NCBI RefSeq assembly: GCF_040782645.1
Contig: NZ_CP160403.1
Span: 8,343,001-8,407,000, forward strand
From: Streptomyces sp. HUAS ZL42
GTDB lineage: Bacteria > Actinomycetota > Actinomycetes > Streptomycetales > Streptomycetaceae
Length of the DNA stretch: 64,000 nt
Reading direction: 5' to 3'
Shown here: positions 1 to 64,000 of the stretch, in pieces
How the letters are laid out: every line of letters begins with the position of its first letter
Numbering within the stretch: the first letter of the stretch is position 1
The notes under the pieces: generated by a model
The model's database searches: none
The model's input: the letters and a program-made list of their open reading frames with translations, nothing else
Told to the model about the DNA's origin: nothing
Made by a program: the position numbers and the translations under genes

Positions 1-357
1 CGACTGTGGGCCGTGGTGGACGAAGCCGCGCTGCGGCGTCCGACGGGCGGCGCCGAGGTCATGCGTGCCCAGCTCCGCCACCTCATCGAGGCCGCCGACC
101 GGCCCAACGTCACCCTCCAGGTCCTGCCCTTCCACGTCGGCGGTCACGCGGCGGCGGGCGGCCCCATCACCGTGCTGCGCTTCCCCGTCGCGGACCTGCC
201 CGACGTCGTCTACCTGGAGCAGCTCTCCAGCGCCCTCTACCTCGACAAGGCGGAGGACGTCGACAACTACCTCGCGGTCATGGACAGCCTGAGCATGGTG
301 GCGGCAGCCGGCGCCGAGTCCGTGGCGTTCCTGGAACAGGTCCTCAAGGAGACCTGA
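1..357 (+). CDS. DUF5753-type regulator, C-terminal part (5' cut by window)
   Basis: The reading frame is open from base 1 and ends at a TGA at 355-357, giving the last 118 residues of a protein whose start lies outside the window. The sequence (LWAVVDEAALRRP, then RPNVTLQVLPF and YLEQLSSALYLD) is the typical C-terminal half of Streptomyces XRE regulators with a DUF5753 effector domain, a family whose N-terminal helix-turn-helix would precede the window. These regulators usually sit beside a DUF397 or DUF6879 partner gene; none follows here. The last six codons, stop included, are the first unit of a tandem repeat. Family assignment is firm; the regulated target is unknown. Confidence 0.8.
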   Translation, partial: RLWAVVDEAALRRPTGGAEVMRAQLRHLIEAADRPNVTLQVLPFHVGGHAAAGGPITVLRFPVADLPDVVYLEQLSSALYLDKAEDVDNYLAVMDSLSMVAAAGAESVAFLEQVLKET

Positions 358-408
358 GTCCTCGAGGAGACCTGAGTCCTCGAGGAGACCTGAGTCCTCG
401 AGGAGACG
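340..408 (+). repeat. 18-bp minisatellite containing the stop codon
   Basis: An 18-bp unit of the form GTCCTCRAGGAGACCTGA occurs at 340-357, 358-375 and 376-393, with a partial fourth copy at 394-408. The first copy is the last six codons of the DUF5753 gene (V-L-K-E-T-stop). The later copies read V-L-E-E-T-stop in the same frame. The unit is a multiple of three, so a stop-loss mutation in one copy would extend the protein by only six residues. Confidence 0.9.
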
Positions 409-544
409 ACCCGCCTGCGCGGCACGGCGGCGACCGCGCCCCGGGGAACGCCGTCGCGTCCAGGGGACCGGGTAGGCTTCACGGGCGCGCGCCGCTTCGG
501 TGGGCGCCCGTGAACGCAGGGACGCGAATGGGGAGGAACCGGCG

Positions 545-1189
545 GTGCACGTCCAGGAGTGGCTCGACACGGTGCCCGCGGCCGCCGTCTACGCCGTGGT
601 GGGGCTGGTCATCGGTCTGGAGAGCCTGGGCATCCCGCTGCCCGGCGAGATCATCCTGGTCTCGGCGGCCCTGCTGTCCTCGCAGCACGCCGGCATCGAC
701 CCGTTCGTCCTCGGCCTGTGCGCCACCGTCGGCGCCGTCGTCGGCGATTCCATCGGCTACGCGATCGGCCGCAAGGGCGGGCGGCCGCTGCTCGCCTGGC
801 TCGGCAAGAAGTTCCCCAAGCACTTCAGCGAGGGGCACATCGCGACGGCCGAGAAGTCCTTCGAGAAGTGGGGCATGTGGGCCGTCTTCTTCGGCCGCTT
901 CGTCGCCCTGCTGCGGATCTTCGCGGGACCGCTCGCCGGTGTGCTGCGGATGCCGTACTGGAAGTTCCTCGTGGCCAATGTGCTCGGCGGCATCGTCTGG
1001 GCGGGCGGTACGACGGCGGTCATCTACTACGTGGGTGTCGTCGCGGAGTCGTGGCTGAAGAAGTTCTCGTGGCTCGGGCTGGTGGCGGCGGTGCTGATCG
1101 GGCTCACGTCGATGCTCGTACTCAAGCGCAAGGCCAGGAAGGCGCAGGTCGCACAGCAGGAGGCGGAGCCTGTTCCTGCCGGGGAGTGA
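545..1189 (+). CDS. DedA family membrane protein
   Basis: A 214-residue protein of the DedA/SNARE-associated family, small polytopic membrane proteins linked to envelope homeostasis and lipid-carrier translocation. It shows the conserved start of the fold (GLESLGIPLPGEIIL, residues ~22-36), a GDSIGYAIGRKGG segment, the family's FFGRFVALLRIFAGPLAG motif near residue 120, and a C-terminal hydrophobic helix. I chose the GTG at 545 because GGGGAGG at 530-536 is well placed and the hydrophobic N-terminus follows directly; an in-frame extension to 500 lacks such a site. It stands alone, converging on the next gene. The exact substrate cannot be told from sequence. Confidence 0.85.
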   Translation: MHVQEWLDTVPAAAVYAVVGLVIGLESLGIPLPGEIILVSAALLSSQHAGIDPFVLGLCATVGAVVGDSIGYAIGRKGGRPLLAWLGKKFPKHFSEGHIATAEKSFEKWGMWAVFFGRFVALLRIFAGPLAGVLRMPYWKFLVANVLGGIVWAGGTTAVIYYVGVVAESWLKKFSWLGLVAAVLIGLTSMLVLKRKARKAQVAQQEAEPVPAGE

Positions 1190-1270
1190 GCCGCGCCGCT
1201 TCAGGGGCGCGGGGCGCTGCCATTGTGCGGCTCCGCCGCGTGGGCGCGACCAGCCACCACCGGCCCAGCA
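1188..1270. repeat. Convergent intergenic hairpin / degenerate dispersed repeat
   Basis: Between two converging genes, GAGCCGC at 1188-1194 pairs with GCGGCTC at 1227-1233. The segment around CAGGGGCGCGGGG and GCGCGACCAGCCACCACCGGCCC resembles, from memory, a short intergenic sequence scattered widely in Streptomyces chromosomes. It probably acts as a bidirectional transcription end. There is no T-tract. Confidence 0.35.
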
Positions 1271-1271
1271 G

Positions 1272-1799
1272 TCATTCGTGGATCTCGCGGTGCGCTTTGG
1301 CCAGTTCCGCATACATTGTCCCGTTCAGCGTCACCCCCTGACGCTCCTCCTCCGTCAGCTCCCGCCTGACCTTCGCGGGCACCCCGGCGACGAGTGAACC
1401 CGGCGGCACCTGCATCCCCTGAGGCACAAGAGCCTGCGCGGCGACCAGCGAACCCGCCCCGATCACGGCCCCGTTCAGCACGGTCGCCCCCATCCCGATC
1501 AGGCAGTCGTCCCCGACCGTCGCCCCGTGCACCACCGCGTTGTGGCCGACGGAGACCCGCTCGCCGATGGTGACGGGGAAGCCCGGATCGGCATGCAGGG
1601 TGCAGTTGTCCTGGATGTTGCTCTGCGCCCCGACGGAGATCCGTTCGACGTCGCCGCGCACCACCGCGCCGTACCAGACGCTCGCTCCGGCTTCCAGGGT
1701 CACGTCTCCGATCACGGAGGACGTGGGTGCCACGAACGCCTCCTCGTCCACCTTCGGTTCCCGGCCGCCGATGCCCGTGATCAATGCCTTGTGCGCCAT
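1272..1799 (-). CDS. Gamma-class carbonic anhydrase family protein
   Basis: A 175-residue left-handed beta-helix protein of the gamma-carbonic-anhydrase (YrdA/CaiE-like) family. Hexapeptide repeats run through the middle (VIGDVTLEAGASVWYGAVVRGD, then IGERVSVGHNAVVHGATVGDD). The zinc-ligand histidines expected for the family are visible in CTLHADPG and VGHNAVVHG, so metal binding looks possible. Many members have no proven anhydrase activity. I start at the ATG at 1799 because GGAGGAG lies about 7 bases upstream; a second in-frame ATG at 1805 is possible. It is transcribed alone, back-to-back with an acyltransferase that has the same fold. Confidence 0.85.
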   Translation of the reverse strand: MAHKALITGIGGREPKVDEEAFVAPTSSVIGDVTLEAGASVWYGAVVRGDVERISVGAQSNIQDNCTLHADPGFPVTIGERVSVGHNAVVHGATVGDDCLIGMGATVLNGAVIGAGSLVAAQALVPQGMQVPPGSLVAGVPAKVRRELTEEERQGVTLNGTMYAELAKAHREIHE

Positions 1800-1907
1800 C
1801 GCCATCTCCTCCTCGTCGTCGGCAGCGCCACCGTACGCCACCCGGTGGGGCGAAGATCACAGGGCTCCGAGACCGTGCCCGTACCGCGCGCTGAGTACGG
1901 TGAGCGG

Positions 1908-2738
1908 GTGCCGAAGCGCAAGAACACGTTCTCATCATGGCGGCGGGGCCTCGCGCAGCGCGCCGTCCACGCGGGCTGGGCCTGGTTGCAGCGCACGGGC
2001 TCCGTCACCGCGGAGCACCCCGGGCGCTTCCGTTTCGGCGCGATGGGAACAGGTACCAGGCTGGCCTTCCCGCTCGGCACGGTCTTCAACGAACCCTGGA
2101 TCCATCTCGGCGCCCACTGCATCGTCGGCGAGCAGGTCACGCTGACGGCGGGACTCATGCCCGATCTCGACCTCGGCCCGGAGCCGATCCTGCTGATCGG
2201 GGACGGCGTCGTCCTGGGCCGCGGCAGCCATGTCATCGCCGACACGACGGTCACCATCGGCAGCGACTGCTACTTCGGGCCGTACGTCTATGTCACCTCC
2301 ACCAACCACTCCTACGACGACCCGCACGAGCCGATCGGCAAGCAGTGGCCCCGCATGGAGCCGGTGGAGATCGGGCCCGGGTGCTGGATCGGTACCGGGG
2401 CGGTGATCCTGCCCGGCGCGCGCATCGGGCGGAACGTCGTCGTGGCGGCGGGGGCGGTGGTCCGGGGCAGGGTGCCCGACCACGCCGTGGTGGCGGGGGC
2501 GCCCGCCCGTGTCGTACGCCGCTGGACTCCCGCCGACGGCTGGCAGCCGCCGCTCAGGACCCCCGCCCCGGTGCCGATCCCCGACGGGGTGACCTCCGAG
2601 CAACTGGTGGCGCTGTCGGGGCTGGACGAGGAGACGGCGGCCAGGCTGGCCGCGCTGGACGGCGAGGCCGCCTGCAGCTCGGCCGGGCCGGCCGGGGAGG
2701 CCGAAGGCCGGCTCGCCGGGTTCGAGCCCGAGGTGTGA
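1908..2738 (+). CDS. Left-handed beta-helix acyltransferase
   Basis: A 276-residue protein with hexapeptide-repeat (LbetaH) character from about residue 55 to 205, including GPYVYVTSTNHSYDDP and IGTGAVILPGARIGRNVVVAAGAVV. The asparagine-histidine pair in STNHSY matches the active-site region of maltose/galactoside-type O-acetyltransferases, so acetyl-CoA-dependent O-acetylation of a sugar or polymer is the likely reaction. The C-terminal ~60 residues are proline/alanine rich and not part of the fold. The GTG at 1908 begins a basic N-terminus; upstream codons in this frame are antisense to the neighbouring gene. The substrate is unknown. Confidence 0.75.
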   Translation: MPKRKNTFSSWRRGLAQRAVHAGWAWLQRTGSVTAEHPGRFRFGAMGTGTRLAFPLGTVFNEPWIHLGAHCIVGEQVTLTAGLMPDLDLGPEPILLIGDGVVLGRGSHVIADTTVTIGSDCYFGPYVYVTSTNHSYDDPHEPIGKQWPRMEPVEIGPGCWIGTGAVILPGARIGRNVVVAAGAVVRGRVPDHAVVAGAPARVVRRWTPADGWQPPLRTPAPVPIPDGVTSEQLVALSGLDEETAARLAALDGEAACSSAGPAGEAEGRLAGFEPEV

Positions 2739-2751
2739 GGTCCGAGCCGGC

Positions 2752-3609
2752 TCAGCCCGTCGCCAGCAGCAGTGTGCCCACCAGCGCCAGTCCGGCACCC
2801 GCCGCCTGCACCCCCCGCAGCCGTTCGCTGAGGAAGCCGCGCGCGGCCAGCGCGGTCACCACCGGGTAGAGGGAGGCGAGCACGGCGGCCACCGTGACCG
2901 GGCCGTGCTGGGCGGCGACGGCGTACGTGCCGTTCGCCGCGACGTCGGCGAGGCCCACGAAGGCGAGCGCCGGCAGCGAAGCCCAGGGGAAGCCGCGTTC
3001 GGGCAGGGCGGGGGCGCCCCGCTTCACCGAGACGTACAGCGCGGCACCGCCCGCGAGGACGTTCGTCACGCGCTGTACGAAGAGGGCAAGGAAGAGGCCG
3101 GTGACGGTCATCGACGCCTCGGTGATCAGCGCGAACACCGCGCCGAAGCCGAGCGCCGCGACCAGCGTGAGGAGGATCGCCCGGCGCTGCACCGGGACGC
3201 CCTTCAGCTGCGGACCGCCGGCCAGTACGACACCGCCGATCGCGATCGCGATGCCCGCCGCCTGTATCAGCCCGGGGCGCTCGCCGAGGAAGAGCCCGAC
3301 GGACACGGGCACGGCCACGCTCAGGGTGGCGAGCGGGGAGACGACTCCCATCGGGCCCAGCGCGAGCGCCTTGTAGAAGGAGAACATGGCGATCGGGCCC
3401 ACCAGGCCCGCCGCGAAGGCGAACCAGAGCCGCGGTCCCGCCTCGCTCCAGCCGCCGGTCGCGACCACGATCACGCCGAGGACGGCCGTCGCGATCGCCT
3501 GGGACACGACCACCACGGTCAGTGCCGGGGTGCGTCGCGTGAGCAGCCCGCCGCCGAAGTCGGCCAGTCCCCACAGGACACTGGTGGCCAGGGCGAAGAA
3601 TGCTGTCAC
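2752..3609 (-). CDS. EamA (DMT) family exporter
   Basis: A 285-residue integral membrane protein with two EamA halves, about ten hydrophobic segments and the characteristic small-residue-rich helices (TSVLWGLADFGGG at the N-terminus; FYKALALGPMGVVSPLATLSVAVPV near residue 90; FVGLADVAANGTYAVAAQHGPVTVAAVLASLYPVVT in the second half). Members export amino acids, purines or other metabolites; the substrate cannot be assigned. The GTG start at 3609 fits the first membrane helix. It is divergent from an XRE-cupin regulator across a 130-bp gap holding a repeated 17-bp element, so that regulator probably controls it. Confidence 0.85.
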   Translation of the reverse strand: MTAFFALATSVLWGLADFGGGLLTRRTPALTVVVVSQAIATAVLGVIVVATGGWSEAGPRLWFAFAAGLVGPIAMFSFYKALALGPMGVVSPLATLSVAVPVSVGLFLGERPGLIQAAGIAIAIGGVVLAGGPQLKGVPVQRRAILLTLVAALGFGAVFALITEASMTVTGLFLALFVQRVTNVLAGGAALYVSVKRGAPALPERGFPWASLPALAFVGLADVAANGTYAVAAQHGPVTVAAVLASLYPVVTALAARGFLSERLRGVQAAGAGLALVGTLLLATG

Positions 3610-3621
3610 GGCTCGCCTCGC

Positions 3622-3675
3622 AGTACAGTTCGGTGAACGATTGGGTGCACCACACCGTAGTACAGCCAAGTGAAC
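3622..3675. promoter_or_regulatory. Two 17-bp direct repeats, likely operator
   Basis: AGTACAG-N4-GTGAAC occurs at 3622-3638 and again at 3659-3675, 37 bp apart, in the gap between the EamA exporter and the XRE-cupin regulator. Thirteen fixed positions are identical in both copies. The arrangement suits an operator for the adjacent regulator acting on both divergent promoters. Confidence 0.55.
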
Positions 3676-3739
3676 CCTGTCATTCAGAATATTGCCCTGA
3701 AGAGTCGGCCTGCGGAGTCGGCCGAAGAGTGGACGGAAT

Positions 3740-4312
3740 GTGTCGGACCTCGACCTGCTGACCCAGTCCCTGGCGCGCAACGTCAAGCACTGGCGCGCGG
3801 TGCGCGGCTTCACCCTGGACGTGCTCGCCGCGCGGGCCGGCGTCAGCCGCGGCATGCTCATCCAGATCGAGCAGGCCCGCACCAACCCGAGCCTCGGCAC
3901 GGTCGTCAAGATCGGTGACGCGCTGGGCATCAGCATCACCACTCTGCTCGACTACGAGCAGGGCCCGAAAGTCCGTGTCGTCGCCGCCGAACAGGCCGTA
4001 CGGCTGTGGCACACGGACGCCGGCAGTTACAACCTCCTCCTCGCCGGCACCGAGGCGCCCGGCCCGCTCGAGCTGTGGGAGTGGCGGCTGATGCCGGGCG
4101 AGAACAGCGCCTCCGACCCTCACCCGGCCGGCACGGTCGAGATCGTCCATGTCACCGCGGGGGAGCTGACGCTCACCGTCGACGGTGTGGAGCACCGCGT
4201 CCCGGCGGGCGCGAGCGCCACCTTCGAGGCGAACACCCCGCACACGTACGGCAATGACGGCGACGTGCCGATGGAGATGGTGATGACCGTCTCGGTGCCG
4301 CCCGTGCACTGA
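3740..4312 (+). CDS. XRE family regulator with C-terminal cupin
   Basis: A 190-residue regulator: an N-terminal helix-turn-helix (residues ~10-65, including LAARAGVSRGMLIQIEQARTNPSL) followed by a cupin barrel (residues ~105-185, with the HPAGTVEIVHVTAGELTLTVDG and HTYGNDG strands). In this family the cupin senses a small metabolite and the HTH binds DNA. The start at GTG 3740 is the first in frame before the HTH. It is divergent from the EamA exporter with repeated sites between, so autoregulation plus control of export is the natural reading; this is inference from arrangement. Confidence 0.85.
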   Translation: MSDLDLLTQSLARNVKHWRAVRGFTLDVLAARAGVSRGMLIQIEQARTNPSLGTVVKIGDALGISITTLLDYEQGPKVRVVAAEQAVRLWHTDAGSYNLLLAGTEAPGPLELWEWRLMPGENSASDPHPAGTVEIVHVTAGELTLTVDGVEHRVPAGASATFEANTPHTYGNDGDVPMEMVMTVSVPPVH

Positions 4313-4343
4313 GGCGTTCCCGGCGCCCTGTTAGCGTGCGGCC

Positions 4344-4904
4344 ATGCGCGCACCCATCGGACACTTCGACATCGCCGACCCCGCCCCCGCCTGCCTCGAC
4401 GAGCTGACCGACCCGGTCGCCGACGCCGTACGCCGCTGGTCCGGCAGCGTCCCCGCCGAGCAGATCGTCTACGTCGACACGGACCCGCAGTGGGCCGACA
4501 CCGCGGTCTTCGTGGAGCACTACGGGCAGGAACTGCTCGAGCAGTCGGCGAACTGTGTGGTGGTGGCGGGCAAGCGTGGCGGTGACACGACACTCGCCGC
4601 GTGTGTGGTGCCGTCCACGACCAGGGTCGACGTCAATGGCGTGGTCCGCCGCCAACTCGGCGCCCGCAAGGCCTCGTTCGCGTCGATGGACACGGCCACG
4701 GGGGAGACCGGCATGGAATACGGCGGCATCACCCCGATCGGACTGCCCGAGGGCTGGCCGGTGCTGGTGGACTCGGCCGTCGTGGACCTGCCGTACGTCC
4801 TGGTGGGCAGCGGACGCCGCCGCGGCAAGCTGCTGGTGCCGGGCAAGGCGTTCGCCGAACTGCCGGGCGCGGTCGTGCTGGAGGGGCTGGGCGTCGCCGT
4901 CTGA
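4344..4904 (+). CDS. YbaK/EbsC (prolyl-tRNA editing-like) family protein
   Basis: A 186-residue protein of the YbaK/aminoacyl-tRNA deacylase fold. It shows the conserved core SANCVVVAGKRGGDTTLAACVVPSTTRVDVNGVVRRQLGARKASFA, with the lysine and arginine-lysine pair that line the acyl-tRNA pocket, and the GMEYGGITPIGLP loop near residue 125. Known relatives hydrolyse mischarged aminoacyl-tRNA in trans. It starts at an ATG 31 bases after the XRE-cupin gene and may be cotranscribed with it. The amino acid specificity is unknown. Confidence 0.8.
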   Translation: MRAPIGHFDIADPAPACLDELTDPVADAVRRWSGSVPAEQIVYVDTDPQWADTAVFVEHYGQELLEQSANCVVVAGKRGGDTTLAACVVPSTTRVDVNGVVRRQLGARKASFASMDTATGETGMEYGGITPIGLPEGWPVLVDSAVVDLPYVLVGSGRRRGKLLVPGKAFAELPGAVVLEGLGVAV

Positions 4905-4905
4905 G

Positions 4906-6006
4906 TCATGCCGCCGCGTGGTGGGCCAGTGCCATGTGGGGGTCCGTCTCGCCCGGGACCGGTGCCGGGTCGGCGTGGACGAGGGCGGCGGTGAGCCGCG
5001 GAACGGCGTGCAGCAGGGCGTGTTCGGCGTCCACCGCGATCGCGTGGGCCTGGCGTACCGTCGCCTCTCCGTCCACCACGACGGCCACCTCGGCCCGCAG
5101 CCGGTGCCCGATCCAGCGCAGCCGCAGCTCGCCCACCTCGCGCACGCCCGGGACCTCCCGCAGCGCCCGCTCGGCCCGGTCGACCAGGGCCGGGTCGACG
5201 GCGTCCATCACCCGCCGGAAGACCTCGCGCGCCGCGTCCCGCAGCACCAGCGTGATCGCGGCCGTGATCGCCAGCCCCACGACCGGGTCGGCGAGTTGCC
5301 AGCCGAGGGCCGTACCTCCGGCGCCCACGAGCACGGCCAGTGAGGTGAATCCGTCCGTGCGGGCGTGCAGTCCGTCGGCGATCAGCGCGGCCGATCCGAT
5401 GGCACGGCCGGTGCGGATCCGGTAGCGGGCCACCCACTCGTTGCCCGCGAAGCCGACGAGAGCGGCCACGGCGACGGCCGGGACGTGCTCCACGGGGCGC
5501 GGGTCGAGGAGCCGGTCGACCGCGGTCCACCCGGCGAAGGCCGCCGAGGCGGCGATCGTCAGCACGATCACGAGGCCGGCGAGGTCCTCCGCACGCCCGT
5601 ACCCGTAGGTGAAGCGCCTCGTAGCCGCGCGGCGGCCCAGCACGAAGGCGATTCCGAGCGGCACGGCGGTCAGCGCGTCCGCGGTGTTGTGCACGGTGTC
5701 GCCGAGCAGCGCGACCGATCCGGACACGGCCACCACGAACGCCTGCGCCAGCGCCGTCGCGCCGAGCACCGCCAGCGAGATCCAGAGGGCGCGCATGCCG
5801 CGGGCCGAGGATTCCAGGGCCGAGTCGAGTTTGTCGGCGGTTTCGTGGGAGTGGGGCTTGAGGAGGTGGGCGAGGCGGTGGCGGAACCGGGCGGGGGAGG
5901 GGTCGTGGCGGTGGTGCTCATGGCCGTGGGCGTGGTGGTGCTCATGACCGTGCTCGCGGCCATGGTGGTGCCCGTGGTCATGTGCGTGGTCGTGCCGCTC
6001 GCTCAC
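4906..6006 (-). CDS. Cation diffusion facilitator (zinc/cobalt exporter)
   Basis: A 366-residue CDF transporter. The N-terminus is strongly histidine-rich (HDHAHDHGHHHGREHGHEHH), a likely metal-binding tail. Six membrane helices follow, with the transport-site motifs SVALLGDTVHNTADAL (helix 2, H/D ligands) and LIADGLHARTDGFTSLAV (helix 5, HxxxD). A C-terminal cytoplasmic domain (residues ~285-345) has the ferredoxin-like CDF fold. The GTG start at 6006 is preceded by AAGGGGAT. It is divergent from an ArsR-type repressor with which it shares a 62-bp promoter region, a standard metal-efflux arrangement. Confidence 0.9.
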   Translation of the reverse strand: MSERHDHAHDHGHHHGREHGHEHHHAHGHEHHRHDPSPARFRHRLAHLLKPHSHETADKLDSALESSARGMRALWISLAVLGATALAQAFVVAVSGSVALLGDTVHNTADALTAVPLGIAFVLGRRAATRRFTYGYGRAEDLAGLVIVLTIAASAAFAGWTAVDRLLDPRPVEHVPAVAVAALVGFAGNEWVARYRIRTGRAIGSAALIADGLHARTDGFTSLAVLVGAGGTALGWQLADPVVGLAITAAITLVLRDAAREVFRRVMDAVDPALVDRAERALREVPGVREVGELRLRWIGHRLRAEVAVVVDGEATVRQAHAIAVDAEHALLHAVPRLTAALVHADPAPVPGETDPHMALAHHAAA

Positions 6007-6055
6007 GTCGATCCCCTTCCGGTGCGCGGGAGTGGACGCGCGGACGCCCACGGCC

Positions 6056-6110
6056 CCATTATGTGCGTATGAGCGCACGCATGCACCTTTCACCTGCGCA
6101 TCATGCGCAT
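6056..6110. promoter_or_regulatory. Metal-repressor operator candidates and leaderless start
   Basis: TGCGT-N8-ACGCA (6064-6081) straddles the arsR-type ATG at 6069, and a perfect GCGCAT-C-ATGCGC palindrome follows at 6096-6108. No Shine-Dalgarno sequence precedes 6069, and a CATTAT box at 6058-6063 lies just upstream, so the mRNA may be leaderless. These sites would place repressor binding over the shared promoter. Confidence 0.4.
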
Positions 6111-6428
6111 CCGCGCACTCCCGGCGAGGAGCAGTTCGCGCTCGCCGCCGAACTCCTCGCCCTCCTCGGCGACCGCACCCGCCTCACGCTGCTGCACGCG
6201 CTGACGGCGGGCGAGGCCGACGTCTCGACGCTCACCGAGGCGTGCGGGGCGGCGCGTCCGGCCGTCAGTCAGCACCTGGCGCGGCTGCGGCTCGCGGGTC
6301 TCGTGACCACGCGCAAGGAGGGCCGCCGGGTGATCTACTCGCTGCGCGACGGCCATCTGCGAAGGCTGGTGGACGAAGCGCTGAACGTGGCGGACCACCG
6401 GCTCAGTGACCGGCCCGTGCACGACTGA
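6069..6428 (+). CDS. ArsR/SmtB family metal-sensing repressor
   Basis: A 119-residue winged-helix repressor. The core (ALLGDRTRLTLLHALTAGEADVSTLTEACGAARPAVSQHLARLRLAGLVTTRKEGRRVIYSL) contains the recognition helix PAVSQHLARLRLAGLV and the wing. The N-terminus has a HLSPAHHAHP cluster and the C-terminal helix carries VADHRLSDRPVHD, so histidine/aspartate ligands for zinc-like metals are likely, as in SmtB/CzrA types. It is divergent from the CDF exporter and presumably represses it until metal binds. The ATG at 6069 is the first codon after the inverted repeat. Confidence 0.85.
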   Translation: MSARMHLSPAHHAHPRTPGEEQFALAAELLALLGDRTRLTLLHALTAGEADVSTLTEACGAARPAVSQHLARLRLAGLVTTRKEGRRVIYSLRDGHLRRLVDEALNVADHRLSDRPVHD

Positions 6429-6457
6429 CAGTGAGGATGTGACGTGGTGACGCTGCG

Positions 6458-6474
6458 GATGGGTCTGACCCATC
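6458..6474. repeat. Perfect palindrome after arsR; start of accessory region
   Basis: GATGGGTC-T-GACCCATC is a perfect 8+1+8 inverted repeat 30 bases after the arsR-type stop codon. It may end transcription or be an operator. The rest of the 6429-6691 gap shows no convincing gene; from here to about 15.2 kb gene content changes to accessory and phage-like. Confidence 0.5.
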
Positions 6475-6691
6475 GACTGACTGACGCCTCGACTGTCCTG
6501 TTTGGGATTTGTCGGCCCGCCGGGCGTCACCACGCACGCGGCCGGACGGGCGCTTCACGGGTGGAGCGGCCATGTCTGGAGTATGCCGAGCCGACGATCC
6601 GACCAGGTGGCCGTTTTGTTACCGATAAGCGGCGCGTAAGGGCGAGTTAGGCTGGGCCGGCTTCGTTGTCGACCGTCTTGGGAGTCGCTGA

Positions 6692-7180
6692 CTACGTGCT
6701 CTCGGTCTCAGGATGCGTTCCCTCGCGCCCCCCTGGCCCGCCGACTGCGTTGCCGATGCCCCACGTCCGTAGCCAGTGGCGGATCGTCCAGGGGGTGTCG
6801 AGCAGGTGGAAAAGAGCCACGGTGAGGAAGAAGTGCAGGGCGGCGATGCCTGTCACCACGAGGAGGGCCACCGTTCGCGCGGTACCGCTGAGGGCCAGGG
6901 CGGGAATTCCCCAGGCAAACGCGTAGACCAGGGTCGTCAACACCCAACGGCCGTAAGGTCGAGGGCGCCACATGAACGCCACCCAAAAGGCGTCCTCCAG
7001 CCGCCAGCCACGCTCTTGCGCCGCTCGACGCTCTCGCGCCGCCTGCTGCTCTAGCAGTTGATCGATCCCCGCCGCCCAACTGTTGACCTCGCGTGGTGAG
7101 CGCGGCTGGAAGGCCGGCGCCTGGCGCGTGTACACGGCGAAGACTCGCCGCGCGAGAGAGTTCTCGGACACCGAGCTCAC
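6692..7180 (-). CDS. Hypothetical membrane protein
   Basis: A 162-residue protein I do not recognise. The N-terminal half is soluble and charged (residues 1-70, including AAGIDQLLEQQAARERRAAQERGW), followed by two hydrophobic segments (VLTTLVYAFAWGIPALAL and TVALLVVTGIAALHFFLTVAL). The GTG start at 7180 overlaps the stop of the upstream gene by four bases (GTGA), with GGAGGGA just upstream, so the two are translationally coupled. The pair occurs only at the left edge of the accessory region, and nothing in it points to a function. Confidence 0.55.
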   Translation of the reverse strand: MSSVSENSLARRVFAVYTRQAPAFQPRSPREVNSWAAGIDQLLEQQAARERRAAQERGWRLEDAFWVAFMWRPRPYGRWVLTTLVYAFAWGIPALALSGTARTVALLVVTGIAALHFFLTVALFHLLDTPWTIRHWLRTWGIGNAVGGPGGREGTHPETEST

Positions 7181-7644
7181 ACTCCCTCCTGGCCGCTCGC
7201 ATCTGAGGCAGCAGGCGGCAGTGAGGGCGACTGCTCCTGATTTTGAGCGGCTGCCTGTGCCTGCACGGCGGCGAAGCCTTCCTTCGCCACGCGTCCGATA
7301 AACGGCACGAACAGCGTCACCTTCTCGAACACGTACGGCACGGCTGCGCCGAGAATCACGGCCAGCCACGCGTTCATCGTTTCGCCGTTGGCGGCGGTGA
7401 ACGCCGCGGCGCCGCCAAGGCCCAGTGCGATGCGGAGGCCGGCCGCGATCAGGTAGGCGATGAGTCCTGGCGCACCGTCATCATCCGAACTCTGTTGTGC
7501 GGGCATGGCCTTGGGGTCGCTGAGGCTGTGCGCGCCCACCTTCCACGGCAGCTTGCGCCAGCGTCTTACTGCGATCACGTAGTCGATGGCCTCGATGGCG
7601 AAGCCCCCGAACGCGCCCCAGAGGGCGCCCTCTCGCCAGTCCAT
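7177..7644 (-). CDS. Hypothetical membrane protein
   Basis: A 155-residue protein of unknown function. It opens with a possible re-entrant or amphipathic segment (ALWGAFGGFAIEAIDYVIAV), has two clear hydrophobic stretches in the middle (LIAYLIAAGLRIALGLGGAAAF and WLAVILGAAVPYVFEKV), and ends in a Gln/Ala/Pro-rich tail. It is the first gene of a two-gene unit, coupled by a GTGA overlap to the next membrane protein. This small two-protein membrane cassette could be a phage or plasmid accessory, but no motif identifies it. Confidence 0.5.
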   Translation of the reverse strand: MDWREGALWGAFGGFAIEAIDYVIAVRRWRKLPWKVGAHSLSDPKAMPAQQSSDDDGAPGLIAYLIAAGLRIALGLGGAAAFTAANGETMNAWLAVILGAAVPYVFEKVTLFVPFIGRVAKEGFAAVQAQAAAQNQEQSPSLPPAASDASGQEGV

Positions 7645-7779
7645 CTGCAGAGCGTAGGACTGAACTGGTAGCGCTCACCACCGGTTCGTCACGTTTGCGT
7701 CCCAGACGATGAGTGGTCGTGACTCCGCCAGAACAGCGCCACGACGAGGACGACCCAACTCCCGCTACGCTCCCGCCTC

Positions 7780-8403
7780 ATGGGAACACCCTGGGCCTCG
7801 ATCATCGCCGGGTCGACGGCGGTCTTCAGCGCGGTCGCCACCGGTGGTGCGTGGCTGGCCGCGCGCCGCGCGAACTCCACGGCGGAGGCGGTTGCCCGCA
7901 TCGAGCGGGAGCGCTGGCACGCCGACCTGACGCCGCAGTTCAACGTGACGATCGAGCGCGGCGACGGGGACCGCGCCACGCTGAGCGTGCACCTCGCCGG
8001 CCCGCTGCCCCTGGGGTACCTCGACGAGATCAGCATCAGGGTCGCGCAGAGCGACGACATGGACTACACCCCCACGCTTCCGGGCGGCGCGACGCCAGAG
8101 CAGGTGGCCGCGCACGTGTGGGGGCCGTATCGGTTCGTGCCCCGCGTGAACGACGCCGACGAGAACGGGCAGGTGATGCCGGGGTTCCCGCTGCGGGTGG
8201 GTGCTGGCCAGCCTCGCGCCCTGGAGCGCACGCGGTCACCGCTCTGGTGGGAGGGCAACGACCGCGAGGCGCGGTGGCGGGACAAGTGGCTGAACAAGCC
8301 GATGCGCCTGGTCCTCACCTGCCATCGCGATGGGTTCGACCAGTGGGTGGTCCCGTACGAGGTGGACGTGCCGCAGGCGCCACGGGTTCGAACCGTGGGT
8401 TGA
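7780..8403 (+). CDS. Hypothetical membrane-anchored protein
   Basis: A 207-residue protein with one N-terminal hydrophobic segment (ASIIAGSTAVFSAVATGGAWLAA) followed by a coiled, charged stretch (STAEAVARIERERWHADLTPQF) and a beta-rich soluble domain. This layout is common among uncharacterised Streptomyces phage and chromosomal proteins. It starts at an ATG at 7780. The C-terminus ends abruptly at 8403 beside a GGTTCGAACC palindrome and overlaps a convergent small gene by 89 bases, so the natural end may have been altered. Confidence 0.5.
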   Translation: MGTPWASIIAGSTAVFSAVATGGAWLAARRANSTAEAVARIERERWHADLTPQFNVTIERGDGDRATLSVHLAGPLPLGYLDEISIRVAQSDDMDYTPTLPGGATPEQVAAHVWGPYRFVPRVNDADENGQVMPGFPLRVGAGQPRALERTRSPLWWEGNDREARWRDKWLNKPMRLVLTCHRDGFDQWVVPYEVDVPQAPRVRTVG

Positions 8404-8650
8404 CCCCACTGGGCACCGCGGGCGGCCGGCCGTTGGCCGATGTGACGTTCTCCCCGTTCCCTTCTTTCAACTGGCGAGACGTGAGGCGGTGGTTGAGGAC
8501 CACGCGCCACCACTCCAGCCGGTCCGCCGATGACTGGGGCAGGGCGCGGAGGACGAGGCGCCCCAGGGCAACGAGGGCACCGGTGACGGTGGTCAGGATG
8601 GCGAGTGACGCCGCGGCCCAGGGCGGGACCGCTGAGAGGACAGACAGCAC
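8315..8650 (-). CDS. Small phage-type membrane protein
   Basis: A 111-residue protein whose first ~60 residues look real: a single membrane helix (PPWAAASLAILTTVTGALVALGRLVL) followed by LPQSSADRLEWWRVVLNHR, a pattern I associate with small membrane proteins of actinophages and integrated elements. The remaining proline/arginine-rich tail overlaps the convergent gene and may be spurious. No function is known; its presence supports a phage origin of this region. Confidence 0.4.
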   Translation of the reverse strand: MLSVLSAVPPWAAASLAILTTVTGALVALGRLVLRALPQSSADRLEWWRVVLNHRLTSRQLKEGNGENVTSANGRPPAVPSGVNPRFEPVAPAARPPRTGPPTGRTHRDGR

Positions 8651-8941
8651 GGGACTCGGCCTTCCGGGAGCGCTAACGCGAGGTCTGCGACAGACCCAGC
8701 CAGGGTCATGCCGAGGGGCGTCCTGTCAAAGCGAGCGTGCTGCACGTGTCGTCAGGGCGTCGCTCGACTGGGCCCCGTGGGGGCGCCTCGTCACCGGGTA
8801 CGGCATGCCGGTGACGCCGTTGGCGCCACGTCTGGCATGTGCATCCCCCTGAGCGCTGACTCCGTTGCCCTGTGCCTTCCCTCTGCGGGAGATTCATACA
8901 CCCCACCCCAAGGCCGCCGCGGGCGGTGCTGGATGTCCCGC

Positions 8942-9088
8942 ATGGGAGAGCAGTGGGGGACCGTCGTGGCAGCCCTGATCGGCGTGGGCGGCGTCTTCGG
9001 TGGCATCTTCCTAGGGCGAAGGCAGGTCACCGACCAGGCGGCCGTGGAGCACGGCCAGTGGCTCCGCGGGCAGCGCCGGGAGGCCTGA
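8942..9088 (+). pseudogene. Truncated membrane-protein gene (5' fragment)
   Basis: Only 48 codons remain: GEQWGTVVAALIGVGGVFGGIFLGRRQVTDQAAVEHGQWLRGQRREA. This reads as the N-terminus of a family of longer Streptomyces/actinophage proteins with one membrane helix and a soluble C-terminal domain. The coding sense stops abruptly at about 9085, where a different phage gene begins in another frame without a start codon. That is the signature of a deletion joining two genes. An alternative ATG lies at 8933. Confidence 0.55.
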
Positions 9089-9836
9089 TTCCACGGGCCG
9101 CCTCAACCTCCAGTCGTACCAGCGCGCTCAGCAGTCCAACCCCACCGGCTCATACGCCAGCTACGGCGAGGTGCTGCGCATCTTCTCGCGCCGCTGGGAC
9201 TCCAAGCAGATGGTCGACTGGTACGGACCCACGTCGTACGACGTGAACGGTGACCCGGCCACAGCGGACGCCGCCTGGTTCTGGATGGGCGCCCACTACG
9301 AGGCGAACGACCACGCGTCGGTGCACGACCACTGGTCGGTGGAGGTGCCGGAGACCGCTAAGAACCTTCAGACCCGGTTTGAATTCCGGATCTGGGACCC
9401 CACCACCGGCGTCTTCGGCATGGACCGCACCATCGCCAAGTTCAACGCCGCGGACGTCGTCGTGGCGCAGGACAACGGCGCCCTGTACATGGCCGCCGCC
9501 GCGGGCACCGCCAAGAACCTGTACTTCACGGATGACGTGCTCGTGGTGAGCGGCGCGAGCGTCACCGGCAAGCGCTGGGGCCTGCAGGCCGACTCCACCG
9601 CCGAGTCCGGCTCCAACGTCGGCACCGACTTCCGGGTCAACCGCTACAGCGACAGCGGCGTGTTCGTCGACAGCCCAGTCTTCGTGAAGCGGTCCACCGG
9701 CGTCGTCGGCATCGGCAACATCACGAACCCCGCGGCCCGCCTGGTCGGCTACGAGTTCCCGCAGCCCCTCTACGTCGGCCAAGTCGACGGCATCTGGGAC
9801 AGGGCGAACGGCTTCGCTCGGCACACGAGCTGGTAA
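9087..9836 (+). pseudogene. Phage tail/fibre-like protein, N-terminus deleted
   Basis: The frame is open from the deletion point at about 9087 (STGRLNLQSYQRAQQ) to the stop at 9834-9836, about 249 codons. The protein is beta-rich with glycine/aspartate repeats and phrases such as EFRIWDPTTGVFGMDRTIAKFN and VNRYSDSGVFVDSPVFVKRSTG, which are typical of actinophage tail-fibre or tail-associated proteins. There is no start codon until 9171. It is followed after 12 bases by another phage structural gene, in the usual late-gene order. Exact role is uncertain. Confidence 0.6.
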
Positions 9837-9848
9837 GGAGACCCGAAC

Positions 9849-10456
9849 ATGCGTCTGTACCCAGCTCAGTTCAACGGCGCGTCGATCGCGGGCAACGGCA
9901 GCATCACCGGCAGCCTGGCCGTCGCGGGTGCGCTCTCGGCGAGGACACCCCCGCCAACCACGGTCTCGTGGCGTGGGCGCTTGACCCCACTCACGACGTC
10001 AACTCACGGTTCTCAGCTCCGGGATCATCTACCTTTCCGCCGTATACGTTTCCGCAGCGGCGAACGTGACCAAGCTCTACGTTCACTTCAACGCGGCGGC
10101 CTCAGGCGTGACGGCCGGCCAGAACTTCATGGGCCTGTACGACTCGACCGGCGCGCGCCTGGCGACCGTGAACGTGGACGCGCTCATCACGTCCACCAGG
10201 CTGATCACCGCGTCGCCTCCACGCCGCTCACCGCCAACGGCATGTACTGGGTCGCCCAAGTCTACAACGCGACCACCCCTCCCAGCGTGGCGCGTGGCGC
10301 TGGCACCACCGGCATTGCGGCAGTTACGAAGGCCTGACCGCTGCCACCTTCCGTTACGCGCAGAACGGCACCGGTCAGACGTCGCTGCCCGCGTCCATCA
10401 CCACGTCGAGCAACACGGCAACCGCGTTCGGCGGACCGTGTGCGGCGATCGGCTGA
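9849..10456 (+). pseudogene. Phage structural protein with four frameshifts
   Basis: Coding sense runs through the whole segment but changes frame four times. MRLYPAQFNGASIAGNGSI (9849) is in frame 3; TPANHGLVAWALDP (~9947) in frame 2; SSGIIYLSAVYVSAAANVTKLYVHF and FMGLYDSTGARLATVN (~10015-10205) in frame 1; STPLTANGMYWVAQVYN (to 10337) in frame 3 again; and GLTAATFRYAQNGTGQTSL (10331-10456) in frame 2. Together they form one ~200-residue actinophage-like protein. The shifts mean no functional product, unless they are sequencing errors, which cannot be excluded from sequence alone. Confidence 0.65.
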
Positions 10457-10578
10457 CAACTGACCGGGCGGATCTGACGAGTTGATCACGGTGAGCTGCT
10501 ACTCCAAACGACCCATCGCCCTGCTGGTGCGAGCGGTAATCGCTCGCCGCCGCAAGGGCGTTGACGTACCGTCTGGCC

Positions 10579-11508
10579 ATGGATGACGCCCTTTCCGTTC
10601 AGAACCTTCTCGCCGGGGCGAGAAGGTTTGCTCATCTCGCCATGGCCGCTCACGACCGGTCCGACCAAGAACTGTTCGCGCTACATGGCGGAGTGGCGGT
10701 CGAGCGGCTCGCCAAGGCGGCGCTGGCAGCCAAGAACCCCGCACTTCTCCTGGAGATGAGGGGAAAGGTCGACGCCCTCTTCCACCTCACCGGTGTCAAG
10801 CCCAGCGAGACCCGAATACACACGGTCGGAGCCAAGGACGCCATTGCGCGCCTACGGGCGCTCGATGTCCTGGACCCTGATCCGAAGCTCGACGACCTCA
10901 TTGAGCTACGAAACGGCGTCGCCCACGCCACGCACAGCGAAGGCGACTCAGAGCTGCTGCTCGCTCTTGTGCGCACGGTCGAGGCGCTGCTCACCTCACT
11001 CGGCCAGGACCCCGACGCTTTTTGGGAACGCTGGCTGGAAACGATTCGTATCGCCATCGATGAGGCGCGCACCGAGCTGGAGCGCGAGGTGCGCATTCGC
11101 ATCCAGAAGGCGCGCAACGTCTTCGAGGACCGCTTCGATGGCCTGCCGACCGACGCCGTGACAAAGTTTCAAGCGACGCAACTCGACTCATTCGCCGTCG
11201 CCTCGACGACGGAGAAAGATATCTTCGTGGTTGAGGGCGTATCGACGTGCCCGGCGTGCGACGGTCGCGCGAACGTGACCATGCGGAATCTGAAACTGCG
11301 AAGCGGGCGCACAAGCTTTGTGGCCAGTGAGTTGAGTTGCCCGATGTGTCGGATGACTCTCGCAGGGCTCGATGAGTTCGCAGCGGCGGGATTGAACCTG
11401 GGGCAGGTCAACAACCAAGTTGTGGTCGCGCTCGTAACAAACGGCACTAATCGCCTCCCTATCTCGAAGGCAACGGATCTTCACCTGAAGGACACGCAGC
11501 CGGGGTGA
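10579..11508 (+). CDS. HEPN-domain protein with C-terminal zinc ribbon
   Basis: A 309-residue protein. Residues ~1-135 are all-helical with LHGGVAVERLAKAALAAKNPAL and DLIELRNGVAHATH. The R-x4-H motif (RNGVAH) and upstream E-x-L-x-K match HEPN domains, many of which are RNases of defence and toxin systems. A charged helical linker (residues ~150-200) leads to a zinc ribbon with CPAC (~236) and CPMC (~260). It converges on an Mrr-like nuclease gene 32 bases away. The same domain order, with recognisably similar sequence, recurs at 44644-45681, also beside a nuclease gene. ATG 10579 is chosen over an upstream TTG. Function is inferred. Confidence 0.6.
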   Translation: MDDALSVQNLLAGARRFAHLAMAAHDRSDQELFALHGGVAVERLAKAALAAKNPALLLEMRGKVDALFHLTGVKPSETRIHTVGAKDAIARLRALDVLDPDPKLDDLIELRNGVAHATHSEGDSELLLALVRTVEALLTSLGQDPDAFWERWLETIRIAIDEARTELEREVRIRIQKARNVFEDRFDGLPTDAVTKFQATQLDSFAVASTTEKDIFVVEGVSTCPACDGRANVTMRNLKLRSGRTSFVASELSCPMCRMTLAGLDEFAAAGLNLGQVNNQVVVALVTNGTNRLPISKATDLHLKDTQPG

Positions 11509-11540
11509 GGTGACAAATGGGCGGTTCGACGGCGCAACCT

Positions 11541-12305
11541 CTAGCTGTCGCCGTTGTTCCAGTCGTCACCCAGCACCCAGCGCAGCGCCGACAGTTCGCC
11601 GAGGAGGTAGGCGACGTTCCACGTTTCGTGCTCATCGCCAGGGATGACGAAGCCTTGCTCGTCGGCGTACATGGCTTCCACCTGGCGCATGGCGTCCTTG
11701 ACCATCTTCTCGGTCTTATCGTCCAGTGGCTTCCGTCTTCCGATCTCGACGTTGTGGAAGAGAACTTCCTTGCGGTAGTACCAAAGCTTGGTCGTGCGGT
11801 ATTCCTCTGCCGCAAGGATCTCCGCCTCGGTGCGGGGCCGGGCGTCGACGTACCTGGCGATAAAGGCGTCTCGCCCCTCAAGCAGCTTGGCGAGCTGCGG
11901 GCGTTCCCAGTGCTTCACCCGGAACGGCGGGCGGTTGTTCTCCTCGTACTTTTTGATGAAGTCCTTGCAGGGGTTGGACAGGTAGCTGCTGGCGATGACG
12001 AGGGCGACGTTCGCCCGCTCCGCGGTCGCCCAGGCGAGCAGACCGGTGATCTTGTCCGGCGGGACGCCCTTCGTGCACTTCTTGCAGTCCACGAACCAAC
12101 GCTCCACGTGCACCGAGCCGTCAACGTCCGTGATGTGCCGCTCGGCCACGATGTCCCGTCCGCCGTCCGACGGGCTCGCGTTCAGGCCGGTGCCCTTGCG
12201 CCAGTCGACGTTCACGAACCCGAGTTCCTGCATGAGCTCGAAGCAGAACTCCTCGAAGGCGGTGTCCGTCATGTCGTCGTACGGCATGTATGCGTCATCT
12301 GCCAC
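11541..12305 (-). CDS. Mrr-like restriction endonuclease domain protein
   Basis: A 254-residue protein. The N-terminal half carries a PD-(D/E)XK nuclease signature in the Mrr style: FEEFCFELMQELGF, then SPSDGGRDIVAER (GRD, ~residue 50) and WFVDCKKCTKG (D-x-K, ~residue 72). The C-terminal half (from ~residue 125) is helical and unrecognised. Stand-alone Mrr-type enzymes cut modified or foreign DNA. No methylase gene is adjacent, but the convergent neighbour encodes a HEPN/zinc-ribbon protein, and this pairing recurs elsewhere in the window. The start at 12305 could instead be the ATG at 12272. Confidence 0.7.
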   Translation of the reverse strand: MADDAYMPYDDMTDTAFEEFCFELMQELGFVNVDWRKGTGLNASPSDGGRDIVAERHITDVDGSVHVERWFVDCKKCTKGVPPDKITGLLAWATAERANVALVIASSYLSNPCKDFIKKYEENNRPPFRVKHWERPQLAKLLEGRDAFIARYVDARPRTEAEILAAEEYRTTKLWYYRKEVLFHNVEIGRRKPLDDKTEKMVKDAMRQVEAMYADEQGFVIPGDEHETWNVAYLLGELSALRWVLGDDWNNGDS

Positions 12306-12438
12306 GCGATTAGGGTAGCGACCGCCACTGACACCGCGCCCTTCTCGATCGCCAACACCGTTGAGGACACGAGTGGTGGCAGAGCCTGACCCCGTCTTGC
12401 TCTGTCGAAGCGGACGGGGTCAGGATGCTCACGAGTGG

Positions 12439-12981
12439 TCAGGCCTGAGCCGTCGAAACGCAGTTGCCACACGGCTTCCACTTCGGCGGCACCTCACCGT
12501 CCAGCGGGAAGGTCAGCAGTTCGCCGCCGCGGTATCCCCGGCGAAACCACTCGCAGTCGATACCGCGGTGGTAGAAGTCGCTCGTCTCCGTGGTGACGAA
12601 CTCAGGGTCGAACTCCCAGGAGCCGGGGCGAGCGTAGCGGCCGTACTGCTCACGAACACCTGCCCCGATGCTGCCGTCCGGCCGTCCGCTGCGCGTGTGG
12701 GTGTCGACGCCGCATGCCTCAGCGAACTCGTAGACGTTGAAGTTCGGGTCGTGGTAGCCCAGGACCTGCGCGGTCACCAACATCACGTTGGTGCGAACGA
12801 CGTCCGTCTCCTGGTCGGTGAGAACGCGGTCGCCAGCGCGGGTGTCGGTGTCGCGGTTGTGACCCGCACGGTCGCGACGATAGGGCGCGTCGGACCAGTG
12901 GTGATTGCTGATCTCGCGGGCGAAGTCGCGCGCGATCAAGCACGTCAGCCACCTGCTTCCCGAGCCGGTGAGCGAGTACAT
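12439..12981 (-). CDS. Hypothetical protein, start uncertain
   Basis: I do not recognise this protein. The convincing part is its C-terminal ~116 residues (from about 12786), including MLVTAQVLGYHDPNFNVYEFAEACG and a cysteine-bearing end KWKPCGNC. The upstream part overlaps the antisense DUF6879 remnant and may not be translated. The style (many aromatic residues, short acidic domain) fits accessory or phage cargo. It lies between the Mrr-like nuclease and the broken DUF6879 gene; its insertion may be what truncated the latter. Confidence 0.4.
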   Translation of the reverse strand: MYSLTGSGSRWLTCLIARDFAREISNHHWSDAPYRRDRAGHNRDTDTRAGDRVLTDQETDVVRTNVMLVTAQVLGYHDPNFNVYEFAEACGVDTHTRSGRPDGSIGAGVREQYGRYARPGSWEFDPEFVTTETSDFYHRGIDCEWFRRGYRGGELLTFPLDGEVPPKWKPCGNCVSTAQA

Positions 12982-13219
12982 CCGCTACGAGCACGCCGCC
13001 ACCGGCGTCAACGTCGCGGCGGGCGAGCGGGTACGGTGGCTGCCCCGTCGCCGCGCGTCCGTCGACGACCGCCTGATCCGCTGGCACCACTTCAGCGGAG
13101 ACGGGGTGTGGGCCGGCCAGGAGTTCTCGGAGGATCCGGCGGCGGTCAAGCTGTGCGCGGACGCCTTCGAGGGAGCCTGGGCCCGCGCCACCGACCACGA
13201 CCGGTACAAGCTCCGCTAA
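12905..13219 (+). pseudogene. DUF6879 family gene remnant
   Basis: The C-terminal half of a DUF6879 protein is clear (LPEPVSEYIRYEHAATGVN, GERVRWLPRRRAS, RWHHFSGDGVWAGQEF, ending near DRYKLR). The N-terminal ~80 residues are missing. A conserved stretch usually found between RRRAS and DRLIRW, about 13 residues from memory of the family, is also absent. These proteins are encoded just before XRE/DUF5753 regulators, as here (23 bases before the next gene). The gene is therefore a decayed partner of an apparently intact regulator. Confidence 0.65.
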
Positions 13220-13242
13220 GAGCAAGGATTGTTGGCCAGTTG

Positions 13243-14097
13243 ATGTCCGTCTCCCCGTCCTCCTCCGCCCAGGCCGCGCGCGAGGCCGTCGCCCGACGCC
13301 TGCGTGACCTCCGGAAGGAGGCGGGGCTGACGGTCAAGGAGCTGGCGGCGGCGTGCGGCTGGCACCACGCCAAGACCTCCAGGGTGGAGAACGCGCTCAC
13401 CGCGCCGTCGGCGCGGGACATCCGCGCCTGGTGCGAGGCGACCGGGGCGGCCGGCCAAGCCCAGGACCTGATCACCCTCTCGCTCAACGCCGAGTCGATG
13501 TACCGGGAGTGGCGCCACCAGGTCCGCAACGGGCTGCGGCACCTCCAGGACAGCGCGGCGGCGTTCTACCGGGAGACGGAGCTCTTCCGCCTCTACTCCT
13601 CGACGGTCGTGCCGGGCTTCCTCCAGACCGAGGGGTACGCGGCGGCCGTCCTGCGCACCGCCGCGCGCTTCCGCGACCTGCCGGAGGACGACAGCCTCGA
13701 CGCGGCGCGGGCCAGGGTGGAGCGCTCCCGCGTCATCTACGAGCCGGGGCACCGCGTGGTCGTCGTGCTGGAGGAGCACGTGCTCCGCTGCCAGATGGCG
13801 GACGAGGACGCGATGGCCGCGCAGCTCGGCTACCTCCTCACCGTCGGGGCGCTGCCCGCGGTGTCGCTCGGGATCATCCCCACGGCGACGAGGGAGCGCA
13901 CCCAGTGGCCGGAGGAGACGTTCCACGTCTACGACGACAAGCTCGCGTCGGTGGAGCTGGTGTCCGCGGAGGTGAAGGTGACCCAGCCCAGTGAGGTGGC
14001 GCTCTACGTCAAGACGTTCGAGCTGTTGCGGTCCATGGCGGTGTACGGGGCGGAGGCGCGGGAGCTCATCCTCAAGGCGATCGAGGCGCTGCGGTAG
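13243..14097 (+). CDS. XRE family regulator with DUF5753 domain
   Basis: A 284-residue regulator: an N-terminal helix-turn-helix (residues ~14-70, LRKEAGLTVKELAAACGWHHAKTSRVENALTAPS) and a C-terminal DUF5753 domain (residues ~110-280, with YSSTVVPGFLQTEGYAAAVL and VVLEEHVLRCQM). It is full length for the family. It starts at the ATG at 13243 just after the DUF6879 remnant, its expected partner. Such regulators are common in Streptomyces genomes and integrated elements. Unlike its neighbours it shows no frame damage, so it may still be expressed. Confidence 0.85.
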   Translation: MSVSPSSSAQAAREAVARRLRDLRKEAGLTVKELAAACGWHHAKTSRVENALTAPSARDIRAWCEATGAAGQAQDLITLSLNAESMYREWRHQVRNGLRHLQDSAAAFYRETELFRLYSSTVVPGFLQTEGYAAAVLRTAARFRDLPEDDSLDAARARVERSRVIYEPGHRVVVVLEEHVLRCQMADEDAMAAQLGYLLTVGALPAVSLGIIPTATRERTQWPEETFHVYDDKLASVELVSAEVKVTQPSEVALYVKTFELLRSMAVYGAEARELILKAIEALR

Positions 14098-14295
14098 GCG
14101 AAAGGTGTGGACACGCTTACGCGTGAGGAAAGCTCGCCGAGAGATACGTGAGAGGGGCGACCGTCGGGTGCACGGTGATATGGGTTGATCGCGAATTAGA
14201 TCTTCCAAAATTCAAAATGAGTTTTCCGAGAGGTGTCCTGGCACCACGGCGCCCTATAAGCGAGAGGTCAGGGCCATCGCCACACTCATCATCTC

Positions 14296-14483
14296 CACGC
14301 TCACTCGCCTCACCATCTCGCTCATCGTCGCCTCACCACGCTCGCCTCGGTCGACCGAGAGCAGCGAGTGAAGCGTGAGCCTCACACACGCTCGTCTCAC
14401 TCTCGCTGAGCGTGTGAGTGCGTGCCCCAGGTGGCACGCCCGCCCTGTACCCACACGCTCACCAGGGTGGCCGGCCACCCTGG
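14296..14483. repeat. Cluster of inverted repeats in a 460-bp gene-free gap
   Basis: The 14098-14557 gap holds no gene but several hairpins in series. CACGCTCACTCG (14296-14307) pairs with 14365-14377 with one bulge. A perfect palindrome CTCGGTCGACCGAG lies at 14346-14359. CTCACACACGCTC (14381-14393) pairs with GAGCGTGTGAG (14408-14418). CGTGCC (14421-14426) pairs with GGCACG (14433-14438). A perfect 22-bp palindrome centred on GGCC lies at 14462-14483. Such density suggests a replication, transfer or attachment region of the decayed element. Confidence 0.55.
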
Positions 14484-14510
14484 CGGCGCGCGTCTCTCGG
14501 GGCAAAGAGA

Positions 14511-14544
14511 AGCGGCGTGACGCGCTGTTCCGCGTCACGCCGCT
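14511..14544 (-). terminator. Perfect 14-bp hairpin terminator
   Basis: AGCGGCGTGACGCG (14511-14524), a 6-base loop, then its exact complement (14531-14544). It sits 13 bases after the stop codon of the minus-strand phage-type pseudogene ending at 14558, the expected place for its terminator. No U-tract follows, as is common in Streptomyces. Confidence 0.7.
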
Positions 14545-14557
14545 CTGGGGGTGGCTG

Positions 14558-14987
14558 CTACTTCTTGGTGCGCTTCGCGGCGATCTTGTCGCGCACTCGG
14601 TAGACGAGCTCGTTCGTGTTCTCGGTGCGGCGACGCTGGAACGTCAGCTTGGTTTCCCGTCGAAGCAGTAGCGACGAGCCTGCTTGAAGACGCGCTCAAC
14701 CGCCTCGGGGCTGCTGAGGGTCACGATCTGCCACGCGTTCTTGTCCTTCTGCCACGCCTCGAACGCGTTCTCCACGGAGGTGGCGACCTCCTGGGGGACG
14801 GTGCTGGTGCCCGCCTCGTACCGCTGAGGGGTCAGCAGGGCGGTGAGGTCGTCCGCGACGGGCGCGGCGGGCGTCTCAGGGGGTGGCGTCGGCCTTGGCC
14901 GGCGTGGCGGTACGGGGCTTGCGGGTCGCGGTCTTGGTGGTCTCGGTCGTGGCCTCTTCCTTCGCTTCCGGTTCCGCTGGCGGTCAC
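14558..14987 (-). pseudogene. Frameshifted phage-type protein
   Basis: No single open frame covers this gene, but three pieces read through in order on the minus strand. EPEAKEEATTETTKTATRKP runs to a frame change near 14880. ETPAAPVADDLTALLTPQRYEAG and AWQKDKNAWQIVTLSSPEAVERVFKQARRYCFDGKP run to a second change near 14650. KLTFQRRRTENTNELVYRVRDKIAAKRTKK then runs to the stop at 14558-14560. Restored, it would be a ~145-residue protein with a charged disordered N-terminus and a small C-terminal domain, like small DNA-associated actinophage proteins. Two single-base shifts, plus a doubtful start at 14987, mark it as decayed. Confidence 0.6.
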
Positions 14988-15046
14988 CGTCTGATGACTT
15001 TCTGTAGTTGAATGTTACGGTGAGTGAGCAGTCGTGTCCGCATCAA

Positions 15047-15061
15047 TCCGTGTTACACGGA
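15047..15061. promoter_or_regulatory. Operator-like palindrome
   Basis: TCCGTGT-T-ACACGGA is a perfect 7+1+7 inverted repeat, upstream of the minus-strand phage-type pseudogene. It resembles the operator of a small phage repressor. The rest of 14988-15204 holds no gene. Confidence 0.35.
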
Positions 15062-15204
15062 AATTGGTGGACCTGGGGGCTCGGGAGCCGTGAAACCTGC
15101 GGTGATACCCAAGGCGAGTATCGAGACTGGCCCAGGAGGAGACCTGGCGTTCCGTCAGTGCGGCAAAGCGCCTGGTAGAGACGCCTCTTGGGCTCTCCTG
15201 GTGC

Positions 15205-16233
15205 CTAGACGCTGAGCGCTGGATAGAACTCCTGGTAGTCCCAGACCCGCCGCAGACACTCCTCCGAGTAGGAGTCCAGGCCGCGGTCGTCGCCCTCCGC
15301 GAGATACGCGACGAGCGCGTCGCCGAGCAGGAACGCGTCGTGCAGGGCGAGGTTCATGCCCTTCGCGGCGATGGGCGCGACGAGGTGCGCCGCGTCACCG
15401 GCCAGGAAGAGCCGCCCGAAGGTCATCGGCTCGACGACGCAGTCGTGCATGTCCAGCACACGCTTCTCGATCAGCGGCCCTTCCGTCAGCGGCGGGACGC
15501 CCGTCGCTCCGAGACGCTGCTGCAGCTCCGTCCAGACGCGGTCCCGCGACCAGTTCTCCGGATCGTCGCCGGGCGGGCACTGCAGGTAGTAGCGGGTGAC
15601 CTCGGGGCCGCGCCCCATGTGCCCGGCGAAGCCGCGCGGATGGACGCCGAACAGCACACAGTCGCAGGACGGCGGCGCCTCGGCGAGCAGCGCCGGCCGG
15701 CCGATGCCGTAGTCGTGCCCGCCACGCGGGCCCGTCCGGGCGGCAGCGCTGCCCGGGTCGCACCGCGCCCCGTCGCACCCGGCGACGAAGTCGCAGCGGA
15801 TCAGCTGCCGTCGGCCCGTTTCCGGGCAGGTGTACGACACCGAGGGCCGGTCCGTCGCCAGGTCGTGCAGCTGGACGTCCCGTACGCCGTACCGGATGTC
15901 ACCGCCCCGCACGTCGGCGTACTCGTGCACCAGATCCGTGACCAGCAGCTGCTGCGGGTAGACGAAATGGTGACGTCCCGTCAACTCTCCGTACGGGAAC
16001 CGGTACCGCTCCCCGCCGAAGCGGAACTCGCACGCGGTGTGCAGCTGCGCCCGCTCCAGCAGGTTCCCGGCCAGGCCCCGCTGCCGGAGCCCGTCCACCA
16101 CCCACTCCTCGACGACCCCGGCCCGGGGCCGCCGCTCGATGAACTCCCGCGTCCCGGTCTCCAGGACCACACAGCCGACCGAGGCGGCACGCAGGATGCT
16201 CCCGACGGTGAGTCCCGCGGGACCGGCGCCCAC
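15205..16233 (-). pseudogene. FAD-dependent aromatic hydroxylase, damaged at both ends
   Basis: This is a class A flavoprotein monooxygenase of the 4-hydroxybenzoate 3-hydroxylase kind. It shows the GAGPAGL dinucleotide motif, RAGVVEEWVVDGLRQRGLA, ELTGRHHFVYPQQLL, the DG motif (GCDGAR) and the FAD-ribityl motif FLAGDAAHLVAPIAAKGMNLALHDA. The frame continues upstream as AVRYVVVGAG but reaches a stop with no start codon. A plausible start (GTG 16294) lies in another frame, so a frameshift near the C-run at 16275 is likely. The C-terminus stops at DYQEFYPALSV, tens of residues short of the family's usual end, exactly where the decayed mobile region begins. Confidence 0.7.
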
Positions 16234-16312
16234 GACGACGTACCGGACTGCGTTGCTGCTCCCGGGAGTTGGGGTGGGGGGAGACGGACGTCACCGGGTC
16301 ATTATGTGGTCG

Positions 16313-16720
16313 CTAACGCAGTCGGGGAATCTCGATCGCAGGGCAACGGTCCATGACCATCTCCAGCCCGGCCGCGCGGGTGCGGTCGTAGGCCGCCTCG
16401 TCGATGACGTCGAGCTGGAACCACACCGCCTTGGCCCCCTTCGCGACCGCCTCGTCCGCGATCGCGCCGGCGAGGTCGCTGTTGACGAACACGTCGACGA
16501 CGTCCACGTCGAAGGGGATGTCCGCGAGGGAGGCGTAGCCCCGCTCCCCGTGGACCGTCTCCGCCTTGGGGTGGACCGGCACGATGCGCTTGCCGAAGAG
16601 CTGCAGCACCTCGGCGACTCCGTGCGCCGCGCGACGCCGGTTCGACGACAGGCCCACGATCGCCCAGGTGTCGCCCAGCCCGGTGAGGATCTTGCGGATC
16701 GTCGCCTCGTCGCCGTACAT
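16313..16720 (-). CDS. CoA-binding (YccU-like) protein
   Basis: A 135-residue single-domain Rossmann protein of the CoA_binding family. The nucleotide-binding start WAIVGLSSNRRRAAHGVAEVL, the KRIVPVHPKAETVHGERGYASLADIP segment and the VDVFVNSDLAGAIADEAVAKGAKAVWFQLDV strand-helix are diagnostic. Members are small stand-alone proteins of unclear function, related to the CoA-binding part of succinyl-CoA synthetase. The ATG at 16720 has GGAGGAG about 8 bases upstream. It is transcribed toward the damaged monooxygenase and looks independent. Confidence 0.8.
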   Translation of the reverse strand: MYGDEATIRKILTGLGDTWAIVGLSSNRRRAAHGVAEVLQLFGKRIVPVHPKAETVHGERGYASLADIPFDVDVVDVFVNSDLAGAIADEAVAKGAKAVWFQLDVIDEAAYDRTRAAGLEMVMDRCPAIEIPRLR

Positions 16721-16822
16721 CGTCGGTCTCCTCCGGCTGGGGAACGTGTGTCGTGGAACTGTGGACATGAGGCACAACAGTGGAATGCACGGGGTGATTC
16801 CGCTCCCGGTCCTCCGGGCCGA

Positions 16823-16881
16823 CCCGTCCCATCCCATCCCATCCCGTTCCGTTCCGTCCCGTCCCGTCCCCGTTCCCGTGT
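16823..16881. repeat. Pentanucleotide (CCCRT/TCCGT) microsatellite
   Basis: A run of degenerate 5-bp units (CCCAT three times, then TCCGT and CCCGT variants) occupies the gap between the CoA-binding gene and the CysRS-like gene, ending about 55 bases before the latter's start. Length variation here could alter promoter spacing. Confidence 0.7.
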
Positions 16882-16936
16882 CCGGAATGCGCGCCGTACG
16901 CCTGCGTACGGCCGCCCGTGCGCCTACGCTCACCCC

Positions 16937-17665
16937 GTGCTTCGCATCATCGACGCCCGAACGGGTGAGCCCGTCGACGCAGCCCCCGTCCGCCGGGGTC
17001 TGACCCGTGTCGAGGCGCATGCGCCCGGCTTCGACACCGGCGCCCTGCGCGTGCTGCTCGTCGCCGACCTGCTCGTCCGCGCTCTGGAGCTCGGCGGTAC
17101 GCCCGTCTGGGCGCTGCTGACCGTCGAACGCGAGCAGGCGGAGCTGCGGGCCGGTGCCGCGGCCCTCGGCATCCGGCCCTTCGAGGACAGCCGGGACGTC
17201 GGCCCGGGGCTGGGCGAGGCACAGGTGCTCCACGTGGTGGCCGAGGGCGGACACGCTCCCGACGGAGTCCGGATCGCCGTTTCGCCCGTCGAATCGGCGA
17301 CTGCCGGACCTCCGGCCGACACCGACCCCTCCGTCCTGCGCCTGGCCCTGCTCGCCTGCCCGCGCGGCGTGCCCGTACGGCTGGACGCGCCAGCCCTGGC
17401 CGACGCGCACGACACCCTCGTACGCTGGCGCCGTGCCGTCGCCGACTGGGCGCACCGGCCCTCGCGGCCGATCCCCGACGAGGTGCGCGGCCGGCTCCGT
17501 ACCGCCTGGGAGGACGACCTGAACGTGCCCGAGGTGCTCGACGTCCTGCGCCGGGTGGAGGACGCCGGAGCGGACCTGCCGGACGGTGCCCGGTTCGAGA
17601 CCTACGCCTACGCGGACCGGCTCCTCGGCCTCGACCTCACCCGCGACCTGGGATCCCCGTCATGA
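16937..17665 (+). CDS. Cysteinyl-tRNA synthetase-like protein lacking the catalytic motifs
   Basis: A 242-residue protein. The N-terminus (LRIIDARTGEPVDAAPVRRGLTRVEAHAPG) and the segment ALRVLLVADLLVRALELGGTPVWALLTVE align by eye with the start of cysteinyl-tRNA synthetase and MshC. The active-site CGPTVY and HIGH signatures are absent. The C-terminal part (AWEDDLNVPEVLDVLRRVEDAG) resembles the synthetase's DDLNTP helix region. It is probably a non-catalytic homologue with an unknown job. Its stop overlaps the ATG of the next gene (ATGA), so it is coupled to a SixA-type phosphatase. The GTG at 16937 follows the microsatellite. Confidence 0.6.
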   Translation: MLRIIDARTGEPVDAAPVRRGLTRVEAHAPGFDTGALRVLLVADLLVRALELGGTPVWALLTVEREQAELRAGAAALGIRPFEDSRDVGPGLGEAQVLHVVAEGGHAPDGVRIAVSPVESATAGPPADTDPSVLRLALLACPRGVPVRLDAPALADAHDTLVRWRRAVADWAHRPSRPIPDEVRGRLRTAWEDDLNVPEVLDVLRRVEDAGADLPDGARFETYAYADRLLGLDLTRDLGSPS

Positions 17666-18207
17666 CCGCACGCTCCGAATCGGCACCGCTTCGCCGCCTG
17701 GTCGTGCTGCGGCACGCCAAGTCCGCATGGCCGGACGGCGTCCCCGACCACGAACGGCCGCTCGCCCCGCGTGGCCGACGGGACGCGCCCGCCGCGGGGC
17801 GCGCCCTCGCCGAGGCCGACTGCCTGCCGGACCTCGCCCTGTGCTCGACCGCCGTACGCGCGCGGGAGACCTGGGAACTGGTCTCCGCCGAGTGGGGCAC
17901 TCCGCCGCCCGTACGCCACGACGTCCGGCTCTACGGCGCCGGCGTGCCGCAGCTGCTGCGGGTGGTGCACGAGACTCCTGCGGAGGTCGAGACGCTGCTG
18001 CTGGTCGGGCACAACCCCGGTCTGGAGGACCTGGTCCTCGAACTCGCCGGCGACGCCCTCGACGACGCGCTGGACGAGGTCCGCCTGAAGTTCCCGACCT
18101 CGGCGATCGCGGTGCTGGCCTGGCACGGCCACACATGGCGGGCCCTCGCCCCGGGCCGCGCCCTGCTCACCTCGATGGCCGTGCCGCGGGGACGGAAGAA
18201 GGGATAG
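17662..18207 (+). CDS. Histidine phosphatase (SixA-type)
   Basis: A 181-residue branch-1 histidine phosphatase. The catalytic RHA motif is in LVVLRHAKSAWPDG (residues ~13-26). The second-site arginine follows in ALCSTAVRARETWELV (~62-77), and the second histidine is in LLLVGHNPGLEDLVLELAG (~112-130). This short form matches SixA, which removes phosphate from phosphohistidine in proteins. It overlaps the CysRS-like gene by four bases and is translated with it. The C-terminal RGRKKG tail is basic. Confidence 0.85.
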   Translation: MTARSESAPLRRLVVLRHAKSAWPDGVPDHERPLAPRGRRDAPAAGRALAEADCLPDLALCSTAVRARETWELVSAEWGTPPPVRHDVRLYGAGVPQLLRVVHETPAEVETLLLVGHNPGLEDLVLELAGDALDDALDEVRLKFPTSAIAVLAWHGHTWRALAPGRALLTSMAVPRGRKKG

Positions 18208-18340
18208 CCGAAGACCTCCGGCCGCGGCCTTCGCAGCCCGGTGCGCATGGACACCTCACGTTGCCATGCCGTGAAGCCGGTCGGTCGTTGAGAGCCGGGG
18301 CCCTCGAACAGCCCTGGCCGGGCCGGGAGAGAATCCCGGC

Positions 18341-19042
18341 ATGGTGATGGCACGGCACTGGTACTCCTCGTCACCCGTCGTGGACGGGCATCCGCTCTTG
18401 GATGAGCCCGGCTTCTGGCCCGCGCACCTGGCCTGCCTGTCCGAGGGCTTCCCGCCAGAGGCCTTCGGTTCGGACGCGGGCGACGCGGACGCCATGCTGG
18501 ACAAGCTCCAGGACCCAGCGGCATGGCCGGTGTTCACACTGCCTCTGACCGGCGGCTTCACGATCGTCGTGCATTACAACAGCGGCGAGGAGTCCACCAC
18601 CACGGACTACTTCCTCACGCACCACGAATGGAGCCGGGATCTCGTGCTGGCCAGCGACGATCAGGACCGTATCGGGCCTGGGCTGTGCTGGCCCGAGCTC
18701 GCCGCCCTGGTGGAGGCACCGGCGGACGCCGTCGGGGTCACCGACCCTCATGCCCGGCTCCTTCTCCTCCTTCCCGTCCTGGGCGACACCGCAGTCCCGG
18801 ACGAAGCTGTGACAGCCGTGGTCCGGGCCCTGGTCACCCAGGGTGCTCCCGGGGCGAGCGAGCCGTTGGCCAGGCTCTTGCTCCAGGGGCACCCCATGTG
18901 GGGCGCCCAGGACTGGTGGTTCGACACGGATGAACGGAGCTGGATCTGCGAAGGCGATCACAGCCCACGCAAGATTCCCTTGGGCGACCACTTGCCCGAA
19001 CGGCAGCGAACTGCTCTCGAGGCGTGCCTGACTCCCAAATGA
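18341..19042 (+). CDS. Hypothetical protein
   Basis: A 233-residue cytosolic protein I do not recognise. It is rich in Trp and acidic residues. It has a two-part look: residues 1-125 (WYSSSPVVDGHPLLDEPGFWPAHL, FTIVVHYNSGEESTTTDYFLTHHEW) and a helical 130-200 region (LLLLLPVLGDTAVPDEAVTAVVRALVTQGAP) like those of immunity-type or SMI1/SUKH-neighbour proteins in Streptomyces. The ATG at 18341 follows GGGAG within a small CCGGG/CCCGG hairpin; ATG 18347 is an alternative. It stands alone. No function is proposed. Confidence 0.6.
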   Translation: MVMARHWYSSSPVVDGHPLLDEPGFWPAHLACLSEGFPPEAFGSDAGDADAMLDKLQDPAAWPVFTLPLTGGFTIVVHYNSGEESTTTDYFLTHHEWSRDLVLASDDQDRIGPGLCWPELAALVEAPADAVGVTDPHARLLLLLPVLGDTAVPDEAVTAVVRALVTQGAPGASEPLARLLLQGHPMWGAQDWWFDTDERSWICEGDHSPRKIPLGDHLPERQRTALEACLTPK

Positions 19043-19171
19043 CCGACCCGGGCTGCGCGCGGGACAGCAGTGTCGGGAACACCGGCCAGAGGCATCGCCG
19101 CCCCGTACTCGAAGATCACGAGGAGCATCCGCCCCATCGGAACGCCCTCGACCAAGGATTAGGCTGGCCGG

Positions 19172-19798
19172 ATGCAGGACGAGTACCGCACAGTCGCCCA
19201 TGCGGGCGTGCACGAGACCGAGGTCAACCGCTCGCGCTTCCTGTGCGCCCTCGCCCCGGTGGCCACCGAGCAGGAGGCCCAGGACTTCGTCGCGGCCGTC
19301 CGCAAGGAGCACGCCGACGCCACCCACAACTGCTGGGCCTACGTCATCGGCGCCGACGCCGCGATCCAGAAGGCGAGCGACGACGGCGAACCGGGCGGCA
19401 CCGCCGGCGTCCCCATGCTGCAGATGCTGCTGCGCCGCGACATGCGGTACGTCGTCGCCGTCGTCACCCGCTACTTCGGCGGGGTCAAGCTCGGCGCGGG
19501 CGGGCTCATCAGGGCGTACGGCGGCGCGGTCGGCGAGGCCCTGGACGCCCTGGGCACGATCACCCGGCGGCGGTTCCGGCTGGCCACGGTGACCGTCGAC
19601 CACCAGCGCGCCGGAAAGTTGCAGAACGATCTGCGCTCGACCGGCCGTGAGGTGCGCGACGTCCGCTACGGCGAGGCGGTCACCATCGAGATCGGACTGC
19701 CCGACGCCGACGTGGACGCCTTCCGGGCGTGGCTCGCCCACGTCACCGCGGGGAACGCCGGGTTCCAACTGGGCGGTGAAGCCTACGGGGATGCCTGA
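19172..19798 (+). CDS. YigZ/IMPACT family protein
   Basis: A 208-residue protein of the YigZ (UPF0029/Impact) family. The N-terminal domain shows the signature EVNRSRFLCALAPV, then ATHNCWAYVIG, SDDGEPGGTAGVPMLQML and VVAVVTRYFGGVKLGAGGLIRAYGGAVGEAL. The C-terminal ferredoxin-like DUF1949 domain spans residues ~140-200. Members are linked to translation and stress but have no settled biochemical role. It is the last core gene before the island; its natural downstream neighbour was sbcD, whose start codon lies 108 bases on. Confidence 0.85.
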   Translation: MQDEYRTVAHAGVHETEVNRSRFLCALAPVATEQEAQDFVAAVRKEHADATHNCWAYVIGADAAIQKASDDGEPGGTAGVPMLQMLLRRDMRYVVAVVTRYFGGVKLGAGGLIRAYGGAVGEALDALGTITRRRFRLATVTVDHQRAGKLQNDLRSTGREVRDVRYGEAVTIEIGLPDADVDAFRAWLAHVTAGNAGFQLGGEAYGDA

Positions 19799-19903
19799 CA
19801 ACCCGACCGGAAGGGGCATAACGGGCGTTCATGGGGCGTGTCATGACGGGGCGATACGGGAGTAACCGCCCGTGCTGTCAGACCCGGCCGTTAGTCTCGG
19901 GGA

Positions 19904-19922
19904 TCATGAGACTGCTGCACAC
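19904..19922 (+). repeat. Left attachment site (attL) with sbcD stub
   Basis: TCATGAGACTGCTGCACAC. The ATG at 19906 opens M-R-L-L-H-T, the start of SbcD, after which the sequence diverges and a TGA follows at 19945-19947. It matches 17 of 19 bases at the right end of the island. The upstream 19799-19903 gap should hold the native sbcD promoter, now separated from the gene. Confidence 0.75.
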
Positions 19923-19923
19923 A

Positions 19924-20093
19924 TTTTCGGGGCGGTGCTTACCATGAGGTCCGCCGTTTCTGCAAAGGTGCAGGTCAGGGAGGTGTCGTTCCGTTAATGA
20001 GGGGCTCGTTGGTGGTGCCGGTGCTGGCTCGGTGCTGACCTGTGGGCACCCCTCGTCATCCCTGGTGACCTGTCCCGTGCTGGTTCCGTGCTG
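19924..20093. repeat. Left subterminal repeats, possible integrase arm sites
   Basis: Next to attL lie TTTTCGGGGCG (19924-19934), TTACC (19939-19943), TGCAGGTCAG (19969-19978) and two paired hexamers of form GTGCTG-N5-GTGCTG (20021-20037, 20077-20093). The same elements recur beside attR. The rest of the gap to 20430 shows no gene on either strand that I can support. Confidence 0.5.
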
Positions 20094-20430
20094 GGCGGAG
20101 TGAGGTTCGAGTTCTAGGCGACGGGGTGTGTGAGGTCTGACAGCCACGCTATTCGCAGTCGTCGGATGGGCTTGGCGAGGCGGTCGCCGATGGATCGGCT
20201 TCCATTTGCCTGCGCCGCAATGCCCGCACCACGATATTTTTCTCCGGCGAGCGGAGCTGTGAGTGCCGTTTTGATCGGCGTCGATCGTGCTGAACACGAT
20301 GCGCCAGTCGATGCGTTGGCGAGCTTGGTGAGGGACAAGTAGCGTGTGCAGGTTGATGCTGTCTTGGTCTGTGGAGATGCGAGGAGACCTTTGCGTGATT
20401 CCTTCGCAGTGAGAGCTGGCGGGAGTGGGC

Positions 20431-23400
20431 ATGCCTGACACCGATCTTTTGCGTGCCAGCCGTGACGGTGATCAGTTCCACTATCACTGGGCGGCTCGGC
20501 AGGCGCTTAAGTTGCTGCTCCCTGACGCGGATCTGACTGCGATCGCCATCGAGGGCGTGTCGCACGATGACACGGAGGGTCGCGATGGCGAGGACGTCAT
20601 TGATATCGCCGAGTACTACGGCTCTACCGGGCTCCGCGAAGCAAACCGTGTGGTGTATCGGCAACTGAAGCACTCGACGACGCGGGCTACGGAGGAGTGG
20701 ACCGTGTCGGGTCTTGCCGGGACAGTCAGCGGGTTCGCGGAGAAGTACCGGCGAATCCGGCTGGAGTCGCCGGGGCTGGAGCAGAAGGTGACCTTCGAGT
20801 TCCTTTCCAATCGGCCGGTCCGTGACTCCGTTCTGCGCGCGATCGGAATCCTGGCAGCAGGCGGGGCGCATGGCGCGTACGCGCACGAGGTCAAATTCCT
20901 CAAGCAGTATGCGGGGTTCTCCGACGGCGCAGATGGCGAAGCCGCGTTCTTCAATCAACTGGAGGTGGATCCCACAGCTCCGGGCCTGTTGCGGCTCGAA
21001 GGGCTGTTCCGGCTGGATCTGGCCGGTTTTCTGCCCGGTGCCCCCGATGTGCAGCCCCTTCTGCTGAAGGAGATGATCGCGAGACGCGCGACCTCGCTGG
21101 AGACGAATCACGTCGTCGATCGCGCCACTGTGCTTACGGCTCTCGGCGTCCCACCGGAGCGTGTTCTGCCTGCTCCCAACCTCATCGACCGGCCCGGGCG
21201 AGTCATCGTGACTCCGCAGACCGGCGCGATCGTCGACGAGATCGTGCGGCTCGCCCAGCGGCCGGTCATAGTCCACGCGGCAGGCGGTGTCGGGAAGTCC
21301 GTGCTCACCACGCAGATCGAACACGACTTGCCGGCGGGCTCCGTCACTCTCGTCTACGACTGCTTCGGGAATGGTGGTTACCGGCGCTCGAGCTCACCCC
21401 GCCACCAGCATCAACAAGGCTTGGTCCAGCTGGCCAACGAACTTGCTGCGCATGCCCTTTGCGATCCGCTGATTCCGGCCGGTACAGCCCAGCCAACCGA
21501 CTACGCGAAGGCGTTCATGGTCAGAGTCCGGGGTGCGGCAGAGGCAATCGCGGCCTCTACCCCCGGAGCGCTCCTAGTGCTTGTTGTGGACGCGGCCGAC
21601 AACGCGGCTCTCATCGCGAGAGAGAGTGGTGAACGCGCCTTCGCTACAGACCTGTTGCGAGAGTCCCTGCCCGACAACGTGCGCCTCGTCATGCTTGGCC
21701 GCACCGAACGTGTCGATCTGCTGGAACCACCGCCCAGCGTTCACAAAATCGAGCTTGCGGGGTTCGGGGCCACCGAGTCCAGGCAACACCTGGAATCAAT
21801 GTTCGGCGCGGTCACGGAGGCGCAGGCGGCCGAGTTCCACCGTCGCACGGGTGGCAACCCCCGGATCCAGGCCCTCGTACTCAGTACGGCATCGGACCTC
21901 GACTCCTGTCTTGCCTCCCTTGGAGAGGCGCGCCAACCCGACATCTCCTTGTTCGACGAGCTCCTGCAGAGCTTGGTGGACCACTGCAAGGACGCCAACC
22001 ACCACCTGAGTGCTGAGATCGACCGCCTGTGCGAGGCACTGGCCGCACTCCGGCCGAGGATTCCCGTCGGAGTTCTGACCGAGCTTTGCGGGGTGTCCGC
22101 CGCGCTCATTCACAGCTTCGCAGCAGATCTCGGACGCCCACTGCTCGTCGACGGCGACACCTTGCAGTTCCGTGACGAGCCGACCGAGACCTGGTTTCGC
22201 ACGAGATATCGTCCGGCTGGCGACTCCCTGATCGACTTCATCAACCGCCTGACACCGCTCGCCGCAGGTGAACCGTATGTGGCGGCCTCATTGCCTCAAC
22301 TGCTGTGGGAGGCCGGTCAGGTCGACACCCTTGTCGAGCTGGCGATGACCGACGGCGCCCTCCCCGAGGGCGACGATCTGGAACAACGGGAGATCGCTCA
22401 GCAGCGGGCCCAGTTCGCCCTCAAGGCCACGCTGCGCGTGGGCAAGGAGTGGGAGGCGGCCCGGCTGGCCGTCAAGGCTGGAAGCCTGGCCGCCGGCCAC
22501 TCTCGTCGGATTCATCTGCTGAGGAGCAATACCGATCTAGCGGGCGCGTTCCTGGACGCCAGCACGGTCGAAGACATAGTGGCGAACCGCAGCCTTGCCG
22601 CGGACTGGCCAGGTTCCAACCTTCACTTCGAAGGCGCCCTGCTCTCGTTCGCCGCAGGCCAGACCGACTTCGCCCGCAGCCGACTACGCAGCGCGGCGGA
22701 ATGGCTCAAGGCATGGGTGCGTCGGCCTGACGATGACGATCCGCACCGACACCACGTCACCGCGACGGACATCGCAGAAGTCGCCTTCGGGCTACTGAAC
22801 ACTGACGGGGTGGAGGCGTGCGCCGAATACTTGGCCCAGTGGCGCCCCAATCGGGTGGGCTTCGAAGCTGGAGTGATCATTACCACCCGGCTAGCCGACT
22901 CGGGCCGTACCGAGGAACTGGAGGCTCTCGGCCACGCGGCCACGCGTATGAAGTACCTCCAGTTCGCCGTCGCCTACGCTGCCTGGCAGGCCAACCTCGT
23001 CTGCCAGGCACCGCTTGCGCGGCGCCTGGTGAGAATGCTGAAACGCCAACGCAGACCCGTCTCCATTCGCTGGCATAGGGGTGTCCCGGAGGAGAACAAG
23101 GCGCTTCCGGCGGTCGGTTGGATCATCGCTATGGGGCTGCGCCACGGCGTGCTGTCGGACGCAGAGGCCGAACGCATCCTGCTTCTCAATCTCCCTGACG
23201 ACCTGGGCCGGGGCGCTGGAAGCCGCTACGGCCTGAACACCGACACACTCGCACTCCTGTGCGGCTTCGCACTGCTTTCGAAGATCCGGAGGCAGCCCTT
23301 CGACGCGGACATGGTTGCGGGCGACGACGTCCGTGAAGCGCGGCAACACCCTCATACGTACTCGCGCACACTGAACGACCATGAGCAGAGCGTCGTGCCC

Positions 23401-24873
23401 CTTGGTGTCTGGGCGAGCCTCTGGATCGACTGCCTAGTCGGAGCCTCCGGCGACACAGAAGTCCCGTTCCGAGATCTCGTGGCTTCCATGCCGGGGAAAC
23501 GTGGTGGACAAGAGGTGCCGTACTTCCTCTATCGAGGGGTCGCGCGACTGGGTGTCCGGATTCTCGCCTTCGGCTCGTCCGAGGCGACGCGTCGGCTCCT
23601 GCTCGACTGGTACCGGGCCACGCAGGGGAACATTGCACATGAAGTTCTGATTGACGCCGTCCGAGCGGCGGCCCCCGTTGATGAATTGCAGCATATTGCC
23701 GTCGAACTCGCGGAGTCCGTCGCCGCGTCGCTCGACACCACGCAGGACAGCGCTGAGTACAAGGCAGAGCAGATGGTGAAACTCGCTCGCGCCGTCCAGC
23801 GATTTGACACACGCGAGGCTCACGCCTACTTCACCAGGGCAATCGATCTGACCGACCGCGTCGGCGACGACGTACATGTGCTGTGGAGGAGCTTCCTTGC
23901 CGTCGCCCGCCGAGCCGCCGAGGGAAATCACGAAGACGATCGCCGCGCATATCGCGTTGCGCAGCTTGCTGAGAGCATTCAGCCCTACCTCGGTGACGGA
24001 ATGGATCACTCCGCGGTGCTGAGCGTCATGGGCCGCTTGAACCCGACGACCGCGACAGTCGTAGCTTCCCGCTGGCGTGATCGTCGCTTGTGTTCTGAGG
24101 GCCCGTTCATACAGGCACTTCTCGACGAGGAGGCGGGCCCGCTTGCTCCGTCCGCGGTCACCGCTCTCGCGACGGTGCCGTTCAACGAGCACCGTGTCGG
24201 CGCCCTTCGCCTCGTTGAACGGGCCCTTCGCGAGGCTCTCGACGACGGGGAACGCATCGCCGAAATTCTGGGAGAGTTCCTACGGGCACGTCGTTTCAGC
24301 AGCGAGTCCTTCGAACACCTTGACCAGACCGCCAGCGAATTGGGCATCGACCTCTCCGACACGTTGTTCGCCGTCCGGTCCCGCCACATCGCGTTCCCGG
24401 CGCCGTCCGGCTACAGCTCTCCCCGGTGGACGCGGGGTGAGGAGGACGATGAGCGAATGGCGCGTGCGCGACAGCTGGAGGGCGCCCTAGCAGCGTGTGA
24501 TCTCTCCACCCATGAGGGCTGGGAGAGGGCCCGCCAACTGGTTCGCGGGTCGGGCCACCTGCTGCGCATGGAGCAGGTCGTCGACCAGGCCGTCAGGGTG
24601 CCACTGCGCGAACTCGACGACATGCTCATAGCGTTCCAGTCCAATCCCCACCTCAGCACCTTCGATTACACACATCTGGTTCAGAGGCTGGACGAGCTGC
24701 CCTTGCTTCCCCTGGCCGCCCGCCAGCAGTTGCGTCGTCTTGCCGACACGGTCACCACGCGGTTCAGCCGGGAACTGACCACAAAGGGCTACGAGCCGAT
24801 CGACCTACAGGAGCTCGCCGGTCTGGCCGGCACACCTACTGATTTCCTCGGATTGTTGTCGGGTGGTGGGTGA
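20431..24873 (+). CDS. Avs-like STAND NTPase, C-terminus cut off by an IS
   Basis: The present frame encodes 1,480 residues. The N-terminal domain (~1-200) looks like a Cap4/PD-(D/E)XK nuclease: QFHYHWAARQALKLLLPDADL, then EDVIDIAEYYG and VVYRQLKHSTT (Q-x-K, residues ~77-80), then FEFLSNRPV. A STAND/NACHT NTPase follows, with Walker A AAGGVGKSVLTTQ (~283-295) and Walker B-like LLVLVVDAADNA (~379). The rest is a long helical-repeat region, the usual sensor part. This order matches antiviral STAND (Avs) proteins, which detect phage proteins and then cut DNA. The last 12 codons belong to the inserted IS630; the lost sensor end lies at 25984-27701. ATG 20431 follows GGGAG; GTG 20425 is an alternative. 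Confidence 0.7.
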   Translation: MPDTDLLRASRDGDQFHYHWAARQALKLLLPDADLTAIAIEGVSHDDTEGRDGEDVIDIAEYYGSTGLREANRVVYRQLKHSTTRATEEWTVSGLAGTVSGFAEKYRRIRLESPGLEQKVTFEFLSNRPVRDSVLRAIGILAAGGAHGAYAHEVKFLKQYAGFSDGADGEAAFFNQLEVDPTAPGLLRLEGLFRLDLAGFLPGAPDVQPLLLKEMIARRATSLETNHVVDRATVLTALGVPPERVLPAPNLIDRPGRVIVTPQTGAIVDEIVRLAQRPVIVHAAGGVGKSVLTTQIEHDLPAGSVTLVYDCFGNGGYRRSSSPRHQHQQGLVQLANELAAHALCDPLIPAGTAQPTDYAKAFMVRVRGAAEAIAASTPGALLVLVVDAADNAALIARESGERAFATDLLRESLPDNVRLVMLGRTERVDLLEPPPSVHKIELAGFGATESRQHLESMFGAVTEAQAAEFHRRTGGNPRIQALVLSTASDLDSCLASLGEARQPDISLFDELLQSLVDHCKDANHHLSAEIDRLCEALAALRPRIPVGVLTELCGVSAALIHSFAADLGRPLLVDGDTLQFRDEPTETWFRTRYRPAGDSLIDFINRLTPLAAGEPYVAASLPQLLWEAGQVDTLVELAMTDGALPEGDDLEQREIAQQRAQFALKATLRVGKEWEAARLAVKAGSLAAGHSRRIHLLRSNTDLAGAFLDASTVEDIVANRSLAADWPGSNLHFEGALLSFAAGQTDFARSRLRSAAEWLKAWVRRPDDDDPHRHHVTATDIAEVAFGLLNTDGVEACAEYLAQWRPNRVGFEAGVIITTRLADSGRTEELEALGHAATRMKYLQFAVAYAAWQANLVCQAPLARRLVRMLKRQRRPVSIRWHRGVPEENKALPAVGWIIAMGLRHGVLSDAEAERILLLNLPDDLGRGAGSRYGLNTDTLALLCGFALLSKIRRQPFDADMVAGDDVREARQHPHTYSRTLNDHEQSVVPLGVWASLWIDCLVGASGDTEVPFRDLVASMPGKRGGQEVPYFLYRGVARLGVRILAFGSSEATRRLLLDWYRATQGNIAHEVLIDAVRAAAPVDELQHIAVELAESVAASLDTTQDSAEYKAEQMVKLARAVQRFDTREAHAYFTRAIDLTDRVGDDVHVLWRSFLAVARRAAEGNHEDDRRAYRVAQLAESIQPYLGDGMDHSAVLSVMGRLNPTTATVVASRWRDRRLCSEGPFIQALLDEEAGPLAPSAVTALATVPFNEHRVGALRLVERALREALDDGERIAEILGEFLRARRFSSESFEHLDQTASELGIDLSDTLFAVRSRHIAFPAPSGYSSPRWTRGEEDDERMARARQLEGALAACDLSTHEGWERARQLVRGSGHLLRMEQVVDQAVRVPLRELDDMLIAFQSNPHLSTFDYTHLVQRLDELPLLPLAARQQLRRLADTVTTRFSRELTTKGYEPIDLQELAGLAGTPTDFLGLLSGGG

Positions 24874-25450
24874 GGCTGAGTCCGGTGCCGGCAAGGCAGC
24901 CGTCGATGAGGTCGTGCCGTAACTGGATATGGCGAAGTCCGCGGCGGAGGGTGCGTTCGAGGTGGTCGTCGTCGGTGAATGCGGTGTTGGCCAGCGGGCC
25001 GCGCCGTAACAGCGACCAGACGCCTTCCGCCGGATTCAAGTCCGGTGCATAAGAGGGAAGTTGGACGATGGTGAGCCAGTCGTGTTCGTCCGCGTACTGG
25101 CGCATGCCGGCGGCGAGATGGGTATTGAGATTGTCCCAGACGAGCACGATCGGGGCCTTGAGCTGGAGGTGCGCGCGCACCGCCAGGTCGCGGTAGTCGC
25201 GCCAGGAGAAGCTGTCGCGCCCTTTGCCCTTGTGCTTGCGGTGGCGGCGCGGCCGGTAGATCAGCCGGGAGGTTTCTCCTTGCTTGTAGCAGCACATGGC
25301 GGCGATCGACCAGCGGCGCCAGGAGCGGCCGCGCACCCGGACCACCGGCGTGTGCCCACGTCGGCCCCAGGTGCGGGCCCGCGGCGGTGTCATGGAAAAC
25401 CCCGCCTCGTCCTCGAAGACGATGTAGGCCCCCAGCGCCGCCGCGGTCAT
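24836..25450 (-). CDS. IS630 transposase, catalytic part (orfB)
   Basis: A 204-residue DDE domain: first aspartate in YIVFEDEAGFSM, second in VLVWDNLNTHLA and glutamate in YAPDLNPAEGVWSLLRRG, the order and spacing typical of IS630/Tc1-mariner enzymes. Its ATG (25450) overlaps the orfA stop (ATGA), so expression depends on reinitiation or a frameshift. The stop codon TAG is completed by the TA target duplication at the element's left end. The catalytic triad is intact, so the element may still move. Confidence 0.85.
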   Translation of the reverse strand: MTAAALGAYIVFEDEAGFSMTPPRARTWGRRGHTPVVRVRGRSWRRWSIAAMCCYKQGETSRLIYRPRRHRKHKGKGRDSFSWRDYRDLAVRAHLQLKAPIVLVWDNLNTHLAAGMRQYADEHDWLTIVQLPSYAPDLNPAEGVWSLLRRGPLANTAFTDDDHLERTLRRGLRHIQLRHDLIDGCLAGTGLSLTHHPTTIRGNQ

Positions 25451-25983
25451 TCCACCTGCGGCCACACGTCCTTCTTCCACAGCTCGACCGCATGCTCGTC
25501 GCGTTCCAGCGCGCGGCGGGCCGGGCACTGCCAGGACCAGCCGTGCCGGTGCAGCAGCCGCCAGACGGCTGCCGAGGAGCAGTCGATGCCGAACTTCCAG
25601 GCGATCAGCGCTCTGACCCGTGCCAGGGTCCACCGCTGGTCCTCCCAGCCGTGCTCGGCCGGCCCGAGGGCCAACTCCTCCTCCAGCACGGCGAACTGTA
25701 AGTCGGACACCTTGGGAAGTTTGGCCGGTCCCGTGGAGGCGAGGGCGTCCATCCCGCCCTCCTGCCAGGCACGACGCCAGCGCTCCACCGACCGCTCACT
25801 CACCCGCAGATCCCTCGCGATCACCGCGGTTCTCTCACTGCGTGCGAACCGCTCACCGGCCTGGTACCGGATCCGCTCACGAAACTTCCGCCGCTCGGCG
25901 GTCAGCCCACCGCCCTGCGCGTACCGCATACCACCGGCCTACCGCAGGGATCAGCATCCGACAACAGTCCGAAGAGATCAGTA
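24837..25983 (-). mobile_element. IS630-family insertion sequence
   Basis: Terminal inverted repeats of 32 bases including the TA (left 24837-24868, right 25952-25983) match at 27 positions. Both start TACTGAT and include TTGTCGG. The outer TA pairs (24837-24838 and 25982-25983) are the target duplication expected for IS630. The element carries two overlapping transposase frames on the minus strand. It split the Avs-like gene; removing it with one TA rejoins the two halves in frame (…GTP-NADLLG…). Confidence 0.85.
25447..25929 (-). CDS. IS630 transposase, DNA-binding part (orfA)
   Basis: A 160-residue protein with the paired helix-turn-helix region of IS630 transposases: RTAVIARDLRVSERSVERWRRAWQEGGMDAL (residues ~34-64) and a winged region RWTLARVRALIAWKFGIDCSSAAVWRLLHRHGWSWQ (~105-140). 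It ends at WPQVE, four bases into orfB. Together the two frames make a normal-length IS630 transposase. Confidence 0.85.
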   Translation of the reverse strand: MRYAQGGGLTAERRKFRERIRYQAGERFARSERTAVIARDLRVSERSVERWRRAWQEGGMDALASTGPAKLPKVSDLQFAVLEEELALGPAEHGWEDQRWTLARVRALIAWKFGIDCSSAAVWRLLHRHGWSWQCPARRALERDEHAVELWKKDVWPQVE

Positions 25984-27701
25984 ATGCGGATCTGCTCGGA
26001 ACGGCACTCCGGGAACTCGGTTCGCAGCCCGCTGAGTTCCTCCCTGAGGAGTGCTACCACCTGGCGGCCCGACTCGCTCCACGGCTCACCGGCGCACAGG
26101 CGCAGGTCGTCCTGGACGACTACGGGACCATGCTGGCCGCCCTTGCCCCCGACGATTCTGCCGACGGGATGTTCGCCGATCTTCCCGCCAAACCAGCAGA
26201 GGCTGCAGAATGCCTCGCAGGCTATCTGTGGACGGTCCTCGGCGACCCCGAGCACGGCGCGAGGTGGCGGGCGGCGCATTGCGTCCGACTCCTCGCTGAA
26301 CTCGGCTGCAAAGAAGAACTCGACGCGCTGCAGCGCTTCGCGCTGGGCACTCTTGACGTCACCCCGTTCCACGACGCCCGTCTGCCCTTCTACGACCGAC
26401 ACGCCCTCCAATGGCTGCTCTTCGCCCTCGCGCGTGCCGCTCAGAACACGGCAACGCATCAAGGACTCGTCGAATTCGAGCCGTTGCTGCGGAAGGTCCT
26501 CTTCGATGACGGACCGCATGTCGTGATGCAGGAAAGCGCGAAAGCGATCTGCCTCGCCCTGGCCTCTTCTGGCTACGGAAGTCTGACAGCGGACGAACTC
26601 GACATCGTGCGCAGTGTCAACAGCCCGAAGAAGGGCGTGAGTCAGTCATGGGCTGAGCTCAGGGCAAGGGAACTGAATGATACGGATGAGGGCTCCCTCG
26701 CACGTGAGCCGAGCGATTTCCGGTTCGACTGGGACTTCAAGGACCGCTGGTGCAGGCCGCTAGCGGAGGCTTTCGGAGTCTCCAAGGAGACGGTCCTGCG
26801 ACTCGCCGGGCATACCATCACGGCTAACTGGCAGCTCGCCTACCGCGGCGTACATGAGGACGACCCGCGCTACTCGCTGAAGCTGTACAGGGAAGGAAGT
26901 ACCTTCGCTCACCATACGACCTGGCCGGACGCGGACGATCTGGACTTCTATCTCTCCACCCACGCCCTGTGGACTGTCGCCGGGGAGCTGCTGAAGACGC
27001 ATCCTGTGTACCGGGACAGCGAGGCGGACACGGACCTGTTCACCGACTGGCTCGGTGCCTTCCTACTCACGCGCGACGACGGCAGATGGCTCGCCGACCG
27101 CCGGGACCCCTCGCCCCAGAGCATCTTCCGCGGACAGTACGACACACCAAAACCCGACTGGATCTGGCAGTTGAACAGCCAGCACTTCAGTGAGCGTCTC
27201 CTGGCGAGCGACGGATGGGTCACAGTCTGGGAAAGCTCCGACGACAGCAGCTACCAGGCCGCGCAACAAGTCCTGATCCACAGCGCCTTGGTCACTGCCG
27301 AAAAGGGCAGGGCGCTCGCTCTCGCCTTGCAGACAGCGCCTTCATACATGGCGTACCGCATTCCGAACGCCGACGACAGTGACTACCAATTCGATACCCA
27401 AGGCTTCCAGCTGACCGGCTGGATCGTCACCCCGGACGGCTGCGAAGGTCAGGACAACAGAGATCCACTGGCCGCTCGGGTCCGGTACCCGCCGTACCGA
27501 CCCGCTGACAAATTCGTCGGCCTGCTAGGGCTGGAACCGGACGCAGACATGCGCGAATGGACTCGTGCCGACGGCACCGTCCTCCGCAGCGCCGTCTGGA
27601 ACGACACAGCCGAGACCACTTCGGAGCATGTGACAGGAACTAAGGGAGAGCGGCTGAAAATCCGACGTGACGCCCTCCAAGAACTCCTCTCCCTGACCTG
27701 A
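25984..27701 (+). pseudogene. 3' fragment of the Avs-like NTPase gene
   Basis: This frame, without its own start, continues the Avs-like protein after the IS: NADLLGTALRELGSQPAEFLPEECYHLAARLAPRLTG and on for about 571 residues. Helical-repeat character continues (AAHCVRLLAELGCKEELDALQRFALGTLD) and the end is a mixed domain finishing ALQELLSLT. In Avs proteins this C-terminal end recognises the phage trigger, so its separation should disable sensing unless the IS leaves. Joined to 20431-24838 it would give one protein of about 2,041 residues. Base use is like that of the 5' part. Confidence 0.75.
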
Positions 27702-27783
27702 CGCAGCCTGATCGTCGAAGTGATGATCGACCGCACTCACACAGATCACAGCCAGCCCTACTCGTTGAGGTACGACCAAGACG

Positions 27784-28548
27784 ATGACGAATCCCTCCCA
27801 CCGCGCGAACGGTCCTACAAGATTTACCTCCTCGATGACTCCGGAGGATGCGGCGAACTTTGAGCGAACCCTCGAACTGGGCAAAGAAATCGCAGCCAGC
27901 CTCTCGGACCACGACGTTCTGGGCCGGTGGATGGCCCACCACATCGGCGACTTGATCATCCGCGCGGAGACAGCCTCTGATGCGGAAGCTGACAATCTGC
28001 AGCGTGAAACGGCGACCGCTGTGCTCGCCTTGTGGAAACACCGTGCGGCACTTCCCATCAACAGACCGCCGCTGGATACGTTCGCGCCCGTTTTCACCGC
28101 ATTGGCACGACTCGGAGATCCTCAAAATCCATGGGATTTCTACCGGATGTTTCGTCCCGGGAGTGAACCCACCGAGGACGACTTGGCCGGAACGCCCTTG
28201 CTTCGAATCGCGCTGAACCTTGAGGGGACTATCCATCGCGTCGTACGCGAAATCGTCGTAGTCGCGTCACGGGAAGCCGCCAACAGGGAAGCGAAGTGGC
28301 TAAGCCTCTCGGACCATGTCGAAGAGGACGAACAGCGAGCAGCGCGGGACGCCATCCTCGAGTTGGCACGGACCCTAGAGATGTACTCCGATGATGCTGA
28401 CGATCAACCAGCAGTGTCGGAAACGGGGACCTCGAAGTTGATCACGACGCTTCGGCGTGCCGAGACGCAGCTCGCAGAAGCCCGGGAAGCACTTGAGGAG
28501 CGTCTAGCCAGGACGTCGCCCGAGAGTGAGCCTCGCGACTCAGTGTGA
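27784..28548 (+). CDS. Hypothetical protein downstream of the Avs-like gene
   Basis: A 254-residue soluble, mostly helical, acidic protein that I do not recognise. Residues ~20-60 (EDAANFERTLELGKEIAASLSDHDVLGRWMAHHIGDLI) and ~220-245 (LITTLRRAETQLAEAREALEERLA) look like coiled-coil or bundle helices, with a glutamate-rich stretch between. It begins 82 bases after the Avs-like gene in the same direction, with similar base use, so the two were probably an operon. It may be a small partner or regulator of the NTPase. That role is inference from position only. Confidence 0.55.
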   Translation: MTNPSHRANGPTRFTSSMTPEDAANFERTLELGKEIAASLSDHDVLGRWMAHHIGDLIIRAETASDAEADNLQRETATAVLALWKHRAALPINRPPLDTFAPVFTALARLGDPQNPWDFYRMFRPGSEPTEDDLAGTPLLRIALNLEGTIHRVVREIVVVASREAANREAKWLSLSDHVEEDEQRAARDAILELARTLEMYSDDADDQPAVSETGTSKLITTLRRAETQLAEAREALEERLARTSPESEPRDSV

Positions 28549-28789
28549 ATTGGTGCTGCTTGCCGGATCAAGCGCCTGCAGACAGCGATGCCGACCCCGA
28601 CTGCGGCAACGATGGGTCGTGTCCCTCGTCGTGGTGTTGGGAATCAACTGGCGGGCGTGTTCGGGGCGTTGGGTAGCGCAGGCGCGCTTTCAGGGAGTTG
28701 GCGGTAGATCTCGCCCAGCTGCGTTCGGGGAGATGGCGGCGTGGGACGTCGAGAAGGGGACTTTGCAAACTGAGCCGCCCGGAGGTCTG

Positions 28790-29122
28790 AAGGTCGAGCC
28801 GGCCGACTACGCGCTGGGACGGTCCCGGCGCGGACAGCGCCGTGGCCCGCTGCTCGCGCTCGAGCCCGCCGGCGCTCCGCAGGATGCCACCGAGCGGTTA
28901 TGGATCGTGGACGGCACCCTCATTCCCGTCCGCGACCGCATGGTGGGCGGCACCTTCTCACGTAACTACCGATTCTCGGCGAACGTGCAGGTCATCGCGA
29001 ACGCGGACACGAGCCTGGTGGTGGCCGCCGCCCGCCCGGTGCCGGGCACGACTGCGGATGCGAAAGCCTGGCGCTTGTCGGTGCGGCGTTGTGGCTGGAT
29101 ACGGTTCACGAGCGCGTCCTGA
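28790..29122 (+). pseudogene. Transposase fragment (IS5-like DDE)
   Basis: A partial DDE transposase: ERLWIVDGTLIPVRDR (first aspartate), SRNYRFSANVQVIANADTSLVVAAARPVPGTTADAKAWR (second catalytic region), then degenerate to the stop at 29122. Both ends are missing, and I found no inverted repeats. It marks a dead insertion between the Avs-like unit and the PIWI-RE cluster. The stretch 28549-28789 before it looks like decayed IS DNA; 29123-29308 holds the promoter side of the methylase gene. Confidence 0.6.
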
Positions 29123-29308
29123 CGGGATTGAGGCGCGGACCCGAGCGCGGGGCGATGATCGGCCCTGTAGCCGCTGTCCCGCCTCGTTCGTCCTGGCCGA
29201 GAGTACATTGACAGAGTCAACGCGTAGGCTTTGCTTGCCAGTCGTATCGCACATCGGGTGCGTCGTTGCCCGCCCCATCCAGCCACACCATCCTTGAGAC
29301 GAGAGACC

Positions 29309-31312
29309 ATGGAGCAGCAGGACGAAGCGGTCACGCTCAGCCTTGCCGGGATCGCACGGCTCGCTGGAGTCGGTCGTGCCGCCGTGAGTAACTGGAGGCG
29401 ACGGCACAGCGACTTCCCGGATCCTGTTGGCGGTACGGATGCCAGCCCCCTGTTTTCCCTGACGGACGCGGAGTCCTGGCTTCTCCGTCATGGCAAGATC
29501 GATGAGTCCTCCAGCGGCTGGGACCGCCTGTGGCCACGAATCGAGGACCTCGGTGACCGGGATGGGATGGCCAATCTTTTGGCCTCGGCAGGTGAGCGAT
29601 TGGCAATCCCGATGATGGAGCCGCCGCCTGCAGCCCCGGGCCCCGGCGCTGCAGACCTGAGACTTGCGGATGAGGTCGTGCGGCTGGCCCGTCGTCAGTC
29701 ACCCGCGGAAGCCTTCACGGTGCTGCTGGATCGTTGGCACGCCGTCCACGTCCGCCAGTTGACCGTCACCCCCCGTCAACTGGCCGACACCATGGTGGCT
29801 TTGGCTGCCGAGCTGCGTGGCGGCAGTACGCCGGTGCGTCGGGTGCTGGACCCCGCGTGTGGGATGGGCTCGCTGCTGGCTGCGTCAGGTCGGAGATGGT
29901 CGGACGAGGTACCCCCGATTGTGCTCGCAGGGGTCGACAGCGACGCCGCTTTGGCCCGCCTGACCCGGGCCAGGCTGGCCTTGGAGTTCCCGGACTGCGA
30001 GCGCCACGTGCAGTCCGCCGACACACTGCGTGACGCACCCCTGCCGCAAGCCTCCCGCGCTGATGTCGTTCTGAGCTATCCACCGTCCAATGAACGTTCC
30101 TGGGGACACAGCGACTTGGCGACCGATTCTCGCTGGGTGTACGGCGTGCCACCGCGGACCGAGCCGGAGCTGGCCTGGGTGCAGCACTGCCTGTCCGTGC
30201 TAGAGCCCAGGGGTGTCGCCGTGCTGGTCCTGCCGCCCGGTGTCGCTTCGCGCCGGGCCGGACGGCGAATCCGGGCAGGGCTGGTACGTTCCGGAGCCGT
30301 GCGAGCTGTGGTCGCGCTGCCCCCCGGGAGTGCGCCGCCTCACGGGGTGGGGCTCCACTTGTGGCTGCTGGCAACGCCCCGTGAGCGCCCCGGGAACGAG
30401 GTGACCTTCGTTGATGCAGCGGACTGCCGGACGACCGCACTCACCGGCCGTGGCACGGCCGTTGACTGGGACGGTCTGCGTGAGCGCACCGTGGCGGCCC
30501 TGCGCGGCAATGACGTACCAGGCACCACACGGGTGCCGGTCATGGAACTGCTCAGTGACGACACCGATCTGACGCCCTCCCGGCGCACCGTGACTGAGCG
30601 GTCCGTGGGGCCAGTAGAACTGCGCCGTGCCTGGGCCGGCTGGGACAAGGCACTAATGGACGTGGACGACGCCGCCAAGGCCGTTCGCGACCACGAGGTG
30701 GGTGCCGCGGTGCCGGACGACTTCAGCTACATCGTCGTAAGCGACTTGGAACGTTCCGGCGCCCTGAACGTGACGGCCGGAAAGGCCGTCGCCGACGATC
30801 TGATCCAGCAGGGAACGCGGGCCGAGGGCGCCCTGTGCGTTGTCACCCCCTGGGCCGTCCCGGGCGAGGAACCCTGGGTTGCCGAGGCGCAGGCCGCCGG
30901 GCTGGAAGACGAGGGGCAAGGGGTTCTGACGTCCTTCGGTGATGTCGTGGTCGTGACCGCAGCTGGCGGATTCGACGTCTGGGTCGAGTCGGCTGGCCCA
31001 CGCCTGCTCGGTGCCCACACTGTTCGGCTGCGCACCGACCCTGCGCTGCTCGACCCGTTCTTCCTCGCCGCGTGTCTGCGGGCGCCAGGCAACGACCAGC
31101 GGGCAGGAATTCGTGCCTCCGCCACATCCCGGGTCGACGTACGCCGACTGCGCGTCCTGCGCGCGACAATGGCGCAGCAGCGGCGGATTGGGGAGGCTTA
31201 CCGCCAGCTCGTGCGGTTCCGAGAGGCAGTGGCAGATCTGGACAGGACTGGTGAACTGCTCTCCGCCATGTTGTCGGGGCTGCTGGCCCAGGGCAGGCTG
31301 ACGGGGGACTGA
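29309..31312 (+). CDS. N6-adenine DNA methylase-like protein fused to a specificity-type domain
   Basis: A 667-residue protein. Residues ~8-35 form a helix-turn-helix (LAGIARLAGVGRAAVSNWRRRH). A methyltransferase fold follows, with AdoMet motif I RRVLDPACGMGSLL (~178-191). The catalytic motif reads SYPPSNERSWG (~256-266) where this family, as I recall it, has D-P-P-F-N-E-R; the essential acidic/amide and aromatic positions are both replaced. The C-terminal ~150 residues (LLDPFFLAACLRAPG, VRRLRVLRATMAQQRRIGEAYRQL) resemble an HsdS target-recognition half. It may be a DNA-binding subunit or regulator rather than an active methylase. It is convergent with the kinase gene. ATG 29309 follows GAGACGAGAGA. 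Confidence 0.7.
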   Translation: MEQQDEAVTLSLAGIARLAGVGRAAVSNWRRRHSDFPDPVGGTDASPLFSLTDAESWLLRHGKIDESSSGWDRLWPRIEDLGDRDGMANLLASAGERLAIPMMEPPPAAPGPGAADLRLADEVVRLARRQSPAEAFTVLLDRWHAVHVRQLTVTPRQLADTMVALAAELRGGSTPVRRVLDPACGMGSLLAASGRRWSDEVPPIVLAGVDSDAALARLTRARLALEFPDCERHVQSADTLRDAPLPQASRADVVLSYPPSNERSWGHSDLATDSRWVYGVPPRTEPELAWVQHCLSVLEPRGVAVLVLPPGVASRRAGRRIRAGLVRSGAVRAVVALPPGSAPPHGVGLHLWLLATPRERPGNEVTFVDAADCRTTALTGRGTAVDWDGLRERTVAALRGNDVPGTTRVPVMELLSDDTDLTPSRRTVTERSVGPVELRRAWAGWDKALMDVDDAAKAVRDHEVGAAVPDDFSYIVVSDLERSGALNVTAGKAVADDLIQQGTRAEGALCVVTPWAVPGEEPWVAEAQAAGLEDEGQGVLTSFGDVVVVTAAGGFDVWVESAGPRLLGAHTVRLRTDPALLDPFFLAACLRAPGNDQRAGIRASATSRVDVRRLRVLRATMAQQRRIGEAYRQLVRFREAVADLDRTGELLSAMLSGLLAQGRLTGD

Positions 31313-31335
31313 GGGACTGAGGGACTGAGGGACTG
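31305..31335 (+). repeat. 8-bp tandem repeat at the methylase stop codon
   Basis: GGGACTGA is repeated three times plus a partial copy. The first unit contains the TGA stop (31310-31312). It sits in the 44-bp gap between converging methylase and kinase genes. Confidence 0.8.
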
Positions 31336-31356
31336 GGGCTTGGCAGGCACGTGGCT

Positions 31357-32919
31357 TCAGTTTCTGCGAGGTTCGTCAAGTTGGGTGTCGAGGCGGGCCA
31401 GCAGCTTCTGGATTGCGTCGGGCAGCCCCTGAGACAGTTCTCCTTGCTTCGCGTCCAAAGCAAGTTCCTCCACCTCGACGCCTACCTCCCGGCACAATTC
31501 CAGGGTCTGGCGGGACGGCCCCGGCCCCGGCCAATACGCGAGTCCTTCGGTAAGTTCCAGCCAGTCGTCGGCCACCGCCTGGACTGGGCTCCCTTCCGCA
31601 GCCATCACCTGGACCGCTCCGAGCTGCGCCCGGACCCGCAGTTCACCGGTCCCCGTGCCTGCCGGTGCGTCCGCGAGCCGCCTGGCGACGTCCCGGTAAG
31701 TGCGGCCGGCGGCGGCCGTCTCCCCACGCAGCAGCTGAGCACGGGCCACAGTGAGGCGTGCGCCCTGCACTTCGCGGACCGCCCCAGGGAGGCACTGCTC
31801 CGCGCGCACCAGCATTGCGGTCAGCTCGTCGACGGCCGTGCCTGGTTCGCCGCGTTCGACTTCGATCTCGGCCTCGGCGCACAGATTCCGCAGGGCGGAC
31901 CGGGTAGGACCGCCGACGGGGCGACGGTGCACCCGGGGGCGGCGCACGCCGGCGGGCGATGCTGTTGCGGGCGGGGCCGCAGTGGTGTGGGCGGCGCGAT
32001 GGGGCAGCGTCGGGTCAGGATCGAAGCCGGGACGCGGAGCCGGGTCGCCGGGCGAGGGTAGTAGCGGACGCCAGATCTCAAGGGCCAGTTCCAAAGGCGG
32101 CCTGTCGGTAGGTGACTTGGCAAGCATGCGGTCTGTGATGTCTACAATCCCGGACGGCAGGGTGGGGATATCGTCGCTGAGCAGCGGCGGTCGCTCCTCG
32201 CAGTGCAGGCGGGCCAAGTCGTAGTCGGAGTGGCCGGCCTCGAAAACCAGCCGTCCGGTCACCATCTGGAAGGCGATGCAGGCCACACCGTAGAGGTCGG
32301 CCTCCGGGCCCGGGTTACGTTCGCCGCGGTGGATCTCCGGGGCCATGTAGCCGATGGTGCCGGGTGTCCGGCCGTTGGTGTATCGGGTTGCCGTCGGGTC
32401 TTGTGGCAGGGCGATGCCGAAGTCGGTGAGATACACAACGCCGTCGCGCCGGGCCAGCAGAACGTTGGCGGGCTTGACGTCCCGGTGCACTACGCCCGCC
32501 CCATGTACCCGCCCGAGCACCTCCAGCAGCGGAACAACCACACACGCCGCTGCAGAGAGCGTGGGTCTGTTCCGGGTCAGGAAAGCGTGCAGGTCCTCGC
32601 CATCGACGTACTCCGTGACGAGGTACGGGCGCGGCGGTGAGAGATCCGCGTGGACGAAGGCGGGCACGCCTTGGCCACCGAAGCGTCGGTGCATCTCGCA
32701 CTCGCGGTCAAAACGCCTTAACTCATCGGAGGTGGGGGCCCGGTATCCGCGTAGGGCGGCCTCGGAATCTCGCGGCCACAGGAACTTCACTGCGACCGCC
32801 CGCCCGGCGTGGTTGTCGTCGGTCGCCCGGTAAACGACGCCCATGCCGCCCCAAGCGCCTTCCCCGGCACGGCTGAATCTGCCCGCGAGCTTCCTCCCCG
32901 CCGGCCATGGCTCCACCAC
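31357..32919 (-). CDS. Serine/threonine protein kinase with a TTA codon
   Basis: A 520-residue soluble Hanks-type kinase. The domain spans ~20-285: Gly-loop GAWGGMGVVYRA, catalytic lysine VAVK (K45), VVHRDVKPANVLL (HRD 145-147), LTDFGIA (DFG 166-168) and GYMAPE. All catalytic residues are present. A Pro/Ala-rich linker (~295-355) leads to a helical, TPR-like C-terminus (LRNLCAEAEIEVERGEPGTAVDELTAMLVRAEQ). There is no membrane helix. Residue L67 uses a TTA codon (32719-32721), needing the bldA tRNA. It is divergent from the RecB/Cas4-like nuclease and convergent with the methylase. The GTG at 32919 follows GGGAG. Confidence 0.85.
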   Translation of the reverse strand: MVEPWPAGRKLAGRFSRAGEGAWGGMGVVYRATDDNHAGRAVAVKFLWPRDSEAALRGYRAPTSDELRRFDRECEMHRRFGGQGVPAFVHADLSPPRPYLVTEYVDGEDLHAFLTRNRPTLSAAACVVVPLLEVLGRVHGAGVVHRDVKPANVLLARRDGVVYLTDFGIALPQDPTATRYTNGRTPGTIGYMAPEIHRGERNPGPEADLYGVACIAFQMVTGRLVFEAGHSDYDLARLHCEERPPLLSDDIPTLPSGIVDITDRMLAKSPTDRPPLELALEIWRPLLPSPGDPAPRPGFDPDPTLPHRAAHTTAAPPATASPAGVRRPRVHRRPVGGPTRSALRNLCAEAEIEVERGEPGTAVDELTAMLVRAEQCLPGAVREVQGARLTVARAQLLRGETAAAGRTYRDVARRLADAPAGTGTGELRVRAQLGAVQVMAAEGSPVQAVADDWLELTEGLAYWPGPGPSRQTLELCREVGVEVEELALDAKQGELSQGLPDAIQKLLARLDTQLDEPRRN

Positions 32920-33008
32920 GCACGCTCCCTGCTTCTCCTGGCGAACCGTCAGACGCCAAGCTACAGCAGAATATTGCGTGCCTTGACTTTGTTCACAGAC
33001 TTCTGTCA

Positions 33009-33026
33009 CGGTGATGCACCTCACCG
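33009..33026. promoter_or_regulatory. Inverted repeat in the kinase/nuclease promoter region
   Basis: CGGTGA-N6-TCACCG lies in the 131-bp gap between the divergent kinase and RecB/Cas4-like genes, 25 bases before the latter's GTG. A TTGACT hexamer at 32982-32987 could be a -35 element. A regulator bound here could switch the whole downstream operon. Confidence 0.35.
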
Positions 33027-33050
33027 TCGAGACCGCAAGGAGTCCGCACC

Positions 33051-34733
33051 GTGCAGCCTTGGGTCAATCCCCCCGGTACGGTCGGCGCCGGGCGCCTGGC
33101 CCGCATCCCGGTCCGTCACTTACGGGACGAGGAGCTCGGTTGTCCGATGAACCGTGCTCTCAATGTCCGCCGAGATGTGTTTGCTGTGGACCGGGTTTCG
33201 TCCAAGACACCGCGAGAGGAGTTCCCGTTCGCGCTCGCGCAGGAGCTGCTCGACCAGATGGAGTCCGGTGCGGCGCAAAGCATCGAAGAGGCCCTGGAGC
33301 GGTGTCGCGGGACGCGGTCCCGGTGCCTTCCGCAGCATGTGGCCTGGTCGAAGGCGGCCACCGAGCGTTACCTCGATGCCCGCCGCAGGGACCAGGAAAG
33401 CCGCAATGACGCTAACCTCCCCCGCACGTTCTGTGCCCCAGACGCATGGATGGCGTTCCGCTCGCTCGAGGAGCCCGACGTGCGCGGCATCACCGACTAC
33501 GAGCGCAGTGTCTGGGGGCGGCAGTATGCCTCGGGCGATGGAACGCTGCGCGAACTCGTCATTCCCGCCAAAGGAGATGCCAAAGAGCGCCTCCCATTGC
33601 CCGAACTCGCTGCTGTCGCCTCTGTCCTGTACTACGGGATCCCGGCCCGCATTCCTTCTTTCAAGCACCAGTCCCCAGCCCTCAGGCATCCGGCGCCACC
33701 GCCGCGGCCAGAACGCGTCCGGGTCTACTCTGCCGGCTTCACCGAAGGCCGTATCCGTCTTCTGCGCGCAACCGAGACCGACGCCTTCGCGGACTGGAGC
33801 GCCGAAGAGATCCGGGACTTGCATGAGCAACACGTCGTGTCCCGGCTCGGCCGTGTCCTCGACGGCCGCGAACGCGTCGCCGGTGCCCACTGCGCGGGTT
33901 GCAAGGTGTTACCCGAGTGCTCCGCTGTACCGCGGGTGCCCGCTCTCCTCGTGGTTCCACCTCCCACGCGGCCTCGCAAGCGGCGCACGGTATCGGTCAG
34001 CGACCTGAGAGCACATCACGACTGCCCTGCCCGCTACCACCTGACCCGCGTGCTCAAACTGCCGACTTCGGTTCGGGAGAACGAGGCCGTGCGCAGAGGC
34101 CGGGCCGTCGACAGCTGGCTCAACGCCCGTCACGCCTCGGCGGGGGCCCCGGCGTGTCACGAGGTGCCTCTGCCCGCGCACTTGCCGGGTCTCACGGAGG
34201 ACGAGCTGGCTCCTGCCCTCGGGATGCTCCGGGCCCACCGGGCCCGGTGCCCGCTCGACAATCCGGCTGCGACGCAGTTCCGCCCGCAGCATCGAGTGAC
34301 AGCCCACGACCCACAGTCCGACGTCATTGTCATCGCCTCCTGCGACCTGGTTTACGAGGAACGCGGCGGAGTCGTCGTCCGCGAGACCAAGACCAGTGCG
34401 TTTCCGCCGGGCGGCCGGTCCGTTCTGCTGGAGAAGTATCCGCAACTTGCCCTCGCGGTACTGCTGCTGGCGACCGGCGTGCTCGGCGGCGATTTGCGAC
34501 GGTCTCGCGTGGAGCTGGAGCTCCTGCGCCCGGACGGGGTGGCCCTTGAGGAGTTCGATCCGGGCGACGAGGCCACGGTCGAGCACGCTCGTAACGTTCT
34601 TGCCTCGTACACCGTGCCCTGGTCCGCCGAGACCCGCTACGACGCGGCGCCCCGACCCGGCTACGACTGCACCGACTGCGAGGCGCTGTCCTGGTGTGTA
34701 ACCGGCAAAGAGCGCGTGGCTGCCGCAGGCTGA
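33051..34733 (+). CDS. RecB/Cas4-like PD-(D/E)XK nuclease of the PIWI-RE cluster
   Basis: A 560-residue protein. The C-terminal domain (~312-555) is a RecB/Cas4-type nuclease: SVSDLRAHHDCPARYHLTRV, then CDLVYEERGGVVVRETKTSAF (D and E-x-K at ~433-447), LEKYPQLALAVLLLA, and a closing cysteine set YDCTDCEALSWC. Paired with the earlier HDCP cysteine this suggests a 4Fe-4S cluster as in Cas4/AddB. A second group, CAGCKVLPEC, ends the N-terminal domain (C281, C284, C290). L287 is a TTA codon (33909-33911). The GTG at 33051 follows AAGGAG. It leads the operon with REase, helicase and PIWI-RE; it may trim or make nucleic-acid ends. Confidence 0.7.
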   Translation: MQPWVNPPGTVGAGRLARIPVRHLRDEELGCPMNRALNVRRDVFAVDRVSSKTPREEFPFALAQELLDQMESGAAQSIEEALERCRGTRSRCLPQHVAWSKAATERYLDARRRDQESRNDANLPRTFCAPDAWMAFRSLEEPDVRGITDYERSVWGRQYASGDGTLRELVIPAKGDAKERLPLPELAAVASVLYYGIPARIPSFKHQSPALRHPAPPPRPERVRVYSAGFTEGRIRLLRATETDAFADWSAEEIRDLHEQHVVSRLGRVLDGRERVAGAHCAGCKVLPECSAVPRVPALLVVPPPTRPRKRRTVSVSDLRAHHDCPARYHLTRVLKLPTSVRENEAVRRGRAVDSWLNARHASAGAPACHEVPLPAHLPGLTEDELAPALGMLRAHRARCPLDNPAATQFRPQHRVTAHDPQSDVIVIASCDLVYEERGGVVVRETKTSAFPPGGRSVLLEKYPQLALAVLLLATGVLGGDLRRSRVELELLRPDGVALEEFDPGDEATVEHARNVLASYTVPWSAETRYDAAPRPGYDCTDCEALSWCVTGKERVAAAG

Positions 34734-34789
34734 GGGAAGTTCGAGCCTTCTCCGTCAAGTCGTTCATCATACCACCTGGAGTGAGAACC

Positions 34790-35989
34790 GTGCCCGCAAG
34801 TCCCCTTTCCGCCTTCGATTCGTCCGCTGAAACGCTCGATGCCTGGGCCGCCCACGACGGCGTCCCGCTGCTGGCCACTGTGGCCCGGGCCCTGTGCGTC
34901 CTGGACCACACCACTGGATTGGACGCCTTCTCTCTGCCATACCCTTCCGTCGTCCAACTCGCCCTGGACCGGGCCGTCGTCGCCTGGCTGCGCCGCGGAC
35001 TCCGGCCACCCGACTCGCTCGCGGAACTCGTCCAGCGGTGTGCCGACATCCCGTTGGAAGACTGGCCCCTGTCTCTGCCCTCAGACGCCGTTGGCCCGGA
35101 CGACGTTCTGCTCGACCCGTACTCGCATCGCCCCACCCAGTTGTGCCATGAGTGGAGTGAATGGGAGCGTTCGGCGCCTGACCCGGCTGTGCGACATCGC
35201 GACCAGCAGGTGATGCGGACCGCTCTGGACCGGTGTCGCAGTCACGGAGAGGAGGACGCGTACACCGAGTTCCGCGGCCTGCTGGTCCGGCGGCCGGTCT
35301 TGACGGCCCAAGAACTCTTTGCCCTGCATGGCGACTTCACGTTGGAGCCGGTCTGGGAGCTCATCGACCTGATCTACCCGGAGGTCCCACTTTCCTGGAG
35401 CCGGGACGGTTGCTACGCGGTGTGCGGCCGCTGCGGGACACTGCTGACGCCGCTTGCGGGCGGAGAGTGGTGGTGCGAGCGGGATCGCTGTCGACGCCAG
35501 GGAGATCCACCGGTCGGCCGTCTGATCGAAGCGGCCCACGCTGGCACTGTTTACCAGTTGGAGCGCCCGCTGCGTCGACACGTCACCGGGCCTGGACTGG
35601 CCGAGGTGGAACTGGAGGACCGGCTCACCGGTCTGGGCCTGAGCGTCACCATGTGGCCCGGCTTCGACGCATACGACGTTCTGGTGGTCTTCCCCGACGG
35701 CCACCGCTGGGCCGTCGACGTCAAAGACTGGGCGCATCCAGCCTTCCTCGGCCGGGCCGCCCGCCCCGTGCGGCCCGAGCCTCCGTACGACGAGGCGTTC
35801 TGGGTGGTGCCTGTCTACCGGGTACGCGAGCGCCCCGGATATCAGCAGGCGTTTCAGCGAGCTCGGCCCGCAGCGGCCGCTGCTGTACGCCTGCTTACTG
35901 ATGACGAAATAGTCCGGGCCGCCCGGCAGCGGCTGGCCGAGTCGCGCCGTGGCACTCGCGGCGACAGCCGGGAGGGAACGAATGCGTGA
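34790..35989 (+). CDS. Restriction endonuclease-like protein associated with PIWI-RE
   Basis: A 399-residue protein. The N-terminal ~190 residues are helical. A zinc ribbon follows (CYAVCGRCGTLLTPL and WWCERDRCRR, residues ~207-238). A PD-(D/E)XK core follows at ~270-330: LEDRLTGLGLSVTMWPGFDAYDVLVVF with the metal-binding D, then HRWAVDVKDW (D-x-K). This order matches the REase encoded in the three-gene prokaryotic PIWI-RE islands described by Burroughs, Iyer and Aravind (2013). It begins 56 bases after the RecB/Cas4-like gene and overlaps the helicase start by 8 bases. The GTG at 34790 has GGAG eight bases upstream. Confidence 0.7.
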   Translation: MPASPLSAFDSSAETLDAWAAHDGVPLLATVARALCVLDHTTGLDAFSLPYPSVVQLALDRAVVAWLRRGLRPPDSLAELVQRCADIPLEDWPLSLPSDAVGPDDVLLDPYSHRPTQLCHEWSEWERSAPDPAVRHRDQQVMRTALDRCRSHGEEDAYTEFRGLLVRRPVLTAQELFALHGDFTLEPVWELIDLIYPEVPLSWSRDGCYAVCGRCGTLLTPLAGGEWWCERDRCRRQGDPPVGRLIEAAHAGTVYQLERPLRRHVTGPGLAEVELEDRLTGLGLSVTMWPGFDAYDVLVVFPDGHRWAVDVKDWAHPAFLGRAARPVRPEPPYDEAFWVVPVYRVRERPGYQQAFQRARPAAAAAVRLLTDDEIVRAARQRLAESRRGTRGDSREGTNA

Positions 35990-38900
35990 CGAGAAAGCCT
36001 GGTGCGATTCGGTAGCGGGGGAGCTGGGGGAGGAGTGGTCGGAGGCCGGTGCCCCGGACGGGTTCGGCCCGGTCGAGTTGTGCCGTGTCGAGTTGGGGCT
36101 GCGGCTGCTCGAACTGATTGCCCCCTCGGCGGATGCCGCAGACGCCTACGTGCTGTTCGGAGGCTATCCGTTCGCGCAGCGTGCCGGGTTGGCGCAGCAG
36201 CCGTGGCAGCGCATGGCCCTCGCATCCGCCCGGCACCTCCTGTGGCAGTTCAGAAGGCGCGCCTGGCGGCAGGCGCTGGACTCCTACCGGTTGGTCTCCG
36301 ACAGGCTGCGGGCTTACGAGCTGCCGCCTGACGGAACCGCCGGCGGTCCCCGACCCGTGGTGCCGATGGTGGCCGGGCGCCGGATGGACGTCTACGACCA
36401 GACCCTTACCCAGTTGCCGAGCCTGATCACCCGTACCCTGAAACCGGCCCCCGCAGGGACAAGTTCCTTCCAGGAACGCCGCCGCATTGCCTCGGTCACC
36501 ATTCCCGAGGAACTCGTCTTCGCCAACCCACCCGGCCACGACCTTGCCGCGGGCCGACCCGGTGGCGGCGAGCCCCTCAGCGTGTGCCGCGGCGAACTGC
36601 GTGCGACTGCACGATGGATGGACGAGCGCGAGCGTCAGGTGGGGGTCCAGCATCCCGGTCACTGGGAACAGCGGCTGGAGGGGGTCAGGTTCGCACCCCG
36701 CGATGCCGCGGGAATGGACTATACCGAGGCCGACGAGGTCGAACTGGCCGGAATGGTCCACCTGGCCGGCATGGTCGGTGCGGGCAAGAGCACCTTCATG
36801 ATTTTGGTGGCCGTATGGGCCGCCCGGCGTGCAATCCCGCTACGCACCACGCTCGTTGTCGGCGATGTCGCCGAACAGCTACGGCTATGCGGTCTCTTCG
36901 ACCTCCTCGGTATCGCCGTCGCGCCGGTGCTCGGCGCCACCACACGTGAGCAGCACGTCCAGCGTCTGCACCGACGGCTCTCCGCCCGAGGGCTCGACAA
37001 CCTACTCGACCACGATGACCCCGGCTTCGACCTGCTGAGCACCGCCTGCCCGGTGAGCGGTCTGCGCGGTATCGAGGGTGATCCGCTGGAATACCGCGAC
37101 GCACCATGCACCCGGCTGCACCCTGAGCCACAGCGCTGCGCGGCAGAACCGGAAACGGTCGTTCTGGAGCAATGGGCTCCCGACCGGAGGGCCACCGCTC
37201 CCCGCATGACCCACGCCCAGGACCGCCTGCCCGGCCGCCCGCACGGTTGCCCTCTGTGGGCTGAGTGCCCGCGTCATGCGGCTGCCCGTGCGCAAGTCGA
37301 CGCTCTGATCTGGGTCGCCAACCCGGCCAGCCTGGTGCAGAGCCAGGTGCCCGCGCACCTCAATGAAGAGCGCTTGCGTCAGCTGGAACTGGCCTGCCTG
37401 CGCAGCGATTTGATTTTCGTGGACGAGGCGGACAGCGTCCAGATGGCATTGGACCGCCTTTTCACCCCATCTGGCACCCTGGTTCGCCCCGACACCGACT
37501 CCTGGCTTGACCAGCTCAACCGCTACAAGATTGAAGAGTTGAGCAGGCGGGCCCGCCTGCCGTTGACCGATGGCCAGGTCGCCCAGTGGAATCGGGCCCT
37601 GGGAACCGTCACTCTTGCCGTCGACCCGCTCTGCGCTCTGCTGATCAAGAACGAAGACCTCAGGGAGTGGGCTGATCCCGCCTACTTCAGTCCGTGGACG
37701 CTCCAGCAGAGCCTGCTCGACGACCTGTTCCGCGACGTGACCCAGCGTTATCGCGAAAGTGTGCAGGGTCAGGCCGCACAGGAGGCGTCCGCTGCAGACG
37801 ACACCGCTTCCGACAGCGCTGAGCTCTACGAGGGCTATGACGACGTGGCGCAAGAGCCCGGCCCTTCCCCGCACCTCGCGCTCTCCCCGGTCCGCCGCCT
37901 GCTTGAGGAAGCCTGGGATACCTTCCGCGACGATCCGTTCGGGGAAGGCGAAGCCCTCGACCCGCTCAGCCGCGTCCTCGCTGATACGGCCGACGCTCTT
38001 CTGCACCATATGGCAGCAGGCCGCACGAAGGAGCGGGTGCGCAAGCTAGCCGGTCAGCTCGTCGACCAAGTGACGGAGGAGGCACGGGCGGAACAGCCCG
38101 CAGCCGCCACGCCCCCGCCCGAGCCAACGCAGGATTGGTGGGACGCCCTGTGTTTGCGGCTCTCCTTCCTCCTGCTGCTCAGCACCCTGCATCACCGGCT
38201 GGAGCGGCTCACGTTCCTGTGGCCGCATGTGGAGGCCGCCCTGCGACTGGACTCCCAGGGCAGGGAGCTGGCCCGGCGCGTCCCGCTGGACTACGCCCCG
38301 CTGGTGCCCGAGGCGCCCATGGGCAACGTCCTCGGCTACCAGTACCTCCCGGATGGCGAGGAACGCGACGACGCCGGACGCCGCGGCGGCACCCTGCGCT
38401 TCTTCCGGTGTGCGGGAGTCGGGCGCGAGCTGCTGCTGAATCTGAACAGTCTCGGCGCCGACCCGGCCACCGGCCTTGGCGGCCCGCACGTCGTGTTGAT
38501 GTCCGGCACCAGCTGGGCCGGCGAGTCCAGCCGGGCCCACGTCCGCGTCCCGGTGAGCCTCGTCCTCAAGCCCACCGACGCATCCCTGGCTGCCGTGGCC
38601 CGAACCGCGTTCGCCACCCGATTCCTCTACGACCGCGACGGCCGCCCGATGAGCCTCTCCGGCACACCGCCGCGCGACCGGCTCGCCCAAGCGGTCGCGA
38701 TGGCCCGGCGGCTCGGTGAACCTGGCCCGGGCGGCACTTCGGTGCTGGGCCAGGAGATCAGCCGTATCCCCGAGACGACCCGCCGTCGAGCGCTGATCCT
38801 CGTAGGCAGCTACCGGGAAGCTACTGCAGTGGCCGAGGCATTGCACCGGTTCGACGCCTGGCGCGGCAAGGTGAGCGCGCTGATCCCGGACGACGAAGCC

Positions 38901-39701
38901 CGCGGCAGCGGTGGACCAGCCGCCACCGCCCCCGGGCAGCCGGACGAGACTCCGGCGACACTAAGGCGTGGCGACGTCGCCCGCTTCGCCGACGACGACA
39001 CCGCAGAAGTCCTGGTCGCTCCCCTGCTGGCCGTCGAGCGTGGCCACAACATCCTCAACGAGGAGGGCAAAGCGGCCTTCGGCACCGCCCTGTTCCTGGT
39101 CCGCCCGCACCCCCGCCCCGACGACCTCGACCTGTCCGTCTTCGCAGTCAACGACTGGCTGAGCGGCATGCTGCGCGACGAGCCGCGCCGCGACAGCCTC
39201 GACGGCCCGCACACGCTCACCGAACTCATGGAAAAGGAAGGGTCGCTGGACGAAGCGGCCCGAGCCCTGCGTCACCAGGGCCGCCGCGAATGGCGCCGAC
39301 TGCTCAACCGCAGGTACGCCTACAGCTCACTGCCCGCCTGGGAGAAGCGCGCCTTTGCCTGGGACCAACTTGTCACGCTGTGGCAAGTCATCGGCCGTCT
39401 GGTACGCGGCGGAGTGCCCGCGCGGGTGGTCTTCGTCGATGCCGCCTTCTCGCCACGCCTGGCGAGGCAGCTCGCACCCGGCAGCACAGGCCAGCCGTCC
39501 CCCGTGACCGATGCGCCGGGCACCGACGGCCTGCTCCATGCCCTCGGTGGCATCCTCGACCCCTACCTGACAGACCGGCCACGCGCCGAAGAGGCCGAGC
39601 CCGACTCCGCATCGCTCCACCCCGATGCGGCGGCTCGCGCGCTGGTCCGTCTCCTGTACCAGCCGTTCTACAACGCCCTCAGCACAATGACCCACCGCTG
39701 A
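35982..39701 (+). CDS. DinG-like helicase of the PIWI-RE cluster
   Basis: A 1,239-residue superfamily 2 helicase. Walker A is HLAGMVGAGKSTFM (~residues 258-271). A cysteine-rich insertion (STACPVSGL, CTRLHPEPQRC, HGCPLWAECPRH, ~350-430) could hold an iron-sulfur cluster as in XPD/DinG. The DEAD box is LIFVDEADSVQ (~475), and motif VI is WQVIGRLVRGGVPARVVFVD (~1130). The N-terminal ~220 residues are a helical domain specific to these islands. The ATG at 35982 follows GGGAGGG and overlaps the REase stop, so the two are translationally coupled. It would unwind the nucleic-acid duplex for PIWI-RE; this is known only by family association. Confidence 0.75.
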   Translation: MRDEKAWCDSVAGELGEEWSEAGAPDGFGPVELCRVELGLRLLELIAPSADAADAYVLFGGYPFAQRAGLAQQPWQRMALASARHLLWQFRRRAWRQALDSYRLVSDRLRAYELPPDGTAGGPRPVVPMVAGRRMDVYDQTLTQLPSLITRTLKPAPAGTSSFQERRRIASVTIPEELVFANPPGHDLAAGRPGGGEPLSVCRGELRATARWMDERERQVGVQHPGHWEQRLEGVRFAPRDAAGMDYTEADEVELAGMVHLAGMVGAGKSTFMILVAVWAARRAIPLRTTLVVGDVAEQLRLCGLFDLLGIAVAPVLGATTREQHVQRLHRRLSARGLDNLLDHDDPGFDLLSTACPVSGLRGIEGDPLEYRDAPCTRLHPEPQRCAAEPETVVLEQWAPDRRATAPRMTHAQDRLPGRPHGCPLWAECPRHAAARAQVDALIWVANPASLVQSQVPAHLNEERLRQLELACLRSDLIFVDEADSVQMALDRLFTPSGTLVRPDTDSWLDQLNRYKIEELSRRARLPLTDGQVAQWNRALGTVTLAVDPLCALLIKNEDLREWADPAYFSPWTLQQSLLDDLFRDVTQRYRESVQGQAAQEASAADDTASDSAELYEGYDDVAQEPGPSPHLALSPVRRLLEEAWDTFRDDPFGEGEALDPLSRVLADTADALLHHMAAGRTKERVRKLAGQLVDQVTEEARAEQPAAATPPPEPTQDWWDALCLRLSFLLLLSTLHHRLERLTFLWPHVEAALRLDSQGRELARRVPLDYAPLVPEAPMGNVLGYQYLPDGEERDDAGRRGGTLRFFRCAGVGRELLLNLNSLGADPATGLGGPHVVLMSGTSWAGESSRAHVRVPVSLVLKPTDASLAAVARTAFATRFLYDRDGRPMSLSGTPPRDRLAQAVAMARRLGEPGPGGTSVLGQEISRIPETTRRRALILVGSYREATAVAEALHRFDAWRGKVSALIPDDEARGSGGPAATAPGQPDETPATLRRGDVARFADDDTAEVLVAPLLAVERGHNILNEEGKAAFGTALFLVRPHPRPDDLDLSVFAVNDWLSGMLRDEPRRDSLDGPHTLTELMEKEGSLDEAARALRHQGRREWRRLLNRRYAYSSLPAWEKRAFAWDQLVTLWQVIGRLVRGGVPARVVFVDAAFSPRLARQLAPGSTGQPSPVTDAPGTDGLLHALGGILDPYLTDRPRAEEAEPDSASLHPDAAARALVRLLYQPFYNALSTMTHR

Positions 39702-39732
39702 CCCCCCGCCTCAGCTCGCGAGGAGTTGACCC

Positions 39733-42700
39733 ATGCCACCCGTCTACCGCTCCGCCCGCACCACAGCCTGGCGCCCGACCGACGCCTTCGCCTCTCATAC
39801 CGCGCCCTACCGCGTCCTGCCCTTCCCCGAGCAGTGGCGGGACGCCGTCCTGACCCTGTGCAACGCGCCCCGGGTGGCAGCGGGCAAGGAGGCGTGGCGG
39901 ACAGCTCCGACCTGGCGTTTGGAACAGGTCCTCCAGGCGTTCGCGCCAGACGTCCTTGCGCTGCCACGCCCTTTCCACGACCGCGACCGGGACGCGCCGG
40001 CCCACTGGCTGTGTGCGCCCGCCGACCTGCCCGACCCGCTCCCCGGCCCGGCCCTGGACACGGTTCTCAAGCATTGGCTGCGTGACCTGCGGCCCGAGAT
40101 CGAGTACCGCGGCCTGCTGAAGGAGACCATCGCAGAATTGGCTGCCCATCCACCGCGCTGGGAGACCGTCCACCACGAACTCATGCCGCGTGACACGACC
40201 CCAGGCGGCACCGCGCGTCCGTCACCGCACCAGTACAGCCTCAGCCCCGACTGGCTGGCCCGCCGGATCCTCGCGCTGGGCCCGTACCCGTACGACGGTG
40301 GGCAACTCGTCTTCCGAGCCATGCCGCGCGGACCGCGTGACCAGGGTGCCCAACTCGTCTCCGAGCCGATCCGGTTTCCCGGCCCTGACGAAAAGCATGA
40401 CTCCTGGTGGTCGGTAACGCTGTCGATCACGCTTCAGACCGTGCCGTTCGACCCGCTGCCGCGCTTCAACCTCCGCTGGTCGGTTCGCCGTTGGGCCACT
40501 CGTACCAGCGCCAAGACGGGCCGGTTGCACCTCCCGTGGGGTGCGAGCACCACCGTCCTGCTGCGTCCGCGCAGGCCATTCCTGCCGGGCACGCCCCGCA
40601 GCGAGCGGTTCGCCATCGCCGGTCTGGAGCGTTACTGGGACAAGGACCTGGGCGAGACGGGCGACTTCGCCGACCGGTGGCGCGCGGGCGGCCCTGCAGC
40701 GATGCTCGCCGGACTGCCCCTGGGCGAGCCCTTCCCGGACGCCGACGCGATCCTGACCGATCCCGCGTCCTGGCTGCGCGACGACGCCCGGGCCGGTGTC
40801 CTATACCGCACCGCGATGGGACGGCACGATGTGGGTCCCGGCTTCATGGCACATCAGCTCTCGCAGCTCACTGCCTGGGCGGAGGGCGCCCTTACGCCCG
40901 AGGTACGCCGCGCGCCGGACCTCTCGTTGATCGACAGGGGCGCGCCCGCGAACATCCCCAAGGGGGGCAAGGAGACGGTCGACGCGGAGCGGTGCGCTCA
41001 GCGCAGGCTAGCGACAGCCTATGCGCTGGACGCCCTCGATGGCGTGGCGCGCCAGGCCGGCGCTCCCGTGCTTGAGGCACGGCTGCTGTGGCAGTCGCCG
41101 CGGCTGCGTGACGCCGCTTTGGCTTCCCTCGCCGAGCATCTGGGCCTCAAGGGCGACGGCGGGTCCTTCACTGCACAGCAGTACGACGAGGCCACGGCTG
41201 GTGCAGCGGTGGTGCACGAATGGACTGCTCCGGAGCTGACCGTGCGGGTCCACTGCTTGCGCCCGCTCATCGCGCTCGGTGACCGCACCGCCGACAGCCT
41301 CCTTGCCCCCCTTGACCTGCCCACCGGCACTCGCATCAAGGACGCCCAGGTGACCGCGGCCACCGCAGCCCGCCGCGACAGCGCCGCACAGTGGCTGGCC
41401 GCGGAACGCACCACCGACGCGCCGGCCCTGGCCCTCGTGGAGATCGGCCGCGCCGCGTCCTACCCGAGCAGACTGCACGACCCGAAGTTCGCCATGCGAC
41501 TCGGGTGCGCCAAGGCCAGCTTCGTTACACAGTTCACCACCGTGCCCGTGACAGGTGACGAGAACGGCAAAGGCGCGGAGACAGCGTCCAGCCTGAGGCA
41601 CCGCACGCTCAGTGCCTGGAACGACGGCCTGCGGCAGCTCGGCGCGCGTACCGTCCCGCGGCTTGCCGCAGAGGACGGGCTGCCCGACGGGCTGCGGCAT
41701 GCTGCACTGTGGATGGTCCGCAAGAACCGTACAACCCGCAATCGCTGGGCCGCCTACCTCCCGGTCGGCGTCATGGTCACCCCCGATCCGGCTGGCACCG
41801 GCGCCGCCCGCGTCGAAGGTTGGGACCCCGAGGCGCGCTCCGGCGCCGGAGCGTGGGTTCCCTACCCCGAACTCCTGCTGAGGCTGACCACAAAGGCCGA
41901 GGTCAAGCCCGTTGTGCCCGGCCAGCGCGAACCACAGGACCAAGCCGCGAACACGTCGGAATCGCAGACGGAAAGTGAGGCAGAGCGCCCGAAGCGCTAC
42001 CAAGAGCGCGAACGGCAGCGCCGCGAGGCCGCCGAGTGGCTCCAGGGCCTGCGTGCATCATTGCGTACCGCGCCGACCGTCCTGTTCGCCGAGGCCCACA
42101 ACGCTCGCTCGCACTGGACCTGGCTCCAAGACGGCCGGGTCGAACAGGATCGCTTGCAAGACGGCCTCGCACCCGCTCGTCGCCTCGACCCCGACCTGAG
42201 GCTGGTCCGGGTCCGCGCAGGCTCCCGGAACGAGACACCGCAGTGGTGGGGGAGAGCCCCAGAGGGCAAGGCAAACGGCATCCAACAGGGCTTGTGGGCG
42301 CCGGAAAACACCGCTGAGAACGCCCGAGTCTTCTTCAGCACGACGGCCAAGCCCGTACAGTTCAAGCACGCGGCGGTAACCGCCGACAAGCTCGCGCCTC
42401 GGCCGATCGCCCAGGGCAAGCGCAAGGGCGAACCCACCATCGATACCGGCCAGGCAGCGTGGATGCCTGGGCTGCTGGAGATCGCCGTCCTCGGTTGCCA
42501 CCGGGACGACGGCGACGACCCGAAGTCCCTCGCGCTCCTCACCCACGTTCTGCGCCAGCCCTCGGACTACGACCAGCCTCTTGCCCTGCCCCTGCCGCTC
42601 CACTTGGCTGGCCTGGTGCAGGAGTACGTCCTGCCGACACCGAAGGACGATGAGGCGGAGGATGCGGAATCAGGAGAGGGGGCGGCGGGCCAACCCGGTG

Positions 42701-42819
42701 CTTCGAACGATCTCGACGACGCGCAGGACGCATCGCCGGTGGAACAGCCTGTGCCGGACCTGGAGTCGGAGGCCGCGGATGCCGACACTGAAGGGCAGTT
42801 GCAACTGTTCGCCATGTGA
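39733..42819 (+). CDS. Prokaryotic PIWI-RE (Argonaute-like) protein
   Basis: A 1,028-residue protein with the layout of the pPIWI-RE family: an N-terminal X region (~1-330), a MID-like region (~480-600) containing ALVEIGRAASYPSRLHDPKFAMRLG, and an RNase H-fold PIWI domain (~770-960). Family hallmarks are TVLFAEAHNARSHWTWLQDG, with the conserved E and R that give the family its name, LRLVRVRAGSRNETPQWW, and GLWAPENTAENARVFFSTTAKPVQF. A low-complexity acidic tail ends it. The catalytic DEDX tetrad of slicing Argonautes is not evident, so guided binding rather than cutting is likely, with the nearby nucleases as effectors. The ATG at 39733 follows GAGGAG and lies 31 bases after the helicase. Confidence 0.85.
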   Translation: MPPVYRSARTTAWRPTDAFASHTAPYRVLPFPEQWRDAVLTLCNAPRVAAGKEAWRTAPTWRLEQVLQAFAPDVLALPRPFHDRDRDAPAHWLCAPADLPDPLPGPALDTVLKHWLRDLRPEIEYRGLLKETIAELAAHPPRWETVHHELMPRDTTPGGTARPSPHQYSLSPDWLARRILALGPYPYDGGQLVFRAMPRGPRDQGAQLVSEPIRFPGPDEKHDSWWSVTLSITLQTVPFDPLPRFNLRWSVRRWATRTSAKTGRLHLPWGASTTVLLRPRRPFLPGTPRSERFAIAGLERYWDKDLGETGDFADRWRAGGPAAMLAGLPLGEPFPDADAILTDPASWLRDDARAGVLYRTAMGRHDVGPGFMAHQLSQLTAWAEGALTPEVRRAPDLSLIDRGAPANIPKGGKETVDAERCAQRRLATAYALDALDGVARQAGAPVLEARLLWQSPRLRDAALASLAEHLGLKGDGGSFTAQQYDEATAGAAVVHEWTAPELTVRVHCLRPLIALGDRTADSLLAPLDLPTGTRIKDAQVTAATAARRDSAAQWLAAERTTDAPALALVEIGRAASYPSRLHDPKFAMRLGCAKASFVTQFTTVPVTGDENGKGAETASSLRHRTLSAWNDGLRQLGARTVPRLAAEDGLPDGLRHAALWMVRKNRTTRNRWAAYLPVGVMVTPDPAGTGAARVEGWDPEARSGAGAWVPYPELLLRLTTKAEVKPVVPGQREPQDQAANTSESQTESEAERPKRYQERERQRREAAEWLQGLRASLRTAPTVLFAEAHNARSHWTWLQDGRVEQDRLQDGLAPARRLDPDLRLVRVRAGSRNETPQWWGRAPEGKANGIQQGLWAPENTAENARVFFSTTAKPVQFKHAAVTADKLAPRPIAQGKRKGEPTIDTGQAAWMPGLLEIAVLGCHRDDGDDPKSLALLTHVLRQPSDYDQPLALPLPLHLAGLVQEYVLPTPKDDEAEDAESGEGAAGQPGASNDLDDAQDASPVEQPVPDLESEAADADTEGQLQLFAM

Positions 42820-42942
42820 TGTCGTGATGGGATCTTGATGCGGTGCGTAACGCAACGATGCGTGCCCAGAGCCTGGGGATGGTGCACCTGCCCACTTGAA
42901 CCGGCGGAGCCTCCTCTACGCCGTCGGGAACGGGTTGAATGC

Positions 42943-43065
42943 TCAGCGCCGCTGTCGAGCCGCCCGCAAGCTAGCAGGTGCTGAGAGGTGGCTGTTATGC
43001 CCGTAGACGTCGACGGTGGCTTTGACCGACCGGTGGCCGAGCCGGCGGGAGACCTCGTGTAGCGG
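42943..43065 (-). pseudogene. Tyrosine integrase C-terminal remnant
   Basis: Only about 40 codons survive: HEVSRRLGHRSVKATVDVYGHNSH. This carries the LGH of box II and the catalytic tyrosine (VDVYGH) of a tyrosine recombinase. Upstream the frame loses all integrase character. It is the only recombinase trace for the island and explains how it could have integrated, while suggesting it can no longer excise by itself. The rest of 42820-43164 holds no other gene. Confidence 0.7.
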
Positions 43066-43164
43066 TTGTCTGCGGCAACAATTCCTTGACCAGGAAGGCG
43101 ACTTGATGGCGATGGAGGGGCCCCAAGGCGCGGCGCACGTACCACTCGACGTAACGTGCCTCGT

Positions 43165-44484
43165 ATGGTGGCGATCCTGCGGTGCACTTCTGATGAAGAG
43201 ACGTTTCTTGCCCATCTTCGGCGGCCGGGCCAGTTCGAGGCCGGCTGGGAGTCGGTCGGGGAACGTGACGTATGGAAGAGCAGTCACGTCGTTCTCGTAG
43301 TGACCGGACAGGCGAGCGGTCGGCCCCTTGTCGAGTACGTCGGGCATGCCAAGAGTGGCCGGCGCGCGGGCACGTTCCGTAAGACGATCGAGGTGACGCA
43401 GCTTCATCGCATCAAGCCCCCCGTCCCGATGGAGCAGCTGTCTGATCTGATGCATCCGCGGCACCGGCGCGTGACCGGCTTGTCCGGCGCGCTGACGAAG
43501 CGTGCCGGGGAGGAGTTGCTGGACGCGCTCACCACATCTCGTGCCGATCTCGCTGATGTCATTGCTCGCCTGCAAGAACGGGTGGGTGGGTTTCGCATCC
43601 TCGGCCGAGTGCGGGAGCTCTTCGTGGAGGAACGAGACGCCACCGGGCTGGCGCTTCAGCTAGGAGGATTCGATCGGAGCATCATCGGTGAAGCACGCTT
43701 TCCGGATGAGGACGGGGACCGCGTGCCGGTCCTCGCTACGCTGCCAGGTCATCCAGCACACGAGGATCATCTCGTCTTCCATGATGCGCAACGGTTCTCG
43801 GATTGGATCGGCAGCGATGCTGAGCACCTCGCGAAACGGGTTTTCAGTAAGGGAGATCAGAAGCTCTTCATAGCTAACGTCAACCGCCTGCCAGCGGAGG
43901 ACACGCTGGGGATCGACTTGATCTACCACCATGTGAATCGGGACAGCTTCGTCCTTGTCCAGTACAAGAAGATGCAGCAAATGGGAGCGGGCCGCAGTGA
44001 GTGGGGATATCGCCCGGACGCTGACTTGGACGAGCAGCTGAAGCGCATGAGGGACGTCGAAGAAGCGTGCAGAAAGCTCGACCAGGAACCGCCCCTCGAC
44101 TACCGCCTCGACCCGCAGCCCTGCTGGATCAAGTTCTGCAAGGCCGAGCAGACGGCGCCCAAGGGAGATGCGCTGATCGGCGGGATGTACTTGACGCGGG
44201 AGCATATTGAGTGGCTGCGCCACCAGCCCGGTCTCGCGACCGGCCCGAAAGGGGGAGAAGTCTTTGGTTATCACACGGTGCCCCGATACTTCGATAACAC
44301 TACCTTCACTCAGCTCGTCCAGGACGGCTGGATCGGCACTCGCGGCAAGGCAAGCGGAATCATCCGGGACCAGATCGAGGCCAGTCTCAATGGCTCGCGT
44401 TCCTTGGTCTTCGCGGCACTTATCGGCGACGAGATGACGCAGGCCGAGCGTACGAGAGAGCGGCGAGGAGGCTCAGCGGGCTGA
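43165..44484 (+). CDS. Nuclease-like protein paired with a HEPN protein
   Basis: A 439-residue soluble protein. I do not recognise the whole, but its centre (LGIDLIYHHVNRDSFVLVQYKKMQQ, residues ~247-272) has the D…Q-x-K pattern of a PD-(D/E)XK-type core: D in GIDLIY and QYKK on the next strand. The N-terminal ~150 residues are a separate domain (FEAGWESVGERDVWKSSHVVLVV). The C-terminus is helical with FCKAEQTAPKG. It is followed after 159 bases by a HEPN/zinc-ribbon gene in the same direction. Start is uncertain between GTG 43156 and ATG 43165; neither has a clear ribosome site. Confidence 0.5.
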   Translation: MVAILRCTSDEETFLAHLRRPGQFEAGWESVGERDVWKSSHVVLVVTGQASGRPLVEYVGHAKSGRRAGTFRKTIEVTQLHRIKPPVPMEQLSDLMHPRHRRVTGLSGALTKRAGEELLDALTTSRADLADVIARLQERVGGFRILGRVRELFVEERDATGLALQLGGFDRSIIGEARFPDEDGDRVPVLATLPGHPAHEDHLVFHDAQRFSDWIGSDAEHLAKRVFSKGDQKLFIANVNRLPAEDTLGIDLIYHHVNRDSFVLVQYKKMQQMGAGRSEWGYRPDADLDEQLKRMRDVEEACRKLDQEPPLDYRLDPQPCWIKFCKAEQTAPKGDALIGGMYLTREHIEWLRHQPGLATGPKGGEVFGYHTVPRYFDNTTFTQLVQDGWIGTRGKASGIIRDQIEASLNGSRSLVFAALIGDEMTQAERTRERRGGSAG

Positions 44485-44643
44485 CCATCGAAGCGTCTGC
44501 TCTATACAAAAACGTGATCAGGTTGTGTTGCCGCGCAGGCGCGCGAGGGCGACAGCATGTCCTTGAGATGATGTTCTGGCGGCCGGTTGGCGGCTGTCAC
44601 GTCCAGGGCGATCACGCGCAGGCAAGGGGAGGATGCGGGGGAC

Positions 44644-45681
44644 ATGGCGGGAGCGGATGACGACGACGTCGCTGGGAAGGTGGAGGCGGAGCTGCCAGCT
44701 GTAACGGCAGAGGCCGAAGTGGAGGTCAAGGACTTCCACTTTCCGCCTGTGCTGAACGGTCTCGACTTCCTCCAAAGCGCGGTCAAGTCGCTGTCAGGCG
44801 AGGACGGCAGCCCGGCCCCGCGCGACCTGAAATACGCCGTGCTGCACCTCCAAGCCGCGGCCGAGACTCTGTTCAAGGCTCGGCTGGAGATGGAGGACCC
44901 CAGCCTCGTCTGGAGCAAGCCCGCGACTTTCGACCAAGCCAAGCACGAGGCCGGCATCTTCCACAGCTGCGGCATCAATGCGGCCCTGGAGCGGCTGCGC
45001 GACGACGTCGGCATCAAGACGGCCATCGAGCCTAAGTACGCCGACCTGGAGGCGTTGGCCAACCTGCGCAACCGACTCCAGCACTTCGGAGCCAAGGACA
45101 CAACCATCGCCGTCCAGGCGAGGACCATCCCGGTGCTCGACCTGCTGCTCAATTTCATCGACACCGACGTGTTGCCTCACGACTCCTCCCCCGAGGCGTG
45201 GGACGCGCAACTTCAGATGGACGACATCCGGGCCGGATTCAGGCACCTCAAGGACTTCGTCGCCCACCGACTTGAAGCGCTGGGTGAGGTCCTGGATACC
45301 TTCAAGGACTCCACGGTTGCCTGCCTGTCCTGCGGCCAGTTCGCCGTCGTGCTGGACGGCAACGAGTCAGTCCAGTGCTCTCTGTGTGGACGTCGGTATG
45401 GCGGCGGCTCCGACGCCGCTTGGGAGTTCGCCGGCACCAGCTACTACTCGGTTGTGACGGATGGCGGTGACACCCCCGTGCACGACTGCTCTGAATGTGG
45501 CACGACCGCTGTCTTTGCCGCTCCTCTCGCGAGCTCGGACGGGGTGGACGTGTTGATCTGCTTCGCCGACGGCAACACGTTCGAGGGCATCTGCCAGTAC
45601 TGCGGTCGGGCAGCCGACTTTGCGTTGGAGGAAGCAGAGATGTGTCAGGACTGCCTTGATACGCGATTCGCCAAGTTCTGA
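44644..45681 (+). CDS. HEPN-domain protein with C-terminal zinc ribbons
   Basis: A 345-residue protein. The HEPN-like domain (~40-190) has LHLQAAAETLFKARLEMEDPSLV and LEALANLRNRLQHFG (R-x4-H). Residues 200-240 are a helical linker. Zinc-ribbon cysteine pairs follow: CLSC and CSLC, then CSEC, CQYC and CQDC to the end. The helix LH-xx-xAxE-x-L-x-KA-x-L-x4-P-x-L is shared with the protein at 10579-11508, as is the RN-x3-H loop, so the two are members of one family. Many HEPN proteins are RNases in defence. It is the last island gene and probably works with the nuclease-like protein before it. ATG 44644 follows GGGGAGGA. Confidence 0.6.
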   Translation: MAGADDDDVAGKVEAELPAVTAEAEVEVKDFHFPPVLNGLDFLQSAVKSLSGEDGSPAPRDLKYAVLHLQAAAETLFKARLEMEDPSLVWSKPATFDQAKHEAGIFHSCGINAALERLRDDVGIKTAIEPKYADLEALANLRNRLQHFGAKDTTIAVQARTIPVLDLLLNFIDTDVLPHDSSPEAWDAQLQMDDIRAGFRHLKDFVAHRLEALGEVLDTFKDSTVACLSCGQFAVVLDGNESVQCSLCGRRYGGGSDAAWEFAGTSYYSVVTDGGDTPVHDCSECGTTAVFAAPLASSDGVDVLICFADGNTFEGICQYCGRAADFALEEAEMCQDCLDTRFAKF

Positions 45682-45866
45682 GAGCCTGCACGAGCACGGT
45701 GTGTTGCTGGGGTCGGCATCTTTCAGCAGAGCATGGCGGACCAGCGGCATCGGAAAGGTCAATCAATTCCACTGGCGCGATGGTTGATGTGAGATCGCGA
45801 TGTGAGGTCAGTGGTGGATCAGGTGCTTCCAGGCGTTAGCGTGGTGGGTGTCAGTCCGGGGTTCCC

Positions 45867-45920
45867 GTGCTGACTTGTGCTGGTTTTTTGGGGCGTTACC
45901 GAGAGAAACATGCAGGTCAG
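45867..45920. repeat. Right subterminal repeats, possible integrase arm sites
   Basis: GTGCTG-N4-GTGCTG (45867-45882), TTTTTTGGGGCG (45884-45895), TTACC (45896-45900) and TGCAGGTCAG (45911-45920) precede attR, repeating the elements found after attL. In the circular form they would flank the core on both sides. Confidence 0.5.
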
Positions 45921-45927
45921 AGCCGTT

Positions 45928-45946
45928 TCATGAAATTGCTGCACAC
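45928..45946 (+). repeat. Right attachment site (attR) at the sbcD start
   Basis: TCATGAAATTGCTGCACAC supplies the ATG and first six codons of the intact sbcD (M-K-L-L-H-T). It differs from attL at two positions, both G/C to A/T, suggesting that this copy came with the element. Confidence 0.75.
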
Positions 45947-47093
45947 TTCCGACTGGCACCTCGGCCGGGCGTTCCACCGGGTGAACATGCTCGGTGCCCA
46001 GGCCGAGTTCATCGGCCACCTCGTCACGACCGTGCGGGAGCACGACGTCGACGCGGTGGTCGTGTCGGGAGACGTGTACGACCGGGCGGTGCCGCCGCTC
46101 GCCGCGGTCGAGCTGTTCGACGACGCCCTGCACCGGCTCGCCGAACTCGGTGTGCCGACGGTGATGATCTCGGGCAACCACGACTCGGCCCGGCGGCTCG
46201 GCGTGGGCGCGGGACTGATCGGCCGCGCGGGCATCCATCTGCGGACCGATCCTTCGGCGGCCGGGACACCGGTGGTGCTGGCCGACACTCATGGGGACGT
46301 GGCCTTCTACGGCCTGCCCTATCTCGAACCGGCCCTGGTGAAGGACGAGTTCGGGGTGGAGAAGCCAGGTCATGAGGCAGTGCTCGCCGCCGCCATGGAC
46401 CGGGTCCGCGCCGACCTCGCCACCCGCGCGCCCGGCACGCGGTCCGTCGTCCTCGCCCACGCCTTCGTGACCGGCGGGGAAGCCAGCGACAGCGAACGGG
46501 ACATCACCGTCGGCGGGGTGGCCGCCGTGCCCGCCGGAGTCTTCGACGGCGTCGACTACGCGGCACTGGGCCACCTGCACGGCTGCCAGACCATCACCGA
46601 ACGCGTGCGCTACTCCGGTTCCCCACTGCCCTACTCCTTCTCGGAGGCCGGCCACCGCAAGACCATGTGGCTCGTCGACCTGGGCGCCGACGGCTCGCCG
46701 ATCGCCGAGCGGATCGACTGCCCGGTGCCGCGCGCGCTGGCCCGAATCCGCGGGACCCTGGAGGAGATCCTCGCCGATCCCGGGCTCACGCGGCACGAGG
46801 AGGCGTGGGTCGAGGCCACCCTCACCGACGCCGTCCGCCCGGCCGACCCCATGGCCCGGCTCAGCGAGCGCTTCCCGCACACGCTCAGCCTCGTCTTCGA
46901 CCCCGAGCGGGCCCCGGACGACCCCGATGTGTCCTACGCCCGGCGGCTCGCCGGCCGCAGCGAGCAGCAGATCGCGGAGGACTTCGTGGCCCATGTGCGC
47001 GGCGCCGGGCCCGACGAGCACGAACAGCGCGTGCTGCGCGACGCGTTCGACGCGGTGCGCGCCGACGAGACGGTGCGGGAGGCGGCGCGATGA
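45930..47093 (+). CDS. sbcD: Exonuclease subunit SbcD
   Basis: A 387-residue Mre11-family nuclease. Metallophosphoesterase motifs are complete: HTSDWHLGR (D8, H10), VVSGDVYDRAVPP (D48), MISGNHDSARRLG (N/H/D), VVLAHAFVTGG and ALGHLHGCQ. With SbcC it cuts hairpins and double-strand ends at palindromes or stalled forks. Its first codons were rebuilt by the island's attachment site, and its native promoter is now 26 kb away beyond attL. No clear Shine-Dalgarno sequence precedes the new ATG (CAGGTCAGAGCCGTTTC). The stop overlaps the sbcC ATG (ATGA). Confidence 0.95.
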   Translation: MKLLHTSDWHLGRAFHRVNMLGAQAEFIGHLVTTVREHDVDAVVVSGDVYDRAVPPLAAVELFDDALHRLAELGVPTVMISGNHDSARRLGVGAGLIGRAGIHLRTDPSAAGTPVVLADTHGDVAFYGLPYLEPALVKDEFGVEKPGHEAVLAAAMDRVRADLATRAPGTRSVVLAHAFVTGGEASDSERDITVGGVAAVPAGVFDGVDYAALGHLHGCQTITERVRYSGSPLPYSFSEAGHRKTMWLVDLGADGSPIAERIDCPVPRALARIRGTLEEILADPGLTRHEEAWVEATLTDAVRPADPMARLSERFPHTLSLVFDPERAPDDPDVSYARRLAGRSEQQIAEDFVAHVRGAGPDEHEQRVLRDAFDAVRADETVREAAR

Positions 47094-50083
47094 GGCTGCA
47101 CCGGCTGGAAGTCACCGCGTTCGGGCCCTTCGGCGGCACGCAGCGCGTCGACTTCGACGCTCTGTCCGCCGCCGGGCTCTTCCTGCTCCACGGGCCGACG
47201 GGCGCGGGCAAGACGTCCGTCCTGGACGCCGTGTGCTACGCGCTCTACGGCGCCGTCCCGGGCGCCCGGCAGAGCGGCCAGGGCATGACGCTGCGCAGCG
47301 ACCACGCCGCACGGGGCACGCGCACCGAGGTGACCCTCGAACTCACCGTGGCGGGACGCCGGTTGGAGATCACCCGGCAGCCGCCCTGGGAGCGGCCCAA
47401 GCTGCGCGGCAAGGGGACGACGCTCGACAAGGCCCAGAGCCGGCTGCGCGAGTACGACGCGGTCGCCGGCGCCTGGAAGGACCTCAGCCGCTCGCACCAG
47501 GAGATCGGCGAGGAGGTCACCCAGCTGCTCGGCATGAGCCGCGAGCAGTTCTGCCAGGTCGTGCTGCTGCCCCAGGGCGACTTCGCGCGTTTCCTGCGCG
47601 CCGACGCCGAGGCCCGCGGACGGCTGCTCGGCCGCCTCTTCGACACCCACCGCTTCGCCGAGGTCGAGAAGCGCCTCGCCGAGCGCCGGCGCGCGGCCGA
47701 AGCACAGGTGCGGGACGGGGACGCGGCGCTGCTCGCCGACGCCCACCGGATGCAGCAGGCCGCCGGGGAGGCCATGGACCTGCCGGAGCTGGCCCCGGGT
47801 GAACCGGGCCTGGCCGAGGGCGTGCTGACCGCGTCCGCCGTCGCCCGCAGCACCGTCCGCGAACAGCTCACGATCGCCCACTGCGGGCTCGCCGCAGCCG
47901 AGTCCGCGCAGGCCGCGGCCGAGCGCGCCCTGGAGGCCGTACGCGAAGTGGCGCGGCTGCAGCGGCGGTTCGCCGAGGCGCGGGAACGGGCCGGGCTGCT
48001 TCAGGAGCGGGCCGACGCCCACCAGGAGGCGCAGGCGCGCATGGAGCGGGCCCGCAAGGCGGAGGCCGTGGCGCCGGCGCTGGACCTGCGGGAGGCGGCC
48101 GACACCGAGCACCGGCGGGCGGCCGCCGCCGAGGCACGCGCGCGTGACCTGCTGCCGGAGACCTTCGCGGGCGCGGGCGCGACCGGCCTCGCGGCCGCCG
48201 CGCGCCGGGCCGCCGAGGAGCTGGGCGGACTGGAGTCGGCCCGCCGGGCCGAGCAGCGGCTGCAGGGGATCGTCGCCGAACGCGCCGACCTGGACCGCCA
48301 GGAGCGCGCCGACGAAGAGGTGCTCGCGGAGACCGAGGGCTGGCTCGCCGAGTGGGACGAGAGCCGAGCGGGGCTGCAGGCTCGTATCGAGTCCGCCCAG
48401 GAGGCCGCCGGCCGCGCCGAACAGCTCGCCGTCCAGCGTGAACCCGCGCAGAAGCGCCTCAGGGCGGCCCGGCTGCGCGACCAGTTGGGCGTCGACACGG
48501 ACGACGCCCAGCGGCAGGCGCTCGCCTCGGCGGCGCAGGTGTTGCGGGCCAAGGAGCACTGGCTCGAGCTGAAGGAACAGCGTCTCACCGGCATCGCCGC
48601 CGAACTCGCCGCGAACCTCGAGGACGGCGCACCCTGCGCCGTCTGCGGCGCCACCGAACACCCCGCACCCGCGCGCAAGGTCGCGGGGCACGTCGACCGC
48701 GAGGCCGAGGAGGCCGCGCTCGCCGCATACCAGCGCGCGGAGGAACGGCACGCCGAGGACGAACAGCGCCTCGGCGTCGTACGCGAGGCGCTCGCCGCAG
48801 CCGGCGCCGAGGCGGGCGACACGCCCACAAACCGCCTTGCCGAAGAGGTCGAGGAACTGGAGCAGCTGTACGCGCGGGCGCGACGCGACGCCTCCGGCCT
48901 GCACACCGCCCACGAGGAGCTGCGCCGGGCCGAGCAGGAGCACGAGCGGCGGACGGAGGACCGCCGGCAGGCGGAGCTGAGAACCGCCTCCAGGGCGGCG
49001 CGCCGGGACACCCTGGACCGGGAACGGACGTCGCTGGAGCAGGAGTTGGCGCAGGCCCGGGGCAGTCTGGACAGCGTGGGCGCGCGGGCCGCGCAGCTGG
49101 AGCGGCAGGCCGCGCTGCTCACCGACGCGGCCGACGCGGCGCGTGCCGCCGAGGAGAGCGCCGAGCGGCTCAAGGCGGCCGACGGGCGCCTCGCCGAGGC
49201 CGCCTTCCGTGCCGGGTTCGACACCCCGCAGGCCGCGGCCGCGGCGCTCCTCGACGATGCCGCCCACCGGGAGCTGCAACGGCGCCTTGACGCCTGGCAG
49301 TCCGAGGAGGCCGCCGTACGTGCCGTCCTCGCCGAGGCCGGCACGGCGGCCGCCGCCCAGCAGCCCCCCGCCGACCTCGCCGCGGCGGAACAGGAGGCGG
49401 CAGCCGCGGCCGAGCGGCTGCGCGCAGCCGCCTCCAGGCGGGACGCGGCCGCCCGGCGCTGCACCGAACTCGACCGTCTCTCCGCGCGCGCGACCACAGG
49501 AGTACGACGGCTGGCCCCGCTGCGCGAGGAGTACGACCGCGTGGCCCGCCTGGCCGCGCTCACCGCGGGCACCTCGGCCGACAACGAACGCAAGATGCGT
49601 CTGGAGTCGTACGTGCTGGCGGCCCGCCTGGAGCAGGTGGCCGCCGCCGCGACCGTGCGCCTGCAGCGCATGTCGTCCGGCCGCTATACCCTCGTGCACT
49701 CCGACGACCGGGCGGGCCGCGGGCGCAGCGGGCTCGGGCTGCACGTCGTCGACGCCTGGACCGGCCGTGAGCGCGACACGGCGACACTGTCGGGCGGCGA
49801 GACCTTCTTCGCCTCGCTCGCGCTGGCCCTCGGCCTCGCCGACGTGGTCACCGACGAGGCCGGCGGGGTCCGCCTGGACACCCTCTTCATCGACGAGGGC
49901 TTCGGCAGCCTCGACGACCAGACCCTCGACGAGGTCCTCGACGTCCTCGACTCCCTGCGCGAGCGCGACCGCAGCGTCGGCATCGTCAGCCATGTCGCCG
50001 ACCTGCGGCGGCGGATCCATGCTCAGCTGGAGGTCGTCAAGGAGAGGTCGGGGTCGGTGGTACGGCAGCGGGGGATCGGCTAG
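47090..50083 (+). CDS. sbcC: Exonuclease subunit SbcC
   Basis: A 997-residue Rad50-type SMC-like ATPase. Walker A is LLHGPTGAGKTSVLDAVCYALYG (residues ~31-53). Long Ala/Glu/Arg coiled coils run on both sides of the zinc hook CAVC (~515). The ABC signature is LSGGETFFASLALALGLADVV (~900) and Walker B is LDTLFIDEGFGSLDDQTL (~927). Partner of SbcD in double-strand-end and hairpin processing. It overlaps sbcD by four bases, so the pair is translationally coupled and any change in sbcD expression caused by the island would affect it too. Confidence 0.95.
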   Translation: MRLHRLEVTAFGPFGGTQRVDFDALSAAGLFLLHGPTGAGKTSVLDAVCYALYGAVPGARQSGQGMTLRSDHAARGTRTEVTLELTVAGRRLEITRQPPWERPKLRGKGTTLDKAQSRLREYDAVAGAWKDLSRSHQEIGEEVTQLLGMSREQFCQVVLLPQGDFARFLRADAEARGRLLGRLFDTHRFAEVEKRLAERRRAAEAQVRDGDAALLADAHRMQQAAGEAMDLPELAPGEPGLAEGVLTASAVARSTVREQLTIAHCGLAAAESAQAAAERALEAVREVARLQRRFAEARERAGLLQERADAHQEAQARMERARKAEAVAPALDLREAADTEHRRAAAAEARARDLLPETFAGAGATGLAAAARRAAEELGGLESARRAEQRLQGIVAERADLDRQERADEEVLAETEGWLAEWDESRAGLQARIESAQEAAGRAEQLAVQREPAQKRLRAARLRDQLGVDTDDAQRQALASAAQVLRAKEHWLELKEQRLTGIAAELAANLEDGAPCAVCGATEHPAPARKVAGHVDREAEEAALAAYQRAEERHAEDEQRLGVVREALAAAGAEAGDTPTNRLAEEVEELEQLYARARRDASGLHTAHEELRRAEQEHERRTEDRRQAELRTASRAARRDTLDRERTSLEQELAQARGSLDSVGARAAQLERQAALLTDAADAARAAEESAERLKAADGRLAEAAFRAGFDTPQAAAAALLDDAAHRELQRRLDAWQSEEAAVRAVLAEAGTAAAAQQPPADLAAAEQEAAAAAERLRAAASRRDAAARRCTELDRLSARATTGVRRLAPLREEYDRVARLAALTAGTSADNERKMRLESYVLAARLEQVAAAATVRLQRMSSGRYTLVHSDDRAGRGRSGLGLHVVDAWTGRERDTATLSGGETFFASLALALGLADVVTDEAGGVRLDTLFIDEGFGSLDDQTLDEVLDVLDSLRERDRSVGIVSHVADLRRRIHAQLEVVKERSGSVVRQRGIG

Positions 50084-50132
50084 TGCCCCGGGGCATCGGC
50101 CCAATGGGCGTCGTCGGGCGGGTACCCCCGTC

Positions 50133-50579
50133 TCAGTGCCCCAGCGGTCGCCGGGGGAGCGGTGACGAGTAGACGACGCTCGTCGTGACCGAGCCCAGCG
50201 CGCCGATCTTGCCCGACACCTCTTCCAGATGGCGCATCGAGCGTGCCGCGACCTTGATGACGAAGCAGTCGTCGCCCGTCACATGGTGCGCCTCGAGGAT
50301 CTCCGGAGTCGCCGCGACCAGGTCGTGGAACGGCTTGTAGTTTCCGGTCGGGTAGCGCAGGCGGACGAAGGCCAGGATGGGCAGGCCGAGCCGCTCCGGG
50401 TCCACGACCGCCGCATACCCCTGGATGACGCCGGCCTCCTCGAGCCGGCGCACCCGCTCCGTGACCGCGCTCGCGGACATCGACACGGCGCGGGCGAGTT
50501 CGGCGAAGCCGGTGCGGCCCTCGCGCTGAAGGACATCGAGGATGCGCCAGTCGGTGGCGTCCGGGGAAAACGCGGTCAT
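50133..50579 (-). CDS. Lrp/AsnC family regulator
   Basis: A 148-residue regulator: an N-terminal helix-turn-helix (DWRILDVLQREGRTGFAELARAVSMSASAVTERVRRLEEAGVI, residues ~9-51) and a RAM effector domain (ILAFVRLRYPTGNYKPFHDLV to VTTSVVYSSPL). It is divergent from a rhodanese gene across 124 bases, and such Lrp proteins commonly control the divergent gene in response to an amino acid. ATG 50579 is the first start before the HTH. Confidence 0.85.
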   Translation of the reverse strand: MTAFSPDATDWRILDVLQREGRTGFAELARAVSMSASAVTERVRRLEEAGVIQGYAAVVDPERLGLPILAFVRLRYPTGNYKPFHDLVAATPEILEAHHVTGDDCFVIKVAARSMRHLEEVSGKIGALGSVTTSVVYSSPLPRRPLGH

Positions 50580-50703
50580 GGCCGAGAGATAGCAGGGGAA
50601 TCCCCGGCCGATCAAGAGGTTCGCCGGGGATGGCCTCTTCAAGGCGGTGATCAACAACCGTAGATTCCTGGTCATCGAGAACCGAGAGCGAGAGGGCCAG
50701 ACC

Positions 50704-51189
50704 ATGAGCATCGTCACGACCGCCGCGGTGAACCCCGTCCTGCGCGTCGCCCCCGCGGCCCCGGCCGAGGCCGCCGCGTACTTCCGCGCCGGCCTCGTCT
50801 TCCACGCCGACGTCTCCGACGTCGCGGCCGCACTCGCGGCCGGTGACGACCCCGGTTTCGTCGTCCTGGACTCCCGCTCCACCGAGTCCTGGGACCAGGG
50901 CCACATCCCCGGCGCGATCCACCTGCCGACCGCGCTGATCCCCGAGCAGGCCGAACAACTCCTCGACAAGAACGTGCCCGTCGTGACCTACTGCTGGGGC
51001 CCGGGCTGCAACGGCGCGACCCGTGCGGCGCTCGCCCTCGCCGAACTCGGCTACCAGGTCAAGGAGATGCTGGGCGGCTTCGAGTACTGGGCGCGTGAAG
51101 GCTTCGAGTACGAGACCTGGGAGGGCCGCGAGCGGAGCGCCGCCGACCCGCTGACGGCGCCGGTGGACGCGGAGGACTGCGGCTGCTGA
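50704..51189 (+). CDS. Rhodanese-domain sulfurtransferase
   Basis: A 161-residue single-domain rhodanese. It has the conserved FVVLDSRSTESWDQGHIPGAIHLP segment (residues ~55-78), and the active-site loop TYCWGPGCNGATRAA with its catalytic cysteine (~98-112). It transfers sulfane sulfur, probably in cysteine metabolism or detoxification. The C-terminus ends DAEDCGC, adding three cysteine/cysteine-like thiol positions. ATG 50704 follows GAGAGGG. The divergent Lrp-type gene is the likely regulator. Confidence 0.85.
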   Translation: MSIVTTAAVNPVLRVAPAAPAEAAAYFRAGLVFHADVSDVAAALAAGDDPGFVVLDSRSTESWDQGHIPGAIHLPTALIPEQAEQLLDKNVPVVTYCWGPGCNGATRAALALAELGYQVKEMLGGFEYWAREGFEYETWEGRERSAADPLTAPVDAEDCGC

Positions 51190-51235
51190 GACAGCGGCCG
51201 CTCTGTGGGGCCGCTGTGCGTGTAGGTTCTGCGCC

Positions 51236-51754
51236 ATGGTGCGATACGCGGATCCCGGCGTCGTGGAGTGGGTGGAGTCGGGCGGCGGGCCGCTCATAGC
51301 GGTCCCGGAGACGGTGCTGCCCTTCTGGGCGGGCGCCGACGGCGACGAAACGGCCTCGGACTACGACCGGGCCTGCGAGGTCGAGGGCTACGTCGGCCTG
51401 CTCCCGGTCGGTGACTCCGCGGCCCTGGTCCTGGGCGACGAGCCCGCCTCGACCGCGTTCCTGCCGGAGCACCGAACCTTCGTACGGTGGTGCGCCGCGA
51501 ACTCCGAGGACGAACTGCTGGCCGGTGTTCCCGCCGCCATCGCCACGGCGTCCTGGGAGGACGAGGTGCAGTGGCAGGTTCCCGGAGCGGTGGTGCTGTT
51601 CGACTCGGCCTGGCCCGGCGGCGAAACGGGCCGCACGGACAGCCTGCGGGTCGTGCTGGATCCCGGGAGGTACGCGGTACGCGCGGCCAACGTCCGGCCC
51701 GGACCCGAGACGTGGCTGGGACTCGTACAACTGCGGCGGCTCGAGCACGGTTAA
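51236..51754 (+). CDS. Imm21-like immunity family protein
   Basis: A 172-residue soluble protein whose opening (VEWVESGGGPLIAVPETVLPFWAGADG) and middle (VGLLPVGDSAALVLGDEPASTAFLPEHRTFVRW) match the Imm21 family as I know it. Imm21 was defined by position beside polymorphic toxins, but most Streptomyces copies, like this one, stand alone with no toxin nearby. A housekeeping role is equally possible. It begins 46 bases after the rhodanese gene. Confidence 0.65.
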   Translation: MVRYADPGVVEWVESGGGPLIAVPETVLPFWAGADGDETASDYDRACEVEGYVGLLPVGDSAALVLGDEPASTAFLPEHRTFVRWCAANSEDELLAGVPAAIATASWEDEVQWQVPGAVVLFDSAWPGGETGRTDSLRVVLDPGRYAVRAANVRPGPETWLGLVQLRRLEHG

Positions 51755-51795
51755 TGGCGTGCGGCGCGGGCCGGCGCTCCCCATCATGGTGATCC

Positions 51796-52641
51796 ATGCC
51801 TGGACTTCCCCACCCTGCCCCCGAAGACCTGCGCCGTGACCCGCTGCCGCTGCGCGGCCGGACCGCGCTGGTCACCGGCGCGAGCCGACGCGTCGGCATC
51901 GGCCACGCCGTGGCCCGGCGGCTCGCCGCGTACGGAGCGAGCGTCTATCTGCACCACCATGTGCCGCACGACGCCGCCATGCCCTGGGGTGCCGACCGTC
52001 CCGAGGAGGTCCTCGCCTCCGTGCGCGCGGCAGCCGGCGATCCCGAGGCCGGAGTCCTCGCCGGCCCCGGCGACCTCGCCGACCCGGCCGCCCCCGCCGA
52101 ACTCGTCGCCACCGCTGCCTCGGCACTCGGCGGACGGCTGGACATCCTCGTGGCCAACCACGCTCTCAGCGGCTCCGACGGCACGCTCGACGCGATCGAC
52201 GCCGCGATGCTCGACGCCCACTGGGCGGTCGACGCCCGCTCCGTGCTGCTGCTCGTCCAGGCCTACGCACGGCTGCGCGCCGCGCTGCCGCCGCGGACGC
52301 CGGGCGGCCGCGTGATGATGATGACCTCGGGACAGGACATCGCGGGTGGCATGCCCGGAGAGATCGCGTACGCCCTTCAGAAAGGCGCTCTCGCCTCGAT
52401 CACCCGCTCCCTGTCCACCACGCTCGCCGAGCACGCGATCACCGTCAACACGATCAACCCCGGCCCTGTGGACACGGGTTACCTGACCGGCGAGGCGCAC
52501 GCGGCCGTCGCCGCGTGCTTCCCCGCCGGCCGGTGGGGCCTGCCGGACGACCCGGCCCGCCTCATCGCCTGGCTGGCGACGGACGAGGCGGGCTGGGTGA
52601 CCGGTCAGGTGATCGACTCGGAGGGCGGTTTCCGGCGCTGA
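51796..52641 (+). CDS. Short-chain dehydrogenase/reductase
   Basis: A 281-residue SDR. The cofactor site is TALVTGASRRVGIGHAVARRLA (residues ~20-41). NANH-like LVANHALSG is at ~118. The catalytic serine lies in MMMTSGQ, and the YxxxK motif is EIAYALQKGAL (~193-203). The C-terminus GQVIDSEGGF is typical of 3-oxoacyl-ACP-reductase-like members. Cofactor preference and substrate are not clear. It converges on the DUF885 gene with no gap (stop codons abut). Confidence 0.85.
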   Translation: MPGLPHPAPEDLRRDPLPLRGRTALVTGASRRVGIGHAVARRLAAYGASVYLHHHVPHDAAMPWGADRPEEVLASVRAAAGDPEAGVLAGPGDLADPAAPAELVATAASALGGRLDILVANHALSGSDGTLDAIDAAMLDAHWAVDARSVLLLVQAYARLRAALPPRTPGGRVMMMTSGQDIAGGMPGEIAYALQKGALASITRSLSTTLAEHAITVNTINPGPVDTGYLTGEAHAAVAACFPAGRWGLPDDPARLIAWLATDEAGWVTGQVIDSEGGFRR

Positions 52642-54333
52642 TCAGAGGGCGGACAGCTCGTCCACCAGATCGTCCAGGCCCAGGGAGCCCTGGGAGAGGG
52701 CGGCCATGTGCCAGGCCCTGAGGTCGAAGGCGTCGCCGTGCCGCTTGCGGGCGTTCTCGCGGCCCAGCAGCCAGGCCCGCTCACCGAGCTTGTAGCCGAT
52801 CGCCTGGCCCGGGATCGTCAGGTAGCGGGTCAGTTCGCTCTCCACGAAGTCCGCCGGGCGGCTGCTGTGCGCACCGAAGAACTCCTGGGCCAGCTCGGGC
52901 GTCCACCGCTCACCCGGGTGGAAGGGGGAGTCCGCCGGGATCTCCAGCTCCAGGTGCATGCCGATGTCGACGATGACCCGCGCGGCCCGCATCATCTGGG
53001 CGTCGAGGTAGCCGAGCCGCTCCTCCGCGTCCGTGAGGAAGCCGAGCTCGTCCATCAGCCGCTCGGCGTACAGCGCCCAGCCCTCGGCGTTGGCGCTGAC
53101 CCCGCCGAGGGTGGCCTGGTAGCGGGAGAGGTCCGCGGCGACGTGCGCCCACTGCGCGAGCTGGAGATGGTGACCGGGGACGCCCTCGTGGTACCAGGTC
53201 GAGACCAGGTCGTAGACGGGGAAGCGGGTCAGCCCCATCGTCGGCAGCCAGGTGCGGCCGGGCCGCGAGAAGTCCTCCGTCGGGGGCGTGTAGTAGGGCG
53301 CCGCCGCGCTGCCGGGCGGCGCGATGCACGACTCCACCTTCCGCACCCGCTCCGCGAGTTCGAAGTGCGTGCCGTCGAGCTCCGCGATCGCCCGGTCCAT
53401 CAGGCCCTGCAGCCACTCACGGACCTCGTCGACACCTTCGATATGCCTGCCGTGCTCGTCGAGGTGCGCGAGCGCCACCCACGGAGTCTCGGCGCCGGGC
53501 AGGATCTTCTCCGCCTCCTGCTTCATCTCGCCGAGGATGCGGTGGAACTCGGACCAGCCGTACGCGTACGCCTCGTCCAGGTCGAGGTCCGTGCCGTTGA
53601 AGTAGCGCGCCCAGCGTGCGTAGCGCTCCCGGCCCACCGTGTTCGGCGCGCCCTCGACCTCCGGCGCGTACACGTCGCGCATCCAGTCCCGCAGTCCGAC
53701 GACGGCCGCGGTCGCCGCGCTGGCCGCCTCGTCCAGCTCGGTACGCAGCGATTCCGGGCCCGCGGCCGCGAAGTCCTCGAACCAGCCGCGTCCCGAGCCG
53801 TCCGTGTCCGCCCACTCGGTGAGCTGCTCGACGAAGGTGGCGGTCGGGCGCGGAGCCGCGTACAGCTTGCGCTCCAGACCGAGGGAGAGCGCCTCGCGGT
53901 ATCCCGCGAGCGCGGTCGGCACCGCGCGCAGCCGCTCGGCGATCGCCGCCCAGTCCTCCTCCGACTGCGTCGGCGTCACCGTGAACACCTCGCGCACCGA
54001 GTGCACGGGCGTCGCCATGTTGCCGACCGCGCGAAGGCCCTCGTCGGCCTCGTGCACGGCGAGTTCCGCGGTGAGCCGCTCACGCAGCAGGCGTGCGCAC
54101 CGGCGCTCGATGGCACTGTCCGCGCCGGGCTGCCGTTCGGATTCGTCGAGCTTCGCGAGCGTGGCCCGCTGGAGCTCCGCGACGGCTTCCTGGCCCGCCG
54201 GTGAGATGTCGGGCAGACGGCTCGAACTCTCCTTAACGCCGAGGTAGGTACCGGTGACCGGATCGAGGGCGATGAGCTCGTCGACGTAGGCGTCGGCGAC
54301 CTCGCGGGGCAGCGGGCTCTTCGTCTCTGACAT
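52642..54333 (-). CDS. DUF885 family metallopeptidase-like protein
   Basis: A 563-residue protein of the DUF885 family. The zinc-binding motif is STWYHEGVPGHHLQLAQ (H-E-x3-G-H-H, residues ~370-386), and the downstream glutamate region is GVSANAEGWALYAERLMDELGF (~405-425). Together they indicate a carboxypeptidase-like fold. There is no signal peptide, so it is cytosolic. Start ATG 54333 is chosen for the MSETKSPLP opening; in-frame upstream codons read into the regulator region. It probably degrades peptides; substrate unknown. Confidence 0.85.
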   Translation of the reverse strand: MSETKSPLPREVADAYVDELIALDPVTGTYLGVKESSSRLPDISPAGQEAVAELQRATLAKLDESERQPGADSAIERRCARLLRERLTAELAVHEADEGLRAVGNMATPVHSVREVFTVTPTQSEEDWAAIAERLRAVPTALAGYREALSLGLERKLYAAPRPTATFVEQLTEWADTDGSGRGWFEDFAAAGPESLRTELDEAASAATAAVVGLRDWMRDVYAPEVEGAPNTVGRERYARWARYFNGTDLDLDEAYAYGWSEFHRILGEMKQEAEKILPGAETPWVALAHLDEHGRHIEGVDEVREWLQGLMDRAIAELDGTHFELAERVRKVESCIAPPGSAAAPYYTPPTEDFSRPGRTWLPTMGLTRFPVYDLVSTWYHEGVPGHHLQLAQWAHVAADLSRYQATLGGVSANAEGWALYAERLMDELGFLTDAEERLGYLDAQMMRAARVIVDIGMHLELEIPADSPFHPGERWTPELAQEFFGAHSSRPADFVESELTRYLTIPGQAIGYKLGERAWLLGRENARKRHGDAFDLRAWHMAALSQGSLGLDDLVDELSAL

Positions 54334-54398
54334 GCGGACCATCCTCATACGAGGGGCACCGCACGTCACTCGGATTGAGCTGAGGGCGAAGCAGCACG

Positions 54399-54890
54399 TC
54401 ACGCGGTTTGAGCTGAGCTCGCAGGCGGCAGCAGGGGTCCGCAGTCCCACTGCTGGAAGATCAACCGGGTCTCGACGCGGGCCACTTCCCGCCGGGCCGT
54501 GAACTCGTCCAGCACCAGGCGTTGCAGATCCGCCATGTCCGCGACCGCGACATGCACGAGGTAGTCGTCGGGTCCGGTGAGATGGAAGACGGTCCGGGCC
54601 TCCGGCAGCGCCCTGATCCGCTCCACGAACGGTCCCACCAGCTCCCGCCGATGCGGCCTGACCTGCACGGACAGCAGGGCCTGCAGCCCCCGCCCCAGCT
54701 TCGCGGGATCGAGCCGCAACTGATGACCGAGGATCACGCCCGAGCGGCGCAGCCTGGTCACCCGGTCCAGACACGTGGACGCCGCGATCCCGACCTGCGC
54801 GGCGAGATCGCGGTAGGTCGTCCGGGCGTCGTTCTGCAGGAGCCGCAGCAGATGAAGATCCACCGGGTCCAGTACGACGGATTCGGCCAT
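54399..54890 (-). CDS. Lrp/AsnC family regulator
   Basis: A 163-residue regulator with the N-terminal HTH (DLHLLRLLQNDARTTYRDLAAQVGIAASTCLDRVTRLRRSGVI, residues ~11-53) and a RAM domain (ALLSVQVRPHRRELVGPFVERI and VFHLTGPDDYLVHVAVADMADLQ). It is divergent, with 60 bases between, from a PLP enzyme of sulfur amino-acid breakdown, the classic arrangement for an Lrp-type activator of that gene. The downstream DUF885 gene in the same direction may be cotranscribed. Confidence 0.85.
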   Translation of the reverse strand: MAESVVLDPVDLHLLRLLQNDARTTYRDLAAQVGIAASTCLDRVTRLRRSGVILGHQLRLDPAKLGRGLQALLSVQVRPHRRELVGPFVERIRALPEARTVFHLTGPDDYLVHVAVADMADLQRLVLDEFTARREVARVETRLIFQQWDCGPLLPPASSAQTA

Positions 54891-54950
54891 TGGCCGAACG
54901 TAGCACGGTGTTCGATCCCGGTGAGCCGGTCGGTGTTCACCCTTCCGCTC

Positions 54951-56177
54951 ATGGACATGCCCATGGACTCAGCGCGCAGGGGGCCGTCGTACGACGGCGC
55001 AGGCACCGCACCGAGAGCACTGGCGACAGAGGCCGTGCACGCCGGCCGCGACGATCTCGCCCGGCAGGGGCTGCACGCCCCGCCGATCGACCTGTCCACC
55101 ACCTACCCGTCCCACGACAGCCGTGGCGAGGCCGCCCGCATCGACGCCTTCGCCGCCACCGGCGCCGAACCGGACGGCCCGCCGGTGTACGCCCGGCTGG
55201 GCAACCCGACCGTCGCCCGCTTCGAAACCGCCCTGGCCCGCCTCGAGGGGACCGAGGCCGCGGTCGCCTTCGCCAGCGGCATGGCCGCACTGAGCGCGGT
55301 CCTCCTCGTACGCGCCTCGCTCGGCCTGCGCCATGTCGTGGCCGTACGCCCCCTGTACGGCTGCAGCGACCACCTCCTGACCGCCGGACTGCTCGGCTCG
55401 GAGGTGACCTGGACCGACCCGGCCGGGATCGCGGACGCACTGCGACCGGACACCGGGCTGGTCATGGTGGAGTCCCCGGCGAATCCGACTCTCGCCGAAG
55501 TGGACCTGCGGGCCGTCGCCCACGCGTGCGGCTCCGTGCCGCTGCTCGCGGACAACACCTTCGCCACGCCCGTGCTGCAGCGTCCCGCCGAGCAGGGCGC
55601 ACGGCTGGTGCTGCACAGCGCCACCAAGTACCTCGGCGGGCACGGTGACGTGATGGCAGGCGTCGTGGCCTGCGACGAGGAGTTCGCCGGCCGGCTGCGG
55701 CAGGTGCGGTTCGCCACCGGAGGGGTGCTGCATCCTCTGGCCGGCTATCTGCTGCTGCGCGGTCTGTCGACCCTGCCGGTGCGGGTGCGGGCCGCCTCAG
55801 CGAACGCCGCCGAACTGGCCCGCCGCCTCGCCGCCGACCCGCGCGTCACCCGCGTCCACTACCCGCGCATCGGGGGCGCGATGATCGCCTTCGAGGTCCA
55901 CGGCGACCCGCACGAGGTCATCGCCGGAGTCCGGCTGATCACCCCGGCCGTGAGCCTCGGCAGCGTCGACACCCTGATCCAGCATCCGGCGTCCATCAGC
56001 CACCGGATCGTCGACGCGGACGACCGCCGGGGAGCGGGCGTCAGCGACCGGTTGCTGCGCCTGTCCGTGGGGCTGGAGGACGTGGAGGACCTGTGGGCCG
56101 ACCTGGACCGCGCGCTGGGAGAGCGGCAGAGGCCGCCGGCGTCGGCCGGCGTGCGGGAGACGGTCCCGGGCATCTGA
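54951..56177 (+). CDS. Cys/Met metabolism PLP-dependent lyase
   Basis: A 408-residue fold-type I PLP enzyme of the gamma-lyase family. It shows HAPPIDLSTTYP, YARLGNPTVARFETALARLEG, the phosphate-loop FASGMAALSAVL, VESPANPTLAEVDL, LLADNTFATPVLQ and the PLP lysine in LHSATKYLGGHGDVMAG (~residue 223). Cystathionine or methionine gamma-lyase is the likely activity; sequence alone does not decide. Three in-frame ATGs (54951, 54957, 54963) compete and none has a clear ribosome site. The divergent Lrp gene probably controls it. Confidence 0.85.
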   Translation: MDMPMDSARRGPSYDGAGTAPRALATEAVHAGRDDLARQGLHAPPIDLSTTYPSHDSRGEAARIDAFAATGAEPDGPPVYARLGNPTVARFETALARLEGTEAAVAFASGMAALSAVLLVRASLGLRHVVAVRPLYGCSDHLLTAGLLGSEVTWTDPAGIADALRPDTGLVMVESPANPTLAEVDLRAVAHACGSVPLLADNTFATPVLQRPAEQGARLVLHSATKYLGGHGDVMAGVVACDEEFAGRLRQVRFATGGVLHPLAGYLLLRGLSTLPVRVRAASANAAELARRLAADPRVTRVHYPRIGGAMIAFEVHGDPHEVIAGVRLITPAVSLGSVDTLIQHPASISHRIVDADDRRGAGVSDRLLRLSVGLEDVEDLWADLDRALGERQRPPASAGVRETVPGI

Positions 56178-56246
56178 GCCGGGCCGTCCGCGGGATGCCG
56201 AACGCCCGTCGGGACCCCGTCCGACGGGCGTTTCGGCCGACGACGC

Positions 56247-57560
56247 TCAGTCCCGGGCGCAGCGCTCCTGCTGCTCGTGCGACGGCCCGGTCGCGATCGC
56301 CACCGCGTCCAGACGGGCCGTGATCACCAGGGTGCCCTCCTCGATCTGGTAGTCGAGGGGGAGTCCCAGGCCGCGCATCGCGGCGACCATGCCCGTGTTG
56401 GAGGACTGCGTCACGGCGTACACGCTCGCGCAGCCCGCCTCGACCGCCATCGACACCAGCCGGCCGAGGAGTTCGGCGCCGAGGCCCCGCCGCTGCCAGT
56501 CGTCCTCGATGAGCAGCGCGACCTCGGTCTCGTCCCCGTCCCACAGCAGGTGACCGAGCCCGACGACGCGCCCCGACGCGGTCTGTGCCGCCAGCGTCCG
56601 GCCGAAGCGCGGGCTGAGCAGGTGGTTGAGGTAACGGTCCGCGTCACCGACCGGCCCGTGGTACCGCATCCCCAGCGTCCGGGACGAGCACCGCTCGTGC
56701 ATCGCCTTCGCCGCCTCCACGTCGCCGGTGTCGGCCCGGCGTACGGTGATGGCGTTGCCCTCGGGCAGTGTCAGCACGTCCTGGCGGCGCGGGACCCGTG
56801 GACCGAGCCGGGTGTCCAGCTCGACCAGTGCCCGGGCCCGTGCGAACTCGGTCGGGGTGAACGGCAGATACGGCCGTTCCACGGTGATCACTCCGCCTTC
56901 CGGTGCCCGCAGCCGCATCACGGTGTCCTCCAGTGCCCCCTCCACCGGCACGCCCTCCGGGGCGCGGCCTCCGCCGACCGGTGTGGCGGGCAGGGAGCGG
57001 ATGGTGCACCGCCCCAGCAACTGCCGCAGCGCGAGCGGCAGTTCCGCCGCGTCGAGCGCGGTGCGGGTGGCCAGGCCCAGGACTCGGGTGGGCGCGTCGA
57101 CCAGATCGTGGGCGTCGGCCCGCTCGATCCAGGTGCCCGAACCGCCCGCAGCCGACACGGCCCGGGTGATCTCGGCGGCCGGGAGGTCACCGGGGGTGCG
57201 GAGCAGGAACTCGTCCACCGTGTCCGCGCCCAGCGGGTGCGTCTGCAGGCTCAGGATGTCGACCCGGTGTTCGGCGAGAGCCGTGCACAGCGCGGCCAGC
57301 GACCCCGGTTCGTCCTTCACCGTCGTCCGCATCCGCCACAGCGCACTTCCCCCTGAATGCGCGACGGGGGACGGCACCTGCCCGGACGGCCCGGCCGCGC
57401 GCTCCGCGGAGCGGGGCCGGGCACCGGTATCGCTCGTAGGCGGTGCGTGACCGTGGCGGCGTGACCACCATGCGTGGAAGCCCGCGACCACGGTGCGCCG
57501 CCAAGGGCGCACCGGACGCCCGTTTTTCGCTCGTGTCACATCAGGGATGTTCCGATTCAT
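56247..57560 (-). CDS. GNAT acetyltransferase with N-terminal ACT domain
   Basis: A 437-residue protein. After a basic, disordered first ~70 residues comes an ACT domain (MRTTVKDEPGSLAALCTALAEHRVDILSLQTHPLG, ~77-150). A linker region follows (~160-270). The GNAT fold (~275-425) has VVGLGHLLWDGDETEVALLIEDDWQRRGLGAELLGRL, where the Q-R-R-G-L-G loop binds acetyl-CoA. The ACT-GNAT pair suggests an acetyltransferase controlled by an amino acid, possibly acting on a protein lysine. The ATG at 57560 is the longest reasonable start. Confidence 0.75.
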   Translation of the reverse strand: MNRNIPDVTRAKNGRPVRPWRRTVVAGFHAWWSRRHGHAPPTSDTGARPRSAERAAGPSGQVPSPVAHSGGSALWRMRTTVKDEPGSLAALCTALAEHRVDILSLQTHPLGADTVDEFLLRTPGDLPAAEITRAVSAAGGSGTWIERADAHDLVDAPTRVLGLATRTALDAAELPLALRQLLGRCTIRSLPATPVGGGRAPEGVPVEGALEDTVMRLRAPEGGVITVERPYLPFTPTEFARARALVELDTRLGPRVPRRQDVLTLPEGNAITVRRADTGDVEAAKAMHERCSSRTLGMRYHGPVGDADRYLNHLLSPRFGRTLAAQTASGRVVGLGHLLWDGDETEVALLIEDDWQRRGLGAELLGRLVSMAVEAGCASVYAVTQSSNTGMVAAMRGLGLPLDYQIEEGTLVITARLDAVAIATGPSHEQQERCARD

Positions 57561-57714
57561 GTAGCCACTGTGAAGGAAGGGTGTTGCGTGATCACGAACG
57601 GTTTGTGACCGATGAGTAAAGACTGCTTATGGATGCATTTGTAGAATTTCGCACCTTCGGGCCGCGCACCGGGGGGACGACCTCGGCGCGCGGCACGCGT
57701 CCAGGCTACGGGCG

Positions 57715-59301
57715 TTACTGACCGACCAGGCCCGGCTGCAGCACCTGCGTGAACAGCACCGTGCCGTCCTGCTCACGCAGCCGTACCGTCAGCTCGCCGC
57801 TGTCGCCGTCGATGTCGACCTCTCCGAAGAACTGGTAACCGCCGGCGGGTGAGACGTTCGCCGCGGTCGGCGCCTTCACGAACACCCGCTGCGGACCGAA
57901 GGTGCTGTCCAGCGCGTTGGCCGGGAACGCACCGGCGTTGAGTGGTCCCGACACGAACTCCCAGAACGGTTCGAAGTCGGTGAAGGCCGCACGCGACGGC
58001 TGGTAGTGCTGGGCCGAGGTGTGGTGGACGTCGGCAGTCAGCCACACGGTGCCGGTGATGCGCCGGTGCTTGATGTACCGCAGCAGCTCGGCGATCTGCA
58101 GCTCACGGCCCAGCGGCGCGCCCGGGTCGCCCTGCGCCACGGCCTCGATGTGCGGCTTGCCCTCGGTGGTGTCCGGCACGATCAGCCCGAGCGGCATGTC
58201 CGCGGCGATCACCTTCCACACCGCACGCGACCGCGACAGCTCCCGCTTGAGCCACTCCAGTTGCTCACGGCCGAGGATGCCCTGGGGGTCCACGGTCTGG
58301 TCGTCGGGCGAGTTGGCGTTGCGGTACGTCCGCATGTCCAGCACGAACACGTCGAGCAGGGCGCCGTGGCGCAGTACCCGGTACACGCGGCCGTCCTCGG
58401 CGCCCGGCCGCAGGGTGGAGATCGGGAAGTACTCGCTGAACGCCCGCCGGGCACGCGCCGCCAGCACGTCGATGCTCTTCTCGGTGTAGCGGGTGTCCGT
58501 GGAAGCGATCACCTCGCCCGGGTACCAGTTGTTGCGGACCTCGTGGTCGTCCCACTGGACGACGGACGGGACCTGTGCGTTGAACCGCCGGAGGTTCTCG
58601 TCCAGCAGGTTGTAGCGGAAGTTGCCGCGGAACTCGGCCAGCGTCTCGGCGACCTTCGACTTCTCCTCGGTGGTGATGTTCCGCCAGGTGCTGCCGTCCG
58701 GCAGGGCGGCCGTCGCCGAGATCGGGCCGTCGGCGTAGACGTTGTCGCCGCTGCAGAGGAAGAAGTCCGGGTCCAGTGCGGCCATGGCGTTGTAGATCGT
58801 GTAGCCGCCGAAGTCGGGGTTGATGCCCCAGCCCTGCCCGGCCAGATCGCCGGACCACAGGAAGCGCACCCCGTGGCGGCGCCCGAGCGGCACCGTGCGG
58901 AAGGTTCCCGTCACCGGCTCGCCGGTGCGGCGAGGGTCGTCGGGGTCGGCGAGCAGCACGCGGTAGTGGATCTGCTCGCCCGCAGGCAGCCCGTGCAGCC
59001 GGGTCGTCCCGGTGAAGTCCGTGTCCGCGCCGAGCAGCGGACCGTGCCAGCTGCGCGGGTTGCGGAACGACTCGGTCGCCGACGTCTCGACGATCATCCT
59101 GGCCGGCCGGTCGGACCGCACCCACACCAGCCCGGAGTCGGACGTCACGTCGCCCGTCTGCACGCCCCAGCCGGCCTTGGGACGTCCGGACAGGGCGAAG
59201 GCCGGCGCCGCGCCGAGACCGGCCGGCAGGGTCAGGGCCGCCGACGCGGCCAGTGAGCCGCGCAGGACGCTGCGGCGGCCCGGGAACGGACGGTGTGACA
59301 T
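57715..59301 (-). CDS. phoD: Alkaline phosphatase D, Tat-exported
   Basis: A 528-residue PhoD. The N-terminus is a twin-arginine signal (GRRSVLRGSLAASAALTLPAGLGAAPAFA, cut near residue 36). An Ig-like domain follows (~40-140). The phosphoesterase core shows FLWSGDLAG, FFLCSGDNVYADGPI, VVQWDDHEVRNNW, KVIAADMPLGLI and VWLTADVHHTSAQHY, the metal-binding positions of PhoD. It releases phosphate from phosphodiesters and monoesters outside the cell. ATG 59301 has GGAGG 8 bases upstream. A PHO-box-like site 66 bases upstream predicts PhoP activation under phosphate starvation. Confidence 0.95.
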   Translation of the reverse strand: MSHRPFPGRRSVLRGSLAASAALTLPAGLGAAPAFALSGRPKAGWGVQTGDVTSDSGLVWVRSDRPARMIVETSATESFRNPRSWHGPLLGADTDFTGTTRLHGLPAGEQIHYRVLLADPDDPRRTGEPVTGTFRTVPLGRRHGVRFLWSGDLAGQGWGINPDFGGYTIYNAMAALDPDFFLCSGDNVYADGPISATAALPDGSTWRNITTEEKSKVAETLAEFRGNFRYNLLDENLRRFNAQVPSVVQWDDHEVRNNWYPGEVIASTDTRYTEKSIDVLAARARRAFSEYFPISTLRPGAEDGRVYRVLRHGALLDVFVLDMRTYRNANSPDDQTVDPQGILGREQLEWLKRELSRSRAVWKVIAADMPLGLIVPDTTEGKPHIEAVAQGDPGAPLGRELQIAELLRYIKHRRITGTVWLTADVHHTSAQHYQPSRAAFTDFEPFWEFVSGPLNAGAFPANALDSTFGPQRVFVKAPTAANVSPAGGYQFFGEVDIDGDSGELTVRLREQDGTVLFTQVLQPGLVGQ

Positions 59302-59366
59302 GGGTGCGCCTCCAGGGACGAGAACCGGCCGGTGTGCACAGCCACAACTACTGGTGCGCCGCAGCG

Positions 59367-59388
59367 CACACGGAAACCACAAGTGAAC
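59367..59388 (-). promoter_or_regulatory. PHO-box-like PhoP site upstream of phoD
   Basis: On the minus strand GTTCACTTGTG is followed directly by GTTTCCGTGTG. The first unit fits the Streptomyces PHO-box consensus G(G/T)TCAYYYR(G/C)G at 10 of 11 positions and the second at 7. Two adjacent 11-bp units are the minimal PhoP operator. The location, 66 bp before the phoD start, suits activation. Confidence 0.6.
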
Positions 59389-59431
59389 AACGGGCCGTGG
59401 CGGCAGGGCAGCCGGCCCGCGAATCCGTGCC

Positions 59432-60877
59432 TCACACGCCGCAGGCTTCGGCCATCCGCCGTATCCCCTGCCGGATCCGCGCGGGGGACAGATGCGCATA
59501 TCCCAGGACCAGCCTCACGGCGTCGTCACCGTCCTGATGACTGCCGGCACGCGCGTGCGTGTAGTCCGGAAGCGTCCGCACCGCGACCTCGGCCGCGGCC
59601 ATCCGCTCGAGGAACCGTCCCCGGGGCCCGTACCGTTCCGGCAGCGCGGCGATGACGTGCAGGCCGGCGGCGATCCCGGACACCTCGGAACCGGGAAAAC
59701 ACCGCTCCAGCGCGGCGACGAGCGCGTCACGCCGTTCGCGGTACGCGCGCTGGCAGCGGCGCAGCTGGCGGTCGTAGTCGCCGCGCTCCAGGAACCGGGC
59801 GAACACCGCCTGGTCGAGGGAGGGGTGGCCGAGATCCATTGTCCGCTTGCGCTCGACGACCTCGTCGGCCAGCGACTCCGGCACGAGCAGCCAGCCGAGC
59901 CGCAGCCCCGGAGCGAGGGACTTGCTGACCGACCCCGCGTAGGCCACACGGTCCGGGTCGAGGCCCTGGAGCGCACCCACCGGAGCGCGGTCGTAGCGGA
60001 AGTCCCCGTCGTAGTCGTCCTCCAGGACGAAACCGTCCACGGACCGCGCCCAGTCGAGCAGTTCGGCGCGCCGCCGCGCGGAGCAGGCGATCCCGGTGGG
60101 GAACTGGTGGGCGGGCGTCGTCACCACCGCCCGTACACCCGACGATCGCAGCGGGCCGACGGCCGGCCCCTCGTCGTCCAGCGGCACGGGCACGGCGGTG
60201 ACGCCGGCCGCGGCGTACAGGGCACTGTGCTGCGGGCTCCCCGGATCCTCGACGCCGACGGTGCGCATCCCGCGCGCGTGGAGCACGAATCCGAACAGCG
60301 TGGTCGCCTGCGCCACCCCCGACACGACCACGATCCGCTCCGGGTCCGCGACCACCCCCCTGCGGCGCCCGAGGAGTTCGGCGAGTGCGGTACGCAGCCG
60401 GGGCAGCCCACGCGGATCGGGATAGCCGAGTTCGTGGTGCGGCAGCTCCGCCAGTACGCCGCGCTGTGCGGCGGCCCAGGCGGCACGGGGGAACAGCGAC
60501 AGGTCCGGTGTCCCGGGCACGAAGTCGGCCGACGAGCCCGGCGGTCGCGGGGCGAGGTCACGCGCGCGTGGGGGTGAGGTGCGCACGGCGTCTCCCACCC
60601 AGGTTCCGGCACCCCGGCCGCTGCGCAGGTACCCCTCGGCCGTCAACTGCTCGTACGCCTCCGTGACCAGGCCGCGCGAGACGCCGAGGTCGGCGGCCAG
60701 ATCCCGGCTCGACGGCAGGCGCGTCCCCGGCGAGAGCCGTCCCGAACGGACCGCCTCACGCAGGGCCGCCTGAAGCGAACGGCCACGCGCGCGTGCCGGC
60801 GCCGAGGCGGCCGGCAGGAGCAGCTCCCAGGCGGCGGAGGCGGCGGAACCCGCCGGATTGGTCTGCGATGACGTCAT
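59432..60877 (-). CDS. MocR/PdxR family regulator (GntR-aminotransferase fusion)
   Basis: A 481-residue chimera. A GntR winged helix lies at ~33-100 (SLQAALREAVRSGRLSPGTRLPSSRDLAADLGVSRGLVTEAYEQL). A fold-type I aminotransferase domain lies at ~125-470, with ELGYPDPRGLPRLRTALAELL, DPGSPQHSALY and EDDYDGDFRYDRAPVGALQGLDPDRVAYAGSVSKSLAPGLRLGW, where SVSK carries the PLP-binding lysine. These proteins sense PLP or an amino-acid adduct. It is divergent from an EamA exporter with only 47 bases between, so that exporter is the probable target. Confidence 0.9.
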   Translation of the reverse strand: MTSSQTNPAGSAASAAWELLLPAASAPARARGRSLQAALREAVRSGRLSPGTRLPSSRDLAADLGVSRGLVTEAYEQLTAEGYLRSGRGAGTWVGDAVRTSPPRARDLAPRPPGSSADFVPGTPDLSLFPRAAWAAAQRGVLAELPHHELGYPDPRGLPRLRTALAELLGRRRGVVADPERIVVVSGVAQATTLFGFVLHARGMRTVGVEDPGSPQHSALYAAAGVTAVPVPLDDEGPAVGPLRSSGVRAVVTTPAHQFPTGIACSARRRAELLDWARSVDGFVLEDDYDGDFRYDRAPVGALQGLDPDRVAYAGSVSKSLAPGLRLGWLLVPESLADEVVERKRTMDLGHPSLDQAVFARFLERGDYDRQLRRCQRAYRERRDALVAALERCFPGSEVSGIAAGLHVIAALPERYGPRGRFLERMAAAEVAVRTLPDYTHARAGSHQDGDDAVRLVLGYAHLSPARIRQGIRRMAEACGV

Positions 60878-60924
60878 GGAAGTGGACCTTAAACCGGACC
60901 GCCCGGCTTCCTAGCGTCGCTGCC

Positions 60925-61983
60925 ATGAACGCCACCACCCTGCGCGGATCCCTGCTCGCCGCGCTCGCCTGTGTCCTCGTCGGAGGGTCCTTCACCGCCA
61001 ACAGCGTCCTCGGCGACTACCCGTACGCCGGTGGCCAGGCCCTGCGCTACGGCCTCGCCTGCCTGCTGCTGCTCGCGCCGGCCCGTGCGGACGCGAGGAC
61101 CCGGCTGCGCGGGCTCACGCCCCGCCACTGGGTCCGCCTCGCGCTGCTCGCGGCCGTCGGCATGGTCGGCTTCAACCTGGCCGTCCTCGCGGCGGAACGC
61201 TCCGCGGAGCCGGCGGTGCCCGGCGTGTTCGTGGGCTGCGCACCCGTGGCCGTGGCCGTCGCCGTACCGCTCCTCGATGGGCGTCGGCCCCAGCGGATCG
61301 TCCTGTACGGGGCGTTGCTCGTCGCCGTCGGTGCTTTCACGGTCCAGGGGTGGGGACGCACGGACGGGCAGGGCATCGCCTTCTCGGTGTGCGCGCTGGC
61401 CGGCGAGGTCGGATTCGCGGTCCTCGCCGTGCCCGTGCTGCGGCCGCTGGGCCCCCGGCTGCTGTCCGCGACGGTGTGCGGCATCGCCGCGGTCGAGTCC
61501 GTGGTGGCCGGGTTGCTGCTCGACGGCGGTGCGTGGCTGCGGCGGCCGGACACGACCGAGACCGCGGCGCTGCTGTGGCAGGCGGTGGTCGTCACCGTCG
61601 TGGGCTTCGTGTGCTGGTACATGGGCATGCAGCGGATCGGCGCGGAGCGCGCCACGCTCTTCTCCGGCCTCATCCCCGTCGCGGCCGCCTGCACCGCGCC
61701 GCTCGTCGGAACGGGCTCCTACGGCGTCGCCCAGGGCGTCGGCAGCGCCCTGGTCGGCGCTGGAGTGGCCCTGGGATCAGGTGCGTTGACGCGCGCCCCG
61801 CGGGGAACCTGCGGGTACCGAGGGTTCGCGGGGACCGGCAGGGGCGTCACGCCCGTACGCGCGCGGCCGCCTTGGCGGCGGTGCCCTGGGCGCCGGCTCG
61901 CCCGGGCCCGTGGGTGCCCGGCCCCCGCACGACGGGGCGCCGGATCCGGCCGTCCGTACGTCAGTGGCTGCCGTCGAGGATGA
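60925..61983 (+). CDS. EamA (DMT) family exporter
   Basis: A 352-residue protein. The first ~285 residues form ten hydrophobic helices in two EamA repeats (GSLLAALACVLVGGSFTANSVLG, FNLAVLAAERSAEPAVPGVFVGCAPVAVAVAVPL, CWYMGMQRIGAERATLFSGLIPVAAACTAPL). After GSGALTRAP the remaining ~60 residues are Arg/Pro/Gly-rich, without membrane character, and run 23 bases into the convergent hydrolase. The natural stop seems lost or frameshifted, and the tail is probably non-functional. The MocR gene divergent from it is the likely regulator. Substrate unknown. Confidence 0.8.
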   Translation: MNATTLRGSLLAALACVLVGGSFTANSVLGDYPYAGGQALRYGLACLLLLAPARADARTRLRGLTPRHWVRLALLAAVGMVGFNLAVLAAERSAEPAVPGVFVGCAPVAVAVAVPLLDGRRPQRIVLYGALLVAVGAFTVQGWGRTDGQGIAFSVCALAGEVGFAVLAVPVLRPLGPRLLSATVCGIAAVESVVAGLLLDGGAWLRRPDTTETAALLWQAVVVTVVGFVCWYMGMQRIGAERATLFSGLIPVAAACTAPLVGTGSYGVAQGVGSALVGAGVALGSGALTRAPRGTCGYRGFAGTGRGVTPVRARPPWRRCPGRRLARARGCPAPARRGAGSGRPYVSGCRRG

Positions 61984-62791
61984 CGCGCGCGACGAGCGCC
62001 GGATCGTCGTTCATCGGGCAGTGACCGCAGCCGGGCAGCCGCACCAGCCGGGCGCGGGGAATGATGTGCTTGGCGCGGACACCCTGGCGACGCACGAGCA
62101 GCCAGTCCCTGGTGCCCCAGGCCACGGTGACCGGCAGCTCGGGGATGTCGTCGGTGAACCGGACGGTGGTTCCCGCCCGGAGGGTCTGGTCGAACCCGGT
62201 GGCCTGCGCCAGGGCGAGCGTCTCGGCGACCACGGCCTCGGGTGAGCGGCGGGCGGGGCGGGCGTAGATCGTGCTCGTCAGTGCCGCGCGGCCCAGCGCC
62301 GTGCGCGACAGCTGCTCGACCATCGGCAGCGGCAGACGACGCGAGATGTGCCGCATCGTGAGCAGGATGCCGAAGGCGTAGCGCCGCTCGGCCTCCGACC
62401 AGAACCCGGCCGGGGACAGCGCGGTGACGGACCGTACGAGGTTCTCGCGGCCGAGCTCCAGGGCGAGCAGACCGCCGAGCGAGTTGCCCGCCACATGGGG
62501 ACGATCGAGGTCCATGGCCTCGCAGAACGCGCCGAAGACCTCCGTCGTCGTCGGCAGGTCGTACGCGAGGCCGTCCGGCAGGCCCGGGGACGCGCCGAAC
62601 CCGGGCAGGTCCACGGCGATCACGTCGCGCTCGGTCGCGAGGATGTCCACGACCGGGTCCCAGGCCTGCCTGTGGTGGCCGATGCCGTGCAGCAGGAGCA
62701 GCGGTTCTCCGGTGCCCACGCGCGCGTAGGAGACGGTCACGTTCCGCGGGCCCTGTGCGGAGGGGACCTTGAAGGAGACGGTGGCGGGCAT
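61961..62791 (-). CDS. Alpha/beta hydrolase
   Basis: A 276-residue alpha/beta-hydrolase. The oxyanion strand LLLLHGIGHHRQAWD is at ~32-46. The nucleophile elbow VAGNSLGGLLALEL gives Ser at ~103. The acid is in VAWGTRDWLLV, and the catalytic histidine in LPGCGHCPMNDDP. The triad is complete. The fold and size suit esterases or C-C hydrolases; there is no signal peptide. Substrate unknown. It stands alone between converging and same-strand neighbours. Confidence 0.85.
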   Translation of the reverse strand: MPATVSFKVPSAQGPRNVTVSYARVGTGEPLLLLHGIGHHRQAWDPVVDILATERDVIAVDLPGFGASPGLPDGLAYDLPTTTEVFGAFCEAMDLDRPHVAGNSLGGLLALELGRENLVRSVTALSPAGFWSEAERRYAFGILLTMRHISRRLPLPMVEQLSRTALGRAALTSTIYARPARRSPEAVVAETLALAQATGFDQTLRAGTTVRFTDDIPELPVTVAWGTRDWLLVRRQGVRAKHIIPRARLVRLPGCGHCPMNDDPALVARVILDGSH

Positions 62792-62899
62792 GGTGGTGCT
62801 CCTCTGGGACTCACTGACGGACGACTCGTAGACAGCTTGTCAGCAATTGCTACCGGCGGGTAGCCCCCAGTTCCTGTCCGCCACGAGCGCGTACATCCC

Positions 62900-63553
62900 T
62901 CAATGCGCCCGCCGCACCTCGAAGTTGAAGTCGGCATGCCCGAAGCGCCGGAGCAGGCCGAGCCACAGCGGCAGCAGCATCTCCACGCTCCGCGCCTCCC
63001 GGATGCCGCCCAGATCCAGCACCCGGTCGGCCGGCCAGCCGAACTCCCCGAGCAGTGCGGTGACCCGTTCCTTGGCGCTCGCGTCGTCACCGCAGACGAA
63101 GATGTGGTGCTCGCCCGGCACCCGGCCCGGGTCCACCATCACCTGGCAGTTGACGGTGTTGAGGCTCTTCACCACGCGCGCGTGCGGGAAGGCGCGCTGG
63201 ATCTGCTCACCGACGCTGTCCGACTCGACGGGCGACAGCCGCAGCTCCCCGTTCTCGAACGCCAGGGGGTTGGAGAGGTCGACCACCACCTTGCCGTCGA
63301 GGTTCTCCGCGCCGGCCGCCTCCAGCGCGGCGAGTGCCACGCGTCCGCCGACCGCGTTGACGACCACCTCGGCGGCCGCGGCCGCCTCGGCGAAGGTACC
63401 GGCGCCCGCCCGGGCGCCTGCGTGGGCAGCCCATTCAAGGGCGGCCGGATTGTCCTTCGTGCGCGAGCCCAGCATGACGTCGTGGCCGAGCTCCACCAGC
63501 TTGCTGCCGATGGTGCGGCCGACGTCGCCCGTGCCCAGTACCGCGTATCGCAT
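62900..63553 (-). CDS. NADPH:F420 reductase-like (F420-dependent NADP oxidoreductase family) protein
   Basis: A 217-residue Rossmann protein. The opening MRYAVLGTGDVGRTIGSKLVELGHDVMLGSR carries the GxGxxG loop and an arginine after the second strand, favouring NADP. The DLSNPLAFENGELRLSPVESDSVGEQIQRAFPHARVVKSLNT segment matches the F420-dependent NADP oxidoreductase family. Many members act without F420 on unknown substrates. ATG 63553 has GAGGA upstream. Confidence 0.8.
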   Translation of the reverse strand: MRYAVLGTGDVGRTIGSKLVELGHDVMLGSRTKDNPAALEWAAHAGARAGAGTFAEAAAAAEVVVNAVGGRVALAALEAAGAENLDGKVVVDLSNPLAFENGELRLSPVESDSVGEQIQRAFPHARVVKSLNTVNCQVMVDPGRVPGEHHIFVCGDDASAKERVTALLGEFGWPADRVLDLGGIREARSVEMLLPLWLGLLRRFGHADFNFEVRRAH

Positions 63554-63745
63554 GGCGTCCTCCCGTCCTGCGGACCGTGTCGGGCCCCTGGGTCATTCTG
63601 CGCCGGACCATCGGAAATCGCCCGGACGCGGCCGGACGTGTCGGTGCCCGAGAACGTTGCCGGCATGTCACGAATGCCGGGCTGTACGAACGTCCCGTGA
63701 ACGCTTCGCCGCGCAGCGCCGGAGCGCCTCGCAAGGGATCGAGGA

Positions 63746-63780
63746 TTGGTCTTGACCAAGGGTGGGGGCCGTCCTATGGT
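63746..63780 (+). promoter_or_regulatory. Promoter with a DasR-type operator
   Basis: TTGACC (63752-63757), a 17-base spacer and TATGGT (63775-63780) make a good sigma-70-like promoter for the GntR gene. The inverted repeat TTGGTC-TT-GACCAA (63746-63759) overlaps the -35 and resembles the dre consensus recognised by DasR-like GntR regulators, suggesting autoregulation. The rest of the 63554-63856 gap holds no gene. Confidence 0.6.
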
Positions 63781-63856
63781 CGCAGATAAGTGCAACAACC
63801 TTTAATAAACAAGGGCGCTAAAACGCCGCCGGACCACGGCGATTGCGGAGGACAGG

Positions 63857-64000
63857 GTGGGGACCACGCAACTGGAAACGGTGCCGGAACCGAAGTACTG
63901 GCACCTCAGGACCGTGCTCAGCGAGGCATTGGACTCCGAGTTCTCGGTGGGGGAGATCCTGCCCAACGAACGCGACCTCGCCGCCCGCTTCGGCGTCGCC
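63857..64000 (+). CDS. GntR family regulator (DasR-like), N-terminal part
   Basis: The first 48 codons of a GntR/HutC-type regulator cut by the window end: EPKYWHLRTVLSEAL, then FSVGEILPNERDLAARFGVA, the start of the winged-helix domain. Sequence style and the dre-like site in its promoter suggest the DasR/YvoA group, which answers to amino-sugar phosphates. The effector domain is outside the window, so this is tentative. GTG 63857 follows GGAGGA. Confidence 0.75.
   Translation, partial: MGTTQLETVPEPKYWHLRTVLSEALDSEFSVGEILPNERDLAARFGVA

Follow-up and report, generated by a model that had tools for sequence, protein, structure and literature searches.

Islands in Streptomyces that probably insert into the first codons of sbcD and replace the front end of the gene

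SXT/R391 ICEs in prfC and dusA-specific IMEs (IMEVchUSA3) integrate in the 5' end of a conserved gene, and the element gives that gene a new promoter, reading frame and N-terminus, according to the relevant sections of PMC8409611; the 5' end of prfC also appears as a target in a section of PMC4344509. For the HK022 prophage, PMC6814406 describes, in the part concerned with torS, a promoter inside the integrated element that drives this neighbouring host gene. Accretion and decay of Streptomyces AICEs and defective AICEs, with 14 insertions in protein-coding genes, are treated in sections of PMC9513070, and the pSLS integrase subfamily does not use tRNA genes according to a passage of PMC3218068 that does not state its target. 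The word sbcD is absent from the main texts of PMC9513070 (whose supplementary tables may list such a site) and PMC3218068. A literature search for sbcD with attB and integrase found nothing, and no title or abstract among the matches listed treats the sbcD site as an integration site or defence hotspot. The principle is known; the sbcD site and the integrase group described here appear to be new.

The window, a stretch of 64,000 nucleotides from Streptomyces sp. HUAS ZL42, carries a 26 kb island between yigZ and sbcD, which is very probably an integrated, now integrase-less member of a site-specific family with the 5' end of sbcD as attB. We put the probability at roughly 0.9 that, in Streptomyces and close relatives, such islands target the opening codons of sbcD, and that the new front often outlives the decayed integrase gene. 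Like the SXT/R391 and dusA elements in the sections cited, sbcD elements would target a 5' end and supply start codon and N-terminus. Unlike them, as they are portrayed there, sbcD elements differ in gene, phylum and integrase, their new N-terminus would be limited to codons 1-3, and their right end appears to outlive the integrase in many species. Expression has been measured for the SXT and dusA systems; for the sbcD elements the new promoter is predicted from motifs. The HK022/torS case, as set out in that part of PMC6814406, concerns transcription only, whereas at sbcD the coding start itself would be exchanged. The features of the window are as follows.

19172..19798, + strand: yigZ (IMPACT family; TIGR00257, E 3.6e-57), the left chromosomal neighbour, which adjoins sbcD in empty relatives
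19811..19905, + strand: putatively stranded native sbcD upstream region; similar sequence precedes sbcD at empty sites such as L003, L022 and L025
19904..19922, + strand: putative attL core, 19-bp repeat with six first sbcD codons (repeat comparison)
19923..20110, + strand: left end (putative attP arm) with TTTTCGGGGCG, TGCAGGTCAG and GTGCTG-type direct repeats
20425..27701, + strand: Avs3a-like gene in two ORFs, 20425-24873 and 25620-27701 (PADLOC Avs3a, E 0 and 6.8e-116)
27784..28548, + strand: Avs3b-like cargo (PADLOC, E 7.6e-27)
28526..29122, + strand: 198-aa ORF, no family match in profile searches
29231..31312, + strand: N6 adenine DNA methylase (PF02384, E 2.9e-30)
31357..33024, - strand: protein kinase, PD-T4-6-like (PF00069; PADLOC, E 2.9e-55)
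33051..42819, + strand: pPIWI-RE module (PD-(D/E)XK nuclease, Y/REase protein, Z/DinG-like, pPIWI protein)
43156..44484, + strand: 442-aa protein without clear family (only DUF7124, below its cut-off)
44587..45681, + strand: PDC-S64 / DUF3644-like (PADLOC, E 9.2e-14 and 7.9e-15)
45802..45885, + strand: right end part 1, apparent remnant of the final ~28 codons of the integrase gene (VRSVVDQVLPGVSVVG..., one internal stop)
45886..45929, + strand: right end part 2, putative attP arm with TGCAGGTCAG, conserved in an alignment of 101 right ends
45928..45946, + strand: putative attR core, 19-bp repeat, start of intact sbcD (repeat comparison)
45930..47093, + strand: sbcD, intact (TIGR00619, E 7.7e-56), codons 1-3 apparently from the element

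The initial annotation had placed a 19-bp repeat over the sbcD ATG at both island ends. The two copies (left TCATGAGACTGCTGCACAC, 19904-19922; right TCATGAAATTGCTGCACAC, 45928-45946) are identical at 17 of 19 positions, and the 17-bp motif ATGARRYTGCTGCACAC occurs only at these two places in the 9,866,886-bp genome (reversed control, 0). Reading the sequence bore out the annotated sbcD stub and rebuilt gene. The left copy, 110 bp past the last yigZ codon when measured as in relatives (111 bp offset), contains the six first codons of the lost sbcD start (M R L L H T) and runs into FSGRCLP-stop in island DNA; intact sbcD starts at 45930 with ATG AAA TTG CTG CAC AC from the right copy. The window holds one truncated and one rebuilt sbcD copy, with the insertion within the 5' coding end, and the two starts differ (left ATG AGA CTG versus right ATG AAA TTG). 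At the level of sequence, the pair is confirmed to behave as attL and attR would. A -10-like TTAGTCT, 8 bases before the left ATG, lies within 19811..19905 and suggests that this stranded region may once have served as a promoter. On the right, a promoter-like TGGATC-N16-TAGCGT falls within 45802..45885, and GGTCAGAG is the likely ribosome-binding site of sbcD.

Direct repeats of ~19 bp flank many insertions, and an insertion sequence splits the Avs3a-like gene of the island, both of which would suit a transposon- or IS-mediated insertion with the repeat as a target-site duplication. We regard this as extremely improbable: the same target recurs in many species, and a fixed site contradicts such an origin; the left copy reads ATGAGRCTG and the right one ATGAAATTG or TTGAGAATT, a difference of the kind expected between attB and attP types; and at both ends of elements, roughly 130-190 bp of arm sequence is conserved.

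Relatives with empty sites carry yigZ and sbcD ~110 bp apart, with an unbroken GC-rich sbcD start, as the initial annotation had anticipated. The two genes share a contig and strand in 132 genomes, a set that lacks distant species because it was drawn from the best 150 entries per gene listed for 392 genomes. In 85 of these, the gap is at most 400 bp (median 114), and 64 of the 85 gaps measure 90-150 bp. When the window flanks are joined, they run in a single alignment across the empty site at 17 of 30 loci (L003-L032, including occupied and diverged loci), at best with 89% identity over 1900 bp. Relatives devoid of the yigZ-sbcD neighbourhood, the outcome named beforehand as speaking against attachment sites, did not turn up.

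The yigZ-sbcD interval is an insertion hotspot in the genus: 40 of the 132 scorable genomes carry more than 1 kb between the two genes. Window-type right ends are present in 31 of these 40 (29 by motif; G014 and G211 by eye), and the remaining gaps include eight with a native sbcD front, which implies that other insertions also use the interval. The right-end pattern, allowing one mismatch and scored as pattern matches alone without neighbourhood, occurs in 54 of 394 Streptomycetaceae genomes and 3 of 17 genera (reversed control, 0). Where matches were read (80 loci, L109-L188, out of 84 stretches), sbcD follows the right end at 75 of 80. As a hotspot marker for defence cargo, the site is weak. 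The window island is rich in defence genes (10 of 12 main ORFs match PADLOC at E<=1e-10). Across 15 further locus stretches, PADLOC matched no more than 9 of 132 automatically picked ORFs at this threshold, versus at most 2 of 42 chromosomal control ORFs, these being upper bounds because families rather than members were listed, with both ends proven in only some stretches. Cargo at other sbcD loci is mostly not defence, defence enrichment across genomes was not found, and a shared-gene search over 14 stretches revealed no gene common to the elements. In Streptomyces genomes, the site marks a constant location where mobile cargo can be expected, which in the window includes Avs3 and pPIWI-RE defence genes.

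The right end is made up of three pieces: the 3' tail of a tyrosine-integrase gene, then an attP arm, then the start of sbcD. In Streptomyces sp. G-G2, the gene for an intact 406-aa integrase (PF00589, E 2.8e-15), with an HTH_17 Xis-like ORF upstream, ends 22 bp before sbcD, and a 97% identical copy in G012 is followed by sbcD 25 bp after its last matched codon. R216, H326, R329, H352 and Y362, which we take to be the catalytic set, are invariant in 15 integrase sequences. Eroded 3' ends of the gene precede sbcD in many loci. The vestige in the window, weak by tblastn alone (61% over 28 aa, E 0.17), scores 84 at the DNA level against the 3' end of the G-G2 gene, compared with a maximum of 28 in 1000 shuffles. 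No intact integrase was found in the window island, nor one of the G-G2 type in its genome at E<=1e-60. The integrase was located through a wider genome scan only; a motif scan for tyrosine recombinases gave the reverse-strand remnant of the window as its sole convincing match, and its few other matches did not look like recombinases. The plasmids had no integrase match at E<=1e-60. Among phages, identity was at most 33% in the 10 records listed out of 15; in viral contigs it did not exceed 41%. The element ends were found neither in viral contigs (two exact patterns) nor in phages. In the plasmid set, the right-end query had a match in Streptomyces sp. BHT-5-2 p1 and a weak one (E 0.04) in a single Aeromonas record; no plasmid matched the left-end query.

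We propose that a tyrosine integrase of the G-G2 type, whose gene complete members carry at their right end, would recombine attP with attB by exchange inside the shared CTGCACAC, sbcD codons 4-6. The integration at the start codon annotated earlier stands as regards the sbcD 5' end, with the exchange probably falling in these codons and not at the ATG. A crossover there would mean that the element supplies the start codon, codons 2-3, the leader and, by motif only, the promoter. On the left, six codons of sbcD would be stranded together with its native promoter region; on the right, sbcD would take a new promoter region, ribosome-binding site and start codon, as well as codons 1-3, from the element's end, in which the attP arm follows the 3' end of the integrase gene. 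These data name the integrase group presumably needed to move cargo at sbcD.

The left end of the window island aligns with G049 at a score of 199, where 1000 shuffles reach 37 at best, and with an internal att of H27-S2 (60 against 31). Left ends were also aligned in 14 rows, two being the same place. Intact left ends beside yigZ were seen in the window, G049, H27-S2 and G012. Only 2 of 64 regions scanned, 49 of them with a window-type right end (45 by motif, 4 by eye), have one, so at most loci insertion is deduced from the right end alone. The expected other cargo between the same repeats exists in G049 (8.1 kb), and tandem att-bounded units exist in G321, H27-S2, G-G2 and ISL-66. Internal attP-like junctions (right end-core-left end) were detected as well (four places in the genome-contig scan, G321, CB02959). 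A complete element, with intact integrase and both ends in one stretch, was not recovered, G-G2 being broken over contigs; in G012 the ends are on opposite strands, with 2.2 Mb between them.

AICEs and sbcD elements share, by the account in sections of PMC9513070, a Streptomyces host, an integrase with excisionase, direct repeats, tandem accretion and a target inside a protein-coding gene in some or all cases, and defective AICEs share with sbcD islands remnants with partial integrase, cargo and repeats. The pairing of integrase with excisionase is seen in G-G2, while G012 has an integrase and the window only a vestige. Unlike in AICEs in that account, no FtsK/TraB-type gene was found in the sbcD islands as mapped: PF01580 had no match in the window island or in the mapped parts of arrays G392, G393, G394, G398, G012 and G049. 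Those sections of PMC9513070 do not describe rebuilding of the target-gene start or a lasting front takeover for AICEs.

The window island has both attL and attR, intact in core and arms, and lacks an integrase of its own. CIMEs are cis-mobilisable att-flanked elements. Compatible with the main reading, the island could be a CIME-like unit in active exchange, moved in cis or trans by co-resident or incoming integrases, and G-G2, with several att junctions and one integrase-bearing end adjoining sbcD, fits this. The lack of such an integrase in the window's genome at the E-value threshold above and the loss of the left end at most other loci count against it, and we hold it only tentatively, at somewhat less than even odds. 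Like CIMEs, an idea also found in part of PMC9513070, the sbcD islands have att ends without their own integrase, adjoining or replaced by integrase-bearing units. CIMEs are mobilisable, whereas mobilisation of the window island is putative; given a helper integrase, it could still move.

Among the sbcD records read, 131 of 182 are of the right-end type, a count affected by duplicates and biased sampling; this type often comes without cargo, in gaps from 134 bp. This abundance, together with the rarity of intact left ends, would also be expected if the leader were the old native sbcD leader of some lineages, islands having arrived by homologous exchange with an incidental left repeat. Several observations make this very improbable. 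The window and G049 keep the stranded native promoter region and sbcD start on the left and another leader on the right, attP-like junctions exist away from sbcD, and the leader corresponds to an integrase gene's 3' end. Moreover, the two front ends interleave on an sbcD tree of 107 rows (20 changes, at least 10 forced), part of which homologous exchange could explain. The fronts are somewhat clustered (shuffled mean 24.3 changes; 7 of 500 shuffles as low). Besides gains, the changes may reflect losses or exchanges. State proportions on the tree are not prevalences, because rows were partly chosen for a right-end pattern match. Rows left as 'other' by the motif rule were assigned by eye (5 right-end and 11 native before duplicate removal; 2 left out), and L043 and L044 were scored native, though their leader resembles a deletion product of the right end.

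Site-specific insertion would make sbcD a natural experiment, one conserved repair gene with two alternative fronts switching repeatedly. The aligned right ends conserve TGGA-C / N16 / TAGCGT and a GGAG before the start. Their conservation by codon position is flat (0.80, 0.97 and 0.86 bits), in line with constraint at the DNA rather than the protein level, though not decisive. We give an even chance to a further proposal: the integrase 3' end in attP doubles as a host promoter and, after the death of the integrase, becomes the permanent promoter, leader and often non-ATG start of sbcD, so that repeated switching would have reset SbcCD expression in many lineages and left promoter scars even with little or no cargo. 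Such switching may explain the differing sbcD start codons in Streptomyces: the right-end type starts with TTG in 68 records, ATG in 42 and GTG in 21, and the native-front type with ATG in 33 of 33, counts that include some genomes twice, once under a G locus and once under an L locus.

We identified the 19-bp repeat described in the initial annotation at both ends of the island, at 19904-19922 (attL) and 45928-45946 (attR), with 17 of 19 positions identical. In the single-contig, 9.87-Mb genome that holds the window (G000:C1:8343001-8407000), ATGARRYTGCTGCACAC occurs twice, only at the two island ends (reversed control, 0). Up to CTG the left core copy is of the host type, and up to TTG or ATT the right one is of the element type; because the two share CTGCACAC, the exchange must lie there. 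An alignment of left ends spans ~190 bp and shows a TGCAGGTCA site and GTGCTG-type repeats; right ends contain the same kinds of sites. On this sequence evidence, we read the left and right ends together as an attP with arm sites.

Across 392 genomes of this genus, 386 had a match to sbcD and 386 a match to yigZ. Taking the 150 best rows per gene gave 136 genomes with both genes, and 132 of these, with both on the same contig and strand, could be scored. The yigZ-sbcD gap exceeded 1 kb in 40 genomes, with a maximum of 41.8 kb; it was at most 400 bp in 85 (median 114) and between 400 and 1000 bp in the other 7. The usual empty layout is yigZ, ~110 bp, then ..TTAGTCTCGGGGATC-ATGAGRCTSCTGCACAC... 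The empty sites in relatives that had been proposed as a check exist: the window flanks joined at the core align in one stretch across the junction in 17 of 30 loci (L003-L032; best L025, 89% over 1900 bp), the other 13 including occupied and more diverged sites. In one further locus (L038, G279), yigZ may be broken, as its match is split between residues 1-115 and residues 137-207.

Among the 40 genomes with a gap above 1 kb, the sbcD front was of the window type in 31 (29 by motif, 2 by eye), reading ..AGGGGTAAACGTGCAGGTCAGAGCGATTTC-(A/T/G)TGAGATTNCTGCACAC.., native in 8 and ambiguous in one (G068). In five genomes (L065-L069; G388, G063, G141, G140, G339), a block of similar size (9.6-9.9 kb) separates yigZ from an sbcD with the native front, and the sequence directly after yigZ is related; here the interval is used in another way, seemingly without relation to the att sites. 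Intact left ends adjoining yigZ were present in 2 of 64 scanned regions (window, G049), with remnants in G316 and G367; intact left ends also adjoin yigZ in G392 and G012. A right-end scan of genome contigs gave 84 stretches. Among the 80 loci inspected (L109-L188), sbcD follows in 75, one ends with the contig just past the core, and in four a left end comes next (ISL-66, H27-S2 twice, G-G2). Two more such junctions lie in G321 and CB02959 (L214). In H27-S2, one contig reads yigZ-attL-6.7 kb-att and another att-72 kb-attR-sbcD; no FtsK-type match was found in the 72-kb stretch, nor an FtsK-type gene inside the islands as mapped.

G392:C33:10496-82300 (L193-L197): 72-kb inter-att stretch of Streptomyces sp. 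H27-S2

As a pattern match alone, the right end (at most 1 mismatch) occurs in 54 of 394 Streptomycetaceae genomes and 3 of 17 genera (control, 0). In Streptomyces sp. BHT-5-2, an sbcD preceded by a right-end leader lies on p1 (L108, NZ_CP081497.1), a 2.8-Mb 'plasmid' that may be part of the chromosome.

We mapped the fronts onto an sbcD tree of 107 distinct rows (78 right-end, 27 native, 2 unlabelled), calculated without the first 10 codons. The tree requires at least 20 changes of front, and well-supported branches force 10 of these, which excludes a single insertion inherited unchanged. The changes may be gains, precise losses or exchange by recombination, which the tree does not separate. 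Fronts are somewhat clustered (20 changes versus a shuffled mean of 24.3; 7 of 500 shuffles as low). Right ends occur with gaps as short as 134 bp, which shows that the new front can persist after the cargo is gone. Duplicates included, sbcD starts with TTG (68), ATG (42) or GTG (21) behind a right end and with ATG in 33/33 cases behind the native -10 motif. Conserved right-end positions include TGGA-C, 16 bases, TAGCGT, a putative sbcD promoter, and, 7 bases ahead of the start, GGAG, its putative ribosome-binding site.

The conserved right end is the 3' end of an integrase gene. In G-G2 this gene encodes a tyrosine integrase of 406 aa (PF00589, E 2.8e-15); it is preceded by an HTH_17 ORF and ends 22 bp before sbcD. 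The G012 copy is 97% identical, with sbcD 25 bp past the last matched codon, and the CB02959 copy (71%) contains one stop within the matched stretch. The G012 attL and attR lie on opposite strands, 2.2 Mb apart, as if the element had been cut by a large rearrangement:

G012:C1 6.269 Mb, minus strand: attL and yigZ
G012:C1 8.470 Mb, plus strand: attR, integrase and sbcD

After G-G2-type copies, the next best integrase among the 392 genomes is 49% identical. Database relatives P0001-P0004, P0007, P0009 and P0011 keep a C-terminal tail of the same kind, P0005 and P0006 stop short of it, and those at ~50% identity have a different tail or none. Many loci retain eroded 3' ends of the gene before sbcD. 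In the window, 45802-45885 encodes VRSVVDQVLPGVSVVG and on, with one stop inside; the vestige matches weakly as protein (E 0.17) and scores 84 as DNA against G-G2 (maximum 28 in 1000 shuffles).

SXT in prfC and IMEVchUSA3 in dusA likewise enter the 5' end of their target gene; according to passages of PMC8409611, they supply it with promoter and N-terminus. For Streptomyces AICEs, parts of PMC9513070 describe accretion, decay that leaves partial integrases, and protein-coding genes as insertion targets. An sbcD integration site was not found in the literature searched, nor, by term counts, in the main texts of PMC9513070 and PMC3218068. Thus, the principle is known, and the sbcD site and integrase group are apparently new. 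The lasting takeover of a host gene's front is unusual.

Cargo elsewhere (132 of 133 automatically picked ORFs; one 2509-aa ORF excluded) consists of mixed metabolic, transport and regulatory genes, the commonest Pfam match being MFS_1 (6, among 25 of 123 families listed). PADLOC at E<=1e-10 matched 9 families, one member each, versus 2 families in 42 control ORFs. Since cargo elsewhere is mixed with few PADLOC matches, the sbcD site looks like a general hotspot and the window island an unusually defence-rich case. The suggestion of a possible hotspot marker is borne out (40/132 gaps >1 kb), but the site is a weak marker for defence cargo.

The window repeats enclose Avs3a/b-like genes, a DNA methylase, a kinase, a four-gene pPIWI-RE module, a DUF3644/PDC-S64-like gene and two ORFs without family assignment. 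Avs3 is probably inactive here, because an insertion sequence splits the Avs3a-like gene:

24837-25983: insertion sequence, 32-nt inverted ends, 84% complementary
24836-25633, minus strand: its DDE_3 transposase

A second tyrosine recombinase, of a different kind, has left a C-terminus remnant (LHEVSRRLGHRSVKATVDVYGH) at 42997-43062 (minus strand), within ORF 42943-43575.
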